A stretch of 52,690 nucleotides of DNA, taken from the NCBI GenBank assembly GCA_017554335.1, contig JAFZIO010000061.1:1-52690 (forward strand), in the 5' to 3' direction. The position numbers and the translations under genes were made by a program. Below the pieces are notes generated by a model. That model made no database searches. It saw only the letters and a program-made list of their open reading frames with translations, and had not been told where the DNA came from. Position 1 is the stretch's first letter. Each line of letters starts with the position of its first letter. This document shows positions 1 to 52,690 of this stretch, in pieces. The stretch comes from Bacteroidales bacterium. GTDB taxonomy: Bacteria > Bacteroidota > Bacteroidia > Bacteroidales > UBA932.

Positions 1-2
1 AG

Positions 3-506
3 TATTGCGAGTTCCTCAACCGCCAGTACGGCACAGACTACATCTCCGTCATGCCCACCAACCTCTACGGCCCCAACGACAACTACCATCCCGAGCACAG
101 CCACGTGCTGCCGGCCCTCATCCGTCGCTTCCACGAAGCCAAGGAGGCCGGCCTCCGCGAGGTCACCTGCTGGGGCGATGGCAGCCCCCTGCGCGAGTTC
201 CTCTATGTCGATGACCTGGCCAACCTCTGCGTGTTCCTGATGAACAACTACAGCGGTAACGAAACCGTCAATGCCGGCACCGGCAAGGAGCTCACCATCC
301 GTGCCCTCACCGAACTCGTAGCCAAGGTAGTGGGCTTCACAGGCCAGATCAAGTGGGACACCACCCGTCCCAACGGCACCCCCCGCAAGCTCCTTGATGT
401 AAGCAAAGCAACAAAACTTGGCTGGACATATAAAACCGAACTCGAAGACGGCATCCGCTTAGCCTACGAGGACTTCCTCCACAACCCCATGCGAGCAGAA
501 CGATGA
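3..506 (+). CDS. fcl: GDP-L-fucose synthase, C-terminal part (truncated by window start)
   Basis: Converts GDP-4-keto-6-deoxy-D-mannose to GDP-L-fucose (epimerase/reductase, SDR superfamily, cytoplasmic). The reading frame is open from base 3, so the first half of the protein, with the NAD(P)-binding Rossmann motif and catalytic YxxxK, lies outside the window. What remains is very typical of the family: the stretches [45 protein letters not shown] and [10 protein letters not shown] are all present. Its stop overlaps the next start as ATGA, so it is translationally coupled to the sugar transferase. Its place in this operon says L-fucose is probably a component of the surface glycan made here. 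Confidence 0.95.
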
Positions 507-1873
507 ATCTCAGAACATTTAATATCAAGGAGTTCCTATACTACAGCGTTCCGGTGATGCTGGTGGATCTGGGCATCCACATCGGCGTGTTTGAGTGGCT
601 GCTGAAGGTGTTCACATTTACTGACCCTCAGGACTATATTCTGTTGAGGCCCCGCTCGCTGTACTTCCTGGTCATCGGCTTTATCATTGCGATGGTAATT
701 GTGCCCATAAGACTATATGAGCGTGGCACAAACTGGAAGAGCGAAATACTCAGGGTATTTCTTCAGTGCCTGATTACCATTGGCGTACTGGCTGCATCCA
801 TCAATGTACTTTTCCATAGTTTTGCAGGTCATTTCCTGCTCTATGAAGGCATGCTGGCAGTCGCCCTGATCAGTATCTGGCATCTTATTGTCCGGGCCGC
901 GATACTTGCCGCCCGCAAGAAGGGACGCAATAAGATTCATGTAGTGATTGTAGGTGAAAACGAGAATGCGGAACGCCTTGCCGAAATGATAGAGGATGAC
1001 CGCGATTATGCTGATTACAAGCTGGTCGCTTCTTTTGGAGAAGACCTTGAAGCCATTGAAGGCTATCTCCGGCACAATAAGGTTCATCAGCTTTACTGCA
1101 GCCTTAACCCGGCCCTTAAGACGGATATGGTAAACAGCATAATCAAGCTTTGCGAAAACCTGTTCATCGAGTTCTATTATGTGCCCAACATGGACGGCTA
1201 CCTTCACCGTACCATGACTTTCAGCCAGCTGGGCCCCATGACCGTGGTGAAGCTCAGGGAGGAACCGCTGTCCAACCCTCTGAACGCTGCAATAAAGCGG
1301 GCTTTCGACATACTGTTCAGCCTGCTCTTCCTTGTGACTCTCTACCCGGTCGTCTGGTGTTTTGTGGCAATAGGCACGACCCTCAGCTCGCCCGGGCCCA
1401 TACTCTTCAGACAGAAACGGACGGGCTACAAGGGCAAGCCGTTTACCATGTACAAGTTCCGTTCGATGAAGGTGAACGCAGACGCCGACAGGCTTCAGGC
1501 GACCGCGGACGATCCCCGCAAAACCAGGTTCGGCGATTTCCTGCGCCGCACCAGCATAGATGAACTGCCGCAGATAATCAATGTGCTGAAGGGCGACATG
1601 TCCATTATCGGCCCCCGTCCGCACATGGAGTTGCATACGGAGATGTACACAAAGCTGGTGGACGAGTACCTGGTCCGGCACATGGTGAAGCCGGGCCTTA
1701 CCGGATGGGCGCAGGTGAACGGCTGTCGCGGCGAAACCAAGACCACAGAGGCCATGGCGGACCGTGTCCGTTATGATATCTGGTATATAGAAAACTGGTC
1801 CGTCGCCCTGGACTTCAAGATATTCTTCATGACTATCGGGCAAATCCTCGGAGGGGACAAACAGGCATATTAA
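503..1873 (+). CDS. Undecaprenyl-phosphate sugar-1-phosphate transferase, WcaJ-like polyprenyl glycosylphosphotransferase
   Basis: Starts a surface polysaccharide by moving a sugar-1-phosphate from a nucleotide sugar to undecaprenyl phosphate at the inner membrane. The 456-residue protein has four hydrophobic segments within the first ~135 residues, a soluble CoA-binding-like middle domain, a fifth hydrophobic segment near residues 268-295, and the C-terminal bacterial sugar transferase domain. Family motifs seen are [39 protein letters not shown] and [11 protein letters not shown]. Length fits the long WcaJ/WbaP class. The start overlaps the fcl stop (ATGA). Substrate sugar cannot be told from sequence. 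Confidence 0.93.
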
Positions 1874-1877
1874 TAAC

Positions 1878-2963
1878 ATGGAAACTTTTTTCGAGTTGGT
1901 TCAAATGTCCCTGGGCAACAGGGAGTCTTTGAGCAACCCTCCGCAGACGCGCGAGGAATGGGAGGAATTATGTACTTTAGCTGCCAGGCACAATTTCCTG
2001 GGCTTGACATTCCCGGTTATAGACGAGCTGCATGATACTCTGGAGAATATCCCCCTGAGCGTATATTCCCGCTGGGCTATGGTAACGGAGAAGATACAGA
2101 AGAAGAACGCCAAAATGATGGGTTACTGCCAGGATCTCTACCACAGTTTCCGCGCCGACGGGTTCCGCACCTGCTTGCTCAAAGGGCAGGCCGCAGCGTC
2201 ATTGTATCCCAATCCAATGTTGCGCCAGAGCGGGGATATCGATCTCTGGGTAGAAGGGGACAGGCAAGTTGTGGTGGACTATCTCAGGTCCCGCTGCGAG
2301 GTGCATAAGGTTGTCTATCACCACTGCGACACCAAGCTCCTCCCGGACGTTGGCGTGGAAGTCCATTTTACGCCTTCCTGGATGAACGCGCCATGGGCTA
2401 ACGCCAGACTTCAGGAATGGTTTGAATCCGTACAGGAAAACCAGTTCTCCAATTTTGATGAGAAGCTCGGTTTCTGCGTGCCCACTTTGCGCTTCAACGC
2501 TGTTTACATGCTTATACATATTTTCAGGCATGTGCTTGAAGAAGGCGTCGGGCTGAGGCAGCTGCTGGATTATTACTACGTGCTTATGCACATGGATAAC
2601 GACGACCGCATAACTGCACGTGCAGACATAGAGACCCTGAGGCTGGAAGACTTTGCGGCGTCGGTTATGTATGTTCTCAAGAAGGTGTTCCTGATAAGCA
2701 ACAATAACCTGTTGTATGCTCCCGATGAGCGCGGAGGCCGTTTCCTTTTGAATGAAATCATGCGTGCCGGCAATTTCGGACGCTACGACGAGAGGAATGC
2801 CCACAAGAAAGGGGAAGGCCTTGTGGCGCATGGCAAGCGCAAGGTCGGCAGGGGTCTGCGTTACCTCTGGCGTTATCCTTCAGAGGTTCTCTTCATGCCG
2901 CAGTTCATTATCTGGCAGTACTTCTGGCGCCGCAGCCTGGGCTATTTGTATAAAGGTCGATGA
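1878..2963 (+). CDS. Nucleotidyltransferase-fold family protein (NTP_transf_5-like)
   Basis: 361 residues. The diagnostic part is LLKGQAAASLYP followed by RQSGDIDLWVEG near residues 95-125, which is the GS/DxD-type nucleotidyltransferase signature of the uncharacterised family often found in exopolysaccharide clusters. No transmembrane segment is evident. It lies 4 bases after the sugar transferase and overlaps the Wzi-like gene by 4 bases, so it belongs to the polysaccharide operon. Members of this family are commonly annotated only as nucleotidyltransferase family proteins. The substrate is unknown and I do not assign a specific reaction. Confidence 0.82.
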   Translation: METFFELVQMSLGNRESLSNPPQTREEWEELCTLAARHNFLGLTFPVIDELHDTLENIPLSVYSRWAMVTEKIQKKNAKMMGYCQDLYHSFRADGFRTCLLKGQAAASLYPNPMLRQSGDIDLWVEGDRQVVVDYLRSRCEVHKVVYHHCDTKLLPDVGVEVHFTPSWMNAPWANARLQEWFESVQENQFSNFDEKLGFCVPTLRFNAVYMLIHIFRHVLEEGVGLRQLLDYYYVLMHMDNDDRITARADIETLRLEDFAASVMYVLKKVFLISNNNLLYAPDERGGRFLLNEIMRAGNFGRYDERNAHKKGEGLVAHGKRKVGRGLRYLWRYPSEVLFMPQFIIWQYFWRRSLGYLYKGR

Positions 2964-4393
2964 ATGATTTCTTCGTGTCTCTGATGCTCCTGGGGGCGCT
3001 CTCCAGCGGCGGCAGCATGCCGTTCTGGGCGACGTCCAACCAATATGGCGTCATGCCCGAATCCAACGGAGGGCTTGCCCTTCTGCGGACGGGTATGCCG
3101 TTCGATGAGAGCAGGAACTTCCAGTGGCACTGGGGCGCATCCCTCGGCTATAGGGCCGATGCCGGCGGAGGAGTGATACTGCCCGACGAACTCTATGCCG
3201 GAGTCCGTTGGAAGCAGCTCCGGCTCGATGTGGGCCTGTGGCATCCGGAGCAGGGCTACATGGCCTCCAGCCGCGAACTCGGTACGCTGTCGGCCACGGG
3301 CGGCAACATAATGCAGTCCGGCAACTCCCGCGGCATGCCCGGCTATTCGTTGCGCCTGGAGCCATGGAGCATCCCTTTTACCGACGGCCACCTGCAGATC
3401 TTCGGCCGCTTCGGCGATTACCGGACAACGGACGCCCGCTATGTCTCCGGGGCCTTGGTGCATAACACGGAAGGCTATATAAGGGGAAATATCGGCAAGC
3501 GCTTCAGCATCACCTGGGGCCTTGACCATTATACCATGTGGGGCGGCATCAGCCCCGACTTCGGCAAGCAGACGGTCAGCCCGGGGAACTACCTCAGAGT
3601 CATCACGGGTCGCTCGGGCAAAGAAGATTCGCCTCTGGGCGACCAGATCAATTCCCTCGGCGACCACCGCGGGCGTCTGCTTCACCGCCTGGACTGGAAA
3701 GGCGATTCGTGGAGCATATCCTATCAGAGCGACAAACCCTACGACGACCGCTCCGGCATGCTGTATTACAATTTCCCGGATGGCGTGCGTACGCTTCACT
3801 TGTCCTTCGAGGACAAGACCAGATGGCTTAGCGACGTGGTGTATGAATTCCATACCACCATGTGCCAGTCTGGCCCTTACGAGCGCAGGCTTGCGACGGA
3901 AGAAGAGGTTGCCGCAGGAGACCCCCATCTTTACAGGGACAATGAAAGCTCACCCTGGTATCTTATAGCAGGTGGCGCGGACAATTACTGCAACAATTAC
4001 GAATACAAGTCCGGTTGGACCCATTACGGCCGTCAGATCGGAGGGCCGCTGTTTTTCTCCCGCAGCAATGGCCTGGGCACATGGAATAACTTATTTACGG
4101 CGCATCACCTGGGTCTGTCCGGCAGCCTCTTCCACAAATTCCCATGGAAGCTTTTGATGACATACAGCCAGAATTACGGTTGCTGGTTTGATGAAAACTT
4201 CGCTTATGACAGCGGCAGCCGTTTCGAGCAGCCCCTGAAGCAGTTCTCTTCCGGTTTCATGACGGAATTTCCGTTGCTTAAGGGAGCGCTCAAGATTGTT
4301 CCGGCCGTGTATCTTGATTCAGGCGACGCCCTGCCACGTTGCTTCGGTGCAACACTATCAGTGAAATACGACATAATTCATATACATAAATGA
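2960..4393 (+). CDS. Capsule assembly Wzi family outer-membrane protein
   Basis: 477 residues with a short hydrophobic N-terminus (about residues 4-17) that can serve as a signal peptide, then a long run of alternating polar/aromatic beta-strand-like segments ending in an aromatic-rich C-terminus, as expected for an outer-membrane beta-barrel. The opening FWATSNQYG and the repeated short strands fit the Wzi capsule-assembly family, which in other bacteria anchors capsule polysaccharide on the cell surface. It starts in ATGA overlap with the upstream gene and ends in ATGA overlap with hddA, so it is co-translated with glycan-precursor genes. The family call rests on remembered family character, not a search. 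Confidence 0.75.
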   Translation: MNDFFVSLMLLGALSSGGSMPFWATSNQYGVMPESNGGLALLRTGMPFDESRNFQWHWGASLGYRADAGGGVILPDELYAGVRWKQLRLDVGLWHPEQGYMASSRELGTLSATGGNIMQSGNSRGMPGYSLRLEPWSIPFTDGHLQIFGRFGDYRTTDARYVSGALVHNTEGYIRGNIGKRFSITWGLDHYTMWGGISPDFGKQTVSPGNYLRVITGRSGKEDSPLGDQINSLGDHRGRLLHRLDWKGDSWSISYQSDKPYDDRSGMLYYNFPDGVRTLHLSFEDKTRWLSDVVYEFHTTMCQSGPYERRLATEEEVAAGDPHLYRDNESSPWYLIAGGADNYCNNYEYKSGWTHYGRQIGGPLFFSRSNGLGTWNNLFTAHHLGLSGSLFHKFPWKLLMTYSQNYGCWFDENFAYDSGSRFEQPLKQFSSGFMTEFPLLKGALKIVPAVYLDSGDALPRCFGATLSVKYDIIHIHK

Positions 4394-5436
4394 TAATCAG
4401 AAGTAAAGCCCCTCTTCGCCTTGGCCTGGCCGGGGGAGGAAGCGATGTGTCGCCTTACAGCGACATTTACGGCGGACTTGTGCTGAACGCCACCATCAAC
4501 CTGTATGCATATTGCACCATAGACGAGACGGACGACGGCAAGATAAGCATAGACTCTTACGACGCCGGCTGCCGTCTGCAGTTCCCCCTGGGTCCTGAAC
4601 TTCCCGTTGACGGTCAGGCGGACCTGATAAAGGGAGTGTACAACAGGGTCGTGCGCGACTTCGGCATCAGCCCCAGGGCCTTCCGTATTACCACCTGGAA
4701 CGACGCTCCTGCGGGCTCCGGCCTCGGCACTTCCAGCACAATGGTAGTATGTATTCTCAAAGCCTTCGTGGAGTGGTACTCGCTTCCACTGGGAGACTAT
4801 GAGATTGCCCGCCTGGCCTACGAAATAGAGCGCAAGGACCTGGGCCTCTCCGGCGGCAAGCAGGACCAGTATGCCGCAGCCTTCGGCGGCTTCAACTTCA
4901 TTGAGTTCCTGCCCGACGACAGCGTTATTGTGAATCCGCTCAAGGTCAAACGCTGGATTACCGACGAGCTGGAGTCGAGCCTGCTGCTGTACTTCACCGG
5001 CAAATCCCGCAGCAGCGCCCGCATCATAGACGAGCAGCGCAAAAACACCTCATCCGGCAATGCCGAGGCCATAGAGGCCATGCACCTTATCAAGCAGAGC
5101 GCAAGGGAGATGAAGGCTGCGGTGCTGAAAGGCGACATGCGCGAATTCGCCGGGATAATGGGCCGCAGCTGGGAGAACAAGAAGAAGATGGCGAAGGGGA
5201 TTACCAACGAAAACATTCAGCACGCCTTCGATGTGGCCATGGCTGCCGGAGCGGTGGCCGGCAAGGTGAGCGGAGCCGGTGGCGGCGGATTCATTATGTT
5301 CTTCGTACGCCCGGAAAAGAAAAAGGCCGTGGAAGATGCCCTGAAGCAGCTTGACGGCTTCGTGCTGCCGTTCTTGTTCACTGACGGCGGCGCCCATGGA
5401 TGGAAAATATACGATACCGATACCATAAACAAATGA
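4390..5436 (+). CDS. hddA: D-glycero-alpha-D-manno-heptose 7-phosphate kinase (GHMP kinase)
   Basis: Phosphorylates D-glycero-D-manno-heptose 7-phosphate at C1 in the GDP-heptose pathway. It is a 348-residue GHMP-superfamily kinase. The N-terminal motif PLRLGLAGGGSDVSPY, the ATP-binding loop PAGSGLGTSSTM near residue 110 and the C-terminal KVSGAGGGGFIMFF motif are all present. The next two genes encode the isomerase and the guanylyltransferase/phosphatase of the same pathway, which separates this from other GHMP kinases such as fucokinase. Overlaps wzi-like upstream and gmhA downstream by ATGA. Confidence 0.92.
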   Translation: MIIRSKAPLRLGLAGGGSDVSPYSDIYGGLVLNATINLYAYCTIDETDDGKISIDSYDAGCRLQFPLGPELPVDGQADLIKGVYNRVVRDFGISPRAFRITTWNDAPAGSGLGTSSTMVVCILKAFVEWYSLPLGDYEIARLAYEIERKDLGLSGGKQDQYAAAFGGFNFIEFLPDDSVIVNPLKVKRWITDELESSLLLYFTGKSRSSARIIDEQRKNTSSGNAEAIEAMHLIKQSAREMKAAVLKGDMREFAGIMGRSWENKKKMAKGITNENIQHAFDVAMAAGAVAGKVSGAGGGGFIMFFVRPEKKKAVEDALKQLDGFVLPFLFTDGGAHGWKIYDTDTINK

Positions 5437-6065
5437 AAACTATTCTTGAAACACTGATTGAGCGCTATCCGGCCCTCTCCGCATGCAGCGACGACATTAT
5501 GAAGGCCGCCGAAATCCTCGTGGAATCCTTTGCCGCCGACGGCAAGCTTCTGGTGGCCGGAAACGGCGGAAGCGCAGCCGACTCCGAGCATATTGTGGGT
5601 GAAATGATGAAGACCTTCAAGATTCAGAAGACCCTGCGTGAGGGATACGCCGAATCCCTGATTGCCTGCGACCCTGAAATGGGGAACGTGCTGCGCAACC
5701 ATCTGCAGGGCGCCCTGCCTGCGATTGCCCTGGACGGCCATATAGCCCTGAGCACAGCCTACCTGAACGATTGCGAGCCCCTGCTCTGCTTTGCACAGCA
5801 GGTCAACGGCTACGGTCGCGAAGGCGATGTCTTCTGGGGCATTTCCACATCCGGAAACAGCCGTAACATACTCTATGCTGCCGTTGCTGCCAAGGCCCGC
5901 GGCATGAAGGTCATAGGCCTTACCGGAGCACGTGAGAACCGTCTGCAGAAGTTCTCCGACGTCTGCATCCGTGTGCCTGAAACGGAGACCTATAAGGTTC
6001 AGGAACTGCACCTGCCTGTCTATCACGCCCTCTGCCTTATGGTAGAGAAGCACTTCTTCGGTTAA
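5433..6065 (+). CDS. gmhA: Phosphoheptose isomerase
   Basis: Converts sedoheptulose 7-phosphate to D-glycero-D-manno-heptose 7-phosphate, the first committed step toward NDP-heptoses. It is a 210-residue SIS-domain protein with AGNGGSAADSEHIVGEM near residue 45, a second SIS motif STSGNSRN, and AKARGMKVIGLTG. I placed the start at 5433 because this ATG overlaps the hddA stop exactly as ATGA, like its neighbours. An in-frame ATG at 5400 would add 11 residues inside hddA. The stop overlaps the next start by one base (TAATG). Confidence 0.94.
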   Translation: MKTILETLIERYPALSACSDDIMKAAEILVESFAADGKLLVAGNGGSAADSEHIVGEMMKTFKIQKTLREGYAESLIACDPEMGNVLRNHLQGALPAIALDGHIALSTAYLNDCEPLLCFAQQVNGYGREGDVFWGISTSGNSRNILYAAVAAKARGMKVIGLTGARENRLQKFSDVCIRVPETETYKVQELHLPVYHALCLMVEKHFFG

Positions 6066-7246
6066 TGGAAGTAATAATCCTTGCAGGAGGCCTGGGAACC
6101 CGTTTGCGGAGCGTCGTAAGCGAGCTGCCCAAGTGCATGGCCCCGGTTGCCGGGAAGCCTTTCCTGTGGTATCTGCTGGAGCAGCTGAGGGCATATAAGG
6201 TCGATCGGGTGATACTCAGCGTGGGCTATCTGCGTGAGGCCGTTCAGGACTGGGTGGCCGTGCATGCGGGGGAGTACCCCTTCGAGTTCCGTTTCGCAGT
6301 GGAGGAAGAGCCTCTGGGCACCGGCGGCGGCATTCGGCTGGCGGCATCCATGGCTGAAGGCTCCGAAGTGGTGGTGCTGAACGGCGATACTTTCTTCGAT
6401 GCCGACCTGGACGCGCTGCTGAAGGCTAGGCGCGATTCCGGTAAGCCGTTGGCCCTGGCACTCAAGCCGATGCGCGACTTCGACCGCTACGGCACGGTGG
6501 AGCTTGGCCCGGACGGCACCATAAAGGCGTTCCGGGAGAAGCAGCACTGCGCCGAGGGCCTCATAAACGGGGGAGTGTATGCCATCGACCGCTCCTCCGG
6601 CATCTTTGGCGGCCTGCCGCAGAAGTTCTCCTTCGAGACGGCAGTATTGGAGCCGGAGTGCGTCCGCGGCAGGCTCTGCGGCCTCGTTCAGGATGGCTTC
6701 TTCATCGATATCGGCATCCCGGAAGATTATACCCGTGCCTGCGATTGGCCGTTCCTGCTCAGCAAGGGATATGATACGTTGTTGCTTGACCGCGACGGGG
6801 TGATAAACGAACTCAGGCCTGGCGACTACGTGAAAAGCATTGAGGAATTCGAATGGCGGGCGGGAGTTAAGGACGCCTTGCGTGCCGCTGCCGCCAAGTT
6901 TCCGCGTATCTACGTCGTTACCAACCAGCGGGGCGTCGGCAAGGGCCTTATGACCCGCGAAGCGCTGGACGGCATCCATTCCTGGATGACATCCGAGATT
7001 GCTGCAGCCGGCGGCCGCATAGACGGCATCTATGTCTGCACCGCCGTCTCCGATTCCGACCCTTGCCGCAAGCCCAACCGCGGTCTCTTCGACCTTATCC
7101 TCAGGGATCATCCGGAGGTTGTCCCTTCCCGTACATTAATGGTCGGCGACAGCCCCTCCGACCGTCAATTCGCCGTCAATAGCGGTATAGCGTTCCGAAT
7201 GATTGGCGGTTCCTCTTCGGCGAACGTGACCGCCCGTGGTCTATGA
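6065..7246 (+). CDS. HddC-GmhB fusion: heptose-1-phosphate guanylyltransferase plus heptose-1,7-bisphosphate phosphatase
   Basis: Residues 1-~230 form a sugar-nucleotidyltransferase with the LAGGLGTRLR...LPKCM signature, NGDTFFDAD (metal site) and EKQ/NGGVYAID motifs, fitting HddC. Residues ~237-393 form a HAD phosphatase with motif I LLLDRDGVINE (D242, D244), motif II VTNQRGVGKG (T286), motif III RKPN (K336) and motif IV VGDSPSD (D362, D366), fitting GmhB. The protein supplies two of the four GDP-heptose steps, and gmhA and hddA just upstream supply the others. Oddity: the Cys/His zinc loop of E. coli GmhB is reduced here to C325 and C334 without the histidine. It is the last gene of the operon. 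Confidence 0.9.
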   Translation: MEVIILAGGLGTRLRSVVSELPKCMAPVAGKPFLWYLLEQLRAYKVDRVILSVGYLREAVQDWVAVHAGEYPFEFRFAVEEEPLGTGGGIRLAASMAEGSEVVVLNGDTFFDADLDALLKARRDSGKPLALALKPMRDFDRYGTVELGPDGTIKAFREKQHCAEGLINGGVYAIDRSSGIFGGLPQKFSFETAVLEPECVRGRLCGLVQDGFFIDIGIPEDYTRACDWPFLLSKGYDTLLLDRDGVINELRPGDYVKSIEEFEWRAGVKDALRAAAAKFPRIYVVTNQRGVGKGLMTREALDGIHSWMTSEIAAAGGRIDGIYVCTAVSDSDPCRKPNRGLFDLILRDHPEVVPSRTLMVGDSPSDRQFAVNSGIAFRMIGGSSSANVTARGL

Positions 7247-7360
7247 ACGGGAGGGGCCCGCGAGCATAGCGAAGTGGGAGGGACGAGCAGTTCTGCTGCG
7301 AGGTGAGCAGAAGAGGAGCTGCCAAGAAGAAGGAACGCTATACAATAACGAATATTTTAC
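7247..7360. other. Intergenic stretch with small hairpins, no clear terminator
   Basis: Purine-rich DNA between the heptose operon and the zapA operon. TTCTGCT at about 7290 can pair with AGCAGAA about 15 bases on, and ATAGCG near 7267 can pair with CGCTAT just before the next promoter. There is no T-run after either stem, so I do not call a terminator. Confidence 0.4.
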
Positions 7361-7368
7361 TATATTTG
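7361..7368 (+). promoter_or_regulatory. Candidate -7 box of the zapA operon
   Basis: TATATTTG matches the Bacteroidetes TANNTTTG -7 element. No good TTTG -33 box is seen 19 bases upstream. The ATG at 7373 is only four bases after the box, so the transcript would be leaderless or nearly so if this promoter is used. Confidence 0.45.
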
Positions 7369-7372
7369 TAAT

Positions 7373-7642
7373 ATGCTGGAAGATATTAAAGTAAGGATTG
7401 AGAAGCTGGTATCTCTGTATGAGACGGAGAAGCAGCGCGCAGATGCCCTGGCGGCCGAACTGGAGGCACGGAAGGCCGACATCGCCGCCTACAAAGACAA
7501 GATAGCCGACCTGGATGCGCAGATCGACAACCTCAAGCTGCAATTCGCCTTCTCCGGCTCCGGCGACACCGCACTCGCCAAAGAACGCATCACCAAACTT
7601 GTGCGCGAGATAGACCGTTGCATCAAACTGCTCGAGAAGTAA
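7373..7642 (+). CDS. Small coiled-coil protein upstream of zapA
   Basis: 89 residues, highly charged, with a heptad-like pattern through residues ~5-65 that predicts a coiled coil, then a short linker FSGSGD and a C-terminal helix. There is no signal peptide or membrane segment. It lies two bases before zapA, so the two are almost certainly co-transcribed. A ZapB-like partner of ZapA at the division septum is an attractive idea from size, coiled coil and position, but it is inference. No diagnostic ZapB motif is recognised. Start chosen at the first ATG. Confidence 0.72.
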   Translation: MLEDIKVRIEKLVSLYETEKQRADALAAELEARKADIAAYKDKIADLDAQIDNLKLQFAFSGSGDTALAKERITKLVREIDRCIKLLEK

Positions 7643-7644
7643 CT

Positions 7645-7929
7645 ATGGCACAGAACATCAAACTCAAGATTGCCGGCAACGAGTATCCCATGGTCGCCCC
7701 CACCCCCGAGATGGAGGAAGCCATGCGCCTGGCAGCAGATGAAATCAACCGCAAGTACTACTCCTACGATTCCAAATACCCGGACAAGTCTACGCTCGAC
7801 AAACTTATCATAGTAACGCTTAACGAGACCGTAAACCGCATTGCATGCCAGAAGCGTATGCAACAGCTGGGAGAAGAAGCCAAAGAACTCCAGGACGACC
7901 TTGACGCGTACCTGGCAAATTTGAAATAG
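7645..7929 (+). CDS. zapA: Cell division protein ZapA
   Basis: 94 residues. ZapA proteins bind FtsZ and stabilise the Z-ring in the cytoplasm. The N-terminal beta-rich part (KLKIAGNEYPM) followed by EEAMRLAADEINRKY and a long C-terminal helix ending in EAKELQDDLDAYL is typical of the ZapA fold. The start is the ATG two bases after the preceding stop. An upstream in-frame ATG at 7618 would overlap the coiled-coil gene and add nine residues foreign to the family. A 6S-like RNA candidate follows directly. Confidence 0.85.
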   Translation: MAQNIKLKIAGNEYPMVAPTPEMEEAMRLAADEINRKYYSYDSKYPDKSTLDKLIIVTLNETVNRIACQKRMQQLGEEAKELQDDLDAYLANLK

Positions 7930-7934
7930 ACCCT

Positions 7935-8095
7935 TAAGCCGCCAGGCCCAAGAGGAGAAAACATCAAGTTTTTCACTAACCGGGTTATCTCGGACCGCGG
8001 AAGGCAAGCCCGCCCCGCAGCAGGATCCCCGAACCGGACCGGAGCCCAAATCATTCAAGCCAGACAATTTTCTGACAGATTCGGCTGACGGCTTA
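7935..8095 (+). ncRNA. Candidate 6S-like RNA downstream of zapA
   Basis: About 161 nt without a reading frame between zapA and a strong terminator. The ends close with a perfect seven-base stem (TAAGCCG at 7935-7941 with CGGCTTA at 8089-8095). The central part can fold as GCGG-AAGGCAAGC-CCGC inside a longer GC-rich arm. Long-rod RNAs with a closing stem just after zapA are typical of 6S RNA in other bacteria (zapA-ssrS in enterobacteria), and 6S RNA binds RNA polymerase. No covariance search could be run, so this could also be merely a structured 3' UTR of zapA. Confidence 0.45.
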
Positions 8096-8103
8096 TTTAA
8101 AAC

Positions 8104-8140
8104 AAACAGGATGACTCGCGAGAGCCATCCTGTTTTGATT
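8104..8140. terminator. Bidirectional terminator between zapA/6S-like RNA and the BACON lipoprotein gene
   Basis: Stem AAACAGGATG (8104-8113) with CATCCTGTTT (8126-8135). It is followed on the + side by TTGATTTT and on the - side by a TTTGTTTTAAAT run. It can end transcripts from both converging units. Confidence 0.85.
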
Positions 8141-8154
8141 TTATGTAATCGTGA

Positions 8155-10416
8155 TTACTTGACCACGATCTTGATGTTGTCCAGATACCAGCGGTTCTGC
8201 TTCCTGTCGGGGTTGCTGACCTTGGGATCGCCGTTGGCAGGGGAGAGGGAGATACGGGTGTCTGCAGTAGCCCCGCTGATGGTAACGGATGCGTGCTGCC
8301 ACTCAATCTTGCTCTCTCCGTCGACGGTAGACTGGGCGGAGCTGAGTTCATCTCCGCTATAGCTGCCGCCGCCTTCTACTTTAACAGCCAGGGTCATAAG
8401 GTCGGCCTTGTATGCGCCGGTGACCTGCCAGCACCAGTCGAAGGTAAGCTCAATGTTTGCCGTCGAGGTAAGTGCTGCCAGCGGAGGAAGTTTGATACCC
8501 GCGTTGTAGCTGGTCTTGCCGAACTTCAGGTAGTTCTTCTGCAGATAGAGTACCTTGGGATTGTCGTCACCGAGGGAATCCGACCAGCCGCCGTCGCCGG
8601 CAGGGCCCCAGAAGTAAGCGTAGCCCCTGGTTACGGCCTCGGTAAGGAAGCCCTCGCATGCAGCGGACGTGAATACGTTGGGAGCGGTGGTGGAAGGATC
8701 GTTGGTTGCTACTGCATCACCGGCGCCAGCCGCGGTTGCCCAAGGCTCGAGCCACTCGAAGTCGTCTTCAAATACCACGGTTCCGGGCTTGAGGCCGCTG
8801 CCGCTGCCACCGCCGCCTGCAGGAGCGTCGGTCACTTCGAAGACAGGACCTTCGTCCTCACCGTCGTCGCCGTTGTCGGCAATGCGGCAGGTACCGCCGT
8901 TAGGTGCGGCAAGAGGACCCTTGTCGTTGGCCTGTGCATTGGCAACACATCTCATTCTGAACATAGGCTCGCGGCAAGGTGCAGCAAGTGTCCAGACACA
9001 CTCAACAGCTACATTTGAAGTGGGCTCCTTGAAGTTGTACTGGGCGTTGGTGCCGGATTCGGTCTCCGTAGCAACAGGATACTCATCGGCCGGCTTCCAC
9101 TCGTTTCCGTCGAAGTACTCGAGCATCCAGTACCTCTGACCGGTTGCGGAAACACGGGTGAGATACTTAATGTGCAGGTTGGTTCCGGCAGGGTACTCAT
9201 AATTGTCGGTAGCGGAGAACAGCCAGTAGTCGCCGGGCCATGCGCCGGTAACGTAAGGATGTCCGGTACCACCGATGATACGGGAGGCCTTGTTGTTGGT
9301 GTCAATGCCGGTCTTGTCTATCTGCCAGTACTCGATCTTGCCGTTTCCTTCAACATTGGAGGGGACATACAGGCCGCCGGTGCCTTCAGCAGCATCGACC
9401 TTTCCGGCAGTGCCGCCGAAGAAATCCTGGTATGCGGTCATGGTCGTAGCAGTGAAGCGCCACTTGGCATAGAGAAGTTTCTCCGGTCTGGGGACTACTG
9501 CGGGACCGTTGTCCTTCAATTCAGTGGTGAGGATGCCGAACATGTTGGCGCCAAGCAAGCCGCATGAGTAGCCGGTAAGAACCACCTTGTTGCCGTTCAG
9601 CTTGGAGATGCTGAGCTCGGCAGGGCAGTCGACCTGCTTTACGGAATAATCGGTATCATTAACTGTGACGATAAGATTGCCGCCGGATACCACGCCGGAA
9701 GCAGTTACGTACTCTACGGCGCCGGCCTTGTAGTTGGCAATGACCTCGTTGAGCTTGATCGGTTCGGGGTAGGTGCAGCTGCCGGAAGATTTAACCTTGC
9801 ATTCATCCACCTGGCTGACCACAGGAACGCCGTTGGCGGTGCCCTTGAGGCCCTTTAAGCTGACCTTGTCACCGACTTTGACATCGTTGGTGCTCTTGGC
9901 GTAGATGTTTGTGGTACCGTCGGTTATTACGTATCCGGCAGAAGTGACGGCGGCCACGGTGGCCTCGTCAATAATGAATGCTTTGCCGTCGGCAAGGGCG
10001 GCAGCTTTGGACACTGAGACACGCTCTGCGTTGCGGTAGGAGTCACCTTCCTGGGAGACTATGATTATGAGACGGCTGGCAAGGGTGTTGCCGGAGATTA
10101 TGAGCGTGTCCCTGCGGGGCTCGAGCATACCTTGTCCGTCAACGTTCTCGCTGGCCTTTACGGTTACAGGGAGTACGCCGTTTCCGGTGTCGGGGGTTAC
10201 GGTAATCCAATCGGGGGCTGTCGTATGCCAGTCACCGTCGGAATAAACAGTAACAACTTGTTCTGCCGGGTTCTTGGCGGCGAACGTCATAATTGAAACA
10301 TCGCCCAGAACGGCTTTGGCAACGGTCTCCTGAGGTTCCTGCGTACAGGACGCCAGAACCGCGGCGCTTGCTGCAATCAGGGCTGCCGCCTTGAATATGT
10401 TGTTAATTCTTTTCAT
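8155..10416 (-). CDS. BACON-domain surface lipoprotein, last gene of a SusC/SusD operon
   Basis: 753 residues. A lipoprotein signal ends in AAVLASC (Cys ~24). Then comes a BACON-like domain (about 35-125, with DGDWHTTAPDWITVTP and a closing IIIVSQEGD), an OB-fold-like region (about 130-310), and two beta-sandwich regions with jelly-roll character that end in RWYLDNIKIVVK. A Gly-rich linker (GGGGSGSG) separates the last domain. It lies seven bases after SusD, in the place usually held by SusE/SusF-type glycan-binding lipoproteins. A role in holding substrate on the outer surface is likely. The substrate is not evident. Confidence 0.8.
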   Translation of the reverse strand: MKRINNIFKAAALIAASAAVLASCTQEPQETVAKAVLGDVSIMTFAAKNPAEQVVTVYSDGDWHTTAPDWITVTPDTGNGVLPVTVKASENVDGQGMLEPRRDTLIISGNTLASRLIIIVSQEGDSYRNAERVSVSKAAALADGKAFIIDEATVAAVTSAGYVITDGTTNIYAKSTNDVKVGDKVSLKGLKGTANGVPVVSQVDECKVKSSGSCTYPEPIKLNEVIANYKAGAVEYVTASGVVSGGNLIVTVNDTDYSVKQVDCPAELSISKLNGNKVVLTGYSCGLLGANMFGILTTELKDNGPAVVPRPEKLLYAKWRFTATTMTAYQDFFGGTAGKVDAAEGTGGLYVPSNVEGNGKIEYWQIDKTGIDTNNKASRIIGGTGHPYVTGAWPGDYWLFSATDNYEYPAGTNLHIKYLTRVSATGQRYWMLEYFDGNEWKPADEYPVATETESGTNAQYNFKEPTSNVAVECVWTLAAPCREPMFRMRCVANAQANDKGPLAAPNGGTCRIADNGDDGEDEGPVFEVTDAPAGGGGSGSGLKPGTVVFEDDFEWLEPWATAAGAGDAVATNDPSTTAPNVFTSAACEGFLTEAVTRGYAYFWGPAGDGGWSDSLGDDNPKVLYLQKNYLKFGKTSYNAGIKLPPLAALTSTANIELTFDWCWQVTGAYKADLMTLAVKVEGGGSYSGDELSSAQSTVDGESKIEWQHASVTISGATADTRISLSPANGDPKVSNPDRKQNRWYLDNIKIVVK

Positions 10417-10422
10417 GATCTG

Positions 10423-12294
10423 TTACCAGTTAGGGTTCTGTTTGAGATTCTCGTTAAGAAGCAGCTCGTTCTCCGGAATAGGGTAGAAGTAATGCTTGCT
10501 CTCATCGAAAGAGTGGGTAACGGTCTTCAATGCATCGCGTACGCCTGCAGTAGCATATTTGCCGGTGTTGGGGTCCACGAGGTAGAAGATATCCGTCGAA
10601 GGCGATTCGGAGCTGTCGGGGTCGAATATCTTGATAGTAGTGCCCTTTGCGCCGGCATCAGGAGTTCCCACGTAGAAGGTGTACTTGCTGTCGTCGCCAA
10701 ACTCGTAATAACCGGGGCCGGGGATGTACATGCCGTACATGGGCTGGTTGATACAGTAGCCGGCCTTCCAGCGCATGAGGTCGAAGTAGCGGCCGTAGCC
10801 TTCCTGGAAGAGCTCGATGGCACGCTCCCTGCGGATTTCCAGAATAACGCCCTTGTTGGATCCGGTTACATTGGTGAAGCCGGTCTCGGCAGACATCATG
10901 TACGGGTCGGGGTTGGCGTTTGCTGCAGCCATGTCCAGATGGGGCATGCCCACGCGGTCGCGGATCTTGTTGATGGAAATGTCAAGGTCGCCCTGGGTAA
11001 GAGTACCGAGCTCAGCCTTGGCCTCTGCGTAGGTAAGCAGGACCTCGGCGTACCTGTACACCGGCATGTCGTTGAAGCAGTTGTCGGTGGAATAAGGCTT
11101 GGTATCGTACGAAGGGATGTACTTGATGGTCTGATAACCGGTCTGGCAGTATGCGAACTCAGGACCGTCCTTGCTGGTACCGGGCTTCTTCCAGCTGTAG
11201 CCGGGAGTGCGGATGGTCTGGGCAAGACGGGGATCGCGGTCGGCCACTTCCTCGGCGAAAGGCATAACGTTCCAGCCGGGTTTGTCGGTGAAACGGCTGC
11301 CGTCGGCCATAAGGTACATATCGACCATCTTCTTGGTCATGCCGTAGCGGGCGGAAGTCTGGTTGGTGATGTCACGGCCGCAATCGTGCTTGATCTTGAG
11401 ATCGCGGTCGAAGTTCACCGCCAGAATAATTTCATCCGTGTTGGCATTGTCCGAATTGAAGAGCGTCAGATAGTCTTTATTGGTAGCACCGGTGCTGAAG
11501 AGCTTGTAAGCTCCGGAGTCCATCAGATCCTTTGCTGCCTTCTGGGCCAGATCGAGATAGAAGTTGGCGTCATGTGTGCTGCCGTCGGCCGCAGTGTAGG
11601 ACGTCTCGAACGGGGCCGGGGAAACATGGTACTTCCTGAAGGTTCCCTCGAAGAGGCAGAACTGCGCCTTGAGCATCATGGCCGTGTATTTGTTGATCCT
11701 GTATGCCGTCTGGGGTGCCTTGGCTTTGCCGGGCAGGTTCTCTATAGCATAGTCAACATCCTCGATCATGTGCTGGAGTATGGTCTCGCGGCTGTCGCGG
11801 GGGTTGTAGAGGGCCTCGTCGGCGGAGCCGAGCTCGACTTCGTACCATGGCACGTCGCCGAACTTGCGGACCATGTTGGCGTAGAAGTATGCACGCCAGA
11901 ACTTGACCAGAGCGGTATATTCCACGACGGCGTTCTTGTCGTCGCAGTTGTCGATATTGGCAAGAAGGGTGTTCATCTTGCGGAGGTCGCCCCAGGCGCC
12001 GGTTCCGGCACCCCAGCCGCCGCCCGTTGCGGGCACGGTACGGTCGTTTCCGCCGCGGATGAGGTCGGAAGGATTCATCTTCACGAACAGGTCGCTTTCC
12101 CTTGCAAACGGCTCCTTGTCGAGCAGGTTGTTGTAGAAGGAATTCGAGAAGAGCTGAAGGTCTTCCGCCGTCTTGAAGTAAGACTCAGGCGTAAGCTGAG
12201 ACTCGGGTACGAGGGTCAGCAAATCCTCGAAGTTGCAGGAAACCGTCATCAATGATGCGATTGCCAGAAACAATATATGCTTTCTCATACTCAT
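10423..12294 (-). CDS. SusD/RagB family nutrient-binding outer-membrane lipoprotein
   Basis: 623 residues. Lipoprotein signal ending in MTVSC (Cys ~20), followed by the family opening of a short Pro/Thr segment and SYFKTAEDLQLFSNSFYNNL. The C-terminal half has ILEIRRERAIELFQEGYGRYFDLMRW and ends in FYPIPENELLLNENLKQNPNW, both hallmarks of SusD proteins. SusD caps the SusC channel and hands it oligosaccharides or other ligands. It starts five bases after the SusC stop, and the two are one operon. Confidence 0.95.
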   Translation of the reverse strand: MSMRKHILFLAIASLMTVSCNFEDLLTLVPESQLTPESYFKTAEDLQLFSNSFYNNLLDKEPFARESDLFVKMNPSDLIRGGNDRTVPATGGGWGAGTGAWGDLRKMNTLLANIDNCDDKNAVVEYTALVKFWRAYFYANMVRKFGDVPWYEVELGSADEALYNPRDSRETILQHMIEDVDYAIENLPGKAKAPQTAYRINKYTAMMLKAQFCLFEGTFRKYHVSPAPFETSYTAADGSTHDANFYLDLAQKAAKDLMDSGAYKLFSTGATNKDYLTLFNSDNANTDEIILAVNFDRDLKIKHDCGRDITNQTSARYGMTKKMVDMYLMADGSRFTDKPGWNVMPFAEEVADRDPRLAQTIRTPGYSWKKPGTSKDGPEFAYCQTGYQTIKYIPSYDTKPYSTDNCFNDMPVYRYAEVLLTYAEAKAELGTLTQGDLDISINKIRDRVGMPHLDMAAANANPDPYMMSAETGFTNVTGSNKGVILEIRRERAIELFQEGYGRYFDLMRWKAGYCINQPMYGMYIPGPGYYEFGDDSKYTFYVGTPDAGAKGTTIKIFDPDSSESPSTDIFYLVDPNTGKYATAGVRDALKTVTHSFDESKHYFYPIPENELLLNENLKQNPNW

Positions 12295-12299
12295 TTCAA

Positions 12300-15200
12300 T
12301 TATTTATTCTTGGCAGCCCTGCCGCCGAAAGTGATGTCCAGGCCGATCATGAAGGTCTTCTGCCAAGGATAAGAGGTGTTGTTGAGGTCATCCACGGGGT
12401 CGTCGCCACGGTTGAAGCAGCTCTCCGGATCAAGATGTGAGGTGTACTTGGTGATAGGGGACCAGAAAGCGATGTTCTCGCCGGAAGCGTAAATCCTGAT
12501 CTGCTCGAAACCGATCTTGTTGACCAGTCTCTCGGGGAGGGTGTACCCTATGGTCAAGTTCTTGAAGCGCAGGTAACGGATATTCTGGATGTACCTGTCG
12601 TTCACGCGTCCGAGCTCGCCGCCGCCGTTGGAGGCAACGTTGGAACGGGGCCTCGGGAAGTAGGCGTCCTTGTTGTCCTCGGCCCAGCAGTTGTCAAGGA
12701 AGTTCTTGGCAAGGAAGGTAGGATAACCGAGGGAGTAGGGACCCCAGAAATCGAAGTTGTAGCGGGCGGGATACCAGTAGTGGTCGCCTGTTCCTTCGAA
12801 GAATACGCTCACGTCGAAGCCTGCGTAGGAGAAACCGGTGGTAACGCCGTAATGCAGGCGGGGGAGGGAGTTGCCGAGGTAGATCTTGTCGCCGTGGTCG
12901 TCAAGGGTGTTGGCACCGATGCCGATTACGCCGTCCGGTTCGTCGGAGATGACGTTTCCGTTCTCGTCACGGGTGACTTTGCCGCCGAGGTCGGCGTACA
13001 TAAGGTCGCCGGCTTTCCAGCCTCCGTTGAGGTTGGCGTTGCAGTAGGACTGGTCCACCTTGCTGGTATACTCGGCTGCCTCTGCATCGCTGTCGAAGAG
13101 ACCGATTACGTGGAAGCCCCAGATCTCACCGAGTTCCATGCCCTCGTAATAGTTGGAGAGGAGCTTGGTTTTGTTGTTGAATTTGGTGATGTTGGAGCGG
13201 TATTCGCTGAGGGTAGGCTTCACGAAGTATTCGAAGTTCTGCCCGAAGAGCTTGAAGGAATCCCTCCAGCTGAGCGAGAGTTCATAACCCTTGGTGCGCA
13301 GGTCAGCGGCATTCATCTTAGGAGTAGAGGCTCCGTAAACTGAAGGCAGGTCCATACCGTCGGTAAGCATGCCGTCGGTGTCGCGGATGTAGAGCTCTCC
13401 GGTGAATTCCAGCTTGTTGCCGAACATTGCCAGGTCCAGACCGAGGTTGGTCTGCTTGGAGACCTCCCAGGTCTTGTCGGAAGCGACGGGGGCGTCCAGG
13501 TTGGTGTAACGGGCCATCGTATTGTCTCCGAAGTTGAAAGCGCTGAAGGTCTTGAAGTTGACCAGGCGGATGTAGGAGAAGTTGGCCACGTTCTGGTTAC
13601 CCAGAGTACCGTAGGATGCACGGAGCTTGAGGTTGTTCACAACGTGCCTGACGGGGGCGAAGAAAGGCTCCTCGCTGATACGCCAGCCCACGGAAACGGA
13701 AGGGAAGAAGCCCCACTTGTGACCGCTGGCGAAACGGGAAGAACCGTCGTATCGTGCAGAGGTCTCGAAGAGGTAGCGGCCCTTGTAGTCGTAGTTGATA
13801 CGTCCGAAGAAACCGGCGGTCCTCCATGCGGACTGGTTGCCTCCGACTTCCGGGGTACGGGTCTCTGTAGAGATGAGGGCAAGGTCGGAGAGTTCGGTGG
13901 TAATGAGGTCGTAACCCTTGGCCGCCACTCTCTTGTAATGGTAGTCGTCGTAGTTGTAACCGGCCATTACCTTGAGGTTGTGGGCGTCTCCGAAAGTGTT
14001 CTCATAGGTAGCGTAAACGTTCACGGTCTGGCGTACATACTCTTTGACTTCTTCCGTCATGTAGTTGTCGAACGCGCCGCCGTTGTTGTAAACCACGGTT
14101 TCGCCGGGATACTGGGAGTATTCGATCAGGTTGCGCCTGTGGGTGTCGTGGTTGTTGTAGGAGCGGTAGCTGTAGTTAGCCTTGAGGGTGAGGCCCTTGA
14201 AAGGCGTAACGGTCAGTTCCGTGGTGTTGGCGAGGTCGGTTCTCTTCTCTATGTTGAGGTTGCCGCTGGCATATGCCCAGTGACGTCCGTTACATACGCG
14301 GTAGCCGAGGGCGTCCACGAAGTAAAGCCATGTGCCGTCCGGGTTCTTCAGGGGGAAGCAGGCCGGAGCGTGACGGTCGCCGTATGCGAAGGAATCCTGG
14401 ATGTCGGCGAGGCCGGGGAAGTCGTACTGTCCGACGAAGAAGTTGGTGTTGTTGCTGATGCGGGCCCAGTCGTTGATGCGGGCGTCGATCTTTGCACGAA
14501 GGTTGTACTTCTCATAAACGTCGGGGCGGACTTTCACCATACCGTCCTGGCGGTCATACTGGCCGGACAGGTAGTACTTGACAGCCTTGTTGCCGCCGCT
14601 TACGCTGACGCTGTGGTTGGTGGTAGGGTGAACGTCGTTGTAGAGCTCGTGCCACCAGTCGGTGTTGGCGTAGTACTTGTACTTGCCGTCCTTGATCACC
14701 ACCCAGGGGCGGGAAGGATCTTCAGTCTTGTCGTTTACGCGGGCGAGGAGCTCACGCATATCCTCGGCGGTGTAGTTGACGTAATTGGAACCCTTGGTCT
14801 CGTACCAGAACTTGTTGATGGTATAAACGGACCAGTAACCGGTGGTTTCCCACTCGGTGGAAGTCGTAGGCATTTCCACGCCCCAGCGGCCGCTGTAGCG
14901 TACCGTTGCGGCGTTCTTGTCGGCAGCGCCGCTCTTGGTGGTCACGAGGATCACACCGTAGGCGGCACGTGCTCCGTAAACTGCAGCGGAGGATGCATCC
15001 TTGATGACGGAGATTGACTCTACGTCCTGGGGGTTGATGCGGTTGATGCTGCCCTCGATGCCGTCAATGAGCACCAGGGGATCGCCGCCGTTGATGGAGG
15101 TATAGCCTCGGATGTTCAGGGAACCGGTAGATCCCGGGTTGCCGCTGGAAGTGCTGACGTTGAGGCCGGGAACCGATCCCTGCAGCATCGTGGTCAGGTT

Positions 15201-15614
15201 GTGGGCGCTGCGGTTTTCGAGCGCCTTGCTCTCCACTGCCGTGATGGCACCGGTCAGGTTGACCTTTTTCTGTGTGCCGTAACCCACGACAATAGTTTCT
15301 TCCAATACCATGTTGTCTTCAGCCATGGTGACGTTCAGCGTGCTCTGGTTGGCACCGAGCTTGATGCTTTGCGTCAGATAACCAAGACTGGAGAAAACCA
15401 GGGTAACGTCACGTGAGGGAAGTTGGAGGGTCCAGGATCCGTCCTCGTTCGTCATCGTGCCGTTAGTCGTTCCGTCCAGAACCACGGCAACGCCCGGCAC
15501 AGGAAGCCCGGCGTCGTCGAGAACCTTTCCGGAAACCGTCCGGTTCTGTGCGGACAAGCCGAAACTGGTCAGCAGCAGAATAGCCGAGGCGGTGAGAATC
15601 TTGAAAAATCTCAT
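12300..15614 (-). CDS. SusC/RagA family TonB-linked outer-membrane transporter
   Basis: 1104 residues. The signal peptide (1-22) is followed by a carboxypeptidase-regulatory-like domain (VSGKVLDDAGLPVPGVAVVL), a TonB-box region with ETIVVGYGTQKKVNLTGA, and the plug motifs VPGLNVSTSSGNPGS, LNIRGYTSINGGDPLVLIDG and ASSAAVYGARAAYGVILVTT. The remainder is the beta-barrel, ending in GLDITFGG. It imports ligands across the outer membrane with energy from TonB. It follows the metallophosphoesterase lipoprotein gene by 50 bases on the same strand, with no terminator seen between them, so all four genes from 17617 to 8155 may be one transcript. Confidence 0.96.
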   Translation of the reverse strand: MRFFKILTASAILLLTSFGLSAQNRTVSGKVLDDAGLPVPGVAVVLDGTTNGTMTNEDGSWTLQLPSRDVTLVFSSLGYLTQSIKLGANQSTLNVTMAEDNMVLEETIVVGYGTQKKVNLTGAITAVESKALENRSAHNLTTMLQGSVPGLNVSTSSGNPGSTGSLNIRGYTSINGGDPLVLIDGIEGSINRINPQDVESISVIKDASSAAVYGARAAYGVILVTTKSGAADKNAATVRYSGRWGVEMPTTSTEWETTGYWSVYTINKFWYETKGSNYVNYTAEDMRELLARVNDKTEDPSRPWVVIKDGKYKYYANTDWWHELYNDVHPTTNHSVSVSGGNKAVKYYLSGQYDRQDGMVKVRPDVYEKYNLRAKIDARINDWARISNNTNFFVGQYDFPGLADIQDSFAYGDRHAPACFPLKNPDGTWLYFVDALGYRVCNGRHWAYASGNLNIEKRTDLANTTELTVTPFKGLTLKANYSYRSYNNHDTHRRNLIEYSQYPGETVVYNNGGAFDNYMTEEVKEYVRQTVNVYATYENTFGDAHNLKVMAGYNYDDYHYKRVAAKGYDLITTELSDLALISTETRTPEVGGNQSAWRTAGFFGRINYDYKGRYLFETSARYDGSSRFASGHKWGFFPSVSVGWRISEEPFFAPVRHVVNNLKLRASYGTLGNQNVANFSYIRLVNFKTFSAFNFGDNTMARYTNLDAPVASDKTWEVSKQTNLGLDLAMFGNKLEFTGELYIRDTDGMLTDGMDLPSVYGASTPKMNAADLRTKGYELSLSWRDSFKLFGQNFEYFVKPTLSEYRSNITKFNNKTKLLSNYYEGMELGEIWGFHVIGLFDSDAEAAEYTSKVDQSYCNANLNGGWKAGDLMYADLGGKVTRDENGNVISDEPDGVIGIGANTLDDHGDKIYLGNSLPRLHYGVTTGFSYAGFDVSVFFEGTGDHYWYPARYNFDFWGPYSLGYPTFLAKNFLDNCWAEDNKDAYFPRPRSNVASNGGGELGRVNDRYIQNIRYLRFKNLTIGYTLPERLVNKIGFEQIRIYASGENIAFWSPITKYTSHLDPESCFNRGDDPVDDLNNTSYPWQKTFMIGLDITFGGRAAKNK

Positions 15615-15664
15615 AACGCTTTTGGTTAGATTAATAGGTTAAAAAATAATTGTGTGTTAGTATG

Positions 15665-17617
15665 TTAATATTGGTTCTTGTAGTCAGAGAGGTTGAAAGC
15701 CTTGGGCCTGTTCATGGTCTCCGTGTACTTGTTGCCGTTGCGGTCGGTCACTGTGACCGTAACGGTGCTGTTGGGGCTGGACGCCTTGGCGGAGAAGAAA
15801 TGAGGCCACTTGACCGTGCCGAAGCTTACGCCTGAACCGGCTTTGTAACGGGGCGCGGTGTAAGACATGATATGCACCGGGTCGTATGTGTAATCTTTGG
15901 TTACGCTGAGTTCCTTGCCGTTCTCGCTGATGCTTACCGACCAGTTGTCGTCGTAATCCCACACGTTGACCAGTATTGAGTTAGTGGGGTAGGCAGACAT
16001 GGCGGAGGCAAAGGGGGTGAAGTCGCTGTTGTTGCCTCCAGCCTCGGGGGTGACGACTTTCTTGACTTCGTTCATGTCGTATGCGCGGAACTGGTATTTC
16101 TCATCGTGGCCGGCAGCTTGGAAGGAGTACTTGAAATCCTTTCCGTTGAACTGCCAGACGCCGTATCCTCCCGGAGTGCCGTCCTGCGATACGTGGATAC
16201 CTGCAGTAACATGGCCCGTCCACCACCAGCAGGCGCAGATGGCTCCTTCGTTATGCTCGGAGAATTTGTCGTTGTGCTTGCGGTGGAAGAGGTTGTGGGT
16301 ATGGCCGCTTAAGAAGTTTACGTTGTATCCGGACAGGGAAGAAATGAAATCGGCCATGTTGGCTTCTCCGGCCGAATTGGCGCCGCTCATGTATTTGTCG
16401 TTGTAGCTGGCGGCTCCGTTGGGGCGGGATACGGGAGCATGGGATGTGATGAACACGGGGGTGCCTTTGTCTACGAAGGAGAGGTCCTTTGCGAGCCATG
16501 CCATCTGCTCGGCGGTGTAGTCAAGCACATATTTGCTCCGGAGGTCGCTGCCGGCTCCCACTTCGTTGTAGTCAATGTTGTCCAGGACTATGAAGTGGGC
16601 TTTGCCGAGGTTGAAAGAGTAGAAAGTGGGGGCGATGTCGCGGGTGTAGCGGAACGATTTGTTGTAGTCTCCAACCTCGTTCATGTCGTTGTCATGGTTG
16701 CCCATGGTGTGGAAGACAGGCGCATTATGGATGTTGCTGTTCGCGGTCTCCAGATACTGGGGGAAGGTATAGCTGTTGCTGTACCAGTAGAGGTCCCAGG
16801 TCATATCGCCGAGGGTGAGGCAGTAGCTCCTGCCGGCTTTGGTTATGGACGAGTTCAGGGTCTTGGCAAGATCGGCAAACTGGGCCAGGTCGCCGTTGCG
16901 CTTGGCCAGGTGCATGTCTCCCATCACGAAGAGGGTGAACTTGTCGTTGTCAACCTTGGTGAGCTCGAAGTCTTTGCGCTCAGCTACGTTGGCTCCCTGG
17001 GAGAGGGCTGCGTGGAACTGGGGCAGCACTCCCTGGCACGGTACTTCGTAGCCGGAGGGTATGATCACGAATACGTACTGCCACTTTTTCTGGGACTGCA
17101 GCTGATAGATTCCGTTGGCGTCGGTCTTGACAATGTCGTTGCCGTCGGATACCAGCACACCGGGCACGCCGTTGCCGTCGCAGGTCACAATGCCGTAGAT
17201 ACTGGTCCCTGGTTCCGGTTCGATTACAAGGGCCTTCAAGATGGTAAGGTCAGTGGCTCCTATGTAGTAGTTGAGTTTGTCGCGCTGGACGTAGATTTTG
17301 TAATTGCCGCTTACTATGCCGTCCGTCAGGGCGAATTCCAGACTCTTTCCGTCATTGATGGATACAATAGGGCAGATGTAGTCCTGATTGGCGGCAGACC
17401 TCATGATTATCTGGTCGCTGGCTTTAATATTGGTCTTACTGGACAATAAGAAGGTGATATTGGCGCCTTCTTCTATTTCCAGGGCAGATGGTACGGAGAT
17501 GTAGGTTGTGACAATTTTCTCTTCGTTACCGTTCCCATTGTTTTTCTCCTCGCAGGCAATCATTGTGAAGCAAATGACAGCCAGCATGGCGAGTTTAAGC
17601 GAGTGGTTAGTTCTCAT
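15665..17617 (-). CDS. Calcineurin-like metallophosphoesterase lipoprotein heading a SusC/SusD operon
   Basis: About 650 residues from the ATG at 17617. I preferred this start because it gives a clean lipoprotein signal (MRTNHSLKLAMLAVICFTMIAC), whereas an upstream ATG adds 14 residues. Order: an N-terminal beta region, a small carboxypeptidase-regulatory-like domain (GIVTCDGNGVPGVLVSDG), then the metallophosphoesterase core with FVMGDMHLAK, LTLGDMTWD, TMGNHDND, TSHAPV and SGHTHN metal-binding motifs, and a C-terminal beta domain. These are the three parts of the Metallophos_N/core/C architecture common in Bacteroidetes. It is predicted to be anchored in an envelope membrane. A weak promoter (TAAAAGTA at 17646-17653 read on the - strand) precedes it. 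Confidence 0.87.
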   Translation of the reverse strand: MRTNHSLKLAMLAVICFTMIACEEKNNGNGNEEKIVTTYISVPSALEIEEGANITFLLSSKTNIKASDQIIMRSAANQDYICPIVSINDGKSLEFALTDGIVSGNYKIYVQRDKLNYYIGATDLTILKALVIEPEPGTSIYGIVTCDGNGVPGVLVSDGNDIVKTDANGIYQLQSQKKWQYVFVIIPSGYEVPCQGVLPQFHAALSQGANVAERKDFELTKVDNDKFTLFVMGDMHLAKRNGDLAQFADLAKTLNSSITKAGRSYCLTLGDMTWDLYWYSNSYTFPQYLETANSNIHNAPVFHTMGNHDNDMNEVGDYNKSFRYTRDIAPTFYSFNLGKAHFIVLDNIDYNEVGAGSDLRSKYVLDYTAEQMAWLAKDLSFVDKGTPVFITSHAPVSRPNGAASYNDKYMSGANSAGEANMADFISSLSGYNVNFLSGHTHNLFHRKHNDKFSEHNEGAICACWWWTGHVTAGIHVSQDGTPGGYGVWQFNGKDFKYSFQAAGHDEKYQFRAYDMNEVKKVVTPEAGGNNSDFTPFASAMSAYPTNSILVNVWDYDDNWSVSISENGKELSVTKDYTYDPVHIMSYTAPRYKAGSGVSFGTVKWPHFFSAKASSPNSTVTVTVTDRNGNKYTETMNRPKAFNLSDYKNQY

Positions 17618-17701
17618 TCTTAAATAGTCTTTCCAAATAAATATGTAAAAGTAATACATTTTTTTTGCTTACGCAATATTGTTATTGTCGCCGAAATGTG
17701 A

Positions 17702-17709
17702 TATTTTTG
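17702..17709 (+). promoter_or_regulatory. Candidate -7 box for rny
   Basis: TATTTTTG fits TANNTTTG and lies 23 bases before the rny ATG. The -33 region has only a partial TTG. The weak divergent promoter for the phosphoesterase gene is about 50 bases upstream. Confidence 0.45.
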
Positions 17710-17732
17710 TAGGATATTAAACCTAAATATAT

Positions 17733-19271
17733 ATGTTTTTGTACTACATATTGGCAGCTATCGCCGGTGCAATCATCGCTTTAGCAATTTATATAGCGGC
17801 AAGCCGGGCCGCATCCAAAGGCCGGGCAGCAGCAATCATAGAAAAGGCGGAAATTGAAGGGGAGAACATCAAACAGCAGAAGATCCTTCAGGCAAAAGAA
17901 AAATTCATACAGCTCAAGAGCGAGCACGACCAGAAGGTCAACCAGCGCAACAACGAGCTCCGGGACCGCGAGAACAACATCAAGAACCGCGAGAACCAGC
18001 TTTCCCAGCAGGCCGCAGAACTTAACAAGCGTCAGCACGATCTGGATTCGCAGCGCGGACAGGTAAACGCCCAGAAAGCAGTGCTCGAGGCAAAGATGGA
18101 AGAGGCCGAGCAGCTTCGCGCACAGGCTAACCGCCAGCTTGAGACCATAGCGGGCATGAGCGCCCAGGACGCCAAGAACATGCTCGTTGAGAATATGAAA
18201 GCCGAGGCGCGTACTGAAGCCCAGGCCTACATCAACGAGACCATGGACGAGGCCCGCCTGAACGCCGCCAAGGAGGCGAAGCGCATTGTTATCAATACCA
18301 TACAGCGTACGGCCACGGAGACCGCAATCGAGAATGCCGTTACCACATTCCCCATAGACAACGATGAGGTAAAGGGCCGAATTATCGGACGTGAGGGCCG
18401 TAACATCCGTGCCCTGGAGGCCGCTACCGGAGTTGAAATCGTGGTCGACGATACTCCCGACGCCATTCTGATTTCCGCTTTCGATCCCGTCCGCCGCGAG
18501 GTCGCCCGTCTCTCCCTGCATCAGCTGGTTATCGACGGCCGAATCCACCCCGCACGTATCGAGGAGGTCGTGGCCAAGGTGAGCAAGCAGCTGGAGGAGG
18601 AGATCCTGGAGACCGGTAAGCGTACCTGCATCGACCTGGGTATCCATGGCATGAACCTGGAGCTCGTGCGTATGATCGGCCGTATGAAGTACCGCAGCTC
18701 CTATGGCCAGAACCTGCTGCAGCACTCCCGCGAAGTTGCGAATATCTGCGCCATCATGGCTTCCGAGCTGGGCCTGAATCCCAAGCTCGCAAAGCGCGCC
18801 GGTCTGCTTCACGATATAGGCAAGGTGTCCGAAGAGGAGCCCGAGCTGCCTCACGCATTGCTCGGCGCCAAGCTGGCGGAGCAGTACAAGGAGCGTCCCG
18901 AAATCTGCAACTGTATAGGTGCCCACCACGAGGAGATGGAGATGAACACTATCTATGCGCCTCTGGTGCTGGTGGGTGACGCAATCTCCGGCGCCCGTCC
19001 CGGTGCCCGCCGCGAGGTCATCGAATCTTACATCAAGCGCCTCAAGGGCATGGAAGACCTGGCCGCCTCTTACCCCGGCGTCACCAAGTCTTACGCCATC
19101 CAGGCAGGCCGCGAGCTCCGCGTAATCGTTGGCGCCGACGAGGTCTCCGACGAGCAGGCCGCCCGCCTCTCCACAGACATCGCCCAGCGCATCCAGGACG
19201 AGATGACCTATCCCGGCCAGGTGAAGATTACCGTCATCCGCGAAACCCGCAGCGTCGCGATAGCGAAGTAA
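17733..19271 (+). CDS. rny: Ribonuclease Y
   Basis: 512 residues, the usual family length. One N-terminal transmembrane helix (about 3-22), a long Lys/Glu/Gln-rich coiled coil to ~180, a KH RNA-binding domain with [19 protein letters not shown] near residue 217, and an HD phosphohydrolase domain with [11 protein letters not shown] near residue 358, then GAHHEE. RNase Y is a membrane-bound endoribonuclease that starts mRNA decay. It is single-standing here, with its own promoter and a strong terminator. Its closeness to zapA in related genomes has been interrupted here by the SusC/D operon. Confidence 0.96.
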
Positions 19272-19305
19272 GGCATTCGGAGGCCCCTGGCCTTACATTG
19301 ATTAG

Positions 19306-19353
19306 AAATCGGGAACAAATCACGTGGTTTTGTTCCCGATTTGTTTGTTTTTG
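19306..19353 (+). terminator. Rho-independent terminator of rny
   Basis: A 14-bp perfect stem: AAATCGGGAACAAA (19306-19319) with TTTGTTCCCGATTT (19329-19342), followed by GTTTGTTTTT. Confidence 0.92.
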
Positions 19354-19359
19354 CCATTT

Positions 19360-19389
19360 CCGGAACAAACACATGCTATTTGTTCCCGG
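19360..19389 (+). other. Second hairpin resembling the rny terminator
   Basis: CCGGAACAAA (19360-19369) pairs with TTTGTTCCCGG (19379-19389, one bulged C). The GGAACAAA/TTTGTTCC arms are the same as those of the rny terminator 17 bases upstream, which suggests a partial duplication. No T-run follows, so it may be an element in the leader of the next gene. Confidence 0.55.
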
Positions 19390-19434
19390 TATTATTCCGA
19401 AAAATGACTATCTTGCATCAACAAAAGATTGTTA

Positions 19435-20223
19435 ATGCTACTGAGTCTCCTCTATGTTCTGATTTCCGGCATCGCACTCCCCGTCGGAGGAATCCAGATG
19501 CAGTATCTGTGGCGCAACCAGTTGGGCGACGTATATTCCCTTGGTTTGGGCAGTGCCGCCTGCCTCGGCGCAGCGGCCGCTACAATGACGGGGTGGTGCT
19601 CACTTACCGTGGGCAGCTTCGTGTGCACGCTGATATGCACTATGGTGTGCTTCTTCGTGACTTTGAGGGTTAACACGCAGAGTCTGATTACCTTCGGCAT
19701 ACTGTTCGGAACATTCATAGGCTCATTGGGAACCATTGTGGTTACAAACGCTCCCACCGGAGACTTGCTCAAACAGTATTATCTCTGGGGAGCTGCGAAC
19801 TTCCGGCTGGAAGGGGTGACGGCTTGGGACATAGTCTTTTCCTTGTGCCTGTTCGCCATAGGATTGACCGCAGCCCTGCTTGACAGCGGCAAGCTCACGA
19901 GGCATTTCAAGGGCGAGATTGAGCTGAGCAGTATCCACAAGGCGCTCAGCCTTCTGGCTATCATGTTCCTGGTAACCAGCGCCGTGAGTATCTGCGGCCC
20001 CATAGGATTCATATCCCTGGGCGTGCCCAACTTAAGCCGCATAATGTGCAAGAATGTCGACATCCGTGTGCATTACCTCATCAGTGCCGGCATGGGCACC
20101 GCCTTGCTGCTGATCACCTATTTAGTGGTCCAGTACGCCAACTTCGGCATCTACCTGCCCATCAGCGCAACCATGGCCCTGATAGCCCTCCCTCTGATGG
20201 TAATACTCTTTGTGAAGAAATAG
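19435..20223 (+). CDS. FecCD/BtuC-family ABC transporter permease, N-terminally short and without visible partners
   Basis: 262 residues with about eight hydrophobic segments. SGIALPVGGIQMQYLWRNQL corresponds to the family's conserved segment before TM2 (usually SG..LQ...RNPLADP), and GPIGFISLGVPNLSRIM is the cytoplasmic coupling-helix motif. Usual family length is about 330-350, and the normal first helix and leader are missing at the N-terminus. The ATG at 19435 is preceded in frame by two Leu codons (TTG TTA). No ATPase or binding-protein gene lies nearby. Either an atypical short permease (iron, haem or cobalamin class) or a decayed gene. Confidence 0.75.
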   Translation: MLLSLLYVLISGIALPVGGIQMQYLWRNQLGDVYSLGLGSAACLGAAAATMTGWCSLTVGSFVCTLICTMVCFFVTLRVNTQSLITFGILFGTFIGSLGTIVVTNAPTGDLLKQYYLWGAANFRLEGVTAWDIVFSLCLFAIGLTAALLDSGKLTRHFKGEIELSSIHKALSLLAIMFLVTSAVSICGPIGFISLGVPNLSRIMCKNVDIRVHYLISAGMGTALLLITYLVVQYANFGIYLPISATMALIALPLMVILFVKK

Positions 20224-20233
20224 ACGGTTATTG

Positions 20234-21298
20234 TTATTTCTGCCGGGGAGAACTGAGGTTCTTCATGCCGGGGTAGAGATAGAGGTCTTGCTCGATGCGG
20301 CCGCCGGGGAGGCGTACCCAGGTGCGGAAGCCGTCGTCTCCACGTGTGAATTCGAAGACACGTGCGCCGTTGGGCTTGAGATCGTTGTAAACGGTGTCGC
20401 AACCGCTGAAACGGCCGTAGATCAGGAAGAAGTTCTGCCACAGCATCACGAAGTCGCTGTTATGGTCATGGCCGGTCACAATGCCTTGAATATCACCTTG
20501 TTCGCGCATCGCCAGATACAGGCCCGAGTTGAATTTCGGAGCTGCAGGCTCTTCGCCTATATTGCCCGTCAATACTCGGGACTTGTCTCGCATAGCTTCG
20601 CAGTATTCGGGAACGGGAATGTGGAAAAAGGCCAGGGAAGGAACGGGCTTTCCTCCGTTACGTTCCGTAAACCGGCGGCTGGCTGCTCTGTACCATTCAA
20701 TCTGGTCCGTGTGAACGTATTCCCAACTCTTCATGCCGGCTATTTCCGCGCGGTTGCCGCTGTCGAACAGATAGAACACGCGATCAACTCCGTCGGCGCC
20801 GGACAAAGTAAGTATGTCGTTGGAACAGCCGCTGATTCCAAGGTCGTCAGGGGTGTTAACGTTTCCCGGGATGGAACGCAGCACTTTGTACATCTCGGTC
20901 CTGCTCAGGTCGAAGTCGCTGTCGTGGTTGCCCATGGCGACGGCAAAAGGGATGTTCCTGTCTACGAGAGGCTGCAAAATGGCCCGTGCAGAAGCCTCGG
21001 CCGGCTTTCCGTAAACGATATCTCCTGTATGGATAACAAAATCCGGTTTCTCGGCATCCAGCATCTCGCAGACATTCCGGAGAGCCCGTTCGGAACGCTC
21101 GTCGCCAATAACGTAGTGGGTGTCTGTAAGCTGAAGAATCTTGAACTTGCCGTCGCCGCGGTACTTGAGTTTACGGGCAACACGTACGCCCGCATCCGCG
21201 TCAGCCGCCGCCCTGGCCTCAGCCTCAGTATTGATTCCGAGCAGGCCGCCCGCCAGGGCTACAGCCGCTGAATCCTTCAAGAAACGTCTCCTGTCCAT
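20234..21298 (-). CDS. Tat-exported metallophosphoesterase
   Basis: 354 residues. The N-terminus MDRRRFLKDSAAVALAGGLL is a twin-arginine signal. The calcineurin-like core has LTDTHY, HTGDIV, AMGNHDSDF, HIPVPEY and GIVTGHDHNSDF. It resembles the Dcr2/PhoD-like phosphoesterases that are common as secreted enzymes in Bacteroidetes. It is the third gene of a leftward operon: its start shares one base with the stop of the cysteine hydrolase (TAATG). Substrate unknown. Confidence 0.87.
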   Translation of the reverse strand: MDRRRFLKDSAAVALAGGLLGINTEAEARAAADADAGVRVARKLKYRGDGKFKILQLTDTHYVIGDERSERALRNVCEMLDAEKPDFVIHTGDIVYGKPAEASARAILQPLVDRNIPFAVAMGNHDSDFDLSRTEMYKVLRSIPGNVNTPDDLGISGCSNDILTLSGADGVDRVFYLFDSGNRAEIAGMKSWEYVHTDQIEWYRAASRRFTERNGGKPVPSLAFFHIPVPEYCEAMRDKSRVLTGNIGEEPAAPKFNSGLYLAMREQGDIQGIVTGHDHNSDFVMLWQNFFLIYGRFSGCDTVYNDLKPNGARVFEFTRGDDGFRTWVRLPGGRIEQDLYLYPGMKNLSSPRQK

Positions 21299-21831
21299 TA
21301 CACTACCTCTATTCCGTGCTCTTTGCAGAACCCGAGAATTCCGTCGTAGTTGTCGAACTTGGCGGTGGCCCCGAGCCAGACGCGAACCTTGAATCCTACG
21401 GCGACGGCAATGGCATAGATGTTCTTGAGAGTCTCGAACACACAGTATTCGGAAGCAATGCCGCAGACCGTCACTTCGTCGCCTGGTACAAAATAATCCT
21501 GTGTATTAGGATTGACATCCGCAAACATTCCGTACTGTTCCACACGCTGTCCCTTGAGCACGAAGCGCATACAGCCTTCGTCCATGCCTTCCAGCAGGCA
21601 ATCCGGCAGGGCGGCGCCATGTGTGTGGTGTACGCAGTGAGGTGGCCAAGGGCCACCGTTTGTATTAAATGAACAATGGTTTACGCAATGCCAGTCCAGG
21701 GTGAAATAAACCAGGTCGTAATCGTGCTTGGCGGCGTTAATTACCGGAATCACATCACCGGCATTCGGAACCGCCAGTGAGCCGTCTATAAAATCGTTCT
21801 GCAGGTCAACTGCAACAAGGATCTTTCTCAT
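21298..21831 (-). CDS. Isochorismatase-like cysteine hydrolase (nicotinamidase-like)
   Basis: 177 residues from the ATG at 21831. An in-frame start at 21849 would overlap the upstream gene. The family triad is visible: Asp in VAVDLQNDF, Lys in RFVLKGQR, and Cys in CGIASEYCVFET. The metal-binding D-x-H of nicotinamidases is suggested by LDWHCVNH near residue 50. Nicotinamidases convert nicotinamide to nicotinate for NAD salvage, but the family also hydrolyses other amides, so pncA is not assigned. It lies between two Tat-exported enzymes in one operon and has no signal itself. Confidence 0.82.
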   Translation of the reverse strand: MRKILVAVDLQNDFIDGSLAVPNAGDVIPVINAAKHDYDLVYFTLDWHCVNHCSFNTNGGPWPPHCVHHTHGAALPDCLLEGMDEGCMRFVLKGQRVEQYGMFADVNPNTQDYFVPGDEVTVCGIASEYCVFETLKNIYAIAVAVGFKVRVWLGATAKFDNYDGILGFCKEHGIEVV

Positions 21832-21841
21832 AATAATACAA

Positions 21842-23302
21842 TTATCCAAGGTAAACCTTCTGCTCCAGCAGCGCCGGCTTCAGGTCAGCGTAATCCAACG
21901 AAGAAGGAGAGATGCCGTTCTCGAGGCACAGAGCGGCGGCAACACCGGCGGCCTGGCCAATCGCCATTGCCGGAGGCATCACGCGTATGGCGCCGGCGGC
22001 GGGGGAGTCGGCGGATATGCATCGGCCGGCCAGAAGCAGGCCGTCTACGTTCTTCGGCAGCAGGCATCGGTACGGCACGCCGTACATATTCTTCTTGATG
22101 GGCATGTAGAGGCCTCCAGCAGGTCCGCCCATCGCTCCGTGGACGTCTATCGAATTGGCGGCCAGCACTATGTTGTCGTCCGGTATCACTCCGTCGATGA
22201 GGTCCTGGACCGGCAGCACGAAGTCTCCGTGGACGTGGCGCGACTCCCGTATGCCCATGGTTGCGCCGGTGCCCATTAGGGTGGCGACTTCGCAGCCGGG
22301 AACGTATTTGTGGAAGAAGTTCATGAGCTCCTCCACCTGCCTGCGGCCTTCGACCTCCGCGTCGGTGAGGCTCTCGCAGTTGGTGGCGTCAACCCCGTGG
22401 ATGCGGGTGCAGTTTACGACCCACTGGTCCTTTTCTACTGAACGCCAGATGTTTACCGACTTGCGGGAGAGGTCCCATTCGCCGGCGGCTTCGGCTTCCG
22501 CCACCCTCCAGTGCAGGCAGCGGTAGCTCACGCCGTCGACGCGGCGGAACTCCGGAAGATGCGGCACCACCTCGTCAATCAGCCTATAGGTGTCTACATT
22601 GTTGATGCGGAAGAAGAGGGACGCCGGCTGCACGCGGCCGCTCTCGGGGTCTCCGAAGACGCACGGGGCGCCGGCATAATAGGCCACGGTGCCGTCTCCG
22701 GTGGCGTCTATGACCATCTTCGCCCTTGCCGCTTCGAGCCCGGAAGGGGTCAGCAGCACTGCCCCCTGAATCTTGCGTCCCTTCATGATGGGGGTGACGA
22801 AGCTGGCGTGGAAAAGCACCTTCACGCCCGCTTCCGCGCACATACGGTCGTATACTTTCTTGAGGATCTCCGGGTCGAAGGGGGTGCAATGGTCGTGACC
22901 CTCGCTTATCCATGCCGTGAATTCCGTGCCCTGACGCACCTTGGAGGGGTGTATGGCGCCTCCTTCGGCAACCAGCCGGTCGACAACCTCCTCGAACAGG
23001 CCACGTATGATCATATTATCTCCCGAGGTGTCGTAGCAGGTCATGAAAGGACCCACGAGACCCTTGGTGCCCATTCCTCCGAGGCAGTTGCCGCTGTCGA
23101 CCAGAAGCACCTTCGCACCTCTGCGGGCGGCGGCTATTGCGGCACAGGTCCCGGAAGGGCCTCCTCCGACCACCAGAAGGTCGGCCTGATATGATTCCTT
23201 TATCTCTCCGATCCTGCCGTTGGAGCATGAACTTACGAGGGGGAGGGTGGCTCCGGCTGCTGCCGCAAGCCCTACTGTTCCGAGAAAATGTCTCCTGTCC
23301 AT
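21842..23302 (-). CDS. Tat-exported FAD-dependent oxidoreductase
   Basis: 486 residues. A twin-arginine signal (MDRRHFLGTVGLAAAAGA) is followed by LPLVSSC. The dinucleotide-binding motif LLVVGGGPSGTCAAIAAARRG is at ~42-62 and CLGGMGTKGLVG comes just after. VIDATGDGTVAYYAG and the C-terminal LLLAGRCIS are typical of the FAD_oxidored family that is frequent in secreted catabolic sets of Bacteroidetes. It is the first gene of an operon with the cysteine hydrolase and the metallophosphoesterase. The substrate may be a periplasmic sugar or polyol, but nothing in the sequence settles it. Confidence 0.88.
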   Translation of the reverse strand: MDRRHFLGTVGLAAAAGATLPLVSSCSNGRIGEIKESYQADLLVVGGGPSGTCAAIAAARRGAKVLLVDSGNCLGGMGTKGLVGPFMTCYDTSGDNMIIRGLFEEVVDRLVAEGGAIHPSKVRQGTEFTAWISEGHDHCTPFDPEILKKVYDRMCAEAGVKVLFHASFVTPIMKGRKIQGAVLLTPSGLEAARAKMVIDATGDGTVAYYAGAPCVFGDPESGRVQPASLFFRINNVDTYRLIDEVVPHLPEFRRVDGVSYRCLHWRVAEAEAAGEWDLSRKSVNIWRSVEKDQWVVNCTRIHGVDATNCESLTDAEVEGRRQVEELMNFFHKYVPGCEVATLMGTGATMGIRESRHVHGDFVLPVQDLIDGVIPDDNIVLAANSIDVHGAMGGPAGGLYMPIKKNMYGVPYRCLLPKNVDGLLLAGRCISADSPAAGAIRVMPPAMAIGQAAGVAAALCLENGISPSSLDYADLKPALLEQKVYLG

Positions 23303-23346
23303 TGCAATAGTGTTGAAATACCCTGCAAGTTAGGTATTTTTTAGGA

Positions 23347-24612
23347 TTATTTGACGCTCACCTTGGGAATATCGCTCCATCGCGTAGTATAATGCGGCGA
23401 CTGGTGCTCCCGGGACATTTTAATATGCCCGTCACCCTGAACCCCGAAGAGAACGTATCCCGGGCCGAAATTCCGGTTTATTTCATCAATCGAGCGTGAC
23501 AGGCGGGCGTCCTTGTCCTGCTTGCTGTCATCTGCGAAAAGGGAACCGACATGCCCCTCTTCCGGTATAAGTTTGGTTATCACAACGCCCGCTTTCTTGT
23601 AGGCGTATCCCTGGCGGAAGAGCTCCCTGGTCGCGGCGACGGCGGCACTTACTATCACGCGGTGGTCGTCGGTGCCGTCCGGGAAGACGGAAAGCTGCGA
23701 GCCGAAGGTCTGCGGCGCGTTCTCCTTGAAGCGGTTGGTAAAAGCGAACGCCGCCATCTCCATCGCCAGCGAATGCTGCCCCCGGAGCTTGCCGGCGGCA
23801 CTCTCCGCGAAGTTGGCGACCTGCTCGCACAGGAGCCCGCAGTCGGTAATCTCATGGGCGAAGCTGCGCGACACGCATATGCTCTGGCGCGGCTCCACAA
23901 TATTGTCTATTTCGATGCACGGCGTGCCCCGGAGCTCCATCCACGTGCGCCAGCCGGGCAGGGCGAAAAGCTTGCGTACGGAGGCTTCCGGCAGGCGGGT
24001 GAACTCCCACGCCGTACGGATCTGCATGCCCTCCAGCTTCTTTGCGCTCCGCCTGCCTATGCCCCAGACGTCTCCGACGGGGAAGCGGCGCAGCACCTTC
24101 TCTATATCCTCCGGCCGGTGCATGTAGCAGCCGCCGCGTAGCCTGGGATACTGCTTGCAAAGCTTGGATGCAATTTTGGCCAGGGTCTTGGTAGGAGCGA
24201 TGCCGACCGATACCGGAATGGCCGTCAGCCTGCGGCACTCGGCGGAGATCTGCTTGGCGTAGGCGTCCGGGTCCGGGATGTTCATGCCCCTCAGGTCCAG
24301 GAAAGCTTCGTCTATGGAATACTGCTCCACCGCAGGTGCGAACTGCCGCAGCACCTGGTGGATACGGCCCGACATGTCTCCGTAGAGGGCAAAGTTGGAA
24401 CTGAAAACGGTGACGCCGGAGCGCTCGATGATGCTGCGTATCTTGAAATAGGGGTCTCCCATCTTGATGCCGAGTGCTTTGGCTTCGTTGCTACGGGCCA
24501 CTGCGCAGCCGTCGTTGTTGCTGAGCACTATTACGGGCCGCCCGTTGAGCTCCGGGTGAAACACCCGCTCACAGGATACGAAGAAGTTGTTGCAGTCGGC
24601 CAGGGCGAACAT
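23347..24612 (-). CDS. umuC: Y-family DNA polymerase, catalytic subunit of Pol V type
   Basis: 421 residues. The N-terminal catalytic motif FALADCNNFFVSCERVFHPEL and VEQYSIDEAFLDLRG give the carboxylates for translesion synthesis. RRSAKKLEGMQIRTAWEF is the helix-hairpin-helix/thumb segment, and the little-finger domain follows. The C-terminus has the UmuC-type DUF4113-like zone (FGVQGDGHIKMSREHQSPHYTTRW). It begins two bases after umuD on the same strand. Normally induced by DNA damage. No LexA-type operator is recognised here. Confidence 0.94.
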   Translation of the reverse strand: MFALADCNNFFVSCERVFHPELNGRPVIVLSNNDGCAVARSNEAKALGIKMGDPYFKIRSIIERSGVTVFSSNFALYGDMSGRIHQVLRQFAPAVEQYSIDEAFLDLRGMNIPDPDAYAKQISAECRRLTAIPVSVGIAPTKTLAKIASKLCKQYPRLRGGCYMHRPEDIEKVLRRFPVGDVWGIGRRSAKKLEGMQIRTAWEFTRLPEASVRKLFALPGWRTWMELRGTPCIEIDNIVEPRQSICVSRSFAHEITDCGLLCEQVANFAESAAGKLRGQHSLAMEMAAFAFTNRFKENAPQTFGSQLSVFPDGTDDHRVIVSAAVAATRELFRQGYAYKKAGVVITKLIPEEGHVGSLFADDSKQDKDARLSRSIDEINRNFGPGYVLFGVQGDGHIKMSREHQSPHYTTRWSDIPKVSVK

Positions 24613-24614
24613 GC

Positions 24615-25034
24615 CTATGCCTTTTTAATGATATAAGTGACTACGCCCCAGATGAGGAATTCATCGTCCGGGCCCACCGGGATGGGCTTGTAGCGGGTGT
24701 TGTGGGCATTGCAGGGCATAAGAACGGCGCCGTTTGCGTTCAGCTCCACTTTCTTTACCGTGTATTCGCCGTCTATGAAGCATACGGCCTTGCAGCCGTC
24801 GTATGGCTCCACGGCACGGTCTACAATAATAATGTCCCCTTCGTCCATGTCGGCGTCCACCATCGACACGCCGTCTATGCGGAAAAAGAAGGTGGAAGCG
24901 TTATGGCGTACGAGCAGTTTTACCAGGTCCAGCTTCTCCCGCACGTCTTCGGCGGGGGAGGGGAATCCGGCCTTTATGTTTCCTGCCAGCAAAACCTCTG
25001 CAGGGCTGCCATTCTCTATTTTATTAGGTTGCAT
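24615..25034 (-). CDS. umuD: UmuD-like self-cleaving S24 peptidase
   Basis: 139 residues. The cleavage site A22-G23 lies in KAGFPSPAED, closely like the CGFPSPA site of E. coli UmuD. The catalytic pair is S57 (RIDGVSMVDADM) and K94 (EYTVKKVEL). There is no N-terminal DNA-binding domain, so this is UmuD rather than LexA. It precedes umuC by two bases, and together they would form Pol V. Its -7 box is in the divergent promoter region at 25054. Confidence 0.93.
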   Translation of the reverse strand: MQPNKIENGSPAEVLLAGNIKAGFPSPAEDVREKLDLVKLLVRHNASTFFFRIDGVSMVDADMDEGDIIIVDRAVEPYDGCKAVCFIDGEYTVKKVELNANGAVLMPCNAHNTRYKPIPVGPDDEFLIWGVVTYIIKKA

Positions 25035-25053
25035 CTGTTCAGCGTTATCCGGT

Positions 25054-25083
25054 CAAATATACGAAAAATTGTTGCTATATTTG
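25054..25083. promoter_or_regulatory. Back-to-back -7 boxes for umuD (-) and the NhaC-type antiporter (+)
   Basis: CAAATATA at 25054-25061 reads TATATTTG on the - strand toward umuD. TATATTTG at 25076-25083 faces the antiporter gene. Neither has a clear TTTG at -33. The two promoters overlap closely enough to interfere with each other. The + box ends five bases before the antiporter ATG. Confidence 0.5.
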
Positions 25084-25088
25084 CGTCC

Positions 25089-26402
25089 ATGGAAGCCAGT
25101 AGTAAAAAAATGAATGGATGGCTCGCTGTGAGTCCGTTGTTCGTATTCCTTGCGGTATACCTGGTGTCTTCCATACTCGCGCGTGACTTTTACAAGGTTC
25201 CGGTAACGGCGGCTTTCATGGTCGCATCGGTTTATGCGTTGCTCATAACCCCCGGTCCCGGAGCGGAAAGCGGCAGCGTGCACTCCCGCTTCGATGTGGA
25301 CGGACGCCTGTCTATCTTCTCCCGCGGCGCCGGCGACAGCAACGTGATGCTGATGATATGGATATTCGTATTCGCAGGAGCCTTCGCCGTCACAGCCAAG
25401 GACATAGGAGCCATAGACGCCACCGTCCAGTTTACCCTCCACTTATTGCCTCCGCGCTTCCTGTTTGCAGGCCTCTTCCTGGCGGCATGCCTCGTTTCCA
25501 TGGCCATAGGTACGAGCGTAGGAACCATTGTGGCCCTTGTGCCGGTGGCTACCGGGCTGGCGCAGCAGATAGGCGCCGGGGTGCCGCTGATGACGGCAAT
25601 AATAGTCGGAGGCGCCTTCTTCGGCGACAACCTGTCGTTCATTTCCGATACCACAGTAGCGGCAACGCGTACCCAGGGCGTGGCGATGAGGGACAAGTTC
25701 CGGTCGAACATATTGATAGCCGCACCTGCTGCGCTGATAGTGACGGCAATCTATGTGTTCATGGGCTCGGGCATATCCGCCGACCCCGAGACCGTTCCGG
25801 TAGACTGGGTGAAAATGCTCCCGTATTTCCTGGTCATTGGCCTGGCGCTCATCGGCATGAATGTTATTTCGGTGCTGGTAATCGGCCTGCTCGCCAACGG
25901 CGTCATAGGCTTCGCTTACGGCTGCTTCGACTGGGTGGGGTGGCTGGAGTCCGCAGGCAGCGGAATAGAAGGGATGGGAGAGCTCATCATAGTTACCCTC
26001 CTTGCCGGTGGCATGTTGTCCCTGATCCGCTACAACGGAGGTATGGACTTCATTATCAGCGGCTTGACCAGAAGCATCAAGGGACCCAGGGGAGCATCGC
26101 TCAGTATTGCCGCCCTGGTGTGCCTGGTTAATTTCTGCACCGCAAACAATACCATAGCCATTTTGACTGCCGGCCCTCTGGCAAAAGATATTTCCGACAA
26201 GTTCAAGCTGAAGCCCAGCCGTACGGCCAGTATACTGGATACCTTCTCCTGCCTGGTGCAGGGCATCATACCATACGGTGCGCAGATGCTTATGGCGTCC
26301 GGCCTGGCAGGCGTGTCGGCCGCCGCAATAATGGGGTATCTGTATTATCCTCTTGCGTTGGGAATCGTTGCTTTGATGTTTATACTTTTTAGAAAATATT
26401 AG
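25089..26402 (+). CDS. NhaC-family Na+/H+ antiporter
   Basis: 437 residues from the ATG at 25089, with about 10-12 hydrophobic segments. GTSVGTIVALVPVATGLA, GGAFFGDNLSFISDTTVAA and the C-terminal ANNTIAILTAGPLA are typical of the NhaC family (exchange of cytoplasmic Na+, or an organic acid such as malate with Na+, for H+ at the inner membrane). The longer open frame upstream runs antisense through umuD and is not coding. Very short or no leader from the predicted promoter. gpsA follows after five bases and is likely co-transcribed. Confidence 0.9.
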   Translation: MEASSKKMNGWLAVSPLFVFLAVYLVSSILARDFYKVPVTAAFMVASVYALLITPGPGAESGSVHSRFDVDGRLSIFSRGAGDSNVMLMIWIFVFAGAFAVTAKDIGAIDATVQFTLHLLPPRFLFAGLFLAACLVSMAIGTSVGTIVALVPVATGLAQQIGAGVPLMTAIIVGGAFFGDNLSFISDTTVAATRTQGVAMRDKFRSNILIAAPAALIVTAIYVFMGSGISADPETVPVDWVKMLPYFLVIGLALIGMNVISVLVIGLLANGVIGFAYGCFDWVGWLESAGSGIEGMGELIIVTLLAGGMLSLIRYNGGMDFIISGLTRSIKGPRGASLSIAALVCLVNFCTANNTIAILTAGPLAKDISDKFKLKPSRTASILDTFSCLVQGIIPYGAQMLMASGLAGVSAAAIMGYLYYPLALGIVALMFILFRKY

Positions 26403-26407
26403 TACTA

Positions 26408-27454
26408 ATGAAAATTGCAATTATCGGAGCGGGAATGATGGGCTCAGCCCTTGCTTTCCCGGCACGCGAAAACGGAAATGAAGTAGCACTTGTGGGTACG
26501 CCGCTGGACCGCGAAATAATCGAGACCAGCCGCAGGACCGGACGTCATCCGAAGTTCGAGAGGGATTTCCCGGCAGGTGTGAAATATTATCAGTTCGAAG
26601 AATGGCATGAGGCGATCGAAGGCGCCGATTTTGTAATTGGCGGAGTGTCGTCTTTCGGCGTAGACTGGTTCCTGGAGGAGGTCCTGGCCAAGATGGATCC
26701 GGCACTTCCCGTGCTTTCCGTTACCAAAGGCTTGATCAATCTGGAAGACGGAACCCTGATATCTTATCCCGACTACTGGCAGAGAGAACTTGCAAAGAAG
26801 GGCATCAAACGCACCATCAATGCTATCGGCGGCCCTTGCACCTCGTACGAGCTGGTTTATCACGACCATTCCGAGGTGGCTTTCTGCGGCGAGAACAGTG
26901 CCGAAATCCGTATGATGAAAGAGGCAATGAAGACCTCTTATTATCACATTTCCCTTACCAATGATGTGGTGGGACTTGAGAGCGCAGTAGCCCTGAAGAA
27001 CGGCTACGCTCTGGGCATTGCATTGACTATAGGTCTTGTGAACCGCGCCAATGGCGCAGATGCCGGCCTGCACTACAATTCCCAGGCGGGTGCATTCTAT
27101 CAGGCAACCAAGGAAATGCGCAAGCTGCTGGCCGTACAGGGTGCCGATGAGGACAGCACCAATATAGGAATAGGGGACCTGTACGTTACCGTTTACGGCG
27201 GCCGTACCAGGAAGATAGGTATACTGCTCGGAGAAGGGAAGACTTACGAAGAAGCCCTTGATATCCTGGCGGGCGTTACCCTGGAGAGCCTTGTGGTTTC
27301 CCGCCGTGTATATAAGGCCGTTGTCAAGAAAGCAGAACTTGGCCAGCTGAACCTGGCCGATTTCCCCTTGCTCTGCCACGTCGCCGACGTGCTGGACAAC
27401 GGCAAGGACGCAGAGCTGCCATGGGATGCGTTTACGTTTGACAAGACAGCATAA
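26408..27454 (+). CDS. gpsA: Glycerol-3-phosphate dehydrogenase [NAD(P)+]
   Basis: 348 residues. Reduces dihydroxyacetone phosphate to sn-glycerol 3-phosphate for phospholipid synthesis. N-terminal Rossmann motif AIIGAGMMGSALAFPA, then VTKGL (~108), IGGPCTSYEL, the catalytic-domain VALKNGYALGIA with its Lys, and GDLYVTVYGGRTRKIG. The last two are highly characteristic of GpsA. It follows the antiporter by five bases and ends in a strong bidirectional terminator. Confidence 0.93.
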   Translation: MKIAIIGAGMMGSALAFPARENGNEVALVGTPLDREIIETSRRTGRHPKFERDFPAGVKYYQFEEWHEAIEGADFVIGGVSSFGVDWFLEEVLAKMDPALPVLSVTKGLINLEDGTLISYPDYWQRELAKKGIKRTINAIGGPCTSYELVYHDHSEVAFCGENSAEIRMMKEAMKTSYYHISLTNDVVGLESAVALKNGYALGIALTIGLVNRANGADAGLHYNSQAGAFYQATKEMRKLLAVQGADEDSTNIGIGDLYVTVYGGRTRKIGILLGEGKTYEEALDILAGVTLESLVVSRRVYKAVVKKAELGQLNLADFPLLCHVADVLDNGKDAELPWDAFTFDKTA

Positions 27455-27457
27455 ATA

Positions 27458-27493
27458 AAAGAGGTCCGGAATTGCTCCGGACCTCTTTTTATG
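27458..27493. terminator. Bidirectional terminator between gpsA and SusD-2
   Basis: AAAGAGGTCCGGA (27458-27470) pairs perfectly with TCCGGACCTCTTT (27476-27488). There is a T-run to the right and an A-rich flank to the left, so it serves both converging transcripts. Confidence 0.93.
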
Positions 27494-27502
27494 AGAAAAG
27501 CC

Positions 27503-29296
27503 CTACCTGTCGTTGGCCGGGATTCCGCTGACGCTTGTTTCGTCTACGGGAATCTGGTACTGGATGTAAGGATTGGTGTAAGGGATAACCTCGCAAGTCG
27601 CGCGGCTCGGATAGCGGCGGTCGATGTCCTTCTTGTTGCGGAGGAGGTCCATAACGCGGAATCCTTCGTAATAGAGTTCCAGGCGGCGCTCGTCCAATAC
27701 TGCATCTATAACGTCAGGATAGCCGCGGCGGGCCATATTGGCTGATGTCATCTGTGCGTCTCCGGTAAGGCCGGCGCGCGTACGGACTACATTTATGTCT
27801 GCCAGTGCCTCTGCAGTCTTTCCCAAGTGGGCATATGCTTCAGCGCGGTTCAGGACCACTTCGCCGTAGCGCAGCATAATCATTGAGGAAGACAGCGGGA
27901 AGCTGATGTTAGTCTGATGGCTGAATTTCTCGCAGAACCAGGTAGGATAGCCTCCCTCGCGTATGCTCAGGCCGGTTGTGGTCCAGCTTACGTTGCCGTT
28001 GGCGGCTATGGCCGGAGTGGGCATGACATTGCGCACGTAGCAGCGGGTGTGGGCGGCGTCGTTGAGTATATAGCCGGGGAACTCGTCGCTGATCTTGGTG
28101 GCGGTATTGTCCGGTATTGCCTTGAGTGCCTTGCCCTGATAAGTGAAGGAATAGCTGCCGTCCCCGTTGTCGGTGATGCTGGAGGTAACGGCTCCTGTAG
28201 CTACGTCCACATTGGGCAGGGCGATGGCCTGGGTAAGGCAGTTGTTCACGTCGTCAAGCACGCCCCAGTTGATAGTCAGGCCGGGCTGGGAGTTGTGCAG
28301 GCGCACCAGGTCCTTGTAGCGCTTGTCCTGGGGGAAGCGAGTCATCAGGTCGAGCAGGGGATCCGCCACGTAGAGCTCGCCCCAACCGGTAAGCTGGGTG
28401 CCGTCGGGGGAGTCGAAGAGGCTGGCCAGGTTGCCCTTGGGAGGCATGTTGGCTATGTCGCTGTCGGTGATGTCGACGCACCAGATGACCTCCTTGGACG
28501 AAGGGACGGTGGAATACAGGGTGCTGACTTCCGCTTCCAGATGAGAGCCCGCGTCGGAGCCGAGGAGCTCGTTGCAGACGTCGACACACTTCTGCCACTC
28601 TCCCTTGTACAGGTAGAGCCTGGCGAGCAGGGCCTGTGCGGCCTCCTTGGTGGCGTAACCGTTGTCGCCTCTTCTGATGCCGGCGTCCATGAGGCGTATG
28701 GCCTCGATGAGGTCGTCCTCGATGGCCTTGTAGCACTCGCCCACGGTGGCCCTTTCGGTCTTGGTGTAGTCGCCCATGCGGAGCACCACGCCGGGGTTGT
28801 TCTCCCCGAAGCTGTACGGCTTTGCGAAGAGGTTGCAGAGGGTGAAGTGGAAGAAAGCGCGCAGGAAGTAGTTTTCTCCCTTAAGCTGCTTGTCGGAATC
28901 GCTCTCTTCGCCCAGGCCGCTGATATTGGCGTTGGCGGCATAGATCAGCTTGTAGCAGACCACCCACATGTATGCGGAGTTGGCGGAATTGGCGTCGTCC
29001 ATATAAGTGGCCGCGGTCCAGAAGGGGTCGGTACTGGTGTTGGAGTAGCAGATATTGTCGCTCTTCAGCTCATTCAGCAGGATGTACTGGCGGATGAAGG
29101 TGTTGTTCTGGCTGTAGCCGTTGCGGAACGTGGCCATATCCTTCATCATGGCATAGATGCCGTCAGTCGTATAGACGGCGGCTGCCGGGTTGCTTGCCAG
29201 CGCGGCGCTGGTTAGGGAGTCGGACTGTACAAAATCAAGATTCACGCATCCTGCGAACAGGAGGGAAAGGATTGTAATTGAAAGTATCTTTTTCAT
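27503..29296 (-). CDS. SusD/RagB family outer-membrane lipoprotein (second pair)
   Basis: 597 residues. Lipoprotein signal with LLFAGC (Cys ~17). Internal SusD marks include YFLRAFFHFTLCNLFAKPYSFGENN, LRYGEVVLNRAEAYAHLGKTAEALADINVVRTRAGL near the C-terminus and DERRLELYYEGFRVMDLLR. The family's ligand-contacting regions are poorly conserved, so the substrate is unknown. It is 12 bases after the SusC stop and is the last gene of the operon, with no SusE-like gene before the terminator. Confidence 0.95.
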   Translation of the reverse strand: MKKILSITILSLLFAGCVNLDFVQSDSLTSAALASNPAAAVYTTDGIYAMMKDMATFRNGYSQNNTFIRQYILLNELKSDNICYSNTSTDPFWTAATYMDDANSANSAYMWVVCYKLIYAANANISGLGEESDSDKQLKGENYFLRAFFHFTLCNLFAKPYSFGENNPGVVLRMGDYTKTERATVGECYKAIEDDLIEAIRLMDAGIRRGDNGYATKEAAQALLARLYLYKGEWQKCVDVCNELLGSDAGSHLEAEVSTLYSTVPSSKEVIWCVDITDSDIANMPPKGNLASLFDSPDGTQLTGWGELYVADPLLDLMTRFPQDKRYKDLVRLHNSQPGLTINWGVLDDVNNCLTQAIALPNVDVATGAVTSSITDNGDGSYSFTYQGKALKAIPDNTATKISDEFPGYILNDAAHTRCYVRNVMPTPAIAANGNVSWTTTGLSIREGGYPTWFCEKFSHQTNISFPLSSSMIMLRYGEVVLNRAEAYAHLGKTAEALADINVVRTRAGLTGDAQMTSANMARRGYPDVIDAVLDERRLELYYEGFRVMDLLRNKKDIDRRYPSRATCEVIPYTNPYIQYQIPVDETSVSGIPANDR

Positions 29297-29308
29297 GGCT
29301 TAAGCGTA

Positions 29309-32300
29309 TTAGAATTTGAGGTCGACACCCAGGATGAAGGATCTGGGAACGGGATAATTGTTGTTGAACATACCGGCAAGCGACCAGGAAGTACCTTCCA
29401 GGCGAACCTCGGGATCGGATCCGGAGAACCGGGTGATGGTGAATACGTTGTCGGCCGTGAAATAGATTCGTCCTCCCTTCACGAAGTTGTTGAACAGGGG
29501 CTTGCTGATATTGTAAGCCAGGGTGATATTCTTCAGACGCAGGAAGCTGCCGTCTTCCAGGTAACGGGTAGAGACGCTGTTGCTCTTCTTGTTGCCGTTC
29601 TGCTTGGGCAGGGGATGGGTGGCTATGGTGTGCGTGCTCTCGTCGTTCGGATCCCAACGTACCCAGCCGAGTCCGTTGTGGATACTCATCATGTTGTAAT
29701 CGATGTAGGAACCGTCGGAGTCGATGGTGTTGCGCTCGCAGTTGTACACCTTGTTGCCGTATACGAAGTGGAGGTTGGCGTTCAGGCTCCAGTTCTTCCA
29801 GGTGAGGCTGGAAGTAAGGCCTCCTGTGAACTTCGGGGTCGCCGAACCGGCCATGCGGTAATCGGCCTTGCCGTAAGTGTTGGTGGTCTCACGGTTGCCT
29901 GTATAAACAGGATAGAGAGTCTTTTCGGTAGATTTCTCGGTAGTAGGATTTCCGTGCTCGTCCAGCTGGTAATACAGGGTCATGCCTTTTTCGTCGGTCT
30001 CTTTCTCATATACCCACCACAACGGGTCGCCGTTCTTGGGGTCTACGCCGGCCCATTCGGGCATGTACCAGGTGTAGATGTCGCAGCCTTCAGAAACGAT
30101 CTGCTCCACCATAGGGGTGCCGAAACCGCGGCGGAAGGCTCCGTTGGGCAGGTACACCACGGTGTTGCGGTTGAGGCCGAAATTCAGTCCCATGTTGAAG
30201 CGGAGGTCCTTCTGCTTGATGATGTCGCCGTCCACCGCGAGCTCGATACCCTTGTTGTTGACGGTACCGATGTTGGCGGTGTAGGTGGTGAAGCCTGATG
30301 AAGGAGCCTGCGGCACATCCAGAAGCAGGTTCTTATTGTCGGTGCTGTAAAGGTCGAGGGTTACGTTGATGCGGTCCAGCAGGCGCATGTCCACGCCGAT
30401 GCTGGCCATGTGTGCGGATTCCCAGCCAAGATAGTCGTTCGCCATTCTCTCGGCAACGGCCACCACCTTGTCGTTGTAGGTGTTGCTGGTGGCAAAGGCG
30501 TCCTGGTACAGGAACGGCTGGATGTCGGAGTTGCCGGTGACGCCGTATCCGGCACGCAGCTTCAGAAGGTCGAAGGCCTTGACATCTTCCATGAAAGGCT
30601 CCTTGCTGATGATCCATGCAGCAGAAACGCCGGGGAAGAAACCGCCGCGCGCCTTGGGGGCGAACTTGTATGTGCGGTCGTAACGGATGGATGCGGTGGC
30701 CACGTACTTCTCGTTATAGGAATACTGCGCCTGCGCGAGGACGGCCCATGCGGCGGAGCGGTAGTCGCTACCCCATACGCTGAGACCGGTGGAGCTGACG
30801 CTGTTGAGTGCCTGCATTCCGGTGGGCATGTTGTTTCCGCCGGCTCCCATGTCCTCAGTGTATCCCCAGCCGACTTCGTAACCTACGATGCTGCTGATGG
30901 CGTGAGCGTCATAGTTCTTGTGGAATTTGAGCAGTTCGGTGAGTCCGGCGCTCCAGCCGCGGCCGGAGCCCTGGGACATCTTGCCTATGTTCTTGGCCTC
31001 GGTGTTGCTGCGGCTGTCAAGATAGGTCTTGCTGTTCCAGTTGGAGGACCCGAAACGGTTGTTGCTGGTGAAAGTGAGCCAGTCGGTTATGTTCCAGACC
31101 AGCTGCACATCGGCAACTATGTCTTCGCCCCAGCTGTTGCTGCTGTTGTAAAGCAGCGAATGGAAGGGGTTGTACTGCTCTTTGCCGTACCATACCAGGC
31201 CGGCACCTTCGGGTAGGCCGATAGCAAGGGGGTTGCCGTTCTCGTCGAACGGGTTGTCCCAGGGCATGCCGTTGTATGCCGTTGCGATATCTTTCCAGTC
31301 CGTGTAAGATGTGCTGTGGCTGCGGTTGTAGCCCAGGCGCAGGTTCAAGGTTACCTGCTCGCCAATAGGGGAGGAAAGGTTCACGCGTGCCGAATTGCGG
31401 TCGAAGGAGGTACCGATGAGGGATCCCTGCTCGTCGTAGTGGTCTATACTTGCATAATAGTTGATACGTCCTGCAATTCCGGAAACGGAAGCGTAGTAAT
31501 CCTGAACGACCGCTTTCTTGAAGATGTTGCCGTACCAGTCGAAGTCCTGCTCCAGGAGGCTTTCGGGACGCTGGTTCTTGAAGACTGTCTTGCTCATCAT
31601 CATGCGCTGGGTCTCATAGAGCTCGTAGCTGTCCATGGGATGATAGCGGCCGGACAGGGCCTGCTTGATACCTGCACTGGCCTTGAAATTGACCTCGGTG
31701 CGACTGCGGTCCTTGGCGCTCTTGGTTGTGACCACGATAACGCCGCCGGCTGCAGAAGCTCCGTACAAAGCTGTAGCGGAAGCGTCTTTAAGAATGGTAA
31801 CGCTTTCGATGTCATTGGGGTTGAAGGTGCCGCCGGCTATACCGTCCACCACATAGAGAGGGTCGGCGCTTGCCGCTATGGAACCTGTACCGCGAATGCG
31901 GATCTGGGCGGCCTCACCCGGCATTCCGCTGGCGTTCATGACGACGACGCCGGCCGCCTTGCCCTGGATCATGTTGCCAAGGTCCGGGGTGGAATTGTCC
32001 AGGAGTTCCTCGCTGCGGAGAGAGACCACGGAGCTGGAGAGCTCGTTTTTCTTCTGGGTGGTGTAACCCATGACGACGATTTCATCCAGGAAATGGACGT
32101 CTTCCTTCATGAACACTTCAATCTTGCTCCTTCCGTTAACGGCTTCCACCACATCGGAATAACCCAGCAGATTGAAGGTCAGAGTGGCGTCCTTGCCGGC
32201 CTTCACGGAAAAGTTTCCGTCTATGTCGGTAGTGGTGCCGCCGCCAGATGAAACAATAACTCCGACGCCTATGAGGGGTTCACCCGTCGCGGCGTCTTTA

Positions 32301-32380
32301 ACCGAGCCTGTGACGGTGTTCTGCGCAAAGGCCGCAGCCCAAAGCAAGCTCAGCAAAAAGATAAAAATAGTTTTTTTCAT
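29309..32380 (-). CDS. SusC/RagA family TonB-linked outer-membrane transporter (second pair)
   Basis: 1023 residues from the ATG at 32380. That start gives a signal peptide (MKKTIFIFLLSLLWAAAFAQ), while the open frame upstream covers the mRNA leader. The carboxypeptidase-regulatory-like domain (VTGSVKDAATGEPLIGVGV) is followed by the plug with MGYTTQKKNELSSSVVSL, IRGTGSIAASADPLYVVDG and DASATALYGASAAGGVIVVTT. The barrel ends in FILGVDLKF. Transcribed from an exact consensus promoter at 32637-32607 through a ~220-nt leader that carries a hairpin. Substrate unknown. Confidence 0.95.
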   Translation of the reverse strand: MKKTIFIFLLSLLWAAAFAQNTVTGSVKDAATGEPLIGVGVIVSSGGGTTTDIDGNFSVKAGKDATLTFNLLGYSDVVEAVNGRSKIEVFMKEDVHFLDEIVVMGYTTQKKNELSSSVVSLRSEELLDNSTPDLGNMIQGKAAGVVVMNASGMPGEAAQIRIRGTGSIAASADPLYVVDGIAGGTFNPNDIESVTILKDASATALYGASAAGGVIVVTTKSAKDRSRTEVNFKASAGIKQALSGRYHPMDSYELYETQRMMMSKTVFKNQRPESLLEQDFDWYGNIFKKAVVQDYYASVSGIAGRINYYASIDHYDEQGSLIGTSFDRNSARVNLSSPIGEQVTLNLRLGYNRSHSTSYTDWKDIATAYNGMPWDNPFDENGNPLAIGLPEGAGLVWYGKEQYNPFHSLLYNSSNSWGEDIVADVQLVWNITDWLTFTSNNRFGSSNWNSKTYLDSRSNTEAKNIGKMSQGSGRGWSAGLTELLKFHKNYDAHAISSIVGYEVGWGYTEDMGAGGNNMPTGMQALNSVSSTGLSVWGSDYRSAAWAVLAQAQYSYNEKYVATASIRYDRTYKFAPKARGGFFPGVSAAWIISKEPFMEDVKAFDLLKLRAGYGVTGNSDIQPFLYQDAFATSNTYNDKVVAVAERMANDYLGWESAHMASIGVDMRLLDRINVTLDLYSTDNKNLLLDVPQAPSSGFTTYTANIGTVNNKGIELAVDGDIIKQKDLRFNMGLNFGLNRNTVVYLPNGAFRRGFGTPMVEQIVSEGCDIYTWYMPEWAGVDPKNGDPLWWVYEKETDEKGMTLYYQLDEHGNPTTEKSTEKTLYPVYTGNRETTNTYGKADYRMAGSATPKFTGGLTSSLTWKNWSLNANLHFVYGNKVYNCERNTIDSDGSYIDYNMMSIHNGLGWVRWDPNDESTHTIATHPLPKQNGNKKSNSVSTRYLEDGSFLRLKNITLAYNISKPLFNNFVKGGRIYFTADNVFTITRFSGSDPEVRLEGTSWSLAGMFNNNYPVPRSFILGVDLKF

Positions 32381-32500
32381 AGTGTATTTTGTTTGGGCCA
32401 AATTTATGGAAATAAAACGAACAAATTTCAAATCGTGCATAAAAAGGGTTTTGCACGGTTTTGTTCGTTGCTGGTCTGGCAGTCTTGGGTATAAAAAGAA

Positions 32501-32530
32501 ATGAGTTGGTGTCTCACGACAACAACTCAT
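32501..32530 (-). promoter_or_regulatory. Hairpin in the mRNA leader of SusC-2
   Basis: A 30-nt element: ATGAGTTG and CAACTCAT form an 8-bp stem, then a 1x1 mismatch, a 4-bp TGTC/GACA stem and a GTGA (GNRA-type) loop on the mRNA strand. It lies midway in the ~220-nt leader, about 120 nt before the start codon. Could be an RNA-binding or antisense-target site. Function is inference. Confidence 0.55.
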
Positions 32531-32606
32531 ACTAACCACATAATTAATAACACTAAAACTAATAACCAATAGGCTGTGAGGAGAACCCTCATCATTCAAC
32601 CCAGTG

Positions 32607-32637
32607 CAAAGGTAATACTTATTTTTTGAATTGCAAA
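32607..32637 (-). promoter_or_regulatory. Consensus promoter of the second SusC/SusD operon
   Basis: Read on the - strand: TTTG (32637-32634), exactly 19 bases, then TACCTTTG (32614-32607). This matches TTTG-N19-TANNTTTG. The transcript would begin near 32600, leaving a leader of about 220 nt. Confidence 0.82.
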
Positions 32638-32778
32638 TATTTTTGAAAAATTTTTAAGAATTATTTGTCACTTTGTGTTTCAGTGGGTTACGATTTAGCA
32701 AAATTTTCAATAAGGGTATTGTTTCACAGCGTTTCATATACGGGCAGGAGCATCTCTGGATAGAATCAGGCAGCAAAA

Positions 32779-32809
32779 TTTGTAATTTCAAATAAATGAT
32801 GTATCTTTG
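32779..32809 (+). promoter_or_regulatory. Promoter of tRNA-Cys
   Basis: TTTG (32779-32782), exactly 19 bases, then TATCTTTG (32802-32809), a full match to the Bacteroidetes consensus. It ends 10 bases before the tRNA 5' end. Confidence 0.85.
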
Positions 32810-32819
32810 CAATCCCTCC

Positions 32820-32893
32820 GGTGCGTTGGCCGAGTGGCTAGGCGCAGGTCTGCAAAACCTGTCACAGTGGTTCGATTCCGCTACGCACCTCCA
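32820..32893 (+). tRNA. tRNA-Cys (anticodon GCA), CCA encoded
   Basis: The acceptor stem GGTGCGT (32820-32826) pairs with ACGCACC (32883-32889). Discriminator T at 32890 (U73 is the known identity base for Cys), then CCA. The anticodon arm CAGGT-CTGCAAA-ACCTG gives anticodon GCA. The T-arm GGTTCGATTCC is present. The 3' end is the integration target of the mobile element that follows. Confidence 0.96.
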
Positions 32894-32927
32894 AAAATGC
32901 CCCTGAACGTGCTTCAGGGGCATTTGC
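32877..32927 (+). repeat. attL: tRNA 3' end plus terminator repeat
   Basis: Left copy of the 51-bp direct repeat. It differs from the right copy at three places: the acceptor-stem base (C at 32884, G at the right) and the paired stem positions 32902 and 32918. The longest perfectly shared block around the tRNA end is GCACCTCCAAAAATGCC, the likely crossover zone. Confidence 0.88.
32895..32925 (+). terminator. tRNA-Cys terminator hairpin (left copy)
   Basis: AAATGCCCCTGAA (32895-32907) pairs perfectly with TTCAGGGGCATTT (32913-32925), loop CGTGC. It is part of the duplicated attachment sequence. The right copy at 52188-52218 has the paired change C-G to T-A, which keeps the stem intact. Confidence 0.8.
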
Positions 32928-32937
32928 TATATAAGAA

Positions 32938-32964
32938 TTGATACTAAGTTGATACTAAACTTTG
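32938..32964 (+). repeat. Integrase arm-type repeat, left end
   Basis: Two tandem units TTGATACTAAG and TTGATACTAAA followed by CTTTG. The same 27 bases occur at 52034-52060, in the same orientation, next to the integrase promoter. In the excised circle the two copies would flank the crossover core, as P and P' arm sites of tyrosine recombinases do. Confidence 0.7.
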
Positions 32965-33092
32965 GCGTAGCAAAAAAATTGGCCCTGTATGCCTTTTGGT
33001 GCAAACAGGGCTTTACGAATTACTAACGAGCCAGTCTCTCGACTCTTCGTTTGTGCAAATATAGCAACAATTATCCTAAGTATGGTATACCT

Positions 33093-33776
33093 TTACGCCA
33101 GCTTTCCCTGCACCAGGACATCTCCAGACTTCTCACCGGTGGCGGTGTTGACGTAGAAGTACTTGAAGAAGACCTTGGGAAGACCAGCGGACGGAGCGCC
33201 GCACTTGGCGTCGTACTTGGCCTTGATGTCGATGGCCGTGGCGACAGGAGTGTAAGGGTCATCGAAGGCAGCAGCCTTGCTGTAAGCACGGGTGATACCG
33301 TTGCTCTGGGGCTCGGAAGCCTGAATGATGAGCTTGAGGTTGGTCACGCTGTCGGGAATGCTCGCAAGGGTGAAGGTCATCGCGGAGCTGGAGATGGCCA
33401 CGGTTGCTGCTGCAGGAGCGTCCACACCGGACAGGGTAGGAGGAGTGGTGAGCATATTGCCACCGCAATAAACTACCCAGTAGTTCAGGCGGAGGAACAG
33501 GTTGGCACCGGAGATCTTACTCTTGGAGCCAAGGACGGACTTGCCCTGGGCTGTGTTGGCCGCAGCATTCCAGGCAAGGATCTGCTCGTTGGTGAGGCCG
33601 TGCCAAGCCTGCGAAAGCTGCTTGAAGACGGACTTCACGGAAGACTGGTAGGCGGTGCGGGTTGCGCCACCATAACCACGATTACGGATGTACTTGCGTC
33701 CACGGGTCTTGGCCGCGGTTACGCCCTTTGCGGAGCCTGACATCTCGTCGAAGGCGATTGAAGGAGTGTACTTCAT
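33093..33776 (-). CDS. DUF6266-like protein, paralogue A
   Basis: 227 residues, no signal peptide. The N-terminal ~110 residues carry the shared pattern of this family: KYTPSIAFDEMSGSAKGVTA, a basic segment RGRKYIRNRG, FKQLSQAWHGLTNEQILAWNA and SGANLFLRLN. The remainder is beta-rich. Two more divergent copies lie upstream in the same transcript (35250, 36444). The start overlaps the spanin-like gene by four bases, so it is coupled to the membrane/lysis-like genes. Function unknown. A virion or cell-surface beta-sandwich protein is one possibility. Confidence 0.8.
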   Translation of the reverse strand: MKYTPSIAFDEMSGSAKGVTAAKTRGRKYIRNRGYGGATRTAYQSSVKSVFKQLSQAWHGLTNEQILAWNAAANTAQGKSVLGSKSKISGANLFLRLNYWVVYCGGNMLTTPPTLSGVDAPAAATVAISSSAMTFTLASIPDSVTNLKLIIQASEPQSNGITRAYSKAAAFDDPYTPVATAIDIKAKYDAKCGAPSAGLPKVFFKYFYVNTATGEKSGDVLVQGKLA

Positions 33777-34264
33777 GATTTTTTGAGGTTAAGTGAAACA
33801 ATGAAACGTATAATAGTGTAGACTATCCAAGCTATGAGTAGCCACATTATAATAGAGCCAAGGGCCAGGCAGACACGCTGCCAGAGATTGAGCCTCTTCT
33901 CTACTTCTACCCTCTCGGTCTTAACACGGTCGCGGAACACCAGAGAGTCTCTGTAGACAATCTGCTTATCAACCAATACGGGCTGTTTTACAGGCTTTGT
34001 AGCAAGAGAGTGAACAAGTACGCCTCCGGAGACTATAGCCTCAGATTTGGCATACTTATTCTCAAGAACGGAGGCAGTGTCGAGGGTAACCACCTTCTCG
34101 ACTATTACCGGTAGTTCTACAAAAGCAGTATCCGTGACGGTGACAGTTTCCACCCTGACCTCTACCTTGGTACTGTCCGTCTGAACAGGAAGCGGACGGA
34201 CAGTACTGCAGGCAGACAGCAGAAGGAGGATAATGAGGATTGATATGATGCGATTGATTTTCAT
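33773..34264 (-). CDS. Lipoprotein with C-terminal membrane helix: unimolecular-spanin-like
   Basis: 163 residues. Lipobox LSAC gives a lipidated Cys19. The middle (20-125) is rich in Val/Thr/Glu/Lys beta-type segments, and a strong transmembrane helix runs from ~130 to ~158, ending in basic residues. A lipid anchor at one end and an inner-membrane helix at the other, joined by a ~110-residue periplasmic linker, is the architecture of u-spanins such as phage T1 gp11, which fuse inner and outer membranes at lysis. The gene is locked between a holin-like gene and a DUF6266-like gene by 4-base overlaps. Architecture-based call; sequence identity was not tested. Confidence 0.6.
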   Translation of the reverse strand: MKINRIISILIILLLLSACSTVRPLPVQTDSTKVEVRVETVTVTDTAFVELPVIVEKVVTLDTASVLENKYAKSEAIVSGGVLVHSLATKPVKQPVLVDKQIVYRDSLVFRDRVKTERVEVEKRLNLWQRVCLALGSIIMWLLIAWIVYTIIRFIVSLNLKKS

Positions 34265-34530
34265 TCTTCTGAATCTGATTTATCGGCCTTATGCCTGAGC
34301 TCGGCTTCGAACTTTCTGAACTTGATGTCGTATGATGTCTTAACCCCGAGTATTGCACCGCACAAAACCAGCAGCTCACTCACGATGGAGATTGCAGAAT
34401 TCGCAATCTCTCCAAGTGGCGGAACAAAGAACAGACACACTGCAGCTATGACCACGCCGCTACTGAAGCTCGCAATGGCGATTGCACTTTGCAGATGAGT
34501 GAGTTCTTTCTGGTCCAGACGGTGACTCAT
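34261..34530 (-). CDS. Small two-helix membrane protein, holin-like
   Basis: 89 residues with two hydrophobic segments (about 18-37 and 42-64) split by PPLGEIAN, and a highly charged C-terminal tail (KFEAELRHKADKSDSEE). Size, topology and charged tail resemble class II phage holins, but such features are not specific. It overlaps the spanin-like gene by ATGA and follows the unknown 233-residue gene by five bases. Confidence 0.55.
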   Translation of the reverse strand: MSHRLDQKELTHLQSAIAIASFSSGVVIAAVCLFFVPPLGEIANSAISIVSELLVLCGAILGVKTSYDIKFRKFEAELRHKADKSDSEE

Positions 34531-34535
34531 AGGGC

Positions 34536-35237
34536 TTAATGTCTTGCTATGAATGCTGTAAAGAACTGACCCGGGTTCTTTGTGCAGCCAACATCATTAA
34601 CATTGGTGCACGTAATCGTGGCATTGGCCAGATGAACCATAGTCATAGGAGCGCCGTTAGTGTGCCCCATAGACTCCGGATAAACCAGAGGGAAATATGC
34701 CTCCACATCATCGAACGTATCGGCAAGGCTGAACTCAATATCGAGAGACCCGTCATTGGCCCAGAACCTATTGAAGCGGACACACAGGAAAACGTAATTG
34801 TCCGAGTTGTACCCGTAGGCCTCGTTGTTCTGGATACCATCAGGCAGACCGTAAGGAAGCGGATGCCGGATAATGCCCTTATCGAGAACCCCGCGCTGGC
34901 CAGGCAGAGCATAGGCCGAACAGACAAAGATTGTGAGCGGCCCACGGTTATCGAAGGCTGAAATCCTCTCTATGAAGAGACTGTTATCTTTCAGCCAGGA
35001 GCGAAGGATAGTGCCCCTGTTCGGAGTAACGCCTGAAGCCATCAGCCAAACATAGGTCTGTGCCGACTTCTTCATAACCAGGTTCTGGAACTTGAATTCG
35101 ATGACGGTGGCCGCTTGGTACTCAGGGGCAGACAGATCTATGCTGAAGCGTCCTGTGAGAACCGTAAGCGTTGACGACTCATAGGACTTGAAAGTGACCT
35201 GCTCTATGCCGATGTTATTTGCTATTGATGTAATCAT
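34536..35237 (-). CDS. Unknown 233-residue protein of the DUF6266/lysis-like operon
   Basis: No family recognised. No signal peptide or membrane segment. Rich in aromatic and Asn residues with many short predicted beta strands, such as SLFIERISAF and YVFLCVRFNRFW, which suggests a beta-sandwich. It lies 12 bases after paralogue B and five bases before the holin-like gene in a tightly packed leftward operon. A structural or binding protein is conceivable, but nothing in the sequence proves it. Confidence 0.7.
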   Translation of the reverse strand: MITSIANNIGIEQVTFKSYESSTLTVLTGRFSIDLSAPEYQAATVIEFKFQNLVMKKSAQTYVWLMASGVTPNRGTILRSWLKDNSLFIERISAFDNRGPLTIFVCSAYALPGQRGVLDKGIIRHPLPYGLPDGIQNNEAYGYNSDNYVFLCVRFNRFWANDGSLDIEFSLADTFDDVEAYFPLVYPESMGHTNGAPMTMVHLANATITCTNVNDVGCTKNPGQFFTAFIARH

Positions 35238-35249
35238 AATTCCAGTAGA

Positions 35250-36311
35250 TTATTTGATAATAGCGACTCCGAATACCTCCATATGCTTGGCATGGGCACC
35301 GTCACGCCTGGAGAATTTGACAGTGTTGTAAGAGCTGCCTATGTAGATATTATGCTCAAGAAGCTGCACCGACCACTGCTGTGAGTCCTTGCCGCGTGCC
35401 GGGATATAGCATTGGCCACTGATGAAGTTCTCAGGAACTTCTGTAAAAGAGGCATCGACTCCAGCAAGGTAGCTCAGAAGCTCGAATTCCATGTTCGAAA
35501 TCATCAGAGCAGATCCAGGAACCTCTTCAACCGAGAGTTTATCGAATCGAGTCTTGGTCGGATCATACTCGATATTATCCATATTGATGATGGTGCGAGG
35601 AACGTAGATTTCTCCCTCTATCTGGGACTCATTCTTGCAGAAAGCGGAGATACGCATAGTCTCGCCCACGAAGCCGGTATCTGCATCCAGCCACCACAGC
35701 TCAATGAAAACCTTCTCGCCAAGCTCAGGTTTATAGCCAATAGTTGACAGATAGAGGCTGGTGATGTTTGACTCACAACCGTCATCCACAACACCGGGAG
35801 CCACGATTACAGTTTTACTCCAGCCAGAGGATATGCCGACTGACTGGCCACCAGACATCTTCACTACCAGCCTGCTTGAATCCTTGGGAGCATTAAGGCC
35901 GGCGAATGCAATGACATCCGGGGTTACCCAGAAGTCATCGTAATCCACCTCAGGGACATCGTTGACGTATTCAGGTGCTGTCTGCAGAAGAGGAAGCCCA
36001 AGCATCTGCCTGTTCTCATTGATGCGGACGAAAGCATTGTGAGCAGTCATTTCAGCAGGCTTTCCGAAGGTAGAGATACCCTTAAGATGACCAGCCAAGA
36101 CCCCCCAGGCTTTCATTTGGGAATCGGAGAGTTGCTTATATGCCCGGGAGACCTTGGACAGGTTATTCCTCTTGTCAGCCTGAGATGGCGTGACGACCTT
36201 ACTTTGTTTGGCTCTTGTGGAGAGTATATTGCGCCCGGAGACGTTGCGGGCTGTAACTTCCTTCGCGGTACCGGCGAAGTCGTTGAATGCTATTGAAGGT
36301 TTGGCGATCAT
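35250..36311 (-). CDS. DUF6266-like protein, paralogue B (long form)
   Basis: 353 residues. The N-terminus repeats the family pattern: KPSIAFNDFAGTAKEVTA, SGRN, SKVSRAYKQLSDSQMKAWGVL, GKPAEMTAHNAFVRIN. It is ~125 residues longer than paralogue A, with an added C-terminal beta-rich region containing ISGQCYIPARGKDSQQW and SRRDGAHAKHM. No signal peptide. A -7 box TATATTTG lies 36 bases upstream, so this gene can begin a transcript of five genes. Function unknown. Confidence 0.75.
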   Translation of the reverse strand: MIAKPSIAFNDFAGTAKEVTARNVSGRNILSTRAKQSKVVTPSQADKRNNLSKVSRAYKQLSDSQMKAWGVLAGHLKGISTFGKPAEMTAHNAFVRINENRQMLGLPLLQTAPEYVNDVPEVDYDDFWVTPDVIAFAGLNAPKDSSRLVVKMSGGQSVGISSGWSKTVIVAPGVVDDGCESNITSLYLSTIGYKPELGEKVFIELWWLDADTGFVGETMRISAFCKNESQIEGEIYVPRTIINMDNIEYDPTKTRFDKLSVEEVPGSALMISNMEFELLSYLAGVDASFTEVPENFISGQCYIPARGKDSQQWSVQLLEHNIYIGSSYNTVKFSRRDGAHAKHMEVFGVAIIK

Positions 36312-36346
36312 ATCCTAACGGTCTGTCGCAACCTCCGATTCCACCA

Positions 36347-36354
36347 CAAATATA
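36347..36354 (-). promoter_or_regulatory. Candidate promoter before DUF6266 paralogue B
   Basis: TATATTTG on the - strand matches TANNTTTG. After exactly 19 bases the -33 position reads ATTG (one mismatch to TTTG). Confidence 0.55.
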
Positions 36355-36443
36355 GTAAATGTTTTTAACTATGCAATATCAATAAGTTAAATTATTCAAT
36401 CTAAATGAAAGATTTAGCAAGAAAGTGATAGTACTGCACTCTA

Positions 36444-37160
36444 TTATACCAAAGTAATCTGGAAAGAAATCTTTGTGTAATTGCATCGAAGTCCTGTCAC
36501 AGAATCCAGCAAGAGATACCGGCAATGTACCTGATATGAGTTGAGGTCCAGATTCCAGATTTCATTGTATCCGGGTACAGGTACATCTACTATGCCGTCA
36601 GGGGATGAGCAGGGAGCAGAAGAGAGGAAATTCCTCAAATAACCGCTGTTTCGGCCGGCACCCGGCTCAGTAAACTGGAGCTTGGTAAGCAGCCTATATC
36701 GAGAGGGCAAGACGTTTTTGTCGAGAAAAACGTGAAACCTCAACACCAAATCATCCGTTCCACTTACCACAAGCGAATGATAATCGGCAGAATAAGCAGG
36801 GAAGGGCACAAGTGCAGGAAGTACTGGAACCTTCTCGTCTCCGAGTTGCGCAAAACCATGATATGCAGAAACAAAGAGATTGTATCCGGAGATATGGTGA
36901 TCCTTCCTGAATGGTGGTCGGTGGCTTGGGACATTCACGGCCAGGGCGTTCCACTCTTCCTGGACCGAGGGTTCGAGTGCCCTCCAGGACAGTAAAGCTC
37001 GCTGATGAACAGACAGGTTCTCCAACTGACAGATAGTGCCGGTGAACTCCGGTCTGGATCTGGACTTCCAATAGCAAACACCATCCCGGTGATAGAATGT
37101 AATGTCTCCCACAGATGACCAGCAATCCTCAAAAGGCATAGATGGAATGTATTTCGGCAT
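36444..37160 (-). CDS. DUF6266-like protein, paralogue C (most divergent)
   Basis: 238 residues. The N-terminus keeps the family plan with weaker identity: KYIPSMPFEDCWSSVGDITF, RALLSWRALEPSVQEEWNALA and HHISGYNLFVSAYHG. The C-terminal half is beta-rich with ELNS-type loops. No signal peptide. It is 132 bases upstream of paralogue B with separate promoter candidates, so it may be its own unit. It borders the hairpin-dense noncoding region. Function unknown. Confidence 0.72.
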   Translation of the reverse strand: MPKYIPSMPFEDCWSSVGDITFYHRDGVCYWKSRSRPEFTGTICQLENLSVHQRALLSWRALEPSVQEEWNALAVNVPSHRPPFRKDHHISGYNLFVSAYHGFAQLGDEKVPVLPALVPFPAYSADYHSLVVSGTDDLVLRFHVFLDKNVLPSRYRLLTKLQFTEPGAGRNSGYLRNFLSSAPCSSPDGIVDVPVPGYNEIWNLDLNSYQVHCRYLLLDSVTGLRCNYTKISFQITLV

Positions 37161-37188
37161 ATCTTTATAATCACTTTAGACAACTATT

Positions 37189-37196
37189 CAAAGATA
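37189..37196 (-). promoter_or_regulatory. Candidate -7 box before DUF6266 paralogue C
   Basis: TATCTTTG on the - strand, 29 bases before the start codon. The -33 position shows CTTG at a 20-base spacing. Confidence 0.48.
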
Positions 37197-37225
37197 ATCA
37201 ATATAAGCAAGATACACAAGATAAA

Positions 37226-37255
37226 CCCCTCTCCCAAGGCGCGAAAGGAGAGGGG
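37226..37255 (-). terminator. Hairpin at the border of the noncoding region
   Basis: CCCCTCTCC (37226-37234) pairs with GGAGAGGGG (37247-37255). On the - strand it is followed by TTTATCTT, a weak U-run. It could end a leftward transcript from the structured region before it reaches paralogue C, or be part of a structured RNA. Confidence 0.45.
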
Positions 37256-37444
37256 CTGCAGGACTGCTATGGAAGAACTTACCGAGGGAGGGAGAAGACC
37301 ATTACAAGTCTTAAACTCAGAGGTAACAAAGAGGGAGCTCAGAAGGAGCAGACAGCGTATAGCGAACATCCTGAAAACAAAGGTACGGCGGCAATGTGAT
37401 AATAACAATTACCACATTTTCCATAATCACGACCATATAGGCCA

Positions 37445-38134
37445 CAGCGGCGTTAGCCGCTGCTCCGGAGGAATATATTTCCCCTGGTTCCGGTCGCCCG
37501 AGCGTGATTTCCGGCGAGAGTCCGCACCGCCGACAGAGCGGACACCAATTATGGTGGGTCTGGTACTCTGAGGCGATGTGCGCCGAAGAGTGCCAGGCGG
37601 GCAAGGCCATAGGCCGCGGCAGGCAGTGGACGGTGGGACGTGGGAGCGAGGTAGGACGGAGACTCCACTGCAGGTAGTATGGCCTGACCAGAGGAATATC
37701 GTTTCGCCATAAGAACGTGAACGCAGCCCTGCCCGGCGGTAGCCGGAATAGCAGGGCTGCATATATACGAAGTACCGAGGAGCAAGGGCAGGCGAAGCGC
37801 TGCCGGAGCGGACGCGGAGCCGGAGATGAGCGTCAGCGAGACGAAGGCGTAGAAGTAGCGGAGGCAGGGCGGAGACAACTGCGCGACCCAGCGCGGGAGC
37901 GGAAGGCGTTGGTGCAGGAGCGAAGCGGATGCAGCAACTGCCTGGAGCGGGAGCGCCTAAGGCGGAAGGGGCACGGTGGATGTGGGAGGTGGCTGGTAGC
38001 GAGCGGGCACGTCTACTTGCTGATAAGTGATATTCGTGTTTGGTCTTTTGGGGCGGGGGCCCCGAAAGACCGGGGCTTGCGGAGGGTGCGGGAGTACGTA
38101 GCACCCAGACGCAAGCCCCTCCTGACGCCGCCCC
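37445..38134 (+). ncRNA. Candidate large structured RNA core
   Basis: The densest run of nested stems in the noncoding stretch. It ends in a three-level stem: GGGGCGG (38050-38056) with CCGCCCC (38128-38134), enclosing GGGGCTTGCG (38072-38081) with CGCAAGCCCC (38110-38119), enclosing GGGTGC/GCACCC. Purine-rich loops (GTTA, GGTA, CGAAG types) favour the + strand as the RNA. Size and setting (near tRNA and phage-type genes) recall giant RNAs such as GOLLD and ROOL, but no match to their consensus is claimed. No Bacteroidetes promoter is seen just upstream. Confidence 0.3.
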
Positions 38135-38174
38135 GACAGGGCACGAAGTACCGTCTCTTAAGAACTGACACTTA

Positions 38175-38288
38175 GCAACTTAACATAACTTACACGGCTT
38201 TTTTGTAACGCCGAGGGGCTTCCTGGTTGGAGCAATGGTAGGCCGTCTACCCCGAGGTGCTTACAAAAAAGTAGTTATGTTATGTTGC
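38175..38288. repeat. Long interrupted palindrome
   Basis: The outer arms GCAACTTAACATAACT (38175-38190) and AGTTATGTTATGTTGC (38273-38288) pair at 15 of 16 positions. After an asymmetric bulge, TTTTTTGTAA (38199-38208) pairs with TTACAAAAAA (38261-38270). The 52-nt loop has its own GGTAG/CTACC hairpin. It is AT-rich within GC-rich surroundings, so it stands out as a distinct site. Confidence 0.75.
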
Positions 38289-39069
38289 GGGGCATCGGGA
38301 CGCTGTACGCCCAAAGGCCGGCCCTGGCGGATAAATACCCGGGGCGGGCAGGCGGAAGTGACAGGGTGATGCCTGCAGCGCCCTGTGACTGGAGACAAAC
38401 CGCACCGAGCCGGCAGCTCGTCTGCCGTAATGATTCCAGCTGCGCTTGCGCAGATGACCGCTTCCCTTCTGCCCGCACAGCACTGCGGTGTCAGCCCGAA
38501 CGAGTGCTCGATAGTGAGGGCCTGCATCGGAACCTCGCAAGCGTCGGCCCTGCGTTTATCCCAAAACATACACACCTTTGATATCAGTAGCGCCGTTGGA
38601 GCGTCGGGGCTCATTCTCACGTATAGCAGAACACCTGTCAGCAAAATCTCCGCTTTTCTGATACTTATGTCTATAATATCGCTTCATTATGTTGCGAAAA
38701 TCGCCACAAACATCCCGAAGAGCACGAAGACCGGCTGGAGCCGGTCTCAGGCATCCGGGGGGCGGATGGCGCGGAGCGCCGAAGGCGCGAGGCGTGGAAT
38801 AGCCGGGCGGGCGGGGGTCTTCCCCGTTTGACCAACGAGATGCCGGTTGATTACAGATCCGGCGGAGCCGGGCCGCGGAGCGCCCGAGAGTCTGTGACCG
38901 GAGCGGCGGAGCCCGGAGGGAACAGTCTCTCAGCGGAGCTGGCAGAGTGGAGGTCTGCTGCCGCGCATTGTGCGGCGCAGGCCGGAAGCAAGCCTTCTGA
39001 GAGAAGCTTTAGCGGAGCGAAGAGGGCTTGACCGCTTAGATATCGGCTAATCTCCTCCTGACTGCGTTT

Positions 39070-40137
39070 CTATCCAAGCTCTTCCAGGCGGCGGGCGTAG
39101 AAGAAGGCCTCGGTGTTGACTTTCTTCAGGCGGTTGAGCTTGTTGAAGTTTTGGCTCTCAATGATTTCCGCAGCAAGGGCGGCATCGTCCGCGGGAGTGT
39201 AGTGGCGCACTTCGGCTATTCCCAATTGAAGGAGGCGGGCCAGGTAGGCCACCTTGGCGGCATCCCGGACGGCGCGTTCCATAGCGTAGTTCTCGGTAAG
39301 GATGAATCCGTTGACGCGGTGGGCTCCGCTGGTGAGCCAGGTGTATTCCTGAGCGTCCAGCGCCCCGTAGAGACAAATGTTCATGGCCGTGTTGTAGGCG
39401 TCGGCAAGTACATCGTCTGCAGAAAGCTCATCCAGACCGCGGTAACCGAGTTCGATAGGGACGACCTTGTTGAAGGTCCGGCGGACGATTTCCAGAGTGT
39501 CGGTGCGGTCCAGTATGGAGCTGACGTCGAAGAGCTGCTTCATGATCTCCATGGAGAAGGGCTTTTCCCCTTTGAAAAACGGAATGCCCGTGGTGTGCGG
39601 GGCGAAGGCCGTGAGTTTGTCGCCCAGCATGTCTTCCAATGACGGGACCTGAACCATGGCCGGTTCACCTTCCGTCTTGAGCAGCGGACTTTGGATGGGA
39701 AGGGTGATGACCTTGTTGTACTCTATGTCTTCGTACAGGACATCCAGAAGAATCTCGCCGTTGGTGTAACCGGAGGGATAGGACACCAGATACTGGTAAG
39801 AGGCGTGCGTCTTGGGGACCAGGGTACGGGACTGCCGGGAAAACTCCGTGACGCCGGTGAAGCCGTACTCGGCCGCATAGCGCTCCAGATAGTTGCCGAT
39901 TTGGGTCCCCGGCTTGCAGACGATGTCCACGTCTATGGAGAGCCTGCGGGAAGAGTCCAGATGGAGCATCAGGGCGGTGCCGCCTTTGAATACGAAGGGG
40001 CAGCCGGAGCGTACCAGGGATTCCAGCAGGGAGAAAGCCCGGATGGTCTTTTCCAGCAGGGATGCGTCTTTGATGTAGGGGTATTGGGTGCGGAGGGATT
40101 CAATCCACTCACGTGTGCGGCTTTCGGGGTTAATCAT
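39070..40137 (-). CDS. AbiEii/AbiGii-type nucleotidyltransferase toxin
   Basis: 355 residues. The nucleotidyltransferase signature FKGGTALMLHL followed by RRLSIDVDIVC near residues 52-75 supplies the GG(T)xxL and DxD elements of AbiEii/AbiGii toxins. PSLEDMLGDKLTAFAPH near ~190 is the second conserved motif (DKL). AbiEii toxins act in type IV toxin-antitoxin systems that abort phage infection. It overlaps the partner gene by eight bases, and that gene is first in the transcript, as antitoxins usually are. Composition is GC-rich like the chromosome, unlike the cargo to its right. Confidence 0.87.
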   Translation of the reverse strand: MINPESRTREWIESLRTQYPYIKDASLLEKTIRAFSLLESLVRSGCPFVFKGGTALMLHLDSSRRLSIDVDIVCKPGTQIGNYLERYAAEYGFTGVTEFSRQSRTLVPKTHASYQYLVSYPSGYTNGEILLDVLYEDIEYNKVITLPIQSPLLKTEGEPAMVQVPSLEDMLGDKLTAFAPHTTGIPFFKGEKPFSMEIMKQLFDVSSILDRTDTLEIVRRTFNKVVPIELGYRGLDELSADDVLADAYNTAMNICLYGALDAQEYTWLTSGAHRVNGFILTENYAMERAVRDAAKVAYLARLLQLGIAEVRHYTPADDAALAAEIIESQNFNKLNRLKKVNTEAFFYARRLEELG

Positions 40138-40867
40138 GGTCTGGCAGGTCTATATTGGCAAGTATTTTCTGTATGGTGTCTAAACTCCTTCTGCGGCGAG
40201 CGTAGCGGAGCAAGGCGGAACGGGAAACGGAGCAGCTGCGGAAAGCGTTCTCATAGATGGTGAACACTTCCGAGCCCTGGAGGTAGTCGAATTCCGGATT
40301 GACGGCGATATCCACCATGACCTTTTCAGCTATGGGCACCCGCAGCCCGGCAAAAGACTCCAGCGGGGATTCAGTGTAAAGGGGATGAATGACGATGCTG
40401 TCCTTTCCGTCTCCATAGATATAGAATTCTTCCTTGGTGGGGTGTGGCAGGACGCTGTACTGCGGGAACATCTCCTTAAGGGCGTCGAAAAACGTGGATT
40501 CCAAGTCCCGCTCCACATCCACGACGGTGATGTTCACATTGGGTACGTGCAACATGAACGGTACCACGCAGAAGGAATCCCAGACGCAGAAATCCACCAG
40601 CGGATAGCGCTCCTTCAGCGCCCGGCCAATCCCCAGCGCCTCCTCCCTCGGACGCACCAGGAAACGCGGCTTGGTTCCTTCCGGGATGGCGTATTCTCCC
40701 CATCCGGTCTTGAGCAAACGTCCCGTGGCAACCATACGACCCAAAATGGCAGAGAGACTGGCATCATTGACAACAGCATCCGAGCGCAATGCCTCCAGCA
40801 GATCCTTTTTCTTGAAAGACCCGCCTTGCTGAGCCGCGAAGGATATGATATTTTCCGTTATGGCCAT
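40130..40867 (-). CDS. AbiEi-like antitoxin / DUF6577-type regulator
   Basis: 245 residues. The N-terminal ~70 residues look like a winged helix (GGSFKKKDLLEALRSD, SAILGRMVATGRLLKTGWGEYAIPEG). The larger C-terminal domain has VDVERDLESTFFDALKE and VMVDIAVNPEFDYLQGSEVF. This is the usual partner of AbiEii-like nucleotidyltransferases in Bacteroidetes (DUF6577 type). AbiEi antitoxins repress their own operon by binding inverted repeats. A 9-bp-arm inverted repeat covers the -33 box here, which supports autoregulation. The family name is from memory. Confidence 0.78.
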   Translation of the reverse strand: MAITENIISFAAQQGGSFKKKDLLEALRSDAVVNDASLSAILGRMVATGRLLKTGWGEYAIPEGTKPRFLVRPREEALGIGRALKERYPLVDFCVWDSFCVVPFMLHVPNVNITVVDVERDLESTFFDALKEMFPQYSVLPHPTKEEFYIYGDGKDSIVIHPLYTESPLESFAGLRVPIAEKVMVDIAVNPEFDYLQGSEVFTIYENAFRSCSVSRSALLRYARRRRSLDTIQKILANIDLPDHD

Positions 40868-40887
40868 CGTCCAGCATTTTTACATCG

Positions 40888-40930
40888 CAAAATTATAACA
40901 AATATGGCACAAAACAAAGAGTTTGTGCCA
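40888..40930 (-). promoter_or_regulatory. Promoter and palindromic operator of the AbiE-like operon
   Basis: On the - strand: TTTG (40918-40915), exactly 19 bases, then TAATTTTG (40895-40888), a full consensus promoter 20 bases before the antitoxin ATG. The inverted repeat TGGCACAAA (40905-40913) / TTTGTGCCA (40922-40930) with an 8-base spacer covers the -33 box, so a bound repressor would block RNA polymerase. Confidence 0.8.
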
Positions 40931-41203
40931 GAAATGTTAAAGATTTTTAACTACATGCGTGAAATCAGCAACCATCATAATACTTGACAATAACTTACAC
41001 TGGTTGATTTAATATTCGACTATCTATATAACTATAGCTTAATGGATTACGTAAATATGATTAATACTATTGCTCACATCACTAATCCTTTATATTAGCT
41101 CTATTCCATTTATTATCAGACATTTATATCACAGTAAGTTATTCATGCCATAAATTATTGTCGTTACGGCCGACATTATTGTTCTGCTATTAAACGCTTT
41201 TTG

Positions 41204-41211
41204 TACTTTTG
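41204..41211 (+). promoter_or_regulatory. Candidate -7 box of the TPR regulator gene
   Basis: TACTTTTG fits TANNTTTG and ends 19 bases before the ATG at 41231. No good -33 box. The ~270 bases between here and the AbiE operator are AT-rich and I see no gene in them. Confidence 0.42.
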
Positions 41212-41230
41212 TAATAATAACCATTACTGT

Positions 41231-42988
41231 ATGTTTAGGTTCATTTCAATTATTGTTTTATTCAGTATTCTCTGTTCTTGTGAGAACCGTACTGTCGTTG
41301 ACGCGCTAAGCGAAGCTAATGAGATGATGAATGAGAAACCAGATAGCGCCCTATTGATTATCCGGCAATTGGACACCAATGCAATTCGAACTTCGAAATG
41401 GAAAGCAAGATATGCTCTGACCAAGGCCATAGCTTTAGACAAAAACTATATTGACACCACTGATGCTTCTTTTTTAAAAAGATTCGAAAGGCATTTTTCC
41501 CGGCACAGCACCCCGGAAGAAAGGATGAAGTACCATTACTATGTCGGCAGGATTCAATTCAATGCTTTCAACTACTCTGATGCCATTGTATCTTTTATGA
41601 ATGCGCTTAAGTTTTCTTCAGGGTCAAACGACAACAGGTTTAAAGGTCAAATTTGTGCTGCAATAGGAGATACGTATAATAGAACTTATTGCAATGAGGA
41701 TAATCTAAAATACAAGAAGCTGGCCCACGAGTATTTTAATGCCTATGGGGATTCTCTTGCCATTGACTATTCCCGTATCAATTTAGCAATAGCAATGCAC
41801 AACTGCCATGAAGACCGTCTATCGGATAGCCTTTTGCAATTAGTCAATTCTAGCAAACTTGTTGACCGGGCTAAGATTTTAATCGCAGAGAATGAGATAC
41901 GGAAAGATAGCCCAGATGCAGATAAGGTGATTTCTCTGTTTAACGAAGTGCTTAAGCATGGGCAGGGGCTCTCTGTCAGTCAGTATTATGAGTATTCTTA
42001 TGCGCTGGCCAGCAAAGGTCTAGAGCAACAATCCTTATCCATTTTGAACAGGTTATCATCCTTGCCGGAATCTACCGAATCTGAATGGTGGAAGTATCGC
42101 CATGCCAAACTACATAATACGTCTAATGATGCTCTGAATCATTTTGAACAGTATTCAGAGAAGAGAGATTCAATTGTAAAGGCACAACTCTCCCAATCAT
42201 TATATAAAACCCTTGGACAGTATTATAATGCCTCTTCTTTAGTTTCTGAAGAGAAAGCACAGAAGGCAAGACTATATACATATTCCTCAATTGTTATCTC
42301 TCTACTTCTTCTGTTAATAGCATTTTTAGCCATACAAAGGTACCGCAGTAGACTTATTCAAAGAAATGAACTTCTTATATCTCAGAGAGATGAAGCAGCA
42401 AGAATGATAGAGATTCTACAATCCCAGAAAGAGAGTGAACGGATTGATTCCGAGAATCATATTAAAGAACTAAACACCGAAAAGAAGCACCTATCCGAAG
42501 CAAATCGTTCTCTTTCAGGTCAATATGAGATACTCCAGCAATCCTACGAGTCACAACTATTGAAACTGCGTGCTGACTTTGCCAACTTGTATCGGTCCCA
42601 ATTTGAAGAAATAAACAATCTCTTTAACAAAGGGTATGGTGTGGAAAAACTGAGAGAAAGCACACAAAGAGCATATGCACAGAAATATGGCTCAATTATA
42701 TCAGAGCTATATAACTATCCGTCAAAGCAAAAAGACTTCGAAGAAAGAATCAATCAAAGTTTACACGGCATAATGAATAAGCTTCGCACTGATTTCCCTG
42801 AGTTTTCAGAGGAAAAATATAGGCTTGCAAGTTACATTATTGTCGGTTTCGACGCTTGTACGTTGTCTTTTTTATTAAATACTTCCAAAAATAATATTTG
42901 GGTAAAGAAGCATCGCTTAGCTCAAACAATACTTTCGAAGAACCTCCCAAATCTCGATTTATATAGAGTATTCTTCAATTTGCGTTAA
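41231..42988 (+). CDS. Membrane-anchored TPR protein with C-terminal HTH-like domain (putative regulator)
   Basis: 585 residues from the ATG at 41231, which gives a lipoprotein signal (FSILCSC, Cys ~17). TPR-like helical repeats fill ~20-340. A transmembrane helix at ~356-376 (IVISLLLLLIAFLAI) precedes a coiled coil (~385-480). The C-terminus ~515-585 has FSEEKYRLASYIIVGFDACT then LLNTSKNNIWVKKHRLAQ, a LuxR-like helix-turn-helix seen in Bacteroides TPR regulators. Such proteins are thought to sense envelope signals and act on DNA from the membrane. Convergent with the exported-protein cluster. Notably AT-rich compared with the chromosome. Confidence 0.8.
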   Translation: MFRFISIIVLFSILCSCENRTVVDALSEANEMMNEKPDSALLIIRQLDTNAIRTSKWKARYALTKAIALDKNYIDTTDASFLKRFERHFSRHSTPEERMKYHYYVGRIQFNAFNYSDAIVSFMNALKFSSGSNDNRFKGQICAAIGDTYNRTYCNEDNLKYKKLAHEYFNAYGDSLAIDYSRINLAIAMHNCHEDRLSDSLLQLVNSSKLVDRAKILIAENEIRKDSPDADKVISLFNEVLKHGQGLSVSQYYEYSYALASKGLEQQSLSILNRLSSLPESTESEWWKYRHAKLHNTSNDALNHFEQYSEKRDSIVKAQLSQSLYKTLGQYYNASSLVSEEKAQKARLYTYSSIVISLLLLLIAFLAIQRYRSRLIQRNELLISQRDEAARMIEILQSQKESERIDSENHIKELNTEKKHLSEANRSLSGQYEILQQSYESQLLKLRADFANLYRSQFEEINNLFNKGYGVEKLRESTQRAYAQKYGSIISELYNYPSKQKDFEERINQSLHGIMNKLRTDFPEFSEEKYRLASYIIVGFDACTLSFLLNTSKNNIWVKKHRLAQTILSKNLPNLDLYRVFFNLR

Positions 42989-43154
42989 TGAAAGATAGGT
43001 TGATTACGAGTTTCTTGTAGCCGTGGCAAATAACTTGTTGATAGCGCATTGAATAGACCTTCATAATGTGCGTCCTCTGATATTCCGTCTTAGACAGATT
43101 CAAATCCTAGAGTGAACTTACGTGTTTGTCGATACAGTCGCCAATAACAAACGA

Positions 43155-43191
43155 TTCACCCCGCGAGGATGATTGCCATTTGCGGGGTGAA
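43155..43191. terminator. Hairpin between convergent cargo genes
   Basis: TTCACCCCGC (43155-43164) pairs with GCGGGGTGAA (43182-43191). There is no long T-run, but it lies between two converging genes. Confidence 0.6.
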
Positions 43192-43220
43192 GTCTACATA
43201 ATATGCATATAAAGCATAAA

Positions 43221-43691
43221 TTATCTCGCTAATGATGCTAAATGTTCATCTACTGAAAAAGTGAGAGTCGCATTATCTTGCCCAACAACTGCGTCTTCTG
43301 GATCCTGTCGCCAGTATTTGTCAAAAATCAAATCATCATTTTTTTCATATAATCCTGAGCGTAGGCGCAGAGTCTTTCCGTCAGAGAATGCTATATCTAA
43401 TGAATCTAATGAACGAAAATTGATTTTATCCTTTGCGATTCCCCCTTCCAGAAGATCTTCCGAATAACTATAAATCTGGCCAGATGGGAGATCTAGTTTT
43501 TTAACTATTGGCGTCACATAATCATAATCTTTAGTATAAACGGTCATTGACACTTTACTACTTAATGCGTTTTTAACAATAACAGTAATTGTAATGACAG
43601 GCTGTTTCTCTCCTGTTCCGGATCTTTCTTTACTGCAAGCAGAGAGGAGGATTAAAGTGAATAAAATAAAAGCAATACTAATCCTTTTCAT
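43221..43691 (-). CDS. Small lipoprotein of unknown function
   Basis: 156 residues. Lipobox LLSACSKE gives Cys19. The mature part is beta-rich with no recognised family: an N-terminal strand set (QPVITITVIVKNALSSKVSMTVY) and a later YWRQDPEDA. It is the last of three exported-protein genes on the - strand and 57 bases from the metalloprotease-like gene. AT-rich like the rest of this cargo. Confidence 0.72.
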   Translation of the reverse strand: MKRISIAFILFTLILLSACSKERSGTGEKQPVITITVIVKNALSSKVSMTVYTKDYDYVTPIVKKLDLPSGQIYSYSEDLLEGGIAKDKINFRSLDSLDIAFSDGKTLRLRSGLYEKNDDLIFDKYWRQDPEDAVVGQDNATLTFSVDEHLASLAR

Positions 43692-43748
43692 GATTGATAA
43701 TTATTTAATAAATGGTCTGTTTTTGCAAGATAGAACCGATCTTCATAA

Positions 43749-45365
43749 TTAATACATTGAATTCCAAAAATCGAATGCCGCCACCACATCTAACTCATTA
43801 GCGACTCCCGGATTATTTTGAACCAAATTAATTCGCCATTGAGTCCAGGTCGTAGACTGTCGAAGGGCCTCTTCAATTTGACTTGGTGTGTATCCTGAAA
43901 CATTGTCATAATATGATTTCGAGTATGTATGAAACGATAGAGAGCCATTACTGTCCCAATAGGCGTATAAGTTTGAGGTTTTAGTTCCATAACCATCGGT
44001 TAGATCTTGGATAATTCCTGTATATGACATTCGTGCATAATAGTTTACGGTATAGCCTGGATACGAGTCAGATGTGAGAAGCCACTGAACGCCACGAGCG
44101 AACGATTCAACTGCTATGTTCTCTGTCTGATAAAAGCTAGTAGAATTATTCCGCCAGTGCGAGGCGTGAGCCAGTTCATGAATTGTAGTTGCAAATATCT
44201 CCTCATTTGTTCTCCTTGTGGGCACAGATCCTCCCGTATCTCTATATACTTTAACAATAGGTCTATTACCAAAAATCCAGTAATCTTCATAAGTGAAATA
44301 GCCGTAAGCATCTCCGGATTCACAATATGCCCTAATAGCCAGACGAGCCGTATTGTCACTTTCCATTGGCGGACGTCTTAGGCCTTTATTGTCCAAATAG
44401 TAATAGACAATAGCCGCCCTATCAATCGATGCCCAGAAACACATCTTATCATCACTGAAGTACTTGTAAATAGGACCATGATAATCATTAAAAGTATAAA
44501 TGATTTCATCATCATCATCCCCATCACGGATTTCAAAGTCAGTTCGTCTAAAATAAAACTCATACTTAAAGTTATAGAGGAACGTATCAGTCGTTGAAAA
44601 ATAACCATTGGCATCAGTATTCATGAAACAACTGTGAAGACCGCGAACGGCTCTAACCTTGAAGCCATTAACTCCACGATATGAACTAAAATCGATATCC
44701 CAGAATTTCACATATCCGGAAGGCGCAACCGCAGCCTTTGTCAGTGGTACAGAAGTCATTGTTTGACCACATAAGCGATATGACTCTTTCTCAAGTGCCA
44801 ACCTAAGATTATAAGGGAGAGATTTCTGCCCTCCTTTAGAGTCTGGCGATTCTATATCTGGCGAGTACACATCATATAATACTTCATATGGGCAATTGAT
44901 TTTTGACAAGTCATATCCTTTGGGTACATATGCCCATTTATATGAGTATCCATTCTTCGTAAAACGCGGGTCTTTAACAATACGCCCATCTGAGATTTCA
45001 TAATCTTGGGGATAATGATATAGAACCATCTCATCATCTTTGATTGCTTTTATAGCATACAACTCATCCTCATTAGAAGGAGTAAAAGCAATATAAGTAT
45101 GTGTCGCAATTATATCACTCTCAGAGAAACCGGCTTTAGTTGCTTCAGGCAGATTATTAAACGCGGCTTTTATGTTGTCTATTGAGTATGGATTAGGTGT
45201 TTTCTCCCCAATAATTGCATCAGGAACGTTATCCATATATTCTTCATGTTCCTTAATTGAAGCAAAAGACGTATCAAGATTCATAGTATCATTCGGATAC
45301 GATTCTGTTTTCTGACATCCCACAAAGCAGGCTATCAAGAGTATGAATAGTAGATATCTTTTCAT
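43749..45365 (-). CDS. Lipoprotein with HExxH zinc-metalloprotease motif
   Basis: 538 residues from the ATG at 45365. That start gives a lipoprotein signal (LLIACFVGC, Cys ~16). An in-frame ATG farther upstream adds 22 residues without a signal. The key motif is TTIHELAHASHW near residue 430, a canonical HExxH, with a likely third ligand Glu in NIAVESFARG about 20 residues on, as in gluzincin-type enzymes. The ~400 residues before it include a beta-domain with YFSTTDTFLYNFKYEF. A surface peptidase is likely. The target is unknown. It is AT-rich and sits between two other exported proteins. Confidence 0.75.
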   Translation of the reverse strand: MKRYLLFILLIACFVGCQKTESYPNDTMNLDTSFASIKEHEEYMDNVPDAIIGEKTPNPYSIDNIKAAFNNLPEATKAGFSESDIIATHTYIAFTPSNEDELYAIKAIKDDEMVLYHYPQDYEISDGRIVKDPRFTKNGYSYKWAYVPKGYDLSKINCPYEVLYDVYSPDIESPDSKGGQKSLPYNLRLALEKESYRLCGQTMTSVPLTKAAVAPSGYVKFWDIDFSSYRGVNGFKVRAVRGLHSCFMNTDANGYFSTTDTFLYNFKYEFYFRRTDFEIRDGDDDDEIIYTFNDYHGPIYKYFSDDKMCFWASIDRAAIVYYYLDNKGLRRPPMESDNTARLAIRAYCESGDAYGYFTYEDYWIFGNRPIVKVYRDTGGSVPTRRTNEEIFATTIHELAHASHWRNNSTSFYQTENIAVESFARGVQWLLTSDSYPGYTVNYYARMSYTGIIQDLTDGYGTKTSNLYAYWDSNGSLSFHTYSKSYYDNVSGYTPSQIEEALRQSTTWTQWRINLVQNNPGVANELDVVAAFDFWNSMY

Positions 45366-45444
45366 ATGTTTATTAAGCGATTGTCTATTATTAAAATTCA
45401 TTATCTGGTATAATCTTGCATTTAGTAACAAAGAAACGCATTAT

Positions 45445-45795
45445 TTAGAATGAAACACTTGCGTAATAATATATTCCTGATGATAGTCTAACGCTAATTG
45501 AGTAACTACCATTTGATGGCAAGAATATGAATGATGGAACAGATCCAATTACAATATTGGCTTCCTCGTTTGCTCCAGTAGTCAAATCATTAATACTTAC
45601 TACGGCATCAGTTGATATAGAGTAAGATATGAAAGCCAATGCGTTAAGCATGGGGTACAGAAAACAAGTGAAAGGAGCTGAATCTGGAGTACGATAGATA
45701 TCTCCTGCTTCTCCAGAAATATGGAAAATAATTTCCTCAACCCCGTCAGAAGACGGAATTCTATCATTCCCAGTAGAGGGAGTAAAAGGACACAT
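45445..45795 (-). CDS. Small exported beta-protein whose signal peptide is out of frame
   Basis: As it stands, 116 residues from the ATG at 45795, with no signal peptide. The 13 codons upstream in this frame read EKVIVLFSVIAFA, a typical signal core, but have no start codon. The natural start ATGAAAAAG at 45836-45828 is in another frame: five A's are present, and six would join MKK-VIVLFSVIAFA to this frame. So there is a one-base deletion in a short A-run: a sequencing error, a switch or a broken gene. The protein is beta-rich with no recognised family and would be first in the exported-protein operon. Confidence 0.6.
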   Translation of the reverse strand: MCPFTPSTGNDRIPSSDGVEEIIFHISGEAGDIYRTPDSAPFTCFLYPMLNALAFISYSISTDAVVSINDLTTGANEEANIVIGSVPSFIFLPSNGSYSISVRLSSGIYYYASVSF

Positions 45796-45862
45796 CGCAA
45801 AAGCGATAACCGAGAATAAAACAATAACTTTTTCATTTTGATGTAGATTTAGAATGCTTCAA

Positions 45863-45870
45863 CAAAGGTA
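45863..45870 (-). promoter_or_regulatory. Candidate -7 box and small palindrome before the exported-protein operon
   Basis: TACCTTTG on the - strand fits TANNTTTG. It is embedded in CAACAA-AGGTA-TTGTTG, a 6-bp inverted repeat that could be an operator. No clear -33 box. Confidence 0.45.
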
Positions 45871-45879
45871 TTGTTGTAA

Positions 45880-46384
45880 AGCGTTTAAACCTCGGTATTT
45901 CGTATTATGGAACTTACATGCTCTTAAGGGATAAGTGATTGAAAATCAAATAGGATAGAATTTGTTTTGACAAGACAATTCATAAGTATCAGCGCTAATT
46001 CATATTTGTAAATATCTGATTATCAAGCAATTATACCCCCCCCCCTGGGGGCGATTATTAGCGGTGTAAGTTTTTTTGTCGTAAACTAAAGAACAAATCC
46101 TCATAAAACCAAAGAAAAACACTCTTTAAACCTTACAAACAAGCCTACATAATATGATTGGTTTTATGGTTGATAATCAGTTGTTTATGAGTAATGTGTG
46201 ATAGTAATGACTTTCCACGCCATAATGAACATTGTGGCGTGGAGCGCTAAGAATCAAAGTGTTAGAAGCTGTAAGTGATTATAGCAAAGAGGCCGTCCAG
46301 AAAAGACTATCGCTCCGTCTAATACGCAAAACCTAATAAGTCCAGATGAGCATTCCACATTTCGAAACCAATGGAATCTGTAAA
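45880..46384. other. AT-rich intergenic stretch with a C10 tract and a hairpin
   Basis: About 500 bases without a gene. Two items stand out. A run of ten C's (46036-46045) is followed by TGGGGG and can form a small hairpin. TCCACGCCA (46214-46222) pairs perfectly with TGGCGTGGA (46235-46243) and may be a terminator-like element. I see no tRNA, small ORF or promoter that can be supported. Confidence 0.5.
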
Positions 46385-46987
46385 TCACTTGGCTAAGAGA
46401 TAGTCGATTATGCCTTTGACGTGGAGGCTGACGAGGGCGTTACGGCCGAGGGTGGATTCCAGGAAGAGGAGGTCCTGGGGGTTGTCGTGGAAAAGATTCT
46501 CACTTAGGGCGCTAGCGCAGAGGGTGTTTTTGAGGAGGGCGAAGTCGGCTTCGAGGTCGGGGTCGCCGTCGGAGTAGTCGCGGCGGAGCTTGTGGCCGGG
46601 GAGGTAGAGGGCGGCGGCCTGGTAGAGGCAGGTGGCGAGGCGGTCGCCTGGGGTCTGGCCCCGGGAGGTGTAGCAGGACCAGCCGCGGGCGGTCATCCAC
46701 TCTTTGCCGTTTCCGGCGGCGTTGGTGTGGATGGAGACCAGGCAGACGTTGTGTTTGCCTAATTTGTTGCACCAGGTGTTGACTCTGTCGGTGCGGGTGC
46801 GGAGGGAGACGTCGTAGGGTTCCGGGGTGAGGAGAAGGGCGTCGTAGCCGCGGTACTGGAGGTGTTTGACTACGGCGGAGGCGATTTCGCGGGTGTAGAT
46901 CCATTCGTAGTAGCGGCGGTCCGGGGAGCATTTGCAGGGGGTGTTGGAGCCGTGGCCGTTGTCGATGAGTATTTTCGTTTCCATCAT
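46385..46987 (-). CDS. N-acetylmuramoyl-L-alanine amidase (Amidase_3-like)
   Basis: 200 residues, no signal peptide. Zinc-binding residues fit Amidase_3: His in ILIDNGHGSNTP, Glu in YYEWIYTREIA, His in SIHTNAAGNG, and a late Glu in LSENLFHD. It cuts the bond between N-acetylmuramate and L-Ala in peptidoglycan. Similar small amidases are common next to VirE_N/DUF3987 genes in Bacteroides genomes and are also typical endolysins. With no export signal, a holin-like partner (34261 in this element) would be needed for access to the wall. A homologue lies just outside the element at 52418. Confidence 0.88.
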   Translation of the reverse strand: MMETKILIDNGHGSNTPCKCSPDRRYYEWIYTREIASAVVKHLQYRGYDALLLTPEPYDVSLRTRTDRVNTWCNKLGKHNVCLVSIHTNAAGNGKEWMTARGWSCYTSRGQTPGDRLATCLYQAAALYLPGHKLRRDYSDGDPDLEADFALLKNTLCASALSENLFHDNPQDLLFLESTLGRNALVSLHVKGIIDYLLAK

Positions 46988-47003
46988 TTGAGGGTTTGAG
47001 GGT

Positions 47004-48734
47004 TTAAGGGTTTGAGGGTTTTGCGTAGCGGCCGTGGCTTTCGCGGCGGAGGACGCCGGTGGCGGCCCAGGTCTTGAGGTAGCGCTCTGCGGTGGCGTCG
47101 GGGATGCCGATGTCGGCGGCGACGGTGAGGGCTTCGGCGGTGGTGAACTGCTCCGGGAGGCGGTTGTACAGGAGCTGCTGGCGGGTGCTGCGCTCGGCGG
47201 AGGGCTTTTTGAGGTCTTCGCTGGAGAGTTCGCGCCAGACGCGGAGGGTGTGGCGGAGGAGGACGGCGGCGATGGCCATGGCGGAGCGGTAGTCTTCCTG
47301 GTCGCAGACGATGGGGGCCGGGAGTTCGCCGGTGTCCATCAGGCGGAGGGTGGAGAGGATGAGGGCGATGCGGAAGGTGATGAGGCCGAGGCGGCGGACG
47401 GAGGGGATGATGTCGTCGCCGAAGAGGCCGGTGTACTGGGTCTGGGCTGCGGCGTACCAGGTGTTGAAGTGCTGCTGCTGGTCCTGGGTGAGGATGAATT
47501 CGGTATCGGCCCGGTTGAGAAGGGTTTCGTGGAAGTGGAGGTAGCACTCTCCCAGGGCGTCGAAGACGGTGTCGAGGGTGCCGGGGGCGCTGCGGGCAAA
47601 GACGTCGATCCAGACGGGCTGGAAGTCCAGGTAGTAGAAAATGAAGCGGGAGAAGAGGCCGTTTTCGGCGTCGGGGATGAGGGCGGAGATTTGCCGGGGC
47701 GTTCCGGAAAGGACGGCGGAGAGGCGAGGCCGCAGGAGCTCGACGAATTCCCGGTCCTTGCGGCGGGTGTAGGATATGGGCTCGTGGTGGAAGGCCTTGC
47801 GAAAGCCGTCGGAGTAGTCGCCGAAGTCGGACTTGAAGGCGACGGCAAGGGTGTCGCCCTCGGTCTCGAAGAGGAGGCCGCAGCTGTCGTTGTCGCCCAG
47901 GACCTGGTAGAAGGAGGTGGCGCTGGAGTTGGCGGGGATGATGAGGGTTTTCATCTTGGGGAGTTCTGGCACCGGGCAGCGCGGGTCTTTGCGCTTTTTG
48001 ATGTCGTACTCTATCTTGTCGGCCTGGTAGGCGGCCATTTCTTCGTCGTACTGGTCCCGCAGCTGCTGGTGGATGGGCTGGACGAGGCGCCTGCAGAGGG
48101 AGAGGCGGCCTTTGCCGGCGGAGGCCTGGGCGGTGACGTAGAGGAAGAGGTTTGCATAGACGCGGCGGTCGCCATAGACGCCGTAGATGGTGGGGATGAC
48201 GGCGGAGAGGGTGACGATGGCCCCGAGGATGAGAAGATCTGCATCGGCGTCGGAGATGGCGTGGGCGGCGATGGATTCCAGGAGCTCCGGGAGGTGGCCG
48301 CGGAGCTGGGGCGAGAAGGTGGGCAGCGGCTGGGGCTTCGGTGAAACCCTCAAACCCTCATTTCCCTTAAAACCCTCACTTCCCTCATTTGAGGGTTTGC
48401 GGTGAGGGAAGCAGATGGGGATGCCGGCGTCGCGGGCTTTCTGGAAGAGGGTCCTGATGGTGATGGCGGCGGTGCCGTGGGCGTGGAGGCAGCGGTCGTA
48501 CTGGAGGTCGGTCTCTTCCCGGGAGTAGCCAGGATAGAAGGCGGAAAGGCGATGGAAGTAGCTGCGTCCGGCTTCCCCGAGGTGGTGGCTGAGGGCGAAG
48601 CCGATGTCGCGCCAGTCGGCGTAGGTGGCGGTGAGGTCCAGCCTGGCCTGCTCAATGCGGCGGGTGAGGATCTCGATGTCGCTGTCTTCGCCGGCGGGGA
48701 GCCAGTCGGAGGGTTTGAACTTTTTCTTTGTCAT
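47004..48734 (-). CDS. DUF3987-like protein (primase/helicase-associated)
   Basis: 576 residues from the ATG at 48734, which shares one base with the VirE_N-like stop (TGATG). N-terminal ~70-residue region with YADWRDIGFALSHHLGEAGR (a PriCT-like segment), a repetitive linker, then the DUF3987-type region with PTIYGVYGDRRVYANLFLYV, ASAGKGRLSLCRRLV (a Walker-A-like site) and ENGLFSRFIFYY, and a C-terminal winged-helix-like end. Such proteins accompany VirE_N domains in Bacteroidetes mobile elements and are thought to help replicate them. The extra upstream reading frame, rich in Arg/Pro/His, is antisense noise. Confidence 0.82.
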   Translation of the reverse strand: MTKKKFKPSDWLPAGEDSDIEILTRRIEQARLDLTATYADWRDIGFALSHHLGEAGRSYFHRLSAFYPGYSREETDLQYDRCLHAHGTAAITIRTLFQKARDAGIPICFPHRKPSNEGSEGFKGNEGLRVSPKPQPLPTFSPQLRGHLPELLESIAAHAISDADADLLILGAIVTLSAVIPTIYGVYGDRRVYANLFLYVTAQASAGKGRLSLCRRLVQPIHQQLRDQYDEEMAAYQADKIEYDIKKRKDPRCPVPELPKMKTLIIPANSSATSFYQVLGDNDSCGLLFETEGDTLAVAFKSDFGDYSDGFRKAFHHEPISYTRRKDREFVELLRPRLSAVLSGTPRQISALIPDAENGLFSRFIFYYLDFQPVWIDVFARSAPGTLDTVFDALGECYLHFHETLLNRADTEFILTQDQQQHFNTWYAAAQTQYTGLFGDDIIPSVRRLGLITFRIALILSTLRLMDTGELPAPIVCDQEDYRSAMAIAAVLLRHTLRVWRELSSEDLKKPSAERSTRQQLLYNRLPEQFTTAEALTVAADIGIPDATAERYLKTWAATGVLRRESHGRYAKPSNP

Positions 48735-49273
48735 CAGCGGAGTTCTGGGGCTATGTAGGCCTTGGGGTCGTGCGGTAGGAAGCAGGCGCGGGCGACGTCT
48801 TTGCCGGAGGAGTCGATGGGGATGCGGTAGGTCTGGCGGATGTAGGCATCGACGGCGCGGAACCAGTTGAGGTGGGTGTCTTCGGCAAGGTCGATGGGGA
48901 TGACCCATTTGAGGCCGTGGCCACGGGGGCTGCGGAAGAGGAGGAGGGTTTCGAAGGCGGGGTCCTGCAGGAGTGCCTGGAAGGTGTCTTCTACGGCCTG
49001 CAGGTGGTCGAAGTCTAGGCAGAGGAGGCCGGAATGTAAGATGAGGCCGCTTTCTCCGCGGGTGGCGAAGAGGCCGGAGAAGGTGCAGAAGTCGAAGCGG
49101 CTGCGCTTGAAGGCGGCCTGGGCCTTTTCGTCGGTTAGGGCGCGTAGATGGGCGGTGCGTTCTGCGGCGGCCGGGCCGGTGACGTAGCCGTATGCGTCCC
49201 GGAGGGCCCAGGTGGCAGCGGGCCGGGTATTGAGGACCGGGGCGCGGAAGAAGGAGAAGGAGGGGTTGTCCAT
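48734..49273 (-). CDS. VirE N-terminal-like (BT4734-type) protein
   Basis: 179 residues from the ATG at 49273, two bases after the HTH gene. The first ~90 residues of the longer open frame overlap that gene antisense-like and are not conserved in character. Sequence marks: TGPAAAERTAHLRALTDEKAQAAFK, LLCLDFDHL, LLFRSPRGHGLKWVIPID and DSSGKDVARACFLPHDP. The DFDH and late D/R residues recall primase-polymerase catalytic patterns, and the family is often paired with DUF3987. The name VirE does not mean Agrobacterium VirE2 function. Translationally coupled to DUF3987. Confidence 0.8.
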   Translation of the reverse strand: MDNPSFSFFRAPVLNTRPAATWALRDAYGYVTGPAAAERTAHLRALTDEKAQAAFKRSRFDFCTFSGLFATRGESGLILHSGLLCLDFDHLQAVEDTFQALLQDPAFETLLLFRSPRGHGLKWVIPIDLAEDTHLNWFRAVDAYIRQTYRIPIDSSGKDVARACFLPHDPKAYIAPELR

Positions 49274-49274
49274 A

Positions 49275-49571
49275 TCAACGGCGGTGTTTGTCCTTTCTAA
49301 GGGAGAGTTTACCGGATTCAAGATCCTGGAGTAACTTTCGTTTGTTGACAAGGGAACTATGCCCGTTCTTTTTGAGCTTGATATTTCCTTGGTTAACGTG
49401 TGCGTAGAAAGTGGGCTCACTGCATTTGAGAATCTGGCAGGCCTCTTTGACTTTGATGTACTCATCGGCAGGTGGTTCCGGGTCCTGTTTAATGGCATCT
49501 TGTACTGCGGACGTGACAATCGGTTTGAGGATGTCACCGAAGAATTTTGTAATTGCGGGGTCGATTTCCAT
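49275..49571 (-). CDS. Helix-turn-helix DNA-binding protein (excisionase-like)
   Basis: 98 residues from the ATG at 49571. The longer open frame adds 33 residues that look untranslated. The C-terminal half has EYIKVKEACQILKCSEPTFYAHVNQGNIKLKKNG, split here as a MerR/excisionase-type winged helix: helix, turn, recognition helix and wing, followed by a basic tail (SLRKDKHRR). Likely a small regulator or recombination directionality factor for the element. It is two bases before the VirE_N-like gene. Confidence 0.8.
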   Translation of the reverse strand: MEIDPAITKFFGDILKPIVTSAVQDAIKQDPEPPADEYIKVKEACQILKCSEPTFYAHVNQGNIKLKKNGHSSLVNKRKLLQDLESGKLSLRKDKHRR

Positions 49572-49723
49572 GGTGTTGCTATTTGTTTTGCAGGGCAATA
49601 TTACACTTAATTTCTTGAATGTTAATTTGTTGCAAAAAGCAGAAAAAGCAGGATTCAGAATGGGAATCAAGCGTATGGAGCTGTTGAATGAAGCAAGAAA
49701 AAGAAGGAAAGATATTCCGGGCT

Positions 49724-50491
49724 TTATCTGGGATTAGGATAGTCCTTCAAGATGGAAAGGATACCGTGACGATCGTCTCCTTTTGTGGCTATGTCGCTTG
49801 AGATTTTGAGCCCGCGATAGGATTTTCCATGGCTGTTAAAGATGAAAGCCCTGTTCATTTCGCTGTCGGTCAGACTGAAATGCCTGGCGAACAGTCCGGC
49901 TGCTACTTTGCTTCCGTGCCATTTGAGAGGCAGCGATGGGGTCCGGTGATCTAAGATGAGTCGTTCAAAGAATTCATCATCTGTATCATGTACGTAATAG
50001 TTGAGCCGCCTTGCTATGCCGGAGAGTCGTGGCAGGTAAGTGGCGAGAACCGATGACGTGTCCGCAAACTCTTTAAGGATGAGAGCCATATCAGAATCAA
50101 GTTCCTGAATGTATTCATGATATGAGAGGATTATTTGTGTGCCTCCATAGAGTCTTTCTGAAGGCACTGGATTGGCTTTGATAATTGCGGTAAGGTCTTC
50201 TATTGTGTGCCTAATAGTACGATAACGGGAGATGAATACGGATATTTCGTACCGACGAGCATCATTAATCAGAATCTCCGGCCATAAGTCGATAATACTG
50301 TAAAAGCAATCACGCAATTTTGATTGGAACTCTTCTTTTCTGAGGGATATTGTCATAGCATCCTTGATGCCGTCATAGAATAGTGTGGGGCGCGCGCCGT
50401 CCTTCTCAATAAAGTTAGCCAAGTTTTGCATGGCGGACTGGACCTCAGTCATTATCAACCGGGTTCTGTAAAGCCATTTGTGGTGATTCAT
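49724..50491 (-). CDS. Unknown 255-residue protein downstream of the integrase
   Basis: No family recognised. Mainly alpha-helical by composition, with no signal or membrane segment. The last third has HGSKVAAGLFARHFSLTDSEMNRAFIFNSHGKSYRGLKIS, given here only as position ~190-235, where a helix-turn-helix-like layout is possible. I considered RteC, a regulator of Bacteroides conjugative transposons, because of the general helical look, but no specific motif supports it. It is separated from the integrase by a hairpin terminator. Confidence 0.65.
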   Translation of the reverse strand: MNHHKWLYRTRLIMTEVQSAMQNLANFIEKDGARPTLFYDGIKDAMTISLRKEEFQSKLRDCFYSIIDLWPEILINDARRYEISVFISRYRTIRHTIEDLTAIIKANPVPSERLYGGTQIILSYHEYIQELDSDMALILKEFADTSSVLATYLPRLSGIARRLNYYVHDTDDEFFERLILDHRTPSLPLKWHGSKVAAGLFARHFSLTDSEMNRAFIFNSHGKSYRGLKISSDIATKGDDRHGILSILKDYPNPR

Positions 50492-50524
50492 ATCTTCAAG
50501 AGTTTAGAATGGCACAAAATGACG

Positions 50525-50549
50525 CAAGACGCCTTTGCGGGGCGTCTTG
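50525..50549 (-). terminator. Terminator of the integrase transcript
   Basis: CAAGACGCC (50525-50533) pairs perfectly with GGCGTCTTG (50541-50549) and is followed on the - strand by CGTCATTTTG. Confidence 0.7.
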
Positions 50550-50593
50550 TAATAGTTCCTTCTCAGTCTAATGGCTGATTAAAGCAAAAGACT

Positions 50594-51973
50594 CTATCGG
50601 AAGTACTCGTATTTATCCGTCAGCTTCTCTACTACTTTGAGATTCTCGGCTTTGATGTATTTCCGAAGGGTTGTAGGAGATGTATGGCCGGTTACTTTCA
50701 TTATGTCATAGATGTCAATTCCGGCGAGATACATCAAGGTTGCCCCGGTGCGGCGGGCTGTGTGGGTTCGTATAAGATCACAACGCCGGACCTTTGTCTT
50801 CTGTGGTGTGCCGCCTTTTGTAGTTTCTATTTCCACCATGTCTGTGATGCCAGCAGCTTCAGCCACCTCCTTGATGTATCGGTTGATTACCTGATCTTCC
50901 AAGTGTGGCATTTGGTAGTCATATTTTTCCAGGATGGCTTTCAGCGCACTGTTACAGGGGATGGATACTTTGGCCCCGGTTTTCTGCTGACAAATATTGA
51001 GGTATGTGATTTCCTCTTCGCGGATCTCGGATTTGGTTTTGCCTGGATTGTCGGGGTCCGGCACTTCTACAATTACCTTTTTTGTCAGGGTATTGAAATT
51101 GTCACGGCTTATATTATTATAATCGGAAACGCGCTGGGCCGTCCATACGCCAACCATAAAAATGTCCCTGGCTTGCTGGTGGCCTATACCGAATTTTGAA
51201 AGATCTGCTGCCATCATCTTATCCAGTTCTTCTTTTGTCAGGTAAATGTTGTCTACATCAACCCTAGTACCCTTGAACTTTTTATCTTTCCATTTGTTAT
51301 TTGTGTGGTGGCCTTCACTTTCCGCGACATAGAGGATATACTTTAACTCCTTTATGCATTTGCCGATTGAGTTCACAGCATATTTCTTATTCTTAAGGTA
51401 GGCGGTAAAATCATAGTAGAACTGCATATCTATATCATTGAAGTCGTATGTCTGGCCGGTATCTTCCTGAAAATATTTGAATTGGTTGAGGGCCTGCTTT
51501 ACGGCTTTGATTGTTGAGGGCGCATAGTTTGTGCCTTTATCGGTCTGTCGTACACCTGAAGTGATTTGGTCCTGGTATAGGTCAACGAATTTATTCAAGG
51601 TCATCCGCTTTGCTTCAGCTTCCTTTCTTTTGCGTTCTTCTTCTCGACGGAGAGCTTCTTCTTTTTCTTCTTTCAAGACGATGTCGTCTATTAAGGTGCG
51701 TGCCTGCTCCGGAGTGATTTTGACTCCTTGCCTGAGAAGATTATCGACGGCCGCGGTGATCTGAGCGGTTAGAGTTTTAATCCGCATGCCTTCCTCCGTC
51801 TTCATATAGATAGTATGAAGCTTTCCCTTGGGAGATGCCGTATATTTGACTATATCGACATCAATGGTTGTTGTGGATAGGATGTTGACGCCCAATTTAG
51901 GGCTTTGAATGCGGGCGACTAGAGGAGCGCGGCCTTCCGTTTTGCGGGTGCGAAGAATAAAGCAGACAGACAT
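50594..51973 (-). CDS. Tyrosine-type site-specific integrase
   Basis: 459 residues from the second start. A GTG 36 bases upstream is in frame but falls on the predicted -7 box. Order: N-terminal arm-binding domain (VCFILRTRKTEGRAPLVARI), a long charged helix, a SAM-like core-binding domain (SIGKCIKELKYILYVAES), and the catalytic domain. Catalytic residues: Arg in TAQRVSDYNNIS, Lys in QQKTGAKVSIPC, HTARR, the His in VTGHTSPTT, and Tyr in LRKYI. It recombines the attachment sites at the tRNA-Cys 3' end. It lies about 200 bases from attR. Confidence 0.95.
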   Translation of the reverse strand: MSVCFILRTRKTEGRAPLVARIQSPKLGVNILSTTTIDVDIVKYTASPKGKLHTIYMKTEEGMRIKTLTAQITAAVDNLLRQGVKITPEQARTLIDDIVLKEEKEEALRREEERKRKEAEAKRMTLNKFVDLYQDQITSGVRQTDKGTNYAPSTIKAVKQALNQFKYFQEDTGQTYDFNDIDMQFYYDFTAYLKNKKYAVNSIGKCIKELKYILYVAESEGHHTNNKWKDKKFKGTRVDVDNIYLTKEELDKMMAADLSKFGIGHQQARDIFMVGVWTAQRVSDYNNISRDNFNTLTKKVIVEVPDPDNPGKTKSEIREEEITYLNICQQKTGAKVSIPCNSALKAILEKYDYQMPHLEDQVINRYIKEVAEAAGITDMVEIETTKGGTPQKTKVRRCDLIRTHTARRTGATLMYLAGIDIYDIMKVTGHTSPTTLRKYIKAENLKVVEKLTDKYEYFR

Positions 51974-52008
51974 AAATGAGACATTTTTTGCGTTAGTAAT
52001 TCGTACCA

Positions 52009-52016
52009 CAAAGATA
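52009..52016 (-). promoter_or_regulatory. Candidate integrase promoter beside the arm repeat
   Basis: TATCTTTG on the - strand matches TANNTTTG. The 27-bp arm repeat starts 17 bases upstream and covers the -33 region, so integrase bound to the arm could repress its own gene. Confidence 0.5.
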
Positions 52017-52033
52017 ATAATAAAAAACCTAAG

Positions 52034-52060
52034 TTGATACTAAGTTGATACTAAACTTTG
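52034..52060 (+). repeat. Integrase arm-type repeat, right end
   Basis: Identical over 27 bases to 32938-32964 (two tandem TTGATACTAA units). It lies 109 bases from the right attachment repeat. The ~110 bases between are AT-rich with no gene. Confidence 0.7.
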
Positions 52061-52169
52061 TTGTCTGCGCTTAATATTAATTAATGTAAGTTTTTAGGAA
52101 GATATTAGTAATTAGCTTATTATGGGGACCGCTTGAAATACGTAGTTAAATGTAATAAAGAAAGAAAGG

Positions 52170-52220
52170 TCCGCTAGGCACCTCCAAAAATGCCTCTGAA
52201 CGTGCTTCAGAGGCATTTGC
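52170..52220 (+). repeat. attR: tRNA 3' end remnant plus terminator repeat
   Basis: Right copy of the 51-bp direct repeat. It carries only the last part of the tRNA and has G (52177) where the working tRNA has C, so it is not a functional acceptor end. The hairpin is kept by the paired changes at 52195 and 52211. Confidence 0.88.
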
Positions 52221-52231
52221 TTTTCCAAAAA

Positions 52232-52253
52232 GTTCCCACATTGTTCCCACATT
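52232..52253 (+). repeat. Tandem GTTCCCACATT repeat beyond attR
   Basis: Two exact units back to back, 11 bases after the attachment repeat, the same placement as the TTGATACTAA pair after attL. Two degenerate copies follow at about 52340 and 52363. It may be the arm site of another element. Confidence 0.65.
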
Positions 52254-52417
52254 TAACGAGGTAGGTCCAGACCTGCTACAATCGAGGCAAAACCCTCCTC
52301 TTTTCCGCTTCCGGTGCGGGTCATTGTCACTGTGGACGTGATTCCCACATTGGTCCTCTTTTGATTTCCACATATTCTCTCCATTTTGCAGTCAGATTAC
52401 CAACCTTGACTTGCACT

Positions 52418-52690
52418 ATGAAGATACTCCTCGACAACGGCCACGGCTTTGACACGCCCGGCAAACGGAGCCCCGATGGCCACTTCCGCGAATACGCCTA
52501 TAACCGATACCTTGCCTTCATAATCCGGGAACGGCTCCTTGCCCTGGGCCTTGACGCCCAGCTCGTAGTTCCCGAGCGCGAAGACATCTCCCTGAAGGAG
52601 CGCTGCCGCCGCGTAAACGCCATCTGCAGGCAGCTCGGCAACGATCTGGTAATTCTCCTCTCCATCCACGTTAACGCCGCTGGAAACGGC
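52418..52690 (+). CDS. N-acetylmuramoyl-L-alanine amidase, N-terminal part (truncated by window end)
   Basis: 91 codons to the window end with no stop. ILLDNGHGFDTPGKRSPDG, REYAYNRYLA and LLSIHVNAAGNG supply the His, Glu and His zinc ligands of Amidase_3. It is clearly homologous to the amidase inside the element at 46385, but too divergent for a recent duplication. It faces away from the element. It could be chromosomal or belong to a second element stacked in the same site. Confidence 0.85.
   Translation, partial: MKILLDNGHGFDTPGKRSPDGHFREYAYNRYLAFIIRERLLALGLDAQLVVPEREDISLKERCRRVNAICRQLGNDLVILLSIHVNAAGNG

Follow-up and report, generated by a model that had tools for sequence, protein, structure and literature searches.

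Descriptions of phage satellites come mainly from Proteobacteria, Firmicutes, cyanobacteria and actinobacteria. P4 combines an integrase, a primase-helicase and integration at a tRNA-type site, and the hallmark list of P4-like elements consists of psu, sid, delta and the alpha primase. PICIs are reduced elements with an integrase, an Xis/AlpA-like HTH protein and a replication gene, marked by an AlpA-type regulator and terS. Among other integrative elements, NBU1 is tRNA-targeted.

In passages of a review (PMC11389934), PICI and cf-PICI are named as satellites, NBU1 is given as an IME of Bacteroidales, and satellites are stated to be unable to lyse cells themselves. In P4-like satellites, conserved genes are outlined as flanking a small hotspot where anti-phage systems are exchanged (Rousset et al. 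2022, PMC9122126). PICMI, integrated beside fis in Vibrionaceae, are summarised as having no capsid-remodelling genes (PMC10803314), and the marine Charybdis elements of about 4.6 kb, with an archaeal host, are introduced as virus or satellite (PMC12324425). For Bacteroidales, the summary of the Porphyromonas gingivalis phages reports prophages at tRNA-Ser or tRNA-Pro, with spanins (PMC10367356). No description of elements such as the one presented below was found for Bacteroidales in the open-licence PubMed Central literature (titles and abstract starts).

This element was analysed in a contig of 52,690 nucleotides from a Bacteroidales bacterium, here called the window. From its sequence, it would be an integrative element, still intact, whose behaviour resembles that of a phage satellite, a reading to which we assign a probability of about 0.5.

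Integration site and element ends

The features at the ends of the element are as follows.

32820..32893, plus strand, tRNA-Cys (gca), the intact integration target (ARAGORN, Rfam)
32877..32928, plus strand, attL copy of a 52-nt direct repeat, which covers the final 17 nt of the tRNA as well as the terminator hairpin
32938..32964, plus strand, 27-nt repeat with two TTGATACTAA sites, attL side
52034..52060, plus strand, 27-nt repeat with two TTGATACTAA sites, attR side
52170..52221, plus strand, attR copy of the 52-nt direct repeat

The two copies of the 52-nt repeat are 94% identical and, at 19,293 nt from start to start, bracket an element of 19.3 kb. A tRNA-Cys element of this size with attachment repeats and an integrase had been proposed by an earlier, sequence-only reading, and was confirmed by the intact tRNA, the repeat and a Phage_integrase/SAM_5 protein. 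The second direct repeat, of 27 nt, is perfect, lies near both ends and contains the tandem 10-mer TTGATACTAA, for which only four sites exist in the whole window, two per element end (0.06 expected). These pairs are probably integrase arm sites.

An empty tRNA-Cys site in a related genome, which the same reading had suggested looking for, was seen in G004:C22 (L216). The joined flanks of the window align there over 477 bp at 93.5% identity, ungapped across the junction; taken singly, the left flank aligns as far as the repeat end and the right flank from there on. The tRNA-Cys of L216 runs directly into the right flank, with left homology extending just 42 nt past the tRNA. G072 (L215) has the susC end, tRNA-Cys and an amidase in matching order and lacks the element, the joined model aligning in two pieces. 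Element genes fixed in the chromosome without attachment repeats were also looked for and not found; what was seen was the empty site and many integration sites. Beside the integrases of nine relatives, no direct repeat of at least 14 nt was found in the stretch examined. With its integrase, attachment repeats on the tRNA and empty site, the window element is a site-specifically integrated mobile element.

Integrase and replication genes

47004..48908, minus strand, PriCT_2 + DUF3987 primase-helicase-like protein (Pfam; N terminus of the listed ORF probably overstated)
48734..49537, minus strand, BT4734-like_N (PF08800) primase-like protein (start uncertain)
49275..49670, minus strand, HTH_17 excisionase-like protein (Pfam, PHROG)
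49724..50491, minus strand, E17, 255 aa, beside the integrase in relatives too, no family
50594..52009, minus strand, tyrosine integrase, Phage_integrase/SAM_5 (Pfam; also PHROG)

The genes first labelled VirE_N/DUF3987-like are thus present, with Pfam identities of BT4734-like_N and PriCT_2 + DUF3987. The HTH_17 protein may act as excisionase, and the excised circle would be replicated by the BT4734N and PriCT-DUF3987 proteins.

Defence slot and cargo

39070..40137, minus strand, AbiEii toxin, defence cargo (PADLOC 2.7e-118)
40130..40867, minus strand, AbiEi antitoxin, DUF6577, defence cargo (PADLOC 9.2e-54)
41201..42988, plus strand, 595-aa BT3442-like regulator, cargo (NCBIfam match far below cut-off)
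43221..43691, minus strand, 156-aa lipoprotein-like cargo (by eye)
43749..45431, minus strand, 560-aa secreted-looking cargo protein (no family)
45445..45795, minus strand, 116-aa cargo ORF (no family)

PADLOC confirmed the AbiE-like defence pair as neighbouring AbiEi and AbiEii. The 560-aa protein contains what we take to be an HExxH-like motif. Different relatives carry different defence genes in the slot between the primase-helicase and a noncoding block, its contents across the family including AbiE, a type IIG RM system, HKD-Snf2 and a TmtA-like system; Septu and IetAS lie beside an inverted cassette in two relatives. PADLOC matches were obtained for all ten picked cargo proteins and for six of ten further ORFs.

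Distal genes and distribution in Bacteroidales

33093..33776, minus strand, E01, 227 aa, hallmark gene adjoining the tRNA, paralogue of E05 and E06 (no Pfam or PHROG family)
34536..35237, minus strand, E04, 233 aa, nearly all-beta (AF2 pLDDT 89.9, pTM 0.89)
35250..36311, minus strand, E05, 353 aa, E01-like N-terminal part and beta-rich C-terminal part (AF2 pLDDT 81.8, N terminus poor)
36444..37160, minus strand, E06, 238 aa, third paralogue with E01 and E05 (promoter-like site 59 nt upstream)

A label of 'DUF6266-like' for E01, E05 and E06 was dropped, as Pfam gave no support in the window copies or in 39 E06 members. For E04 a sequence match was absent from the PDB (family profile) and from PHROG (window protein), and E05 had no sequence match in the PDB and none in PHROG among 39 members. 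The profiles of E04 and E05 showed no relation by hhalign, and hence no common beta domain is proposed for them. A relative of E01 at 28% identity occurs in a circular record of 4,577 bases labelled Inoviridae.

The search for E01 relatives yielded 171, of which the best 80 loci were examined, from many Bacteroidales genomes. By these comparisons the window element is one of a widespread family, which is new here. The tRNA-proximal order E06-E05-E04-holin-spanin-E01 was seen again, with gaps, across Bacteroidales genomes. Where more than 3.9 kb is visible upstream of E01 (55 loci), E05 was matched in 53, E04 in 43 and E06 in 42, and 8 of the 72 ORFs labelled E05 are short paralogues or fragments. 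Of the 69 loci with room for it, 17 have a tRNA or tmRNA no more than 1.5 kb from the 3' end of E01 (3.6 expected), always on the opposite strand. The arrangement from integrase to E01 could be read in G090 (tRNA-Ser), G089, and G095 and G091 (both mnmE).

Against their closest relatives, E01-E06 gave dN/dS values of 0.04-0.37, mostly below 0.15; by this measure they are under purifying selection, which argues against decay. Broken copies do occur: G091 and one G103 copy have stops within E01, and L049 has remnants. At some loci E06 and the noncoding block are found with another integrase and without E01-E05.

Lysis genes

33773..34264, minus strand, E02, 163 aa, u-spanin-like, with an N-terminal hydrophobic segment and a C-terminal TM segment
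34261..34530, minus strand, E03, 89 aa, holin-like, two TM segments
46385..46987, minus strand, N-acetylmuramoyl-L-alanine amidase/endolysin (Pfam Amidase_3 7.4e-18; PHROG_435 endolysin 1.8e-33)

The amidase was recovered as Amidase_3 by Pfam and as endolysin by PHROG. For the proposed holin-like and u-spanin-like genes the topology fits, and neither has a significant PHROG match. Of 47 E03 homologues, 42 have two predicted TM segments. Among 50 E02 homologues, 41 have two hydrophobic segments, which in the window copy are N- and C-terminal, but only 25 show a lipobox pattern. By topology, E03 is holin-like and E02 u-spanin-like.

Three lysis cassettes occur around E01, in 40, 11 and 9 of the best 80 loci, with co-occurrence in 2, 0 and 0; they are nearly exclusive and replace one another. 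The endolysin of cassette C is presumably of M15-like type, judging by its motif. At 21 of the 80 loci no lysis cassette or amidase of those searched was found; several of these end at contig ends and some do not. One of them is the locus of Muribaculum sp. An289 (L143), in which no lysis cassette was recognised. Since this carrier is probably a cultured isolate, it may allow direct tests of excision and of particles. By annotation, the amidase endolysin and the three family cassettes are at odds with the absence of own lysis by which satellites are characterised in passages of the review (PMC11389934).

The noncoding block

37161..39069, no strand assigned, conserved noncoding, hairpin-rich block between E06 and AbiEii

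The sequence-only reading made no mention of this block. It is rich in inverted repeats, and covariation was strong in alignments of relatives (n = 11; n = 9 after the doubtful rows L043 and L060 were dropped; n = 17 with L043 included), the results of which agree. Rfam, at E 1 or better, matched only the tRNA. An ordinary one-strand RNA was weakened as an explanation: 63 G-T cells do not exceed 101 A-C cells in the block, unlike the RNase P control with 50 against 7 (12 of 14 loci, two partial matches left out). Of 17 sequences scanned, five (window, L037, L045, L048 and L058) have a promoter-like site 59-97 nt upstream of E06, other matches being located elsewhere, and for this reason a role as 5' leader of E06 is disfavoured. 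The block may serve packaging or replication, by analogy with P4, where cos likewise adjoins the cargo slot.

Searches for hallmark genes and helpers

With Pfam and PHROG, none of the 18 element ORFs was recognised as a capsid, portal, terminase or relaxase gene, in line with the initial impression that structural, packaging and mobilisation genes are missing. Pfam detected no relaxase in the window or in 10 scanned proteins of relatives, and no terminase-like or Zot-like protein was present among the window genes (Pfam, PHROG). Scans of the element ORFs against Pfam and PHROG gave no match to psu, sid, delta, alpha primase or terS, which counts against the satellite reading. The host MAG, 88% complete, was searched for two families, Terminase_6N and HK97 capsid, with no match to either, and no helper phage was found there or in IMG/VR. 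Five signature-protein scans of the 2.9 million IMG/VR entries, pattern scans that may miss distant relatives, returned three contigs in all; the two of them that used the window integrase and DUF3987 protein as single sequences, and so would reach close relatives only, returned nothing. No match to phages or plasmids was obtained by Megablast.

Nature of the element

The satellite-like economy noted at first sight has been strengthened by the family, because its members share an integrase, a primase-helicase, exchangeable defence cargo and a conserved distal module; a satellite-like life is thus the most probable reading, but no helper was found. Capsid and terminase would most likely be supplied by a helper phage, E04-E06 and E01 would be particle-associated or helper-remodelling proteins, and holin, u-spanin and endolysin would release the particles. 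Against the satellite reading speak the own lysis genes, the missing helper, the broken copies and the 21 of 80 loci with none of the searched cassettes or amidase. An autonomous temperate virus, with capsid and packaging proteins too divergent for recognition, is possible though doubtful: E04, E05, E06 and E01 would form the particle, the block would serve as the site of packaging or replication and the cassette would release virions. Lysis genes were retained through three different cassettes, as would be less expected of a known satellite than of a virus. Virion proteins are often beta-rich, E04 is confidently predicted as nearly all-beta and E05 as beta-rich, and neither has a PDB or PHROG match, so that the missing recognised capsid tells little. 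The E01 relative labelled Inoviridae and the MAG lacking both searched phage families also favour a virus, but no terminase-like or Zot-like protein was found in the window, the family is nearly absent from IMG/VR, and E06 with the block beside another integrase, without E01-E05, is odd for a virion gene. Tentatively, the family might be a new small temperate virus lineage with a particle of E04/E05/E06/E01, the block as a packaging/replication site based on DNA structure, exchangeable lysis modules and a built-in anti-phage slot, or might consist of self-lysing satellites.

An IME or CIME moved by conjugation in trans, with the block as oriT and another role for the lysis-like genes, is improbable. 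Such elements commonly integrate at tRNA genes and bring a primase and cargo, inverted repeats abound in the block, and two large backbone proteins of relatives of 757 and 729 aa without Pfam family could conceal an unfamiliar relaxase; however, the Pfam searches revealed none, the differing endolysin types near E01 have no obvious conjugation role, and the block exceeds 1 kb, the usual oriT being far shorter. It is even harder to credit an island releasing DNA or vesicles by self-lysis, with beta-rich proteins that aid uptake or kill competitors: lysis genes without a recognised capsid and the beta-rich proteins suit it, but no uptake genes were recognised and we know of no precedent that could be named. 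A decayed prophage that lost its structural module would be expected to leave an integrase with genes for replication and lysis but none for a capsid, and some copies in relatives are broken; yet many species share this reduced gene set and its order, at many sites, the backbone is constant while the cargo varies, and no capsid-like family was found by eye among the 70 largest ORF clusters. With dN/dS far below 1 and conserved gene order, this explanation was rejected as highly improbable.

Comparison with known systems

NBU1 and the window element are both integrative in Bacteroidales, the latter with lysis genes and no relaxase found. The Porphyromonas gingivalis phages are likewise temperate Bacteroidales elements at tRNA genes, but are summarised as full phages with major capsid proteins (PMC10367356); should the beta-rich proteins form a particle, the present family would be a new virus type. 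Charybdis elements resemble it in lacking virus hallmark genes and in joining an accessory module to a conserved, putatively structural one, whereas their abstract mentions no integrase-DUF3987-lysis architecture (PMC12324425).

If the satellite reading is true, a widespread Bacteroidales family, joining primase-helicase, defence slot, noncoding block and own lysis genes, would extend the satellite concept to a dominant gut phylum, and would contradict the claim, in passages of the review, that satellites cannot lyse cells (PMC11389934). The integrase, excisionase-like HTH_17 protein, replication gene and defence cargo are PICI-like, whereas terS and capsid genes were not found and lysis genes are present. 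PICMI, as summarised, encode no capsid-remodelling genes (PMC10803314), and profile search likewise recognised none in the window element. With P4 the element shares an integrase, a primase-helicase and tRNA-type integration; it differs in that no psu, sid or delta match was found, the primase-like gene is of another family, and there is an own holin-spanin-endolysin set, a Bacteroidales host and no known helper. An exchangeable anti-phage slot is common to the hotspot outlined for P4-like satellites and to the present family (PMC9122126), in which the slot between DUF3987 and the block offers a handle for new defence systems.

Integration at tRNA-Cys

The window is the complete contig C57 of a MAG of 2.35 Mb that is 87.6% complete, and the element of 19.3 kb is bounded in it by two copies of a direct repeat.

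32820-32893: tRNA-Cys
32877-32928 and 52170-52221: direct repeat of 52 nt (attL and attR), spanning the final 17 nt of tRNA-Cys and its terminator

The two copies differ by three mismatches, two of which compensate each other in the terminator stem; the copies may therefore derive from different backgrounds. A perfect 27-nt repeat carrying two TTGATACTAA sites is found immediately internal to each copy. This 10-mer has four matches in the window, all in the 27-nt repeats, with 0.06 expected, and 24 nt separate the right-hand pair from the start of the integrase ORF.

The tRNA-Cys/terminator stretch was matched in 53 of 61 genomes of the genus, and 30 loci, the window's own among them, were inspected. 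The empty site for which the sequence-only reading had proposed a search was found in genome G004 (contig C22, L216), where the window flanks joined at the repeat gave a single ungapped match of 477 bp (93.5%). Here, left flank plus element DNA matches no further than the repeat's end (151 bp, 85.4%, extending to 42 nt upstream of the tRNA); a match to the right flank exists from the repeat onward only, up to the contig end (378 bp, 97.4%). Genome G072 (L215) contains the start of susC (94%, 35 residues), tRNA-Cys and an amidase gene (90%) in window order without the element; the joined-flank model splits there into two aligned pieces. The flank alignments in G004 and the gene order in G072 indicate that the element was inserted between tRNA-Cys and an amidase gene that begins near position 52361.

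This amidase gene, the second in the window besides the one inside the element, lies directly outside attR (52222-52690; also in L215, L216 and L217). The G004 stretch matching 52222-52690 comes after tRNA-Cys and contains repeated TTCCCACATT, which gives it the look of another element's end; the amidase probably belongs to such an element at the same tRNA-Cys. An amidase also directly follows tRNA-Cys in G019 and lies within 2 kb of it in G086.

Gene content

Leftward from the integrase, the gene order is E17 (255 aa), HTH_17 (excisionase-like), BT4734-like_N, PriCT_2+DUF3987 (primase-helicase-like), an amidase/endolysin, four cargo ORFs and AbiEi/AbiEii. A noncoding block and the tRNA-proximal genes E06, E05, E04, E03 (holin-like), E02 (u-spanin-like) and E01 follow up to the tRNA; E01, E05 and E06 are paralogues. 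All genes but one are located on the minus strand.

41201-42988: BT3442-like regulator, the sole element gene off the minus strand
37161-39069: block without credible gene, GC-rich over most of its length

Pfam and PHROG profile scans of the element ORFs gave no significant capsid, portal, terminase or relaxase, in agreement with the earlier reading, which recognised no structural, packaging or mobilisation gene. E04 is predicted to be nearly all-beta (AlphaFold2, pLDDT 89.9) and E05 beta-rich (pLDDT 81.8, N terminus poor). Neither had a PDB relative by sequence at E 1 or better, and no PHROG relative was found for E05 (39 family members searched).

Distribution and architecture of the family

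With E06 as query, 14 of the 61 genomes were matched, all of the window's genus, 11 strongly and three solely by weak matches that represent the paralogue E01. E05 likewise matched 14 genomes of this genus (nine strong, five with solely weak E01 matches). An alignment of E01 returned 171 relatives from one genome per species (84,980 genomes), a set that overlaps the genus set and is not independent of it. The best 80 of these 171 are nearly all MAGs, assigned to Bacteroidota of various ranks and including Candidatus Cryptobacteroides, Rikenellaceae, Alistipes, Prevotellaceae and Muribaculum sp. An289; the two exceptions, labelled Bacillota and Oscillospiraceae, are probably binning errors. A hypothetical protein (L088 577-1209) of MW202486, a 4.6-kb circular genome labelled Inoviridae, also shares 28% identity with E01 over 90% of its length.

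In the fetched loci the cassette, whole or partial, adjoins tmRNA, tRNA-Ser, tRNA-Phe, tRNA-Cys and tRNA-Ala. A tRNA or tmRNA was present within 1.5 kb beyond E01 in 17 of the 69 loci having that room, always on the opposite strand (17/17), against an expectation of 3.6 loci given how dense tRNAs are in these loci. Further loci terminate at other places, for example at mnmE in G095 and G091 (gene named by eye). Elsewhere in the window's own genome are a second E-cassette, next to tmRNA (G000:C4, L037; E05 94%, E04 97%), and an integrase-E06-block unit (G000:C16, L038).

Four relatives showed a readable layout from integrase to E01: G090 (tRNA-Ser, about 22 kb), G089 (about 17 kb), G095 and G091. 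The integrase call is strong for G091 (1.5e-25) and weak for G089 (SAM_5 only, 9.7e-5); the G090 protein is 25% identical to that of the window, and the G095 one was named by eye. In G089, G095 and G091 the integrase is followed by BT4734N and DUF3987, after which come cargo, block, E06 and the remaining cassette; in G090 BT4734N and DUF3987 were not recognised after the integrase, and cargo, block, E06 and the rest follow. G085, G086 and G087 carry the E-cassette and block in reverse orientation to the integrase arm; the replication module there is DUF3987, replaced in G087 by an AAA_25 protein plus a DUF6371 zinc-ribbon protein. In some loci (L118, L119, L121, L125, L128, L133, L137, L148, L154, L155) E06 keeps its position and is flipped relative to E05, possibly through an inversion or as a separate cassette. 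Broken copies have stops within E01 (G091 and one E01 of G103) or are remnants (L049).

Smaller units with a different integrase, a small gene, E06 and block, without E01-E05, were seen in L038, L047, L048, L050 and L174, and E06 and block may travel independently of E01-E05. The small gene in L174 is presumably a Fic-like protein. As a terminase-like ORF (15767-17446, by eye) is located on the same IMG/VR contig, the L174 unit may adjoin a prophage.

Defence cargo and lysis cassettes

The cargo of the family is defence. PADLOC input was hand-picked and covered part of the slot ORFs; the AbiE pair and eight likely-cargo proteins were all matched (10/10: AbiE, type IIG RM, HKD-Snf2, type I methyltransferase, Septu PtuA, IetS, TmtA), as were six of ten further ORFs, among them PtuB, IetA and PDC-S13. 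The slot that separates the replication genes from the block holds AbiE, type IIG RM, HKD-Snf2, PDC-S13 and TmtA; Septu and IetAS occupy the stretch from DUF3987 to the inverted cassette. In L114 the type I RM is found past E01 and may be outside the element. Another AbiE pair was seen between tRNA-Arg and E05 in L104.

Three lysis-gene sets replace one another around E01: cassette A (E03/E02) in 40 of 80 loci, B (phage lysozyme, holin-like, spanin-like) in 11 and C (two membrane proteins and an endolysin that we take to be M15-like from its motifs) in nine. A and B occur together in two loci, A and C or B and C in none. At least one cassette was present in 58 of the 80 loci, and in 21 neither lysis cassette nor amidase was found. 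The endolysin calls are firm for the amidase, the lysozyme and an endolysin beside tmRNA in G085; the small membrane proteins were assigned as holins or spanins from their topology or position alone.

For the window genes, compared with the three or four closest usable relatives each, dN/dS was 0.11-0.15 (E01), 0.14-0.24 (E02), 0.07-0.12 (E03), 0.04-0.37 (E04), 0.08-0.14 (E05) and 0.13-0.37 (E06), figures that are rough because dS was saturated in many pairs and two genomes were fetched twice (L039/L165, L042/L141); the high values are from distant pairs.

Noncoding block

At the nucleotide level the block matches DNA upstream of E06 in other genomes. It was noted in L040, L041, L042, L043, L045, L047, L048, L050, L057, L058, L091 and L174. 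Copies were detected in 37 of the 80 named loci, and no Rfam family matched. The window copy matches the block model in just two short parts, though it is similar to those found on C4 and C16 of the same genome. In L043 (same genome as L160), L091 and L161 a block was observed beyond the E01 3' end, pointing towards E01, the usual place being upstream of E06.

A nine-copy alignment (1,348 columns) gave a fold with 329 pairs, 111 of them changed on both sides, against 41-48 in three column-shuffled alignments. With G-U forbidden in the fold, G-T cells numbered 41 versus 54 A-C cells; 17 copies gave 63 versus 101, compared with 50 versus 7 in an RNase P control of the same order. Given strong covariation without G-T excess, the block therefore keeps Watson-Crick complementarity, slightly favouring the strand opposite E06. 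DNA hairpins or a function of both strands fit it better than a usual RNA.

Comparison with known satellites

The family is genuine, has moved in the past, is mostly intact and has a satellite-like build. This build and its recurrence favour the earlier proposal of a phage satellite, which is weakened by two points: no helper phage was found, the host MAG having been searched for Terminase_6N and HK97 capsid, and the family has lysis genes of its own, unlike the satellites reviewed in an excerpt of PMC11389934. The two live readings of this satellite-like family are a satellite carrying its own lysis genes and a virus whose particle went unrecognised. In P4, an excerpt of PMC9122126 places the anti-phage hotspot directly beside cos; in the element family it is the block that adjoins the defence slot, and by this analogy the block is a candidate packaging or replication site.
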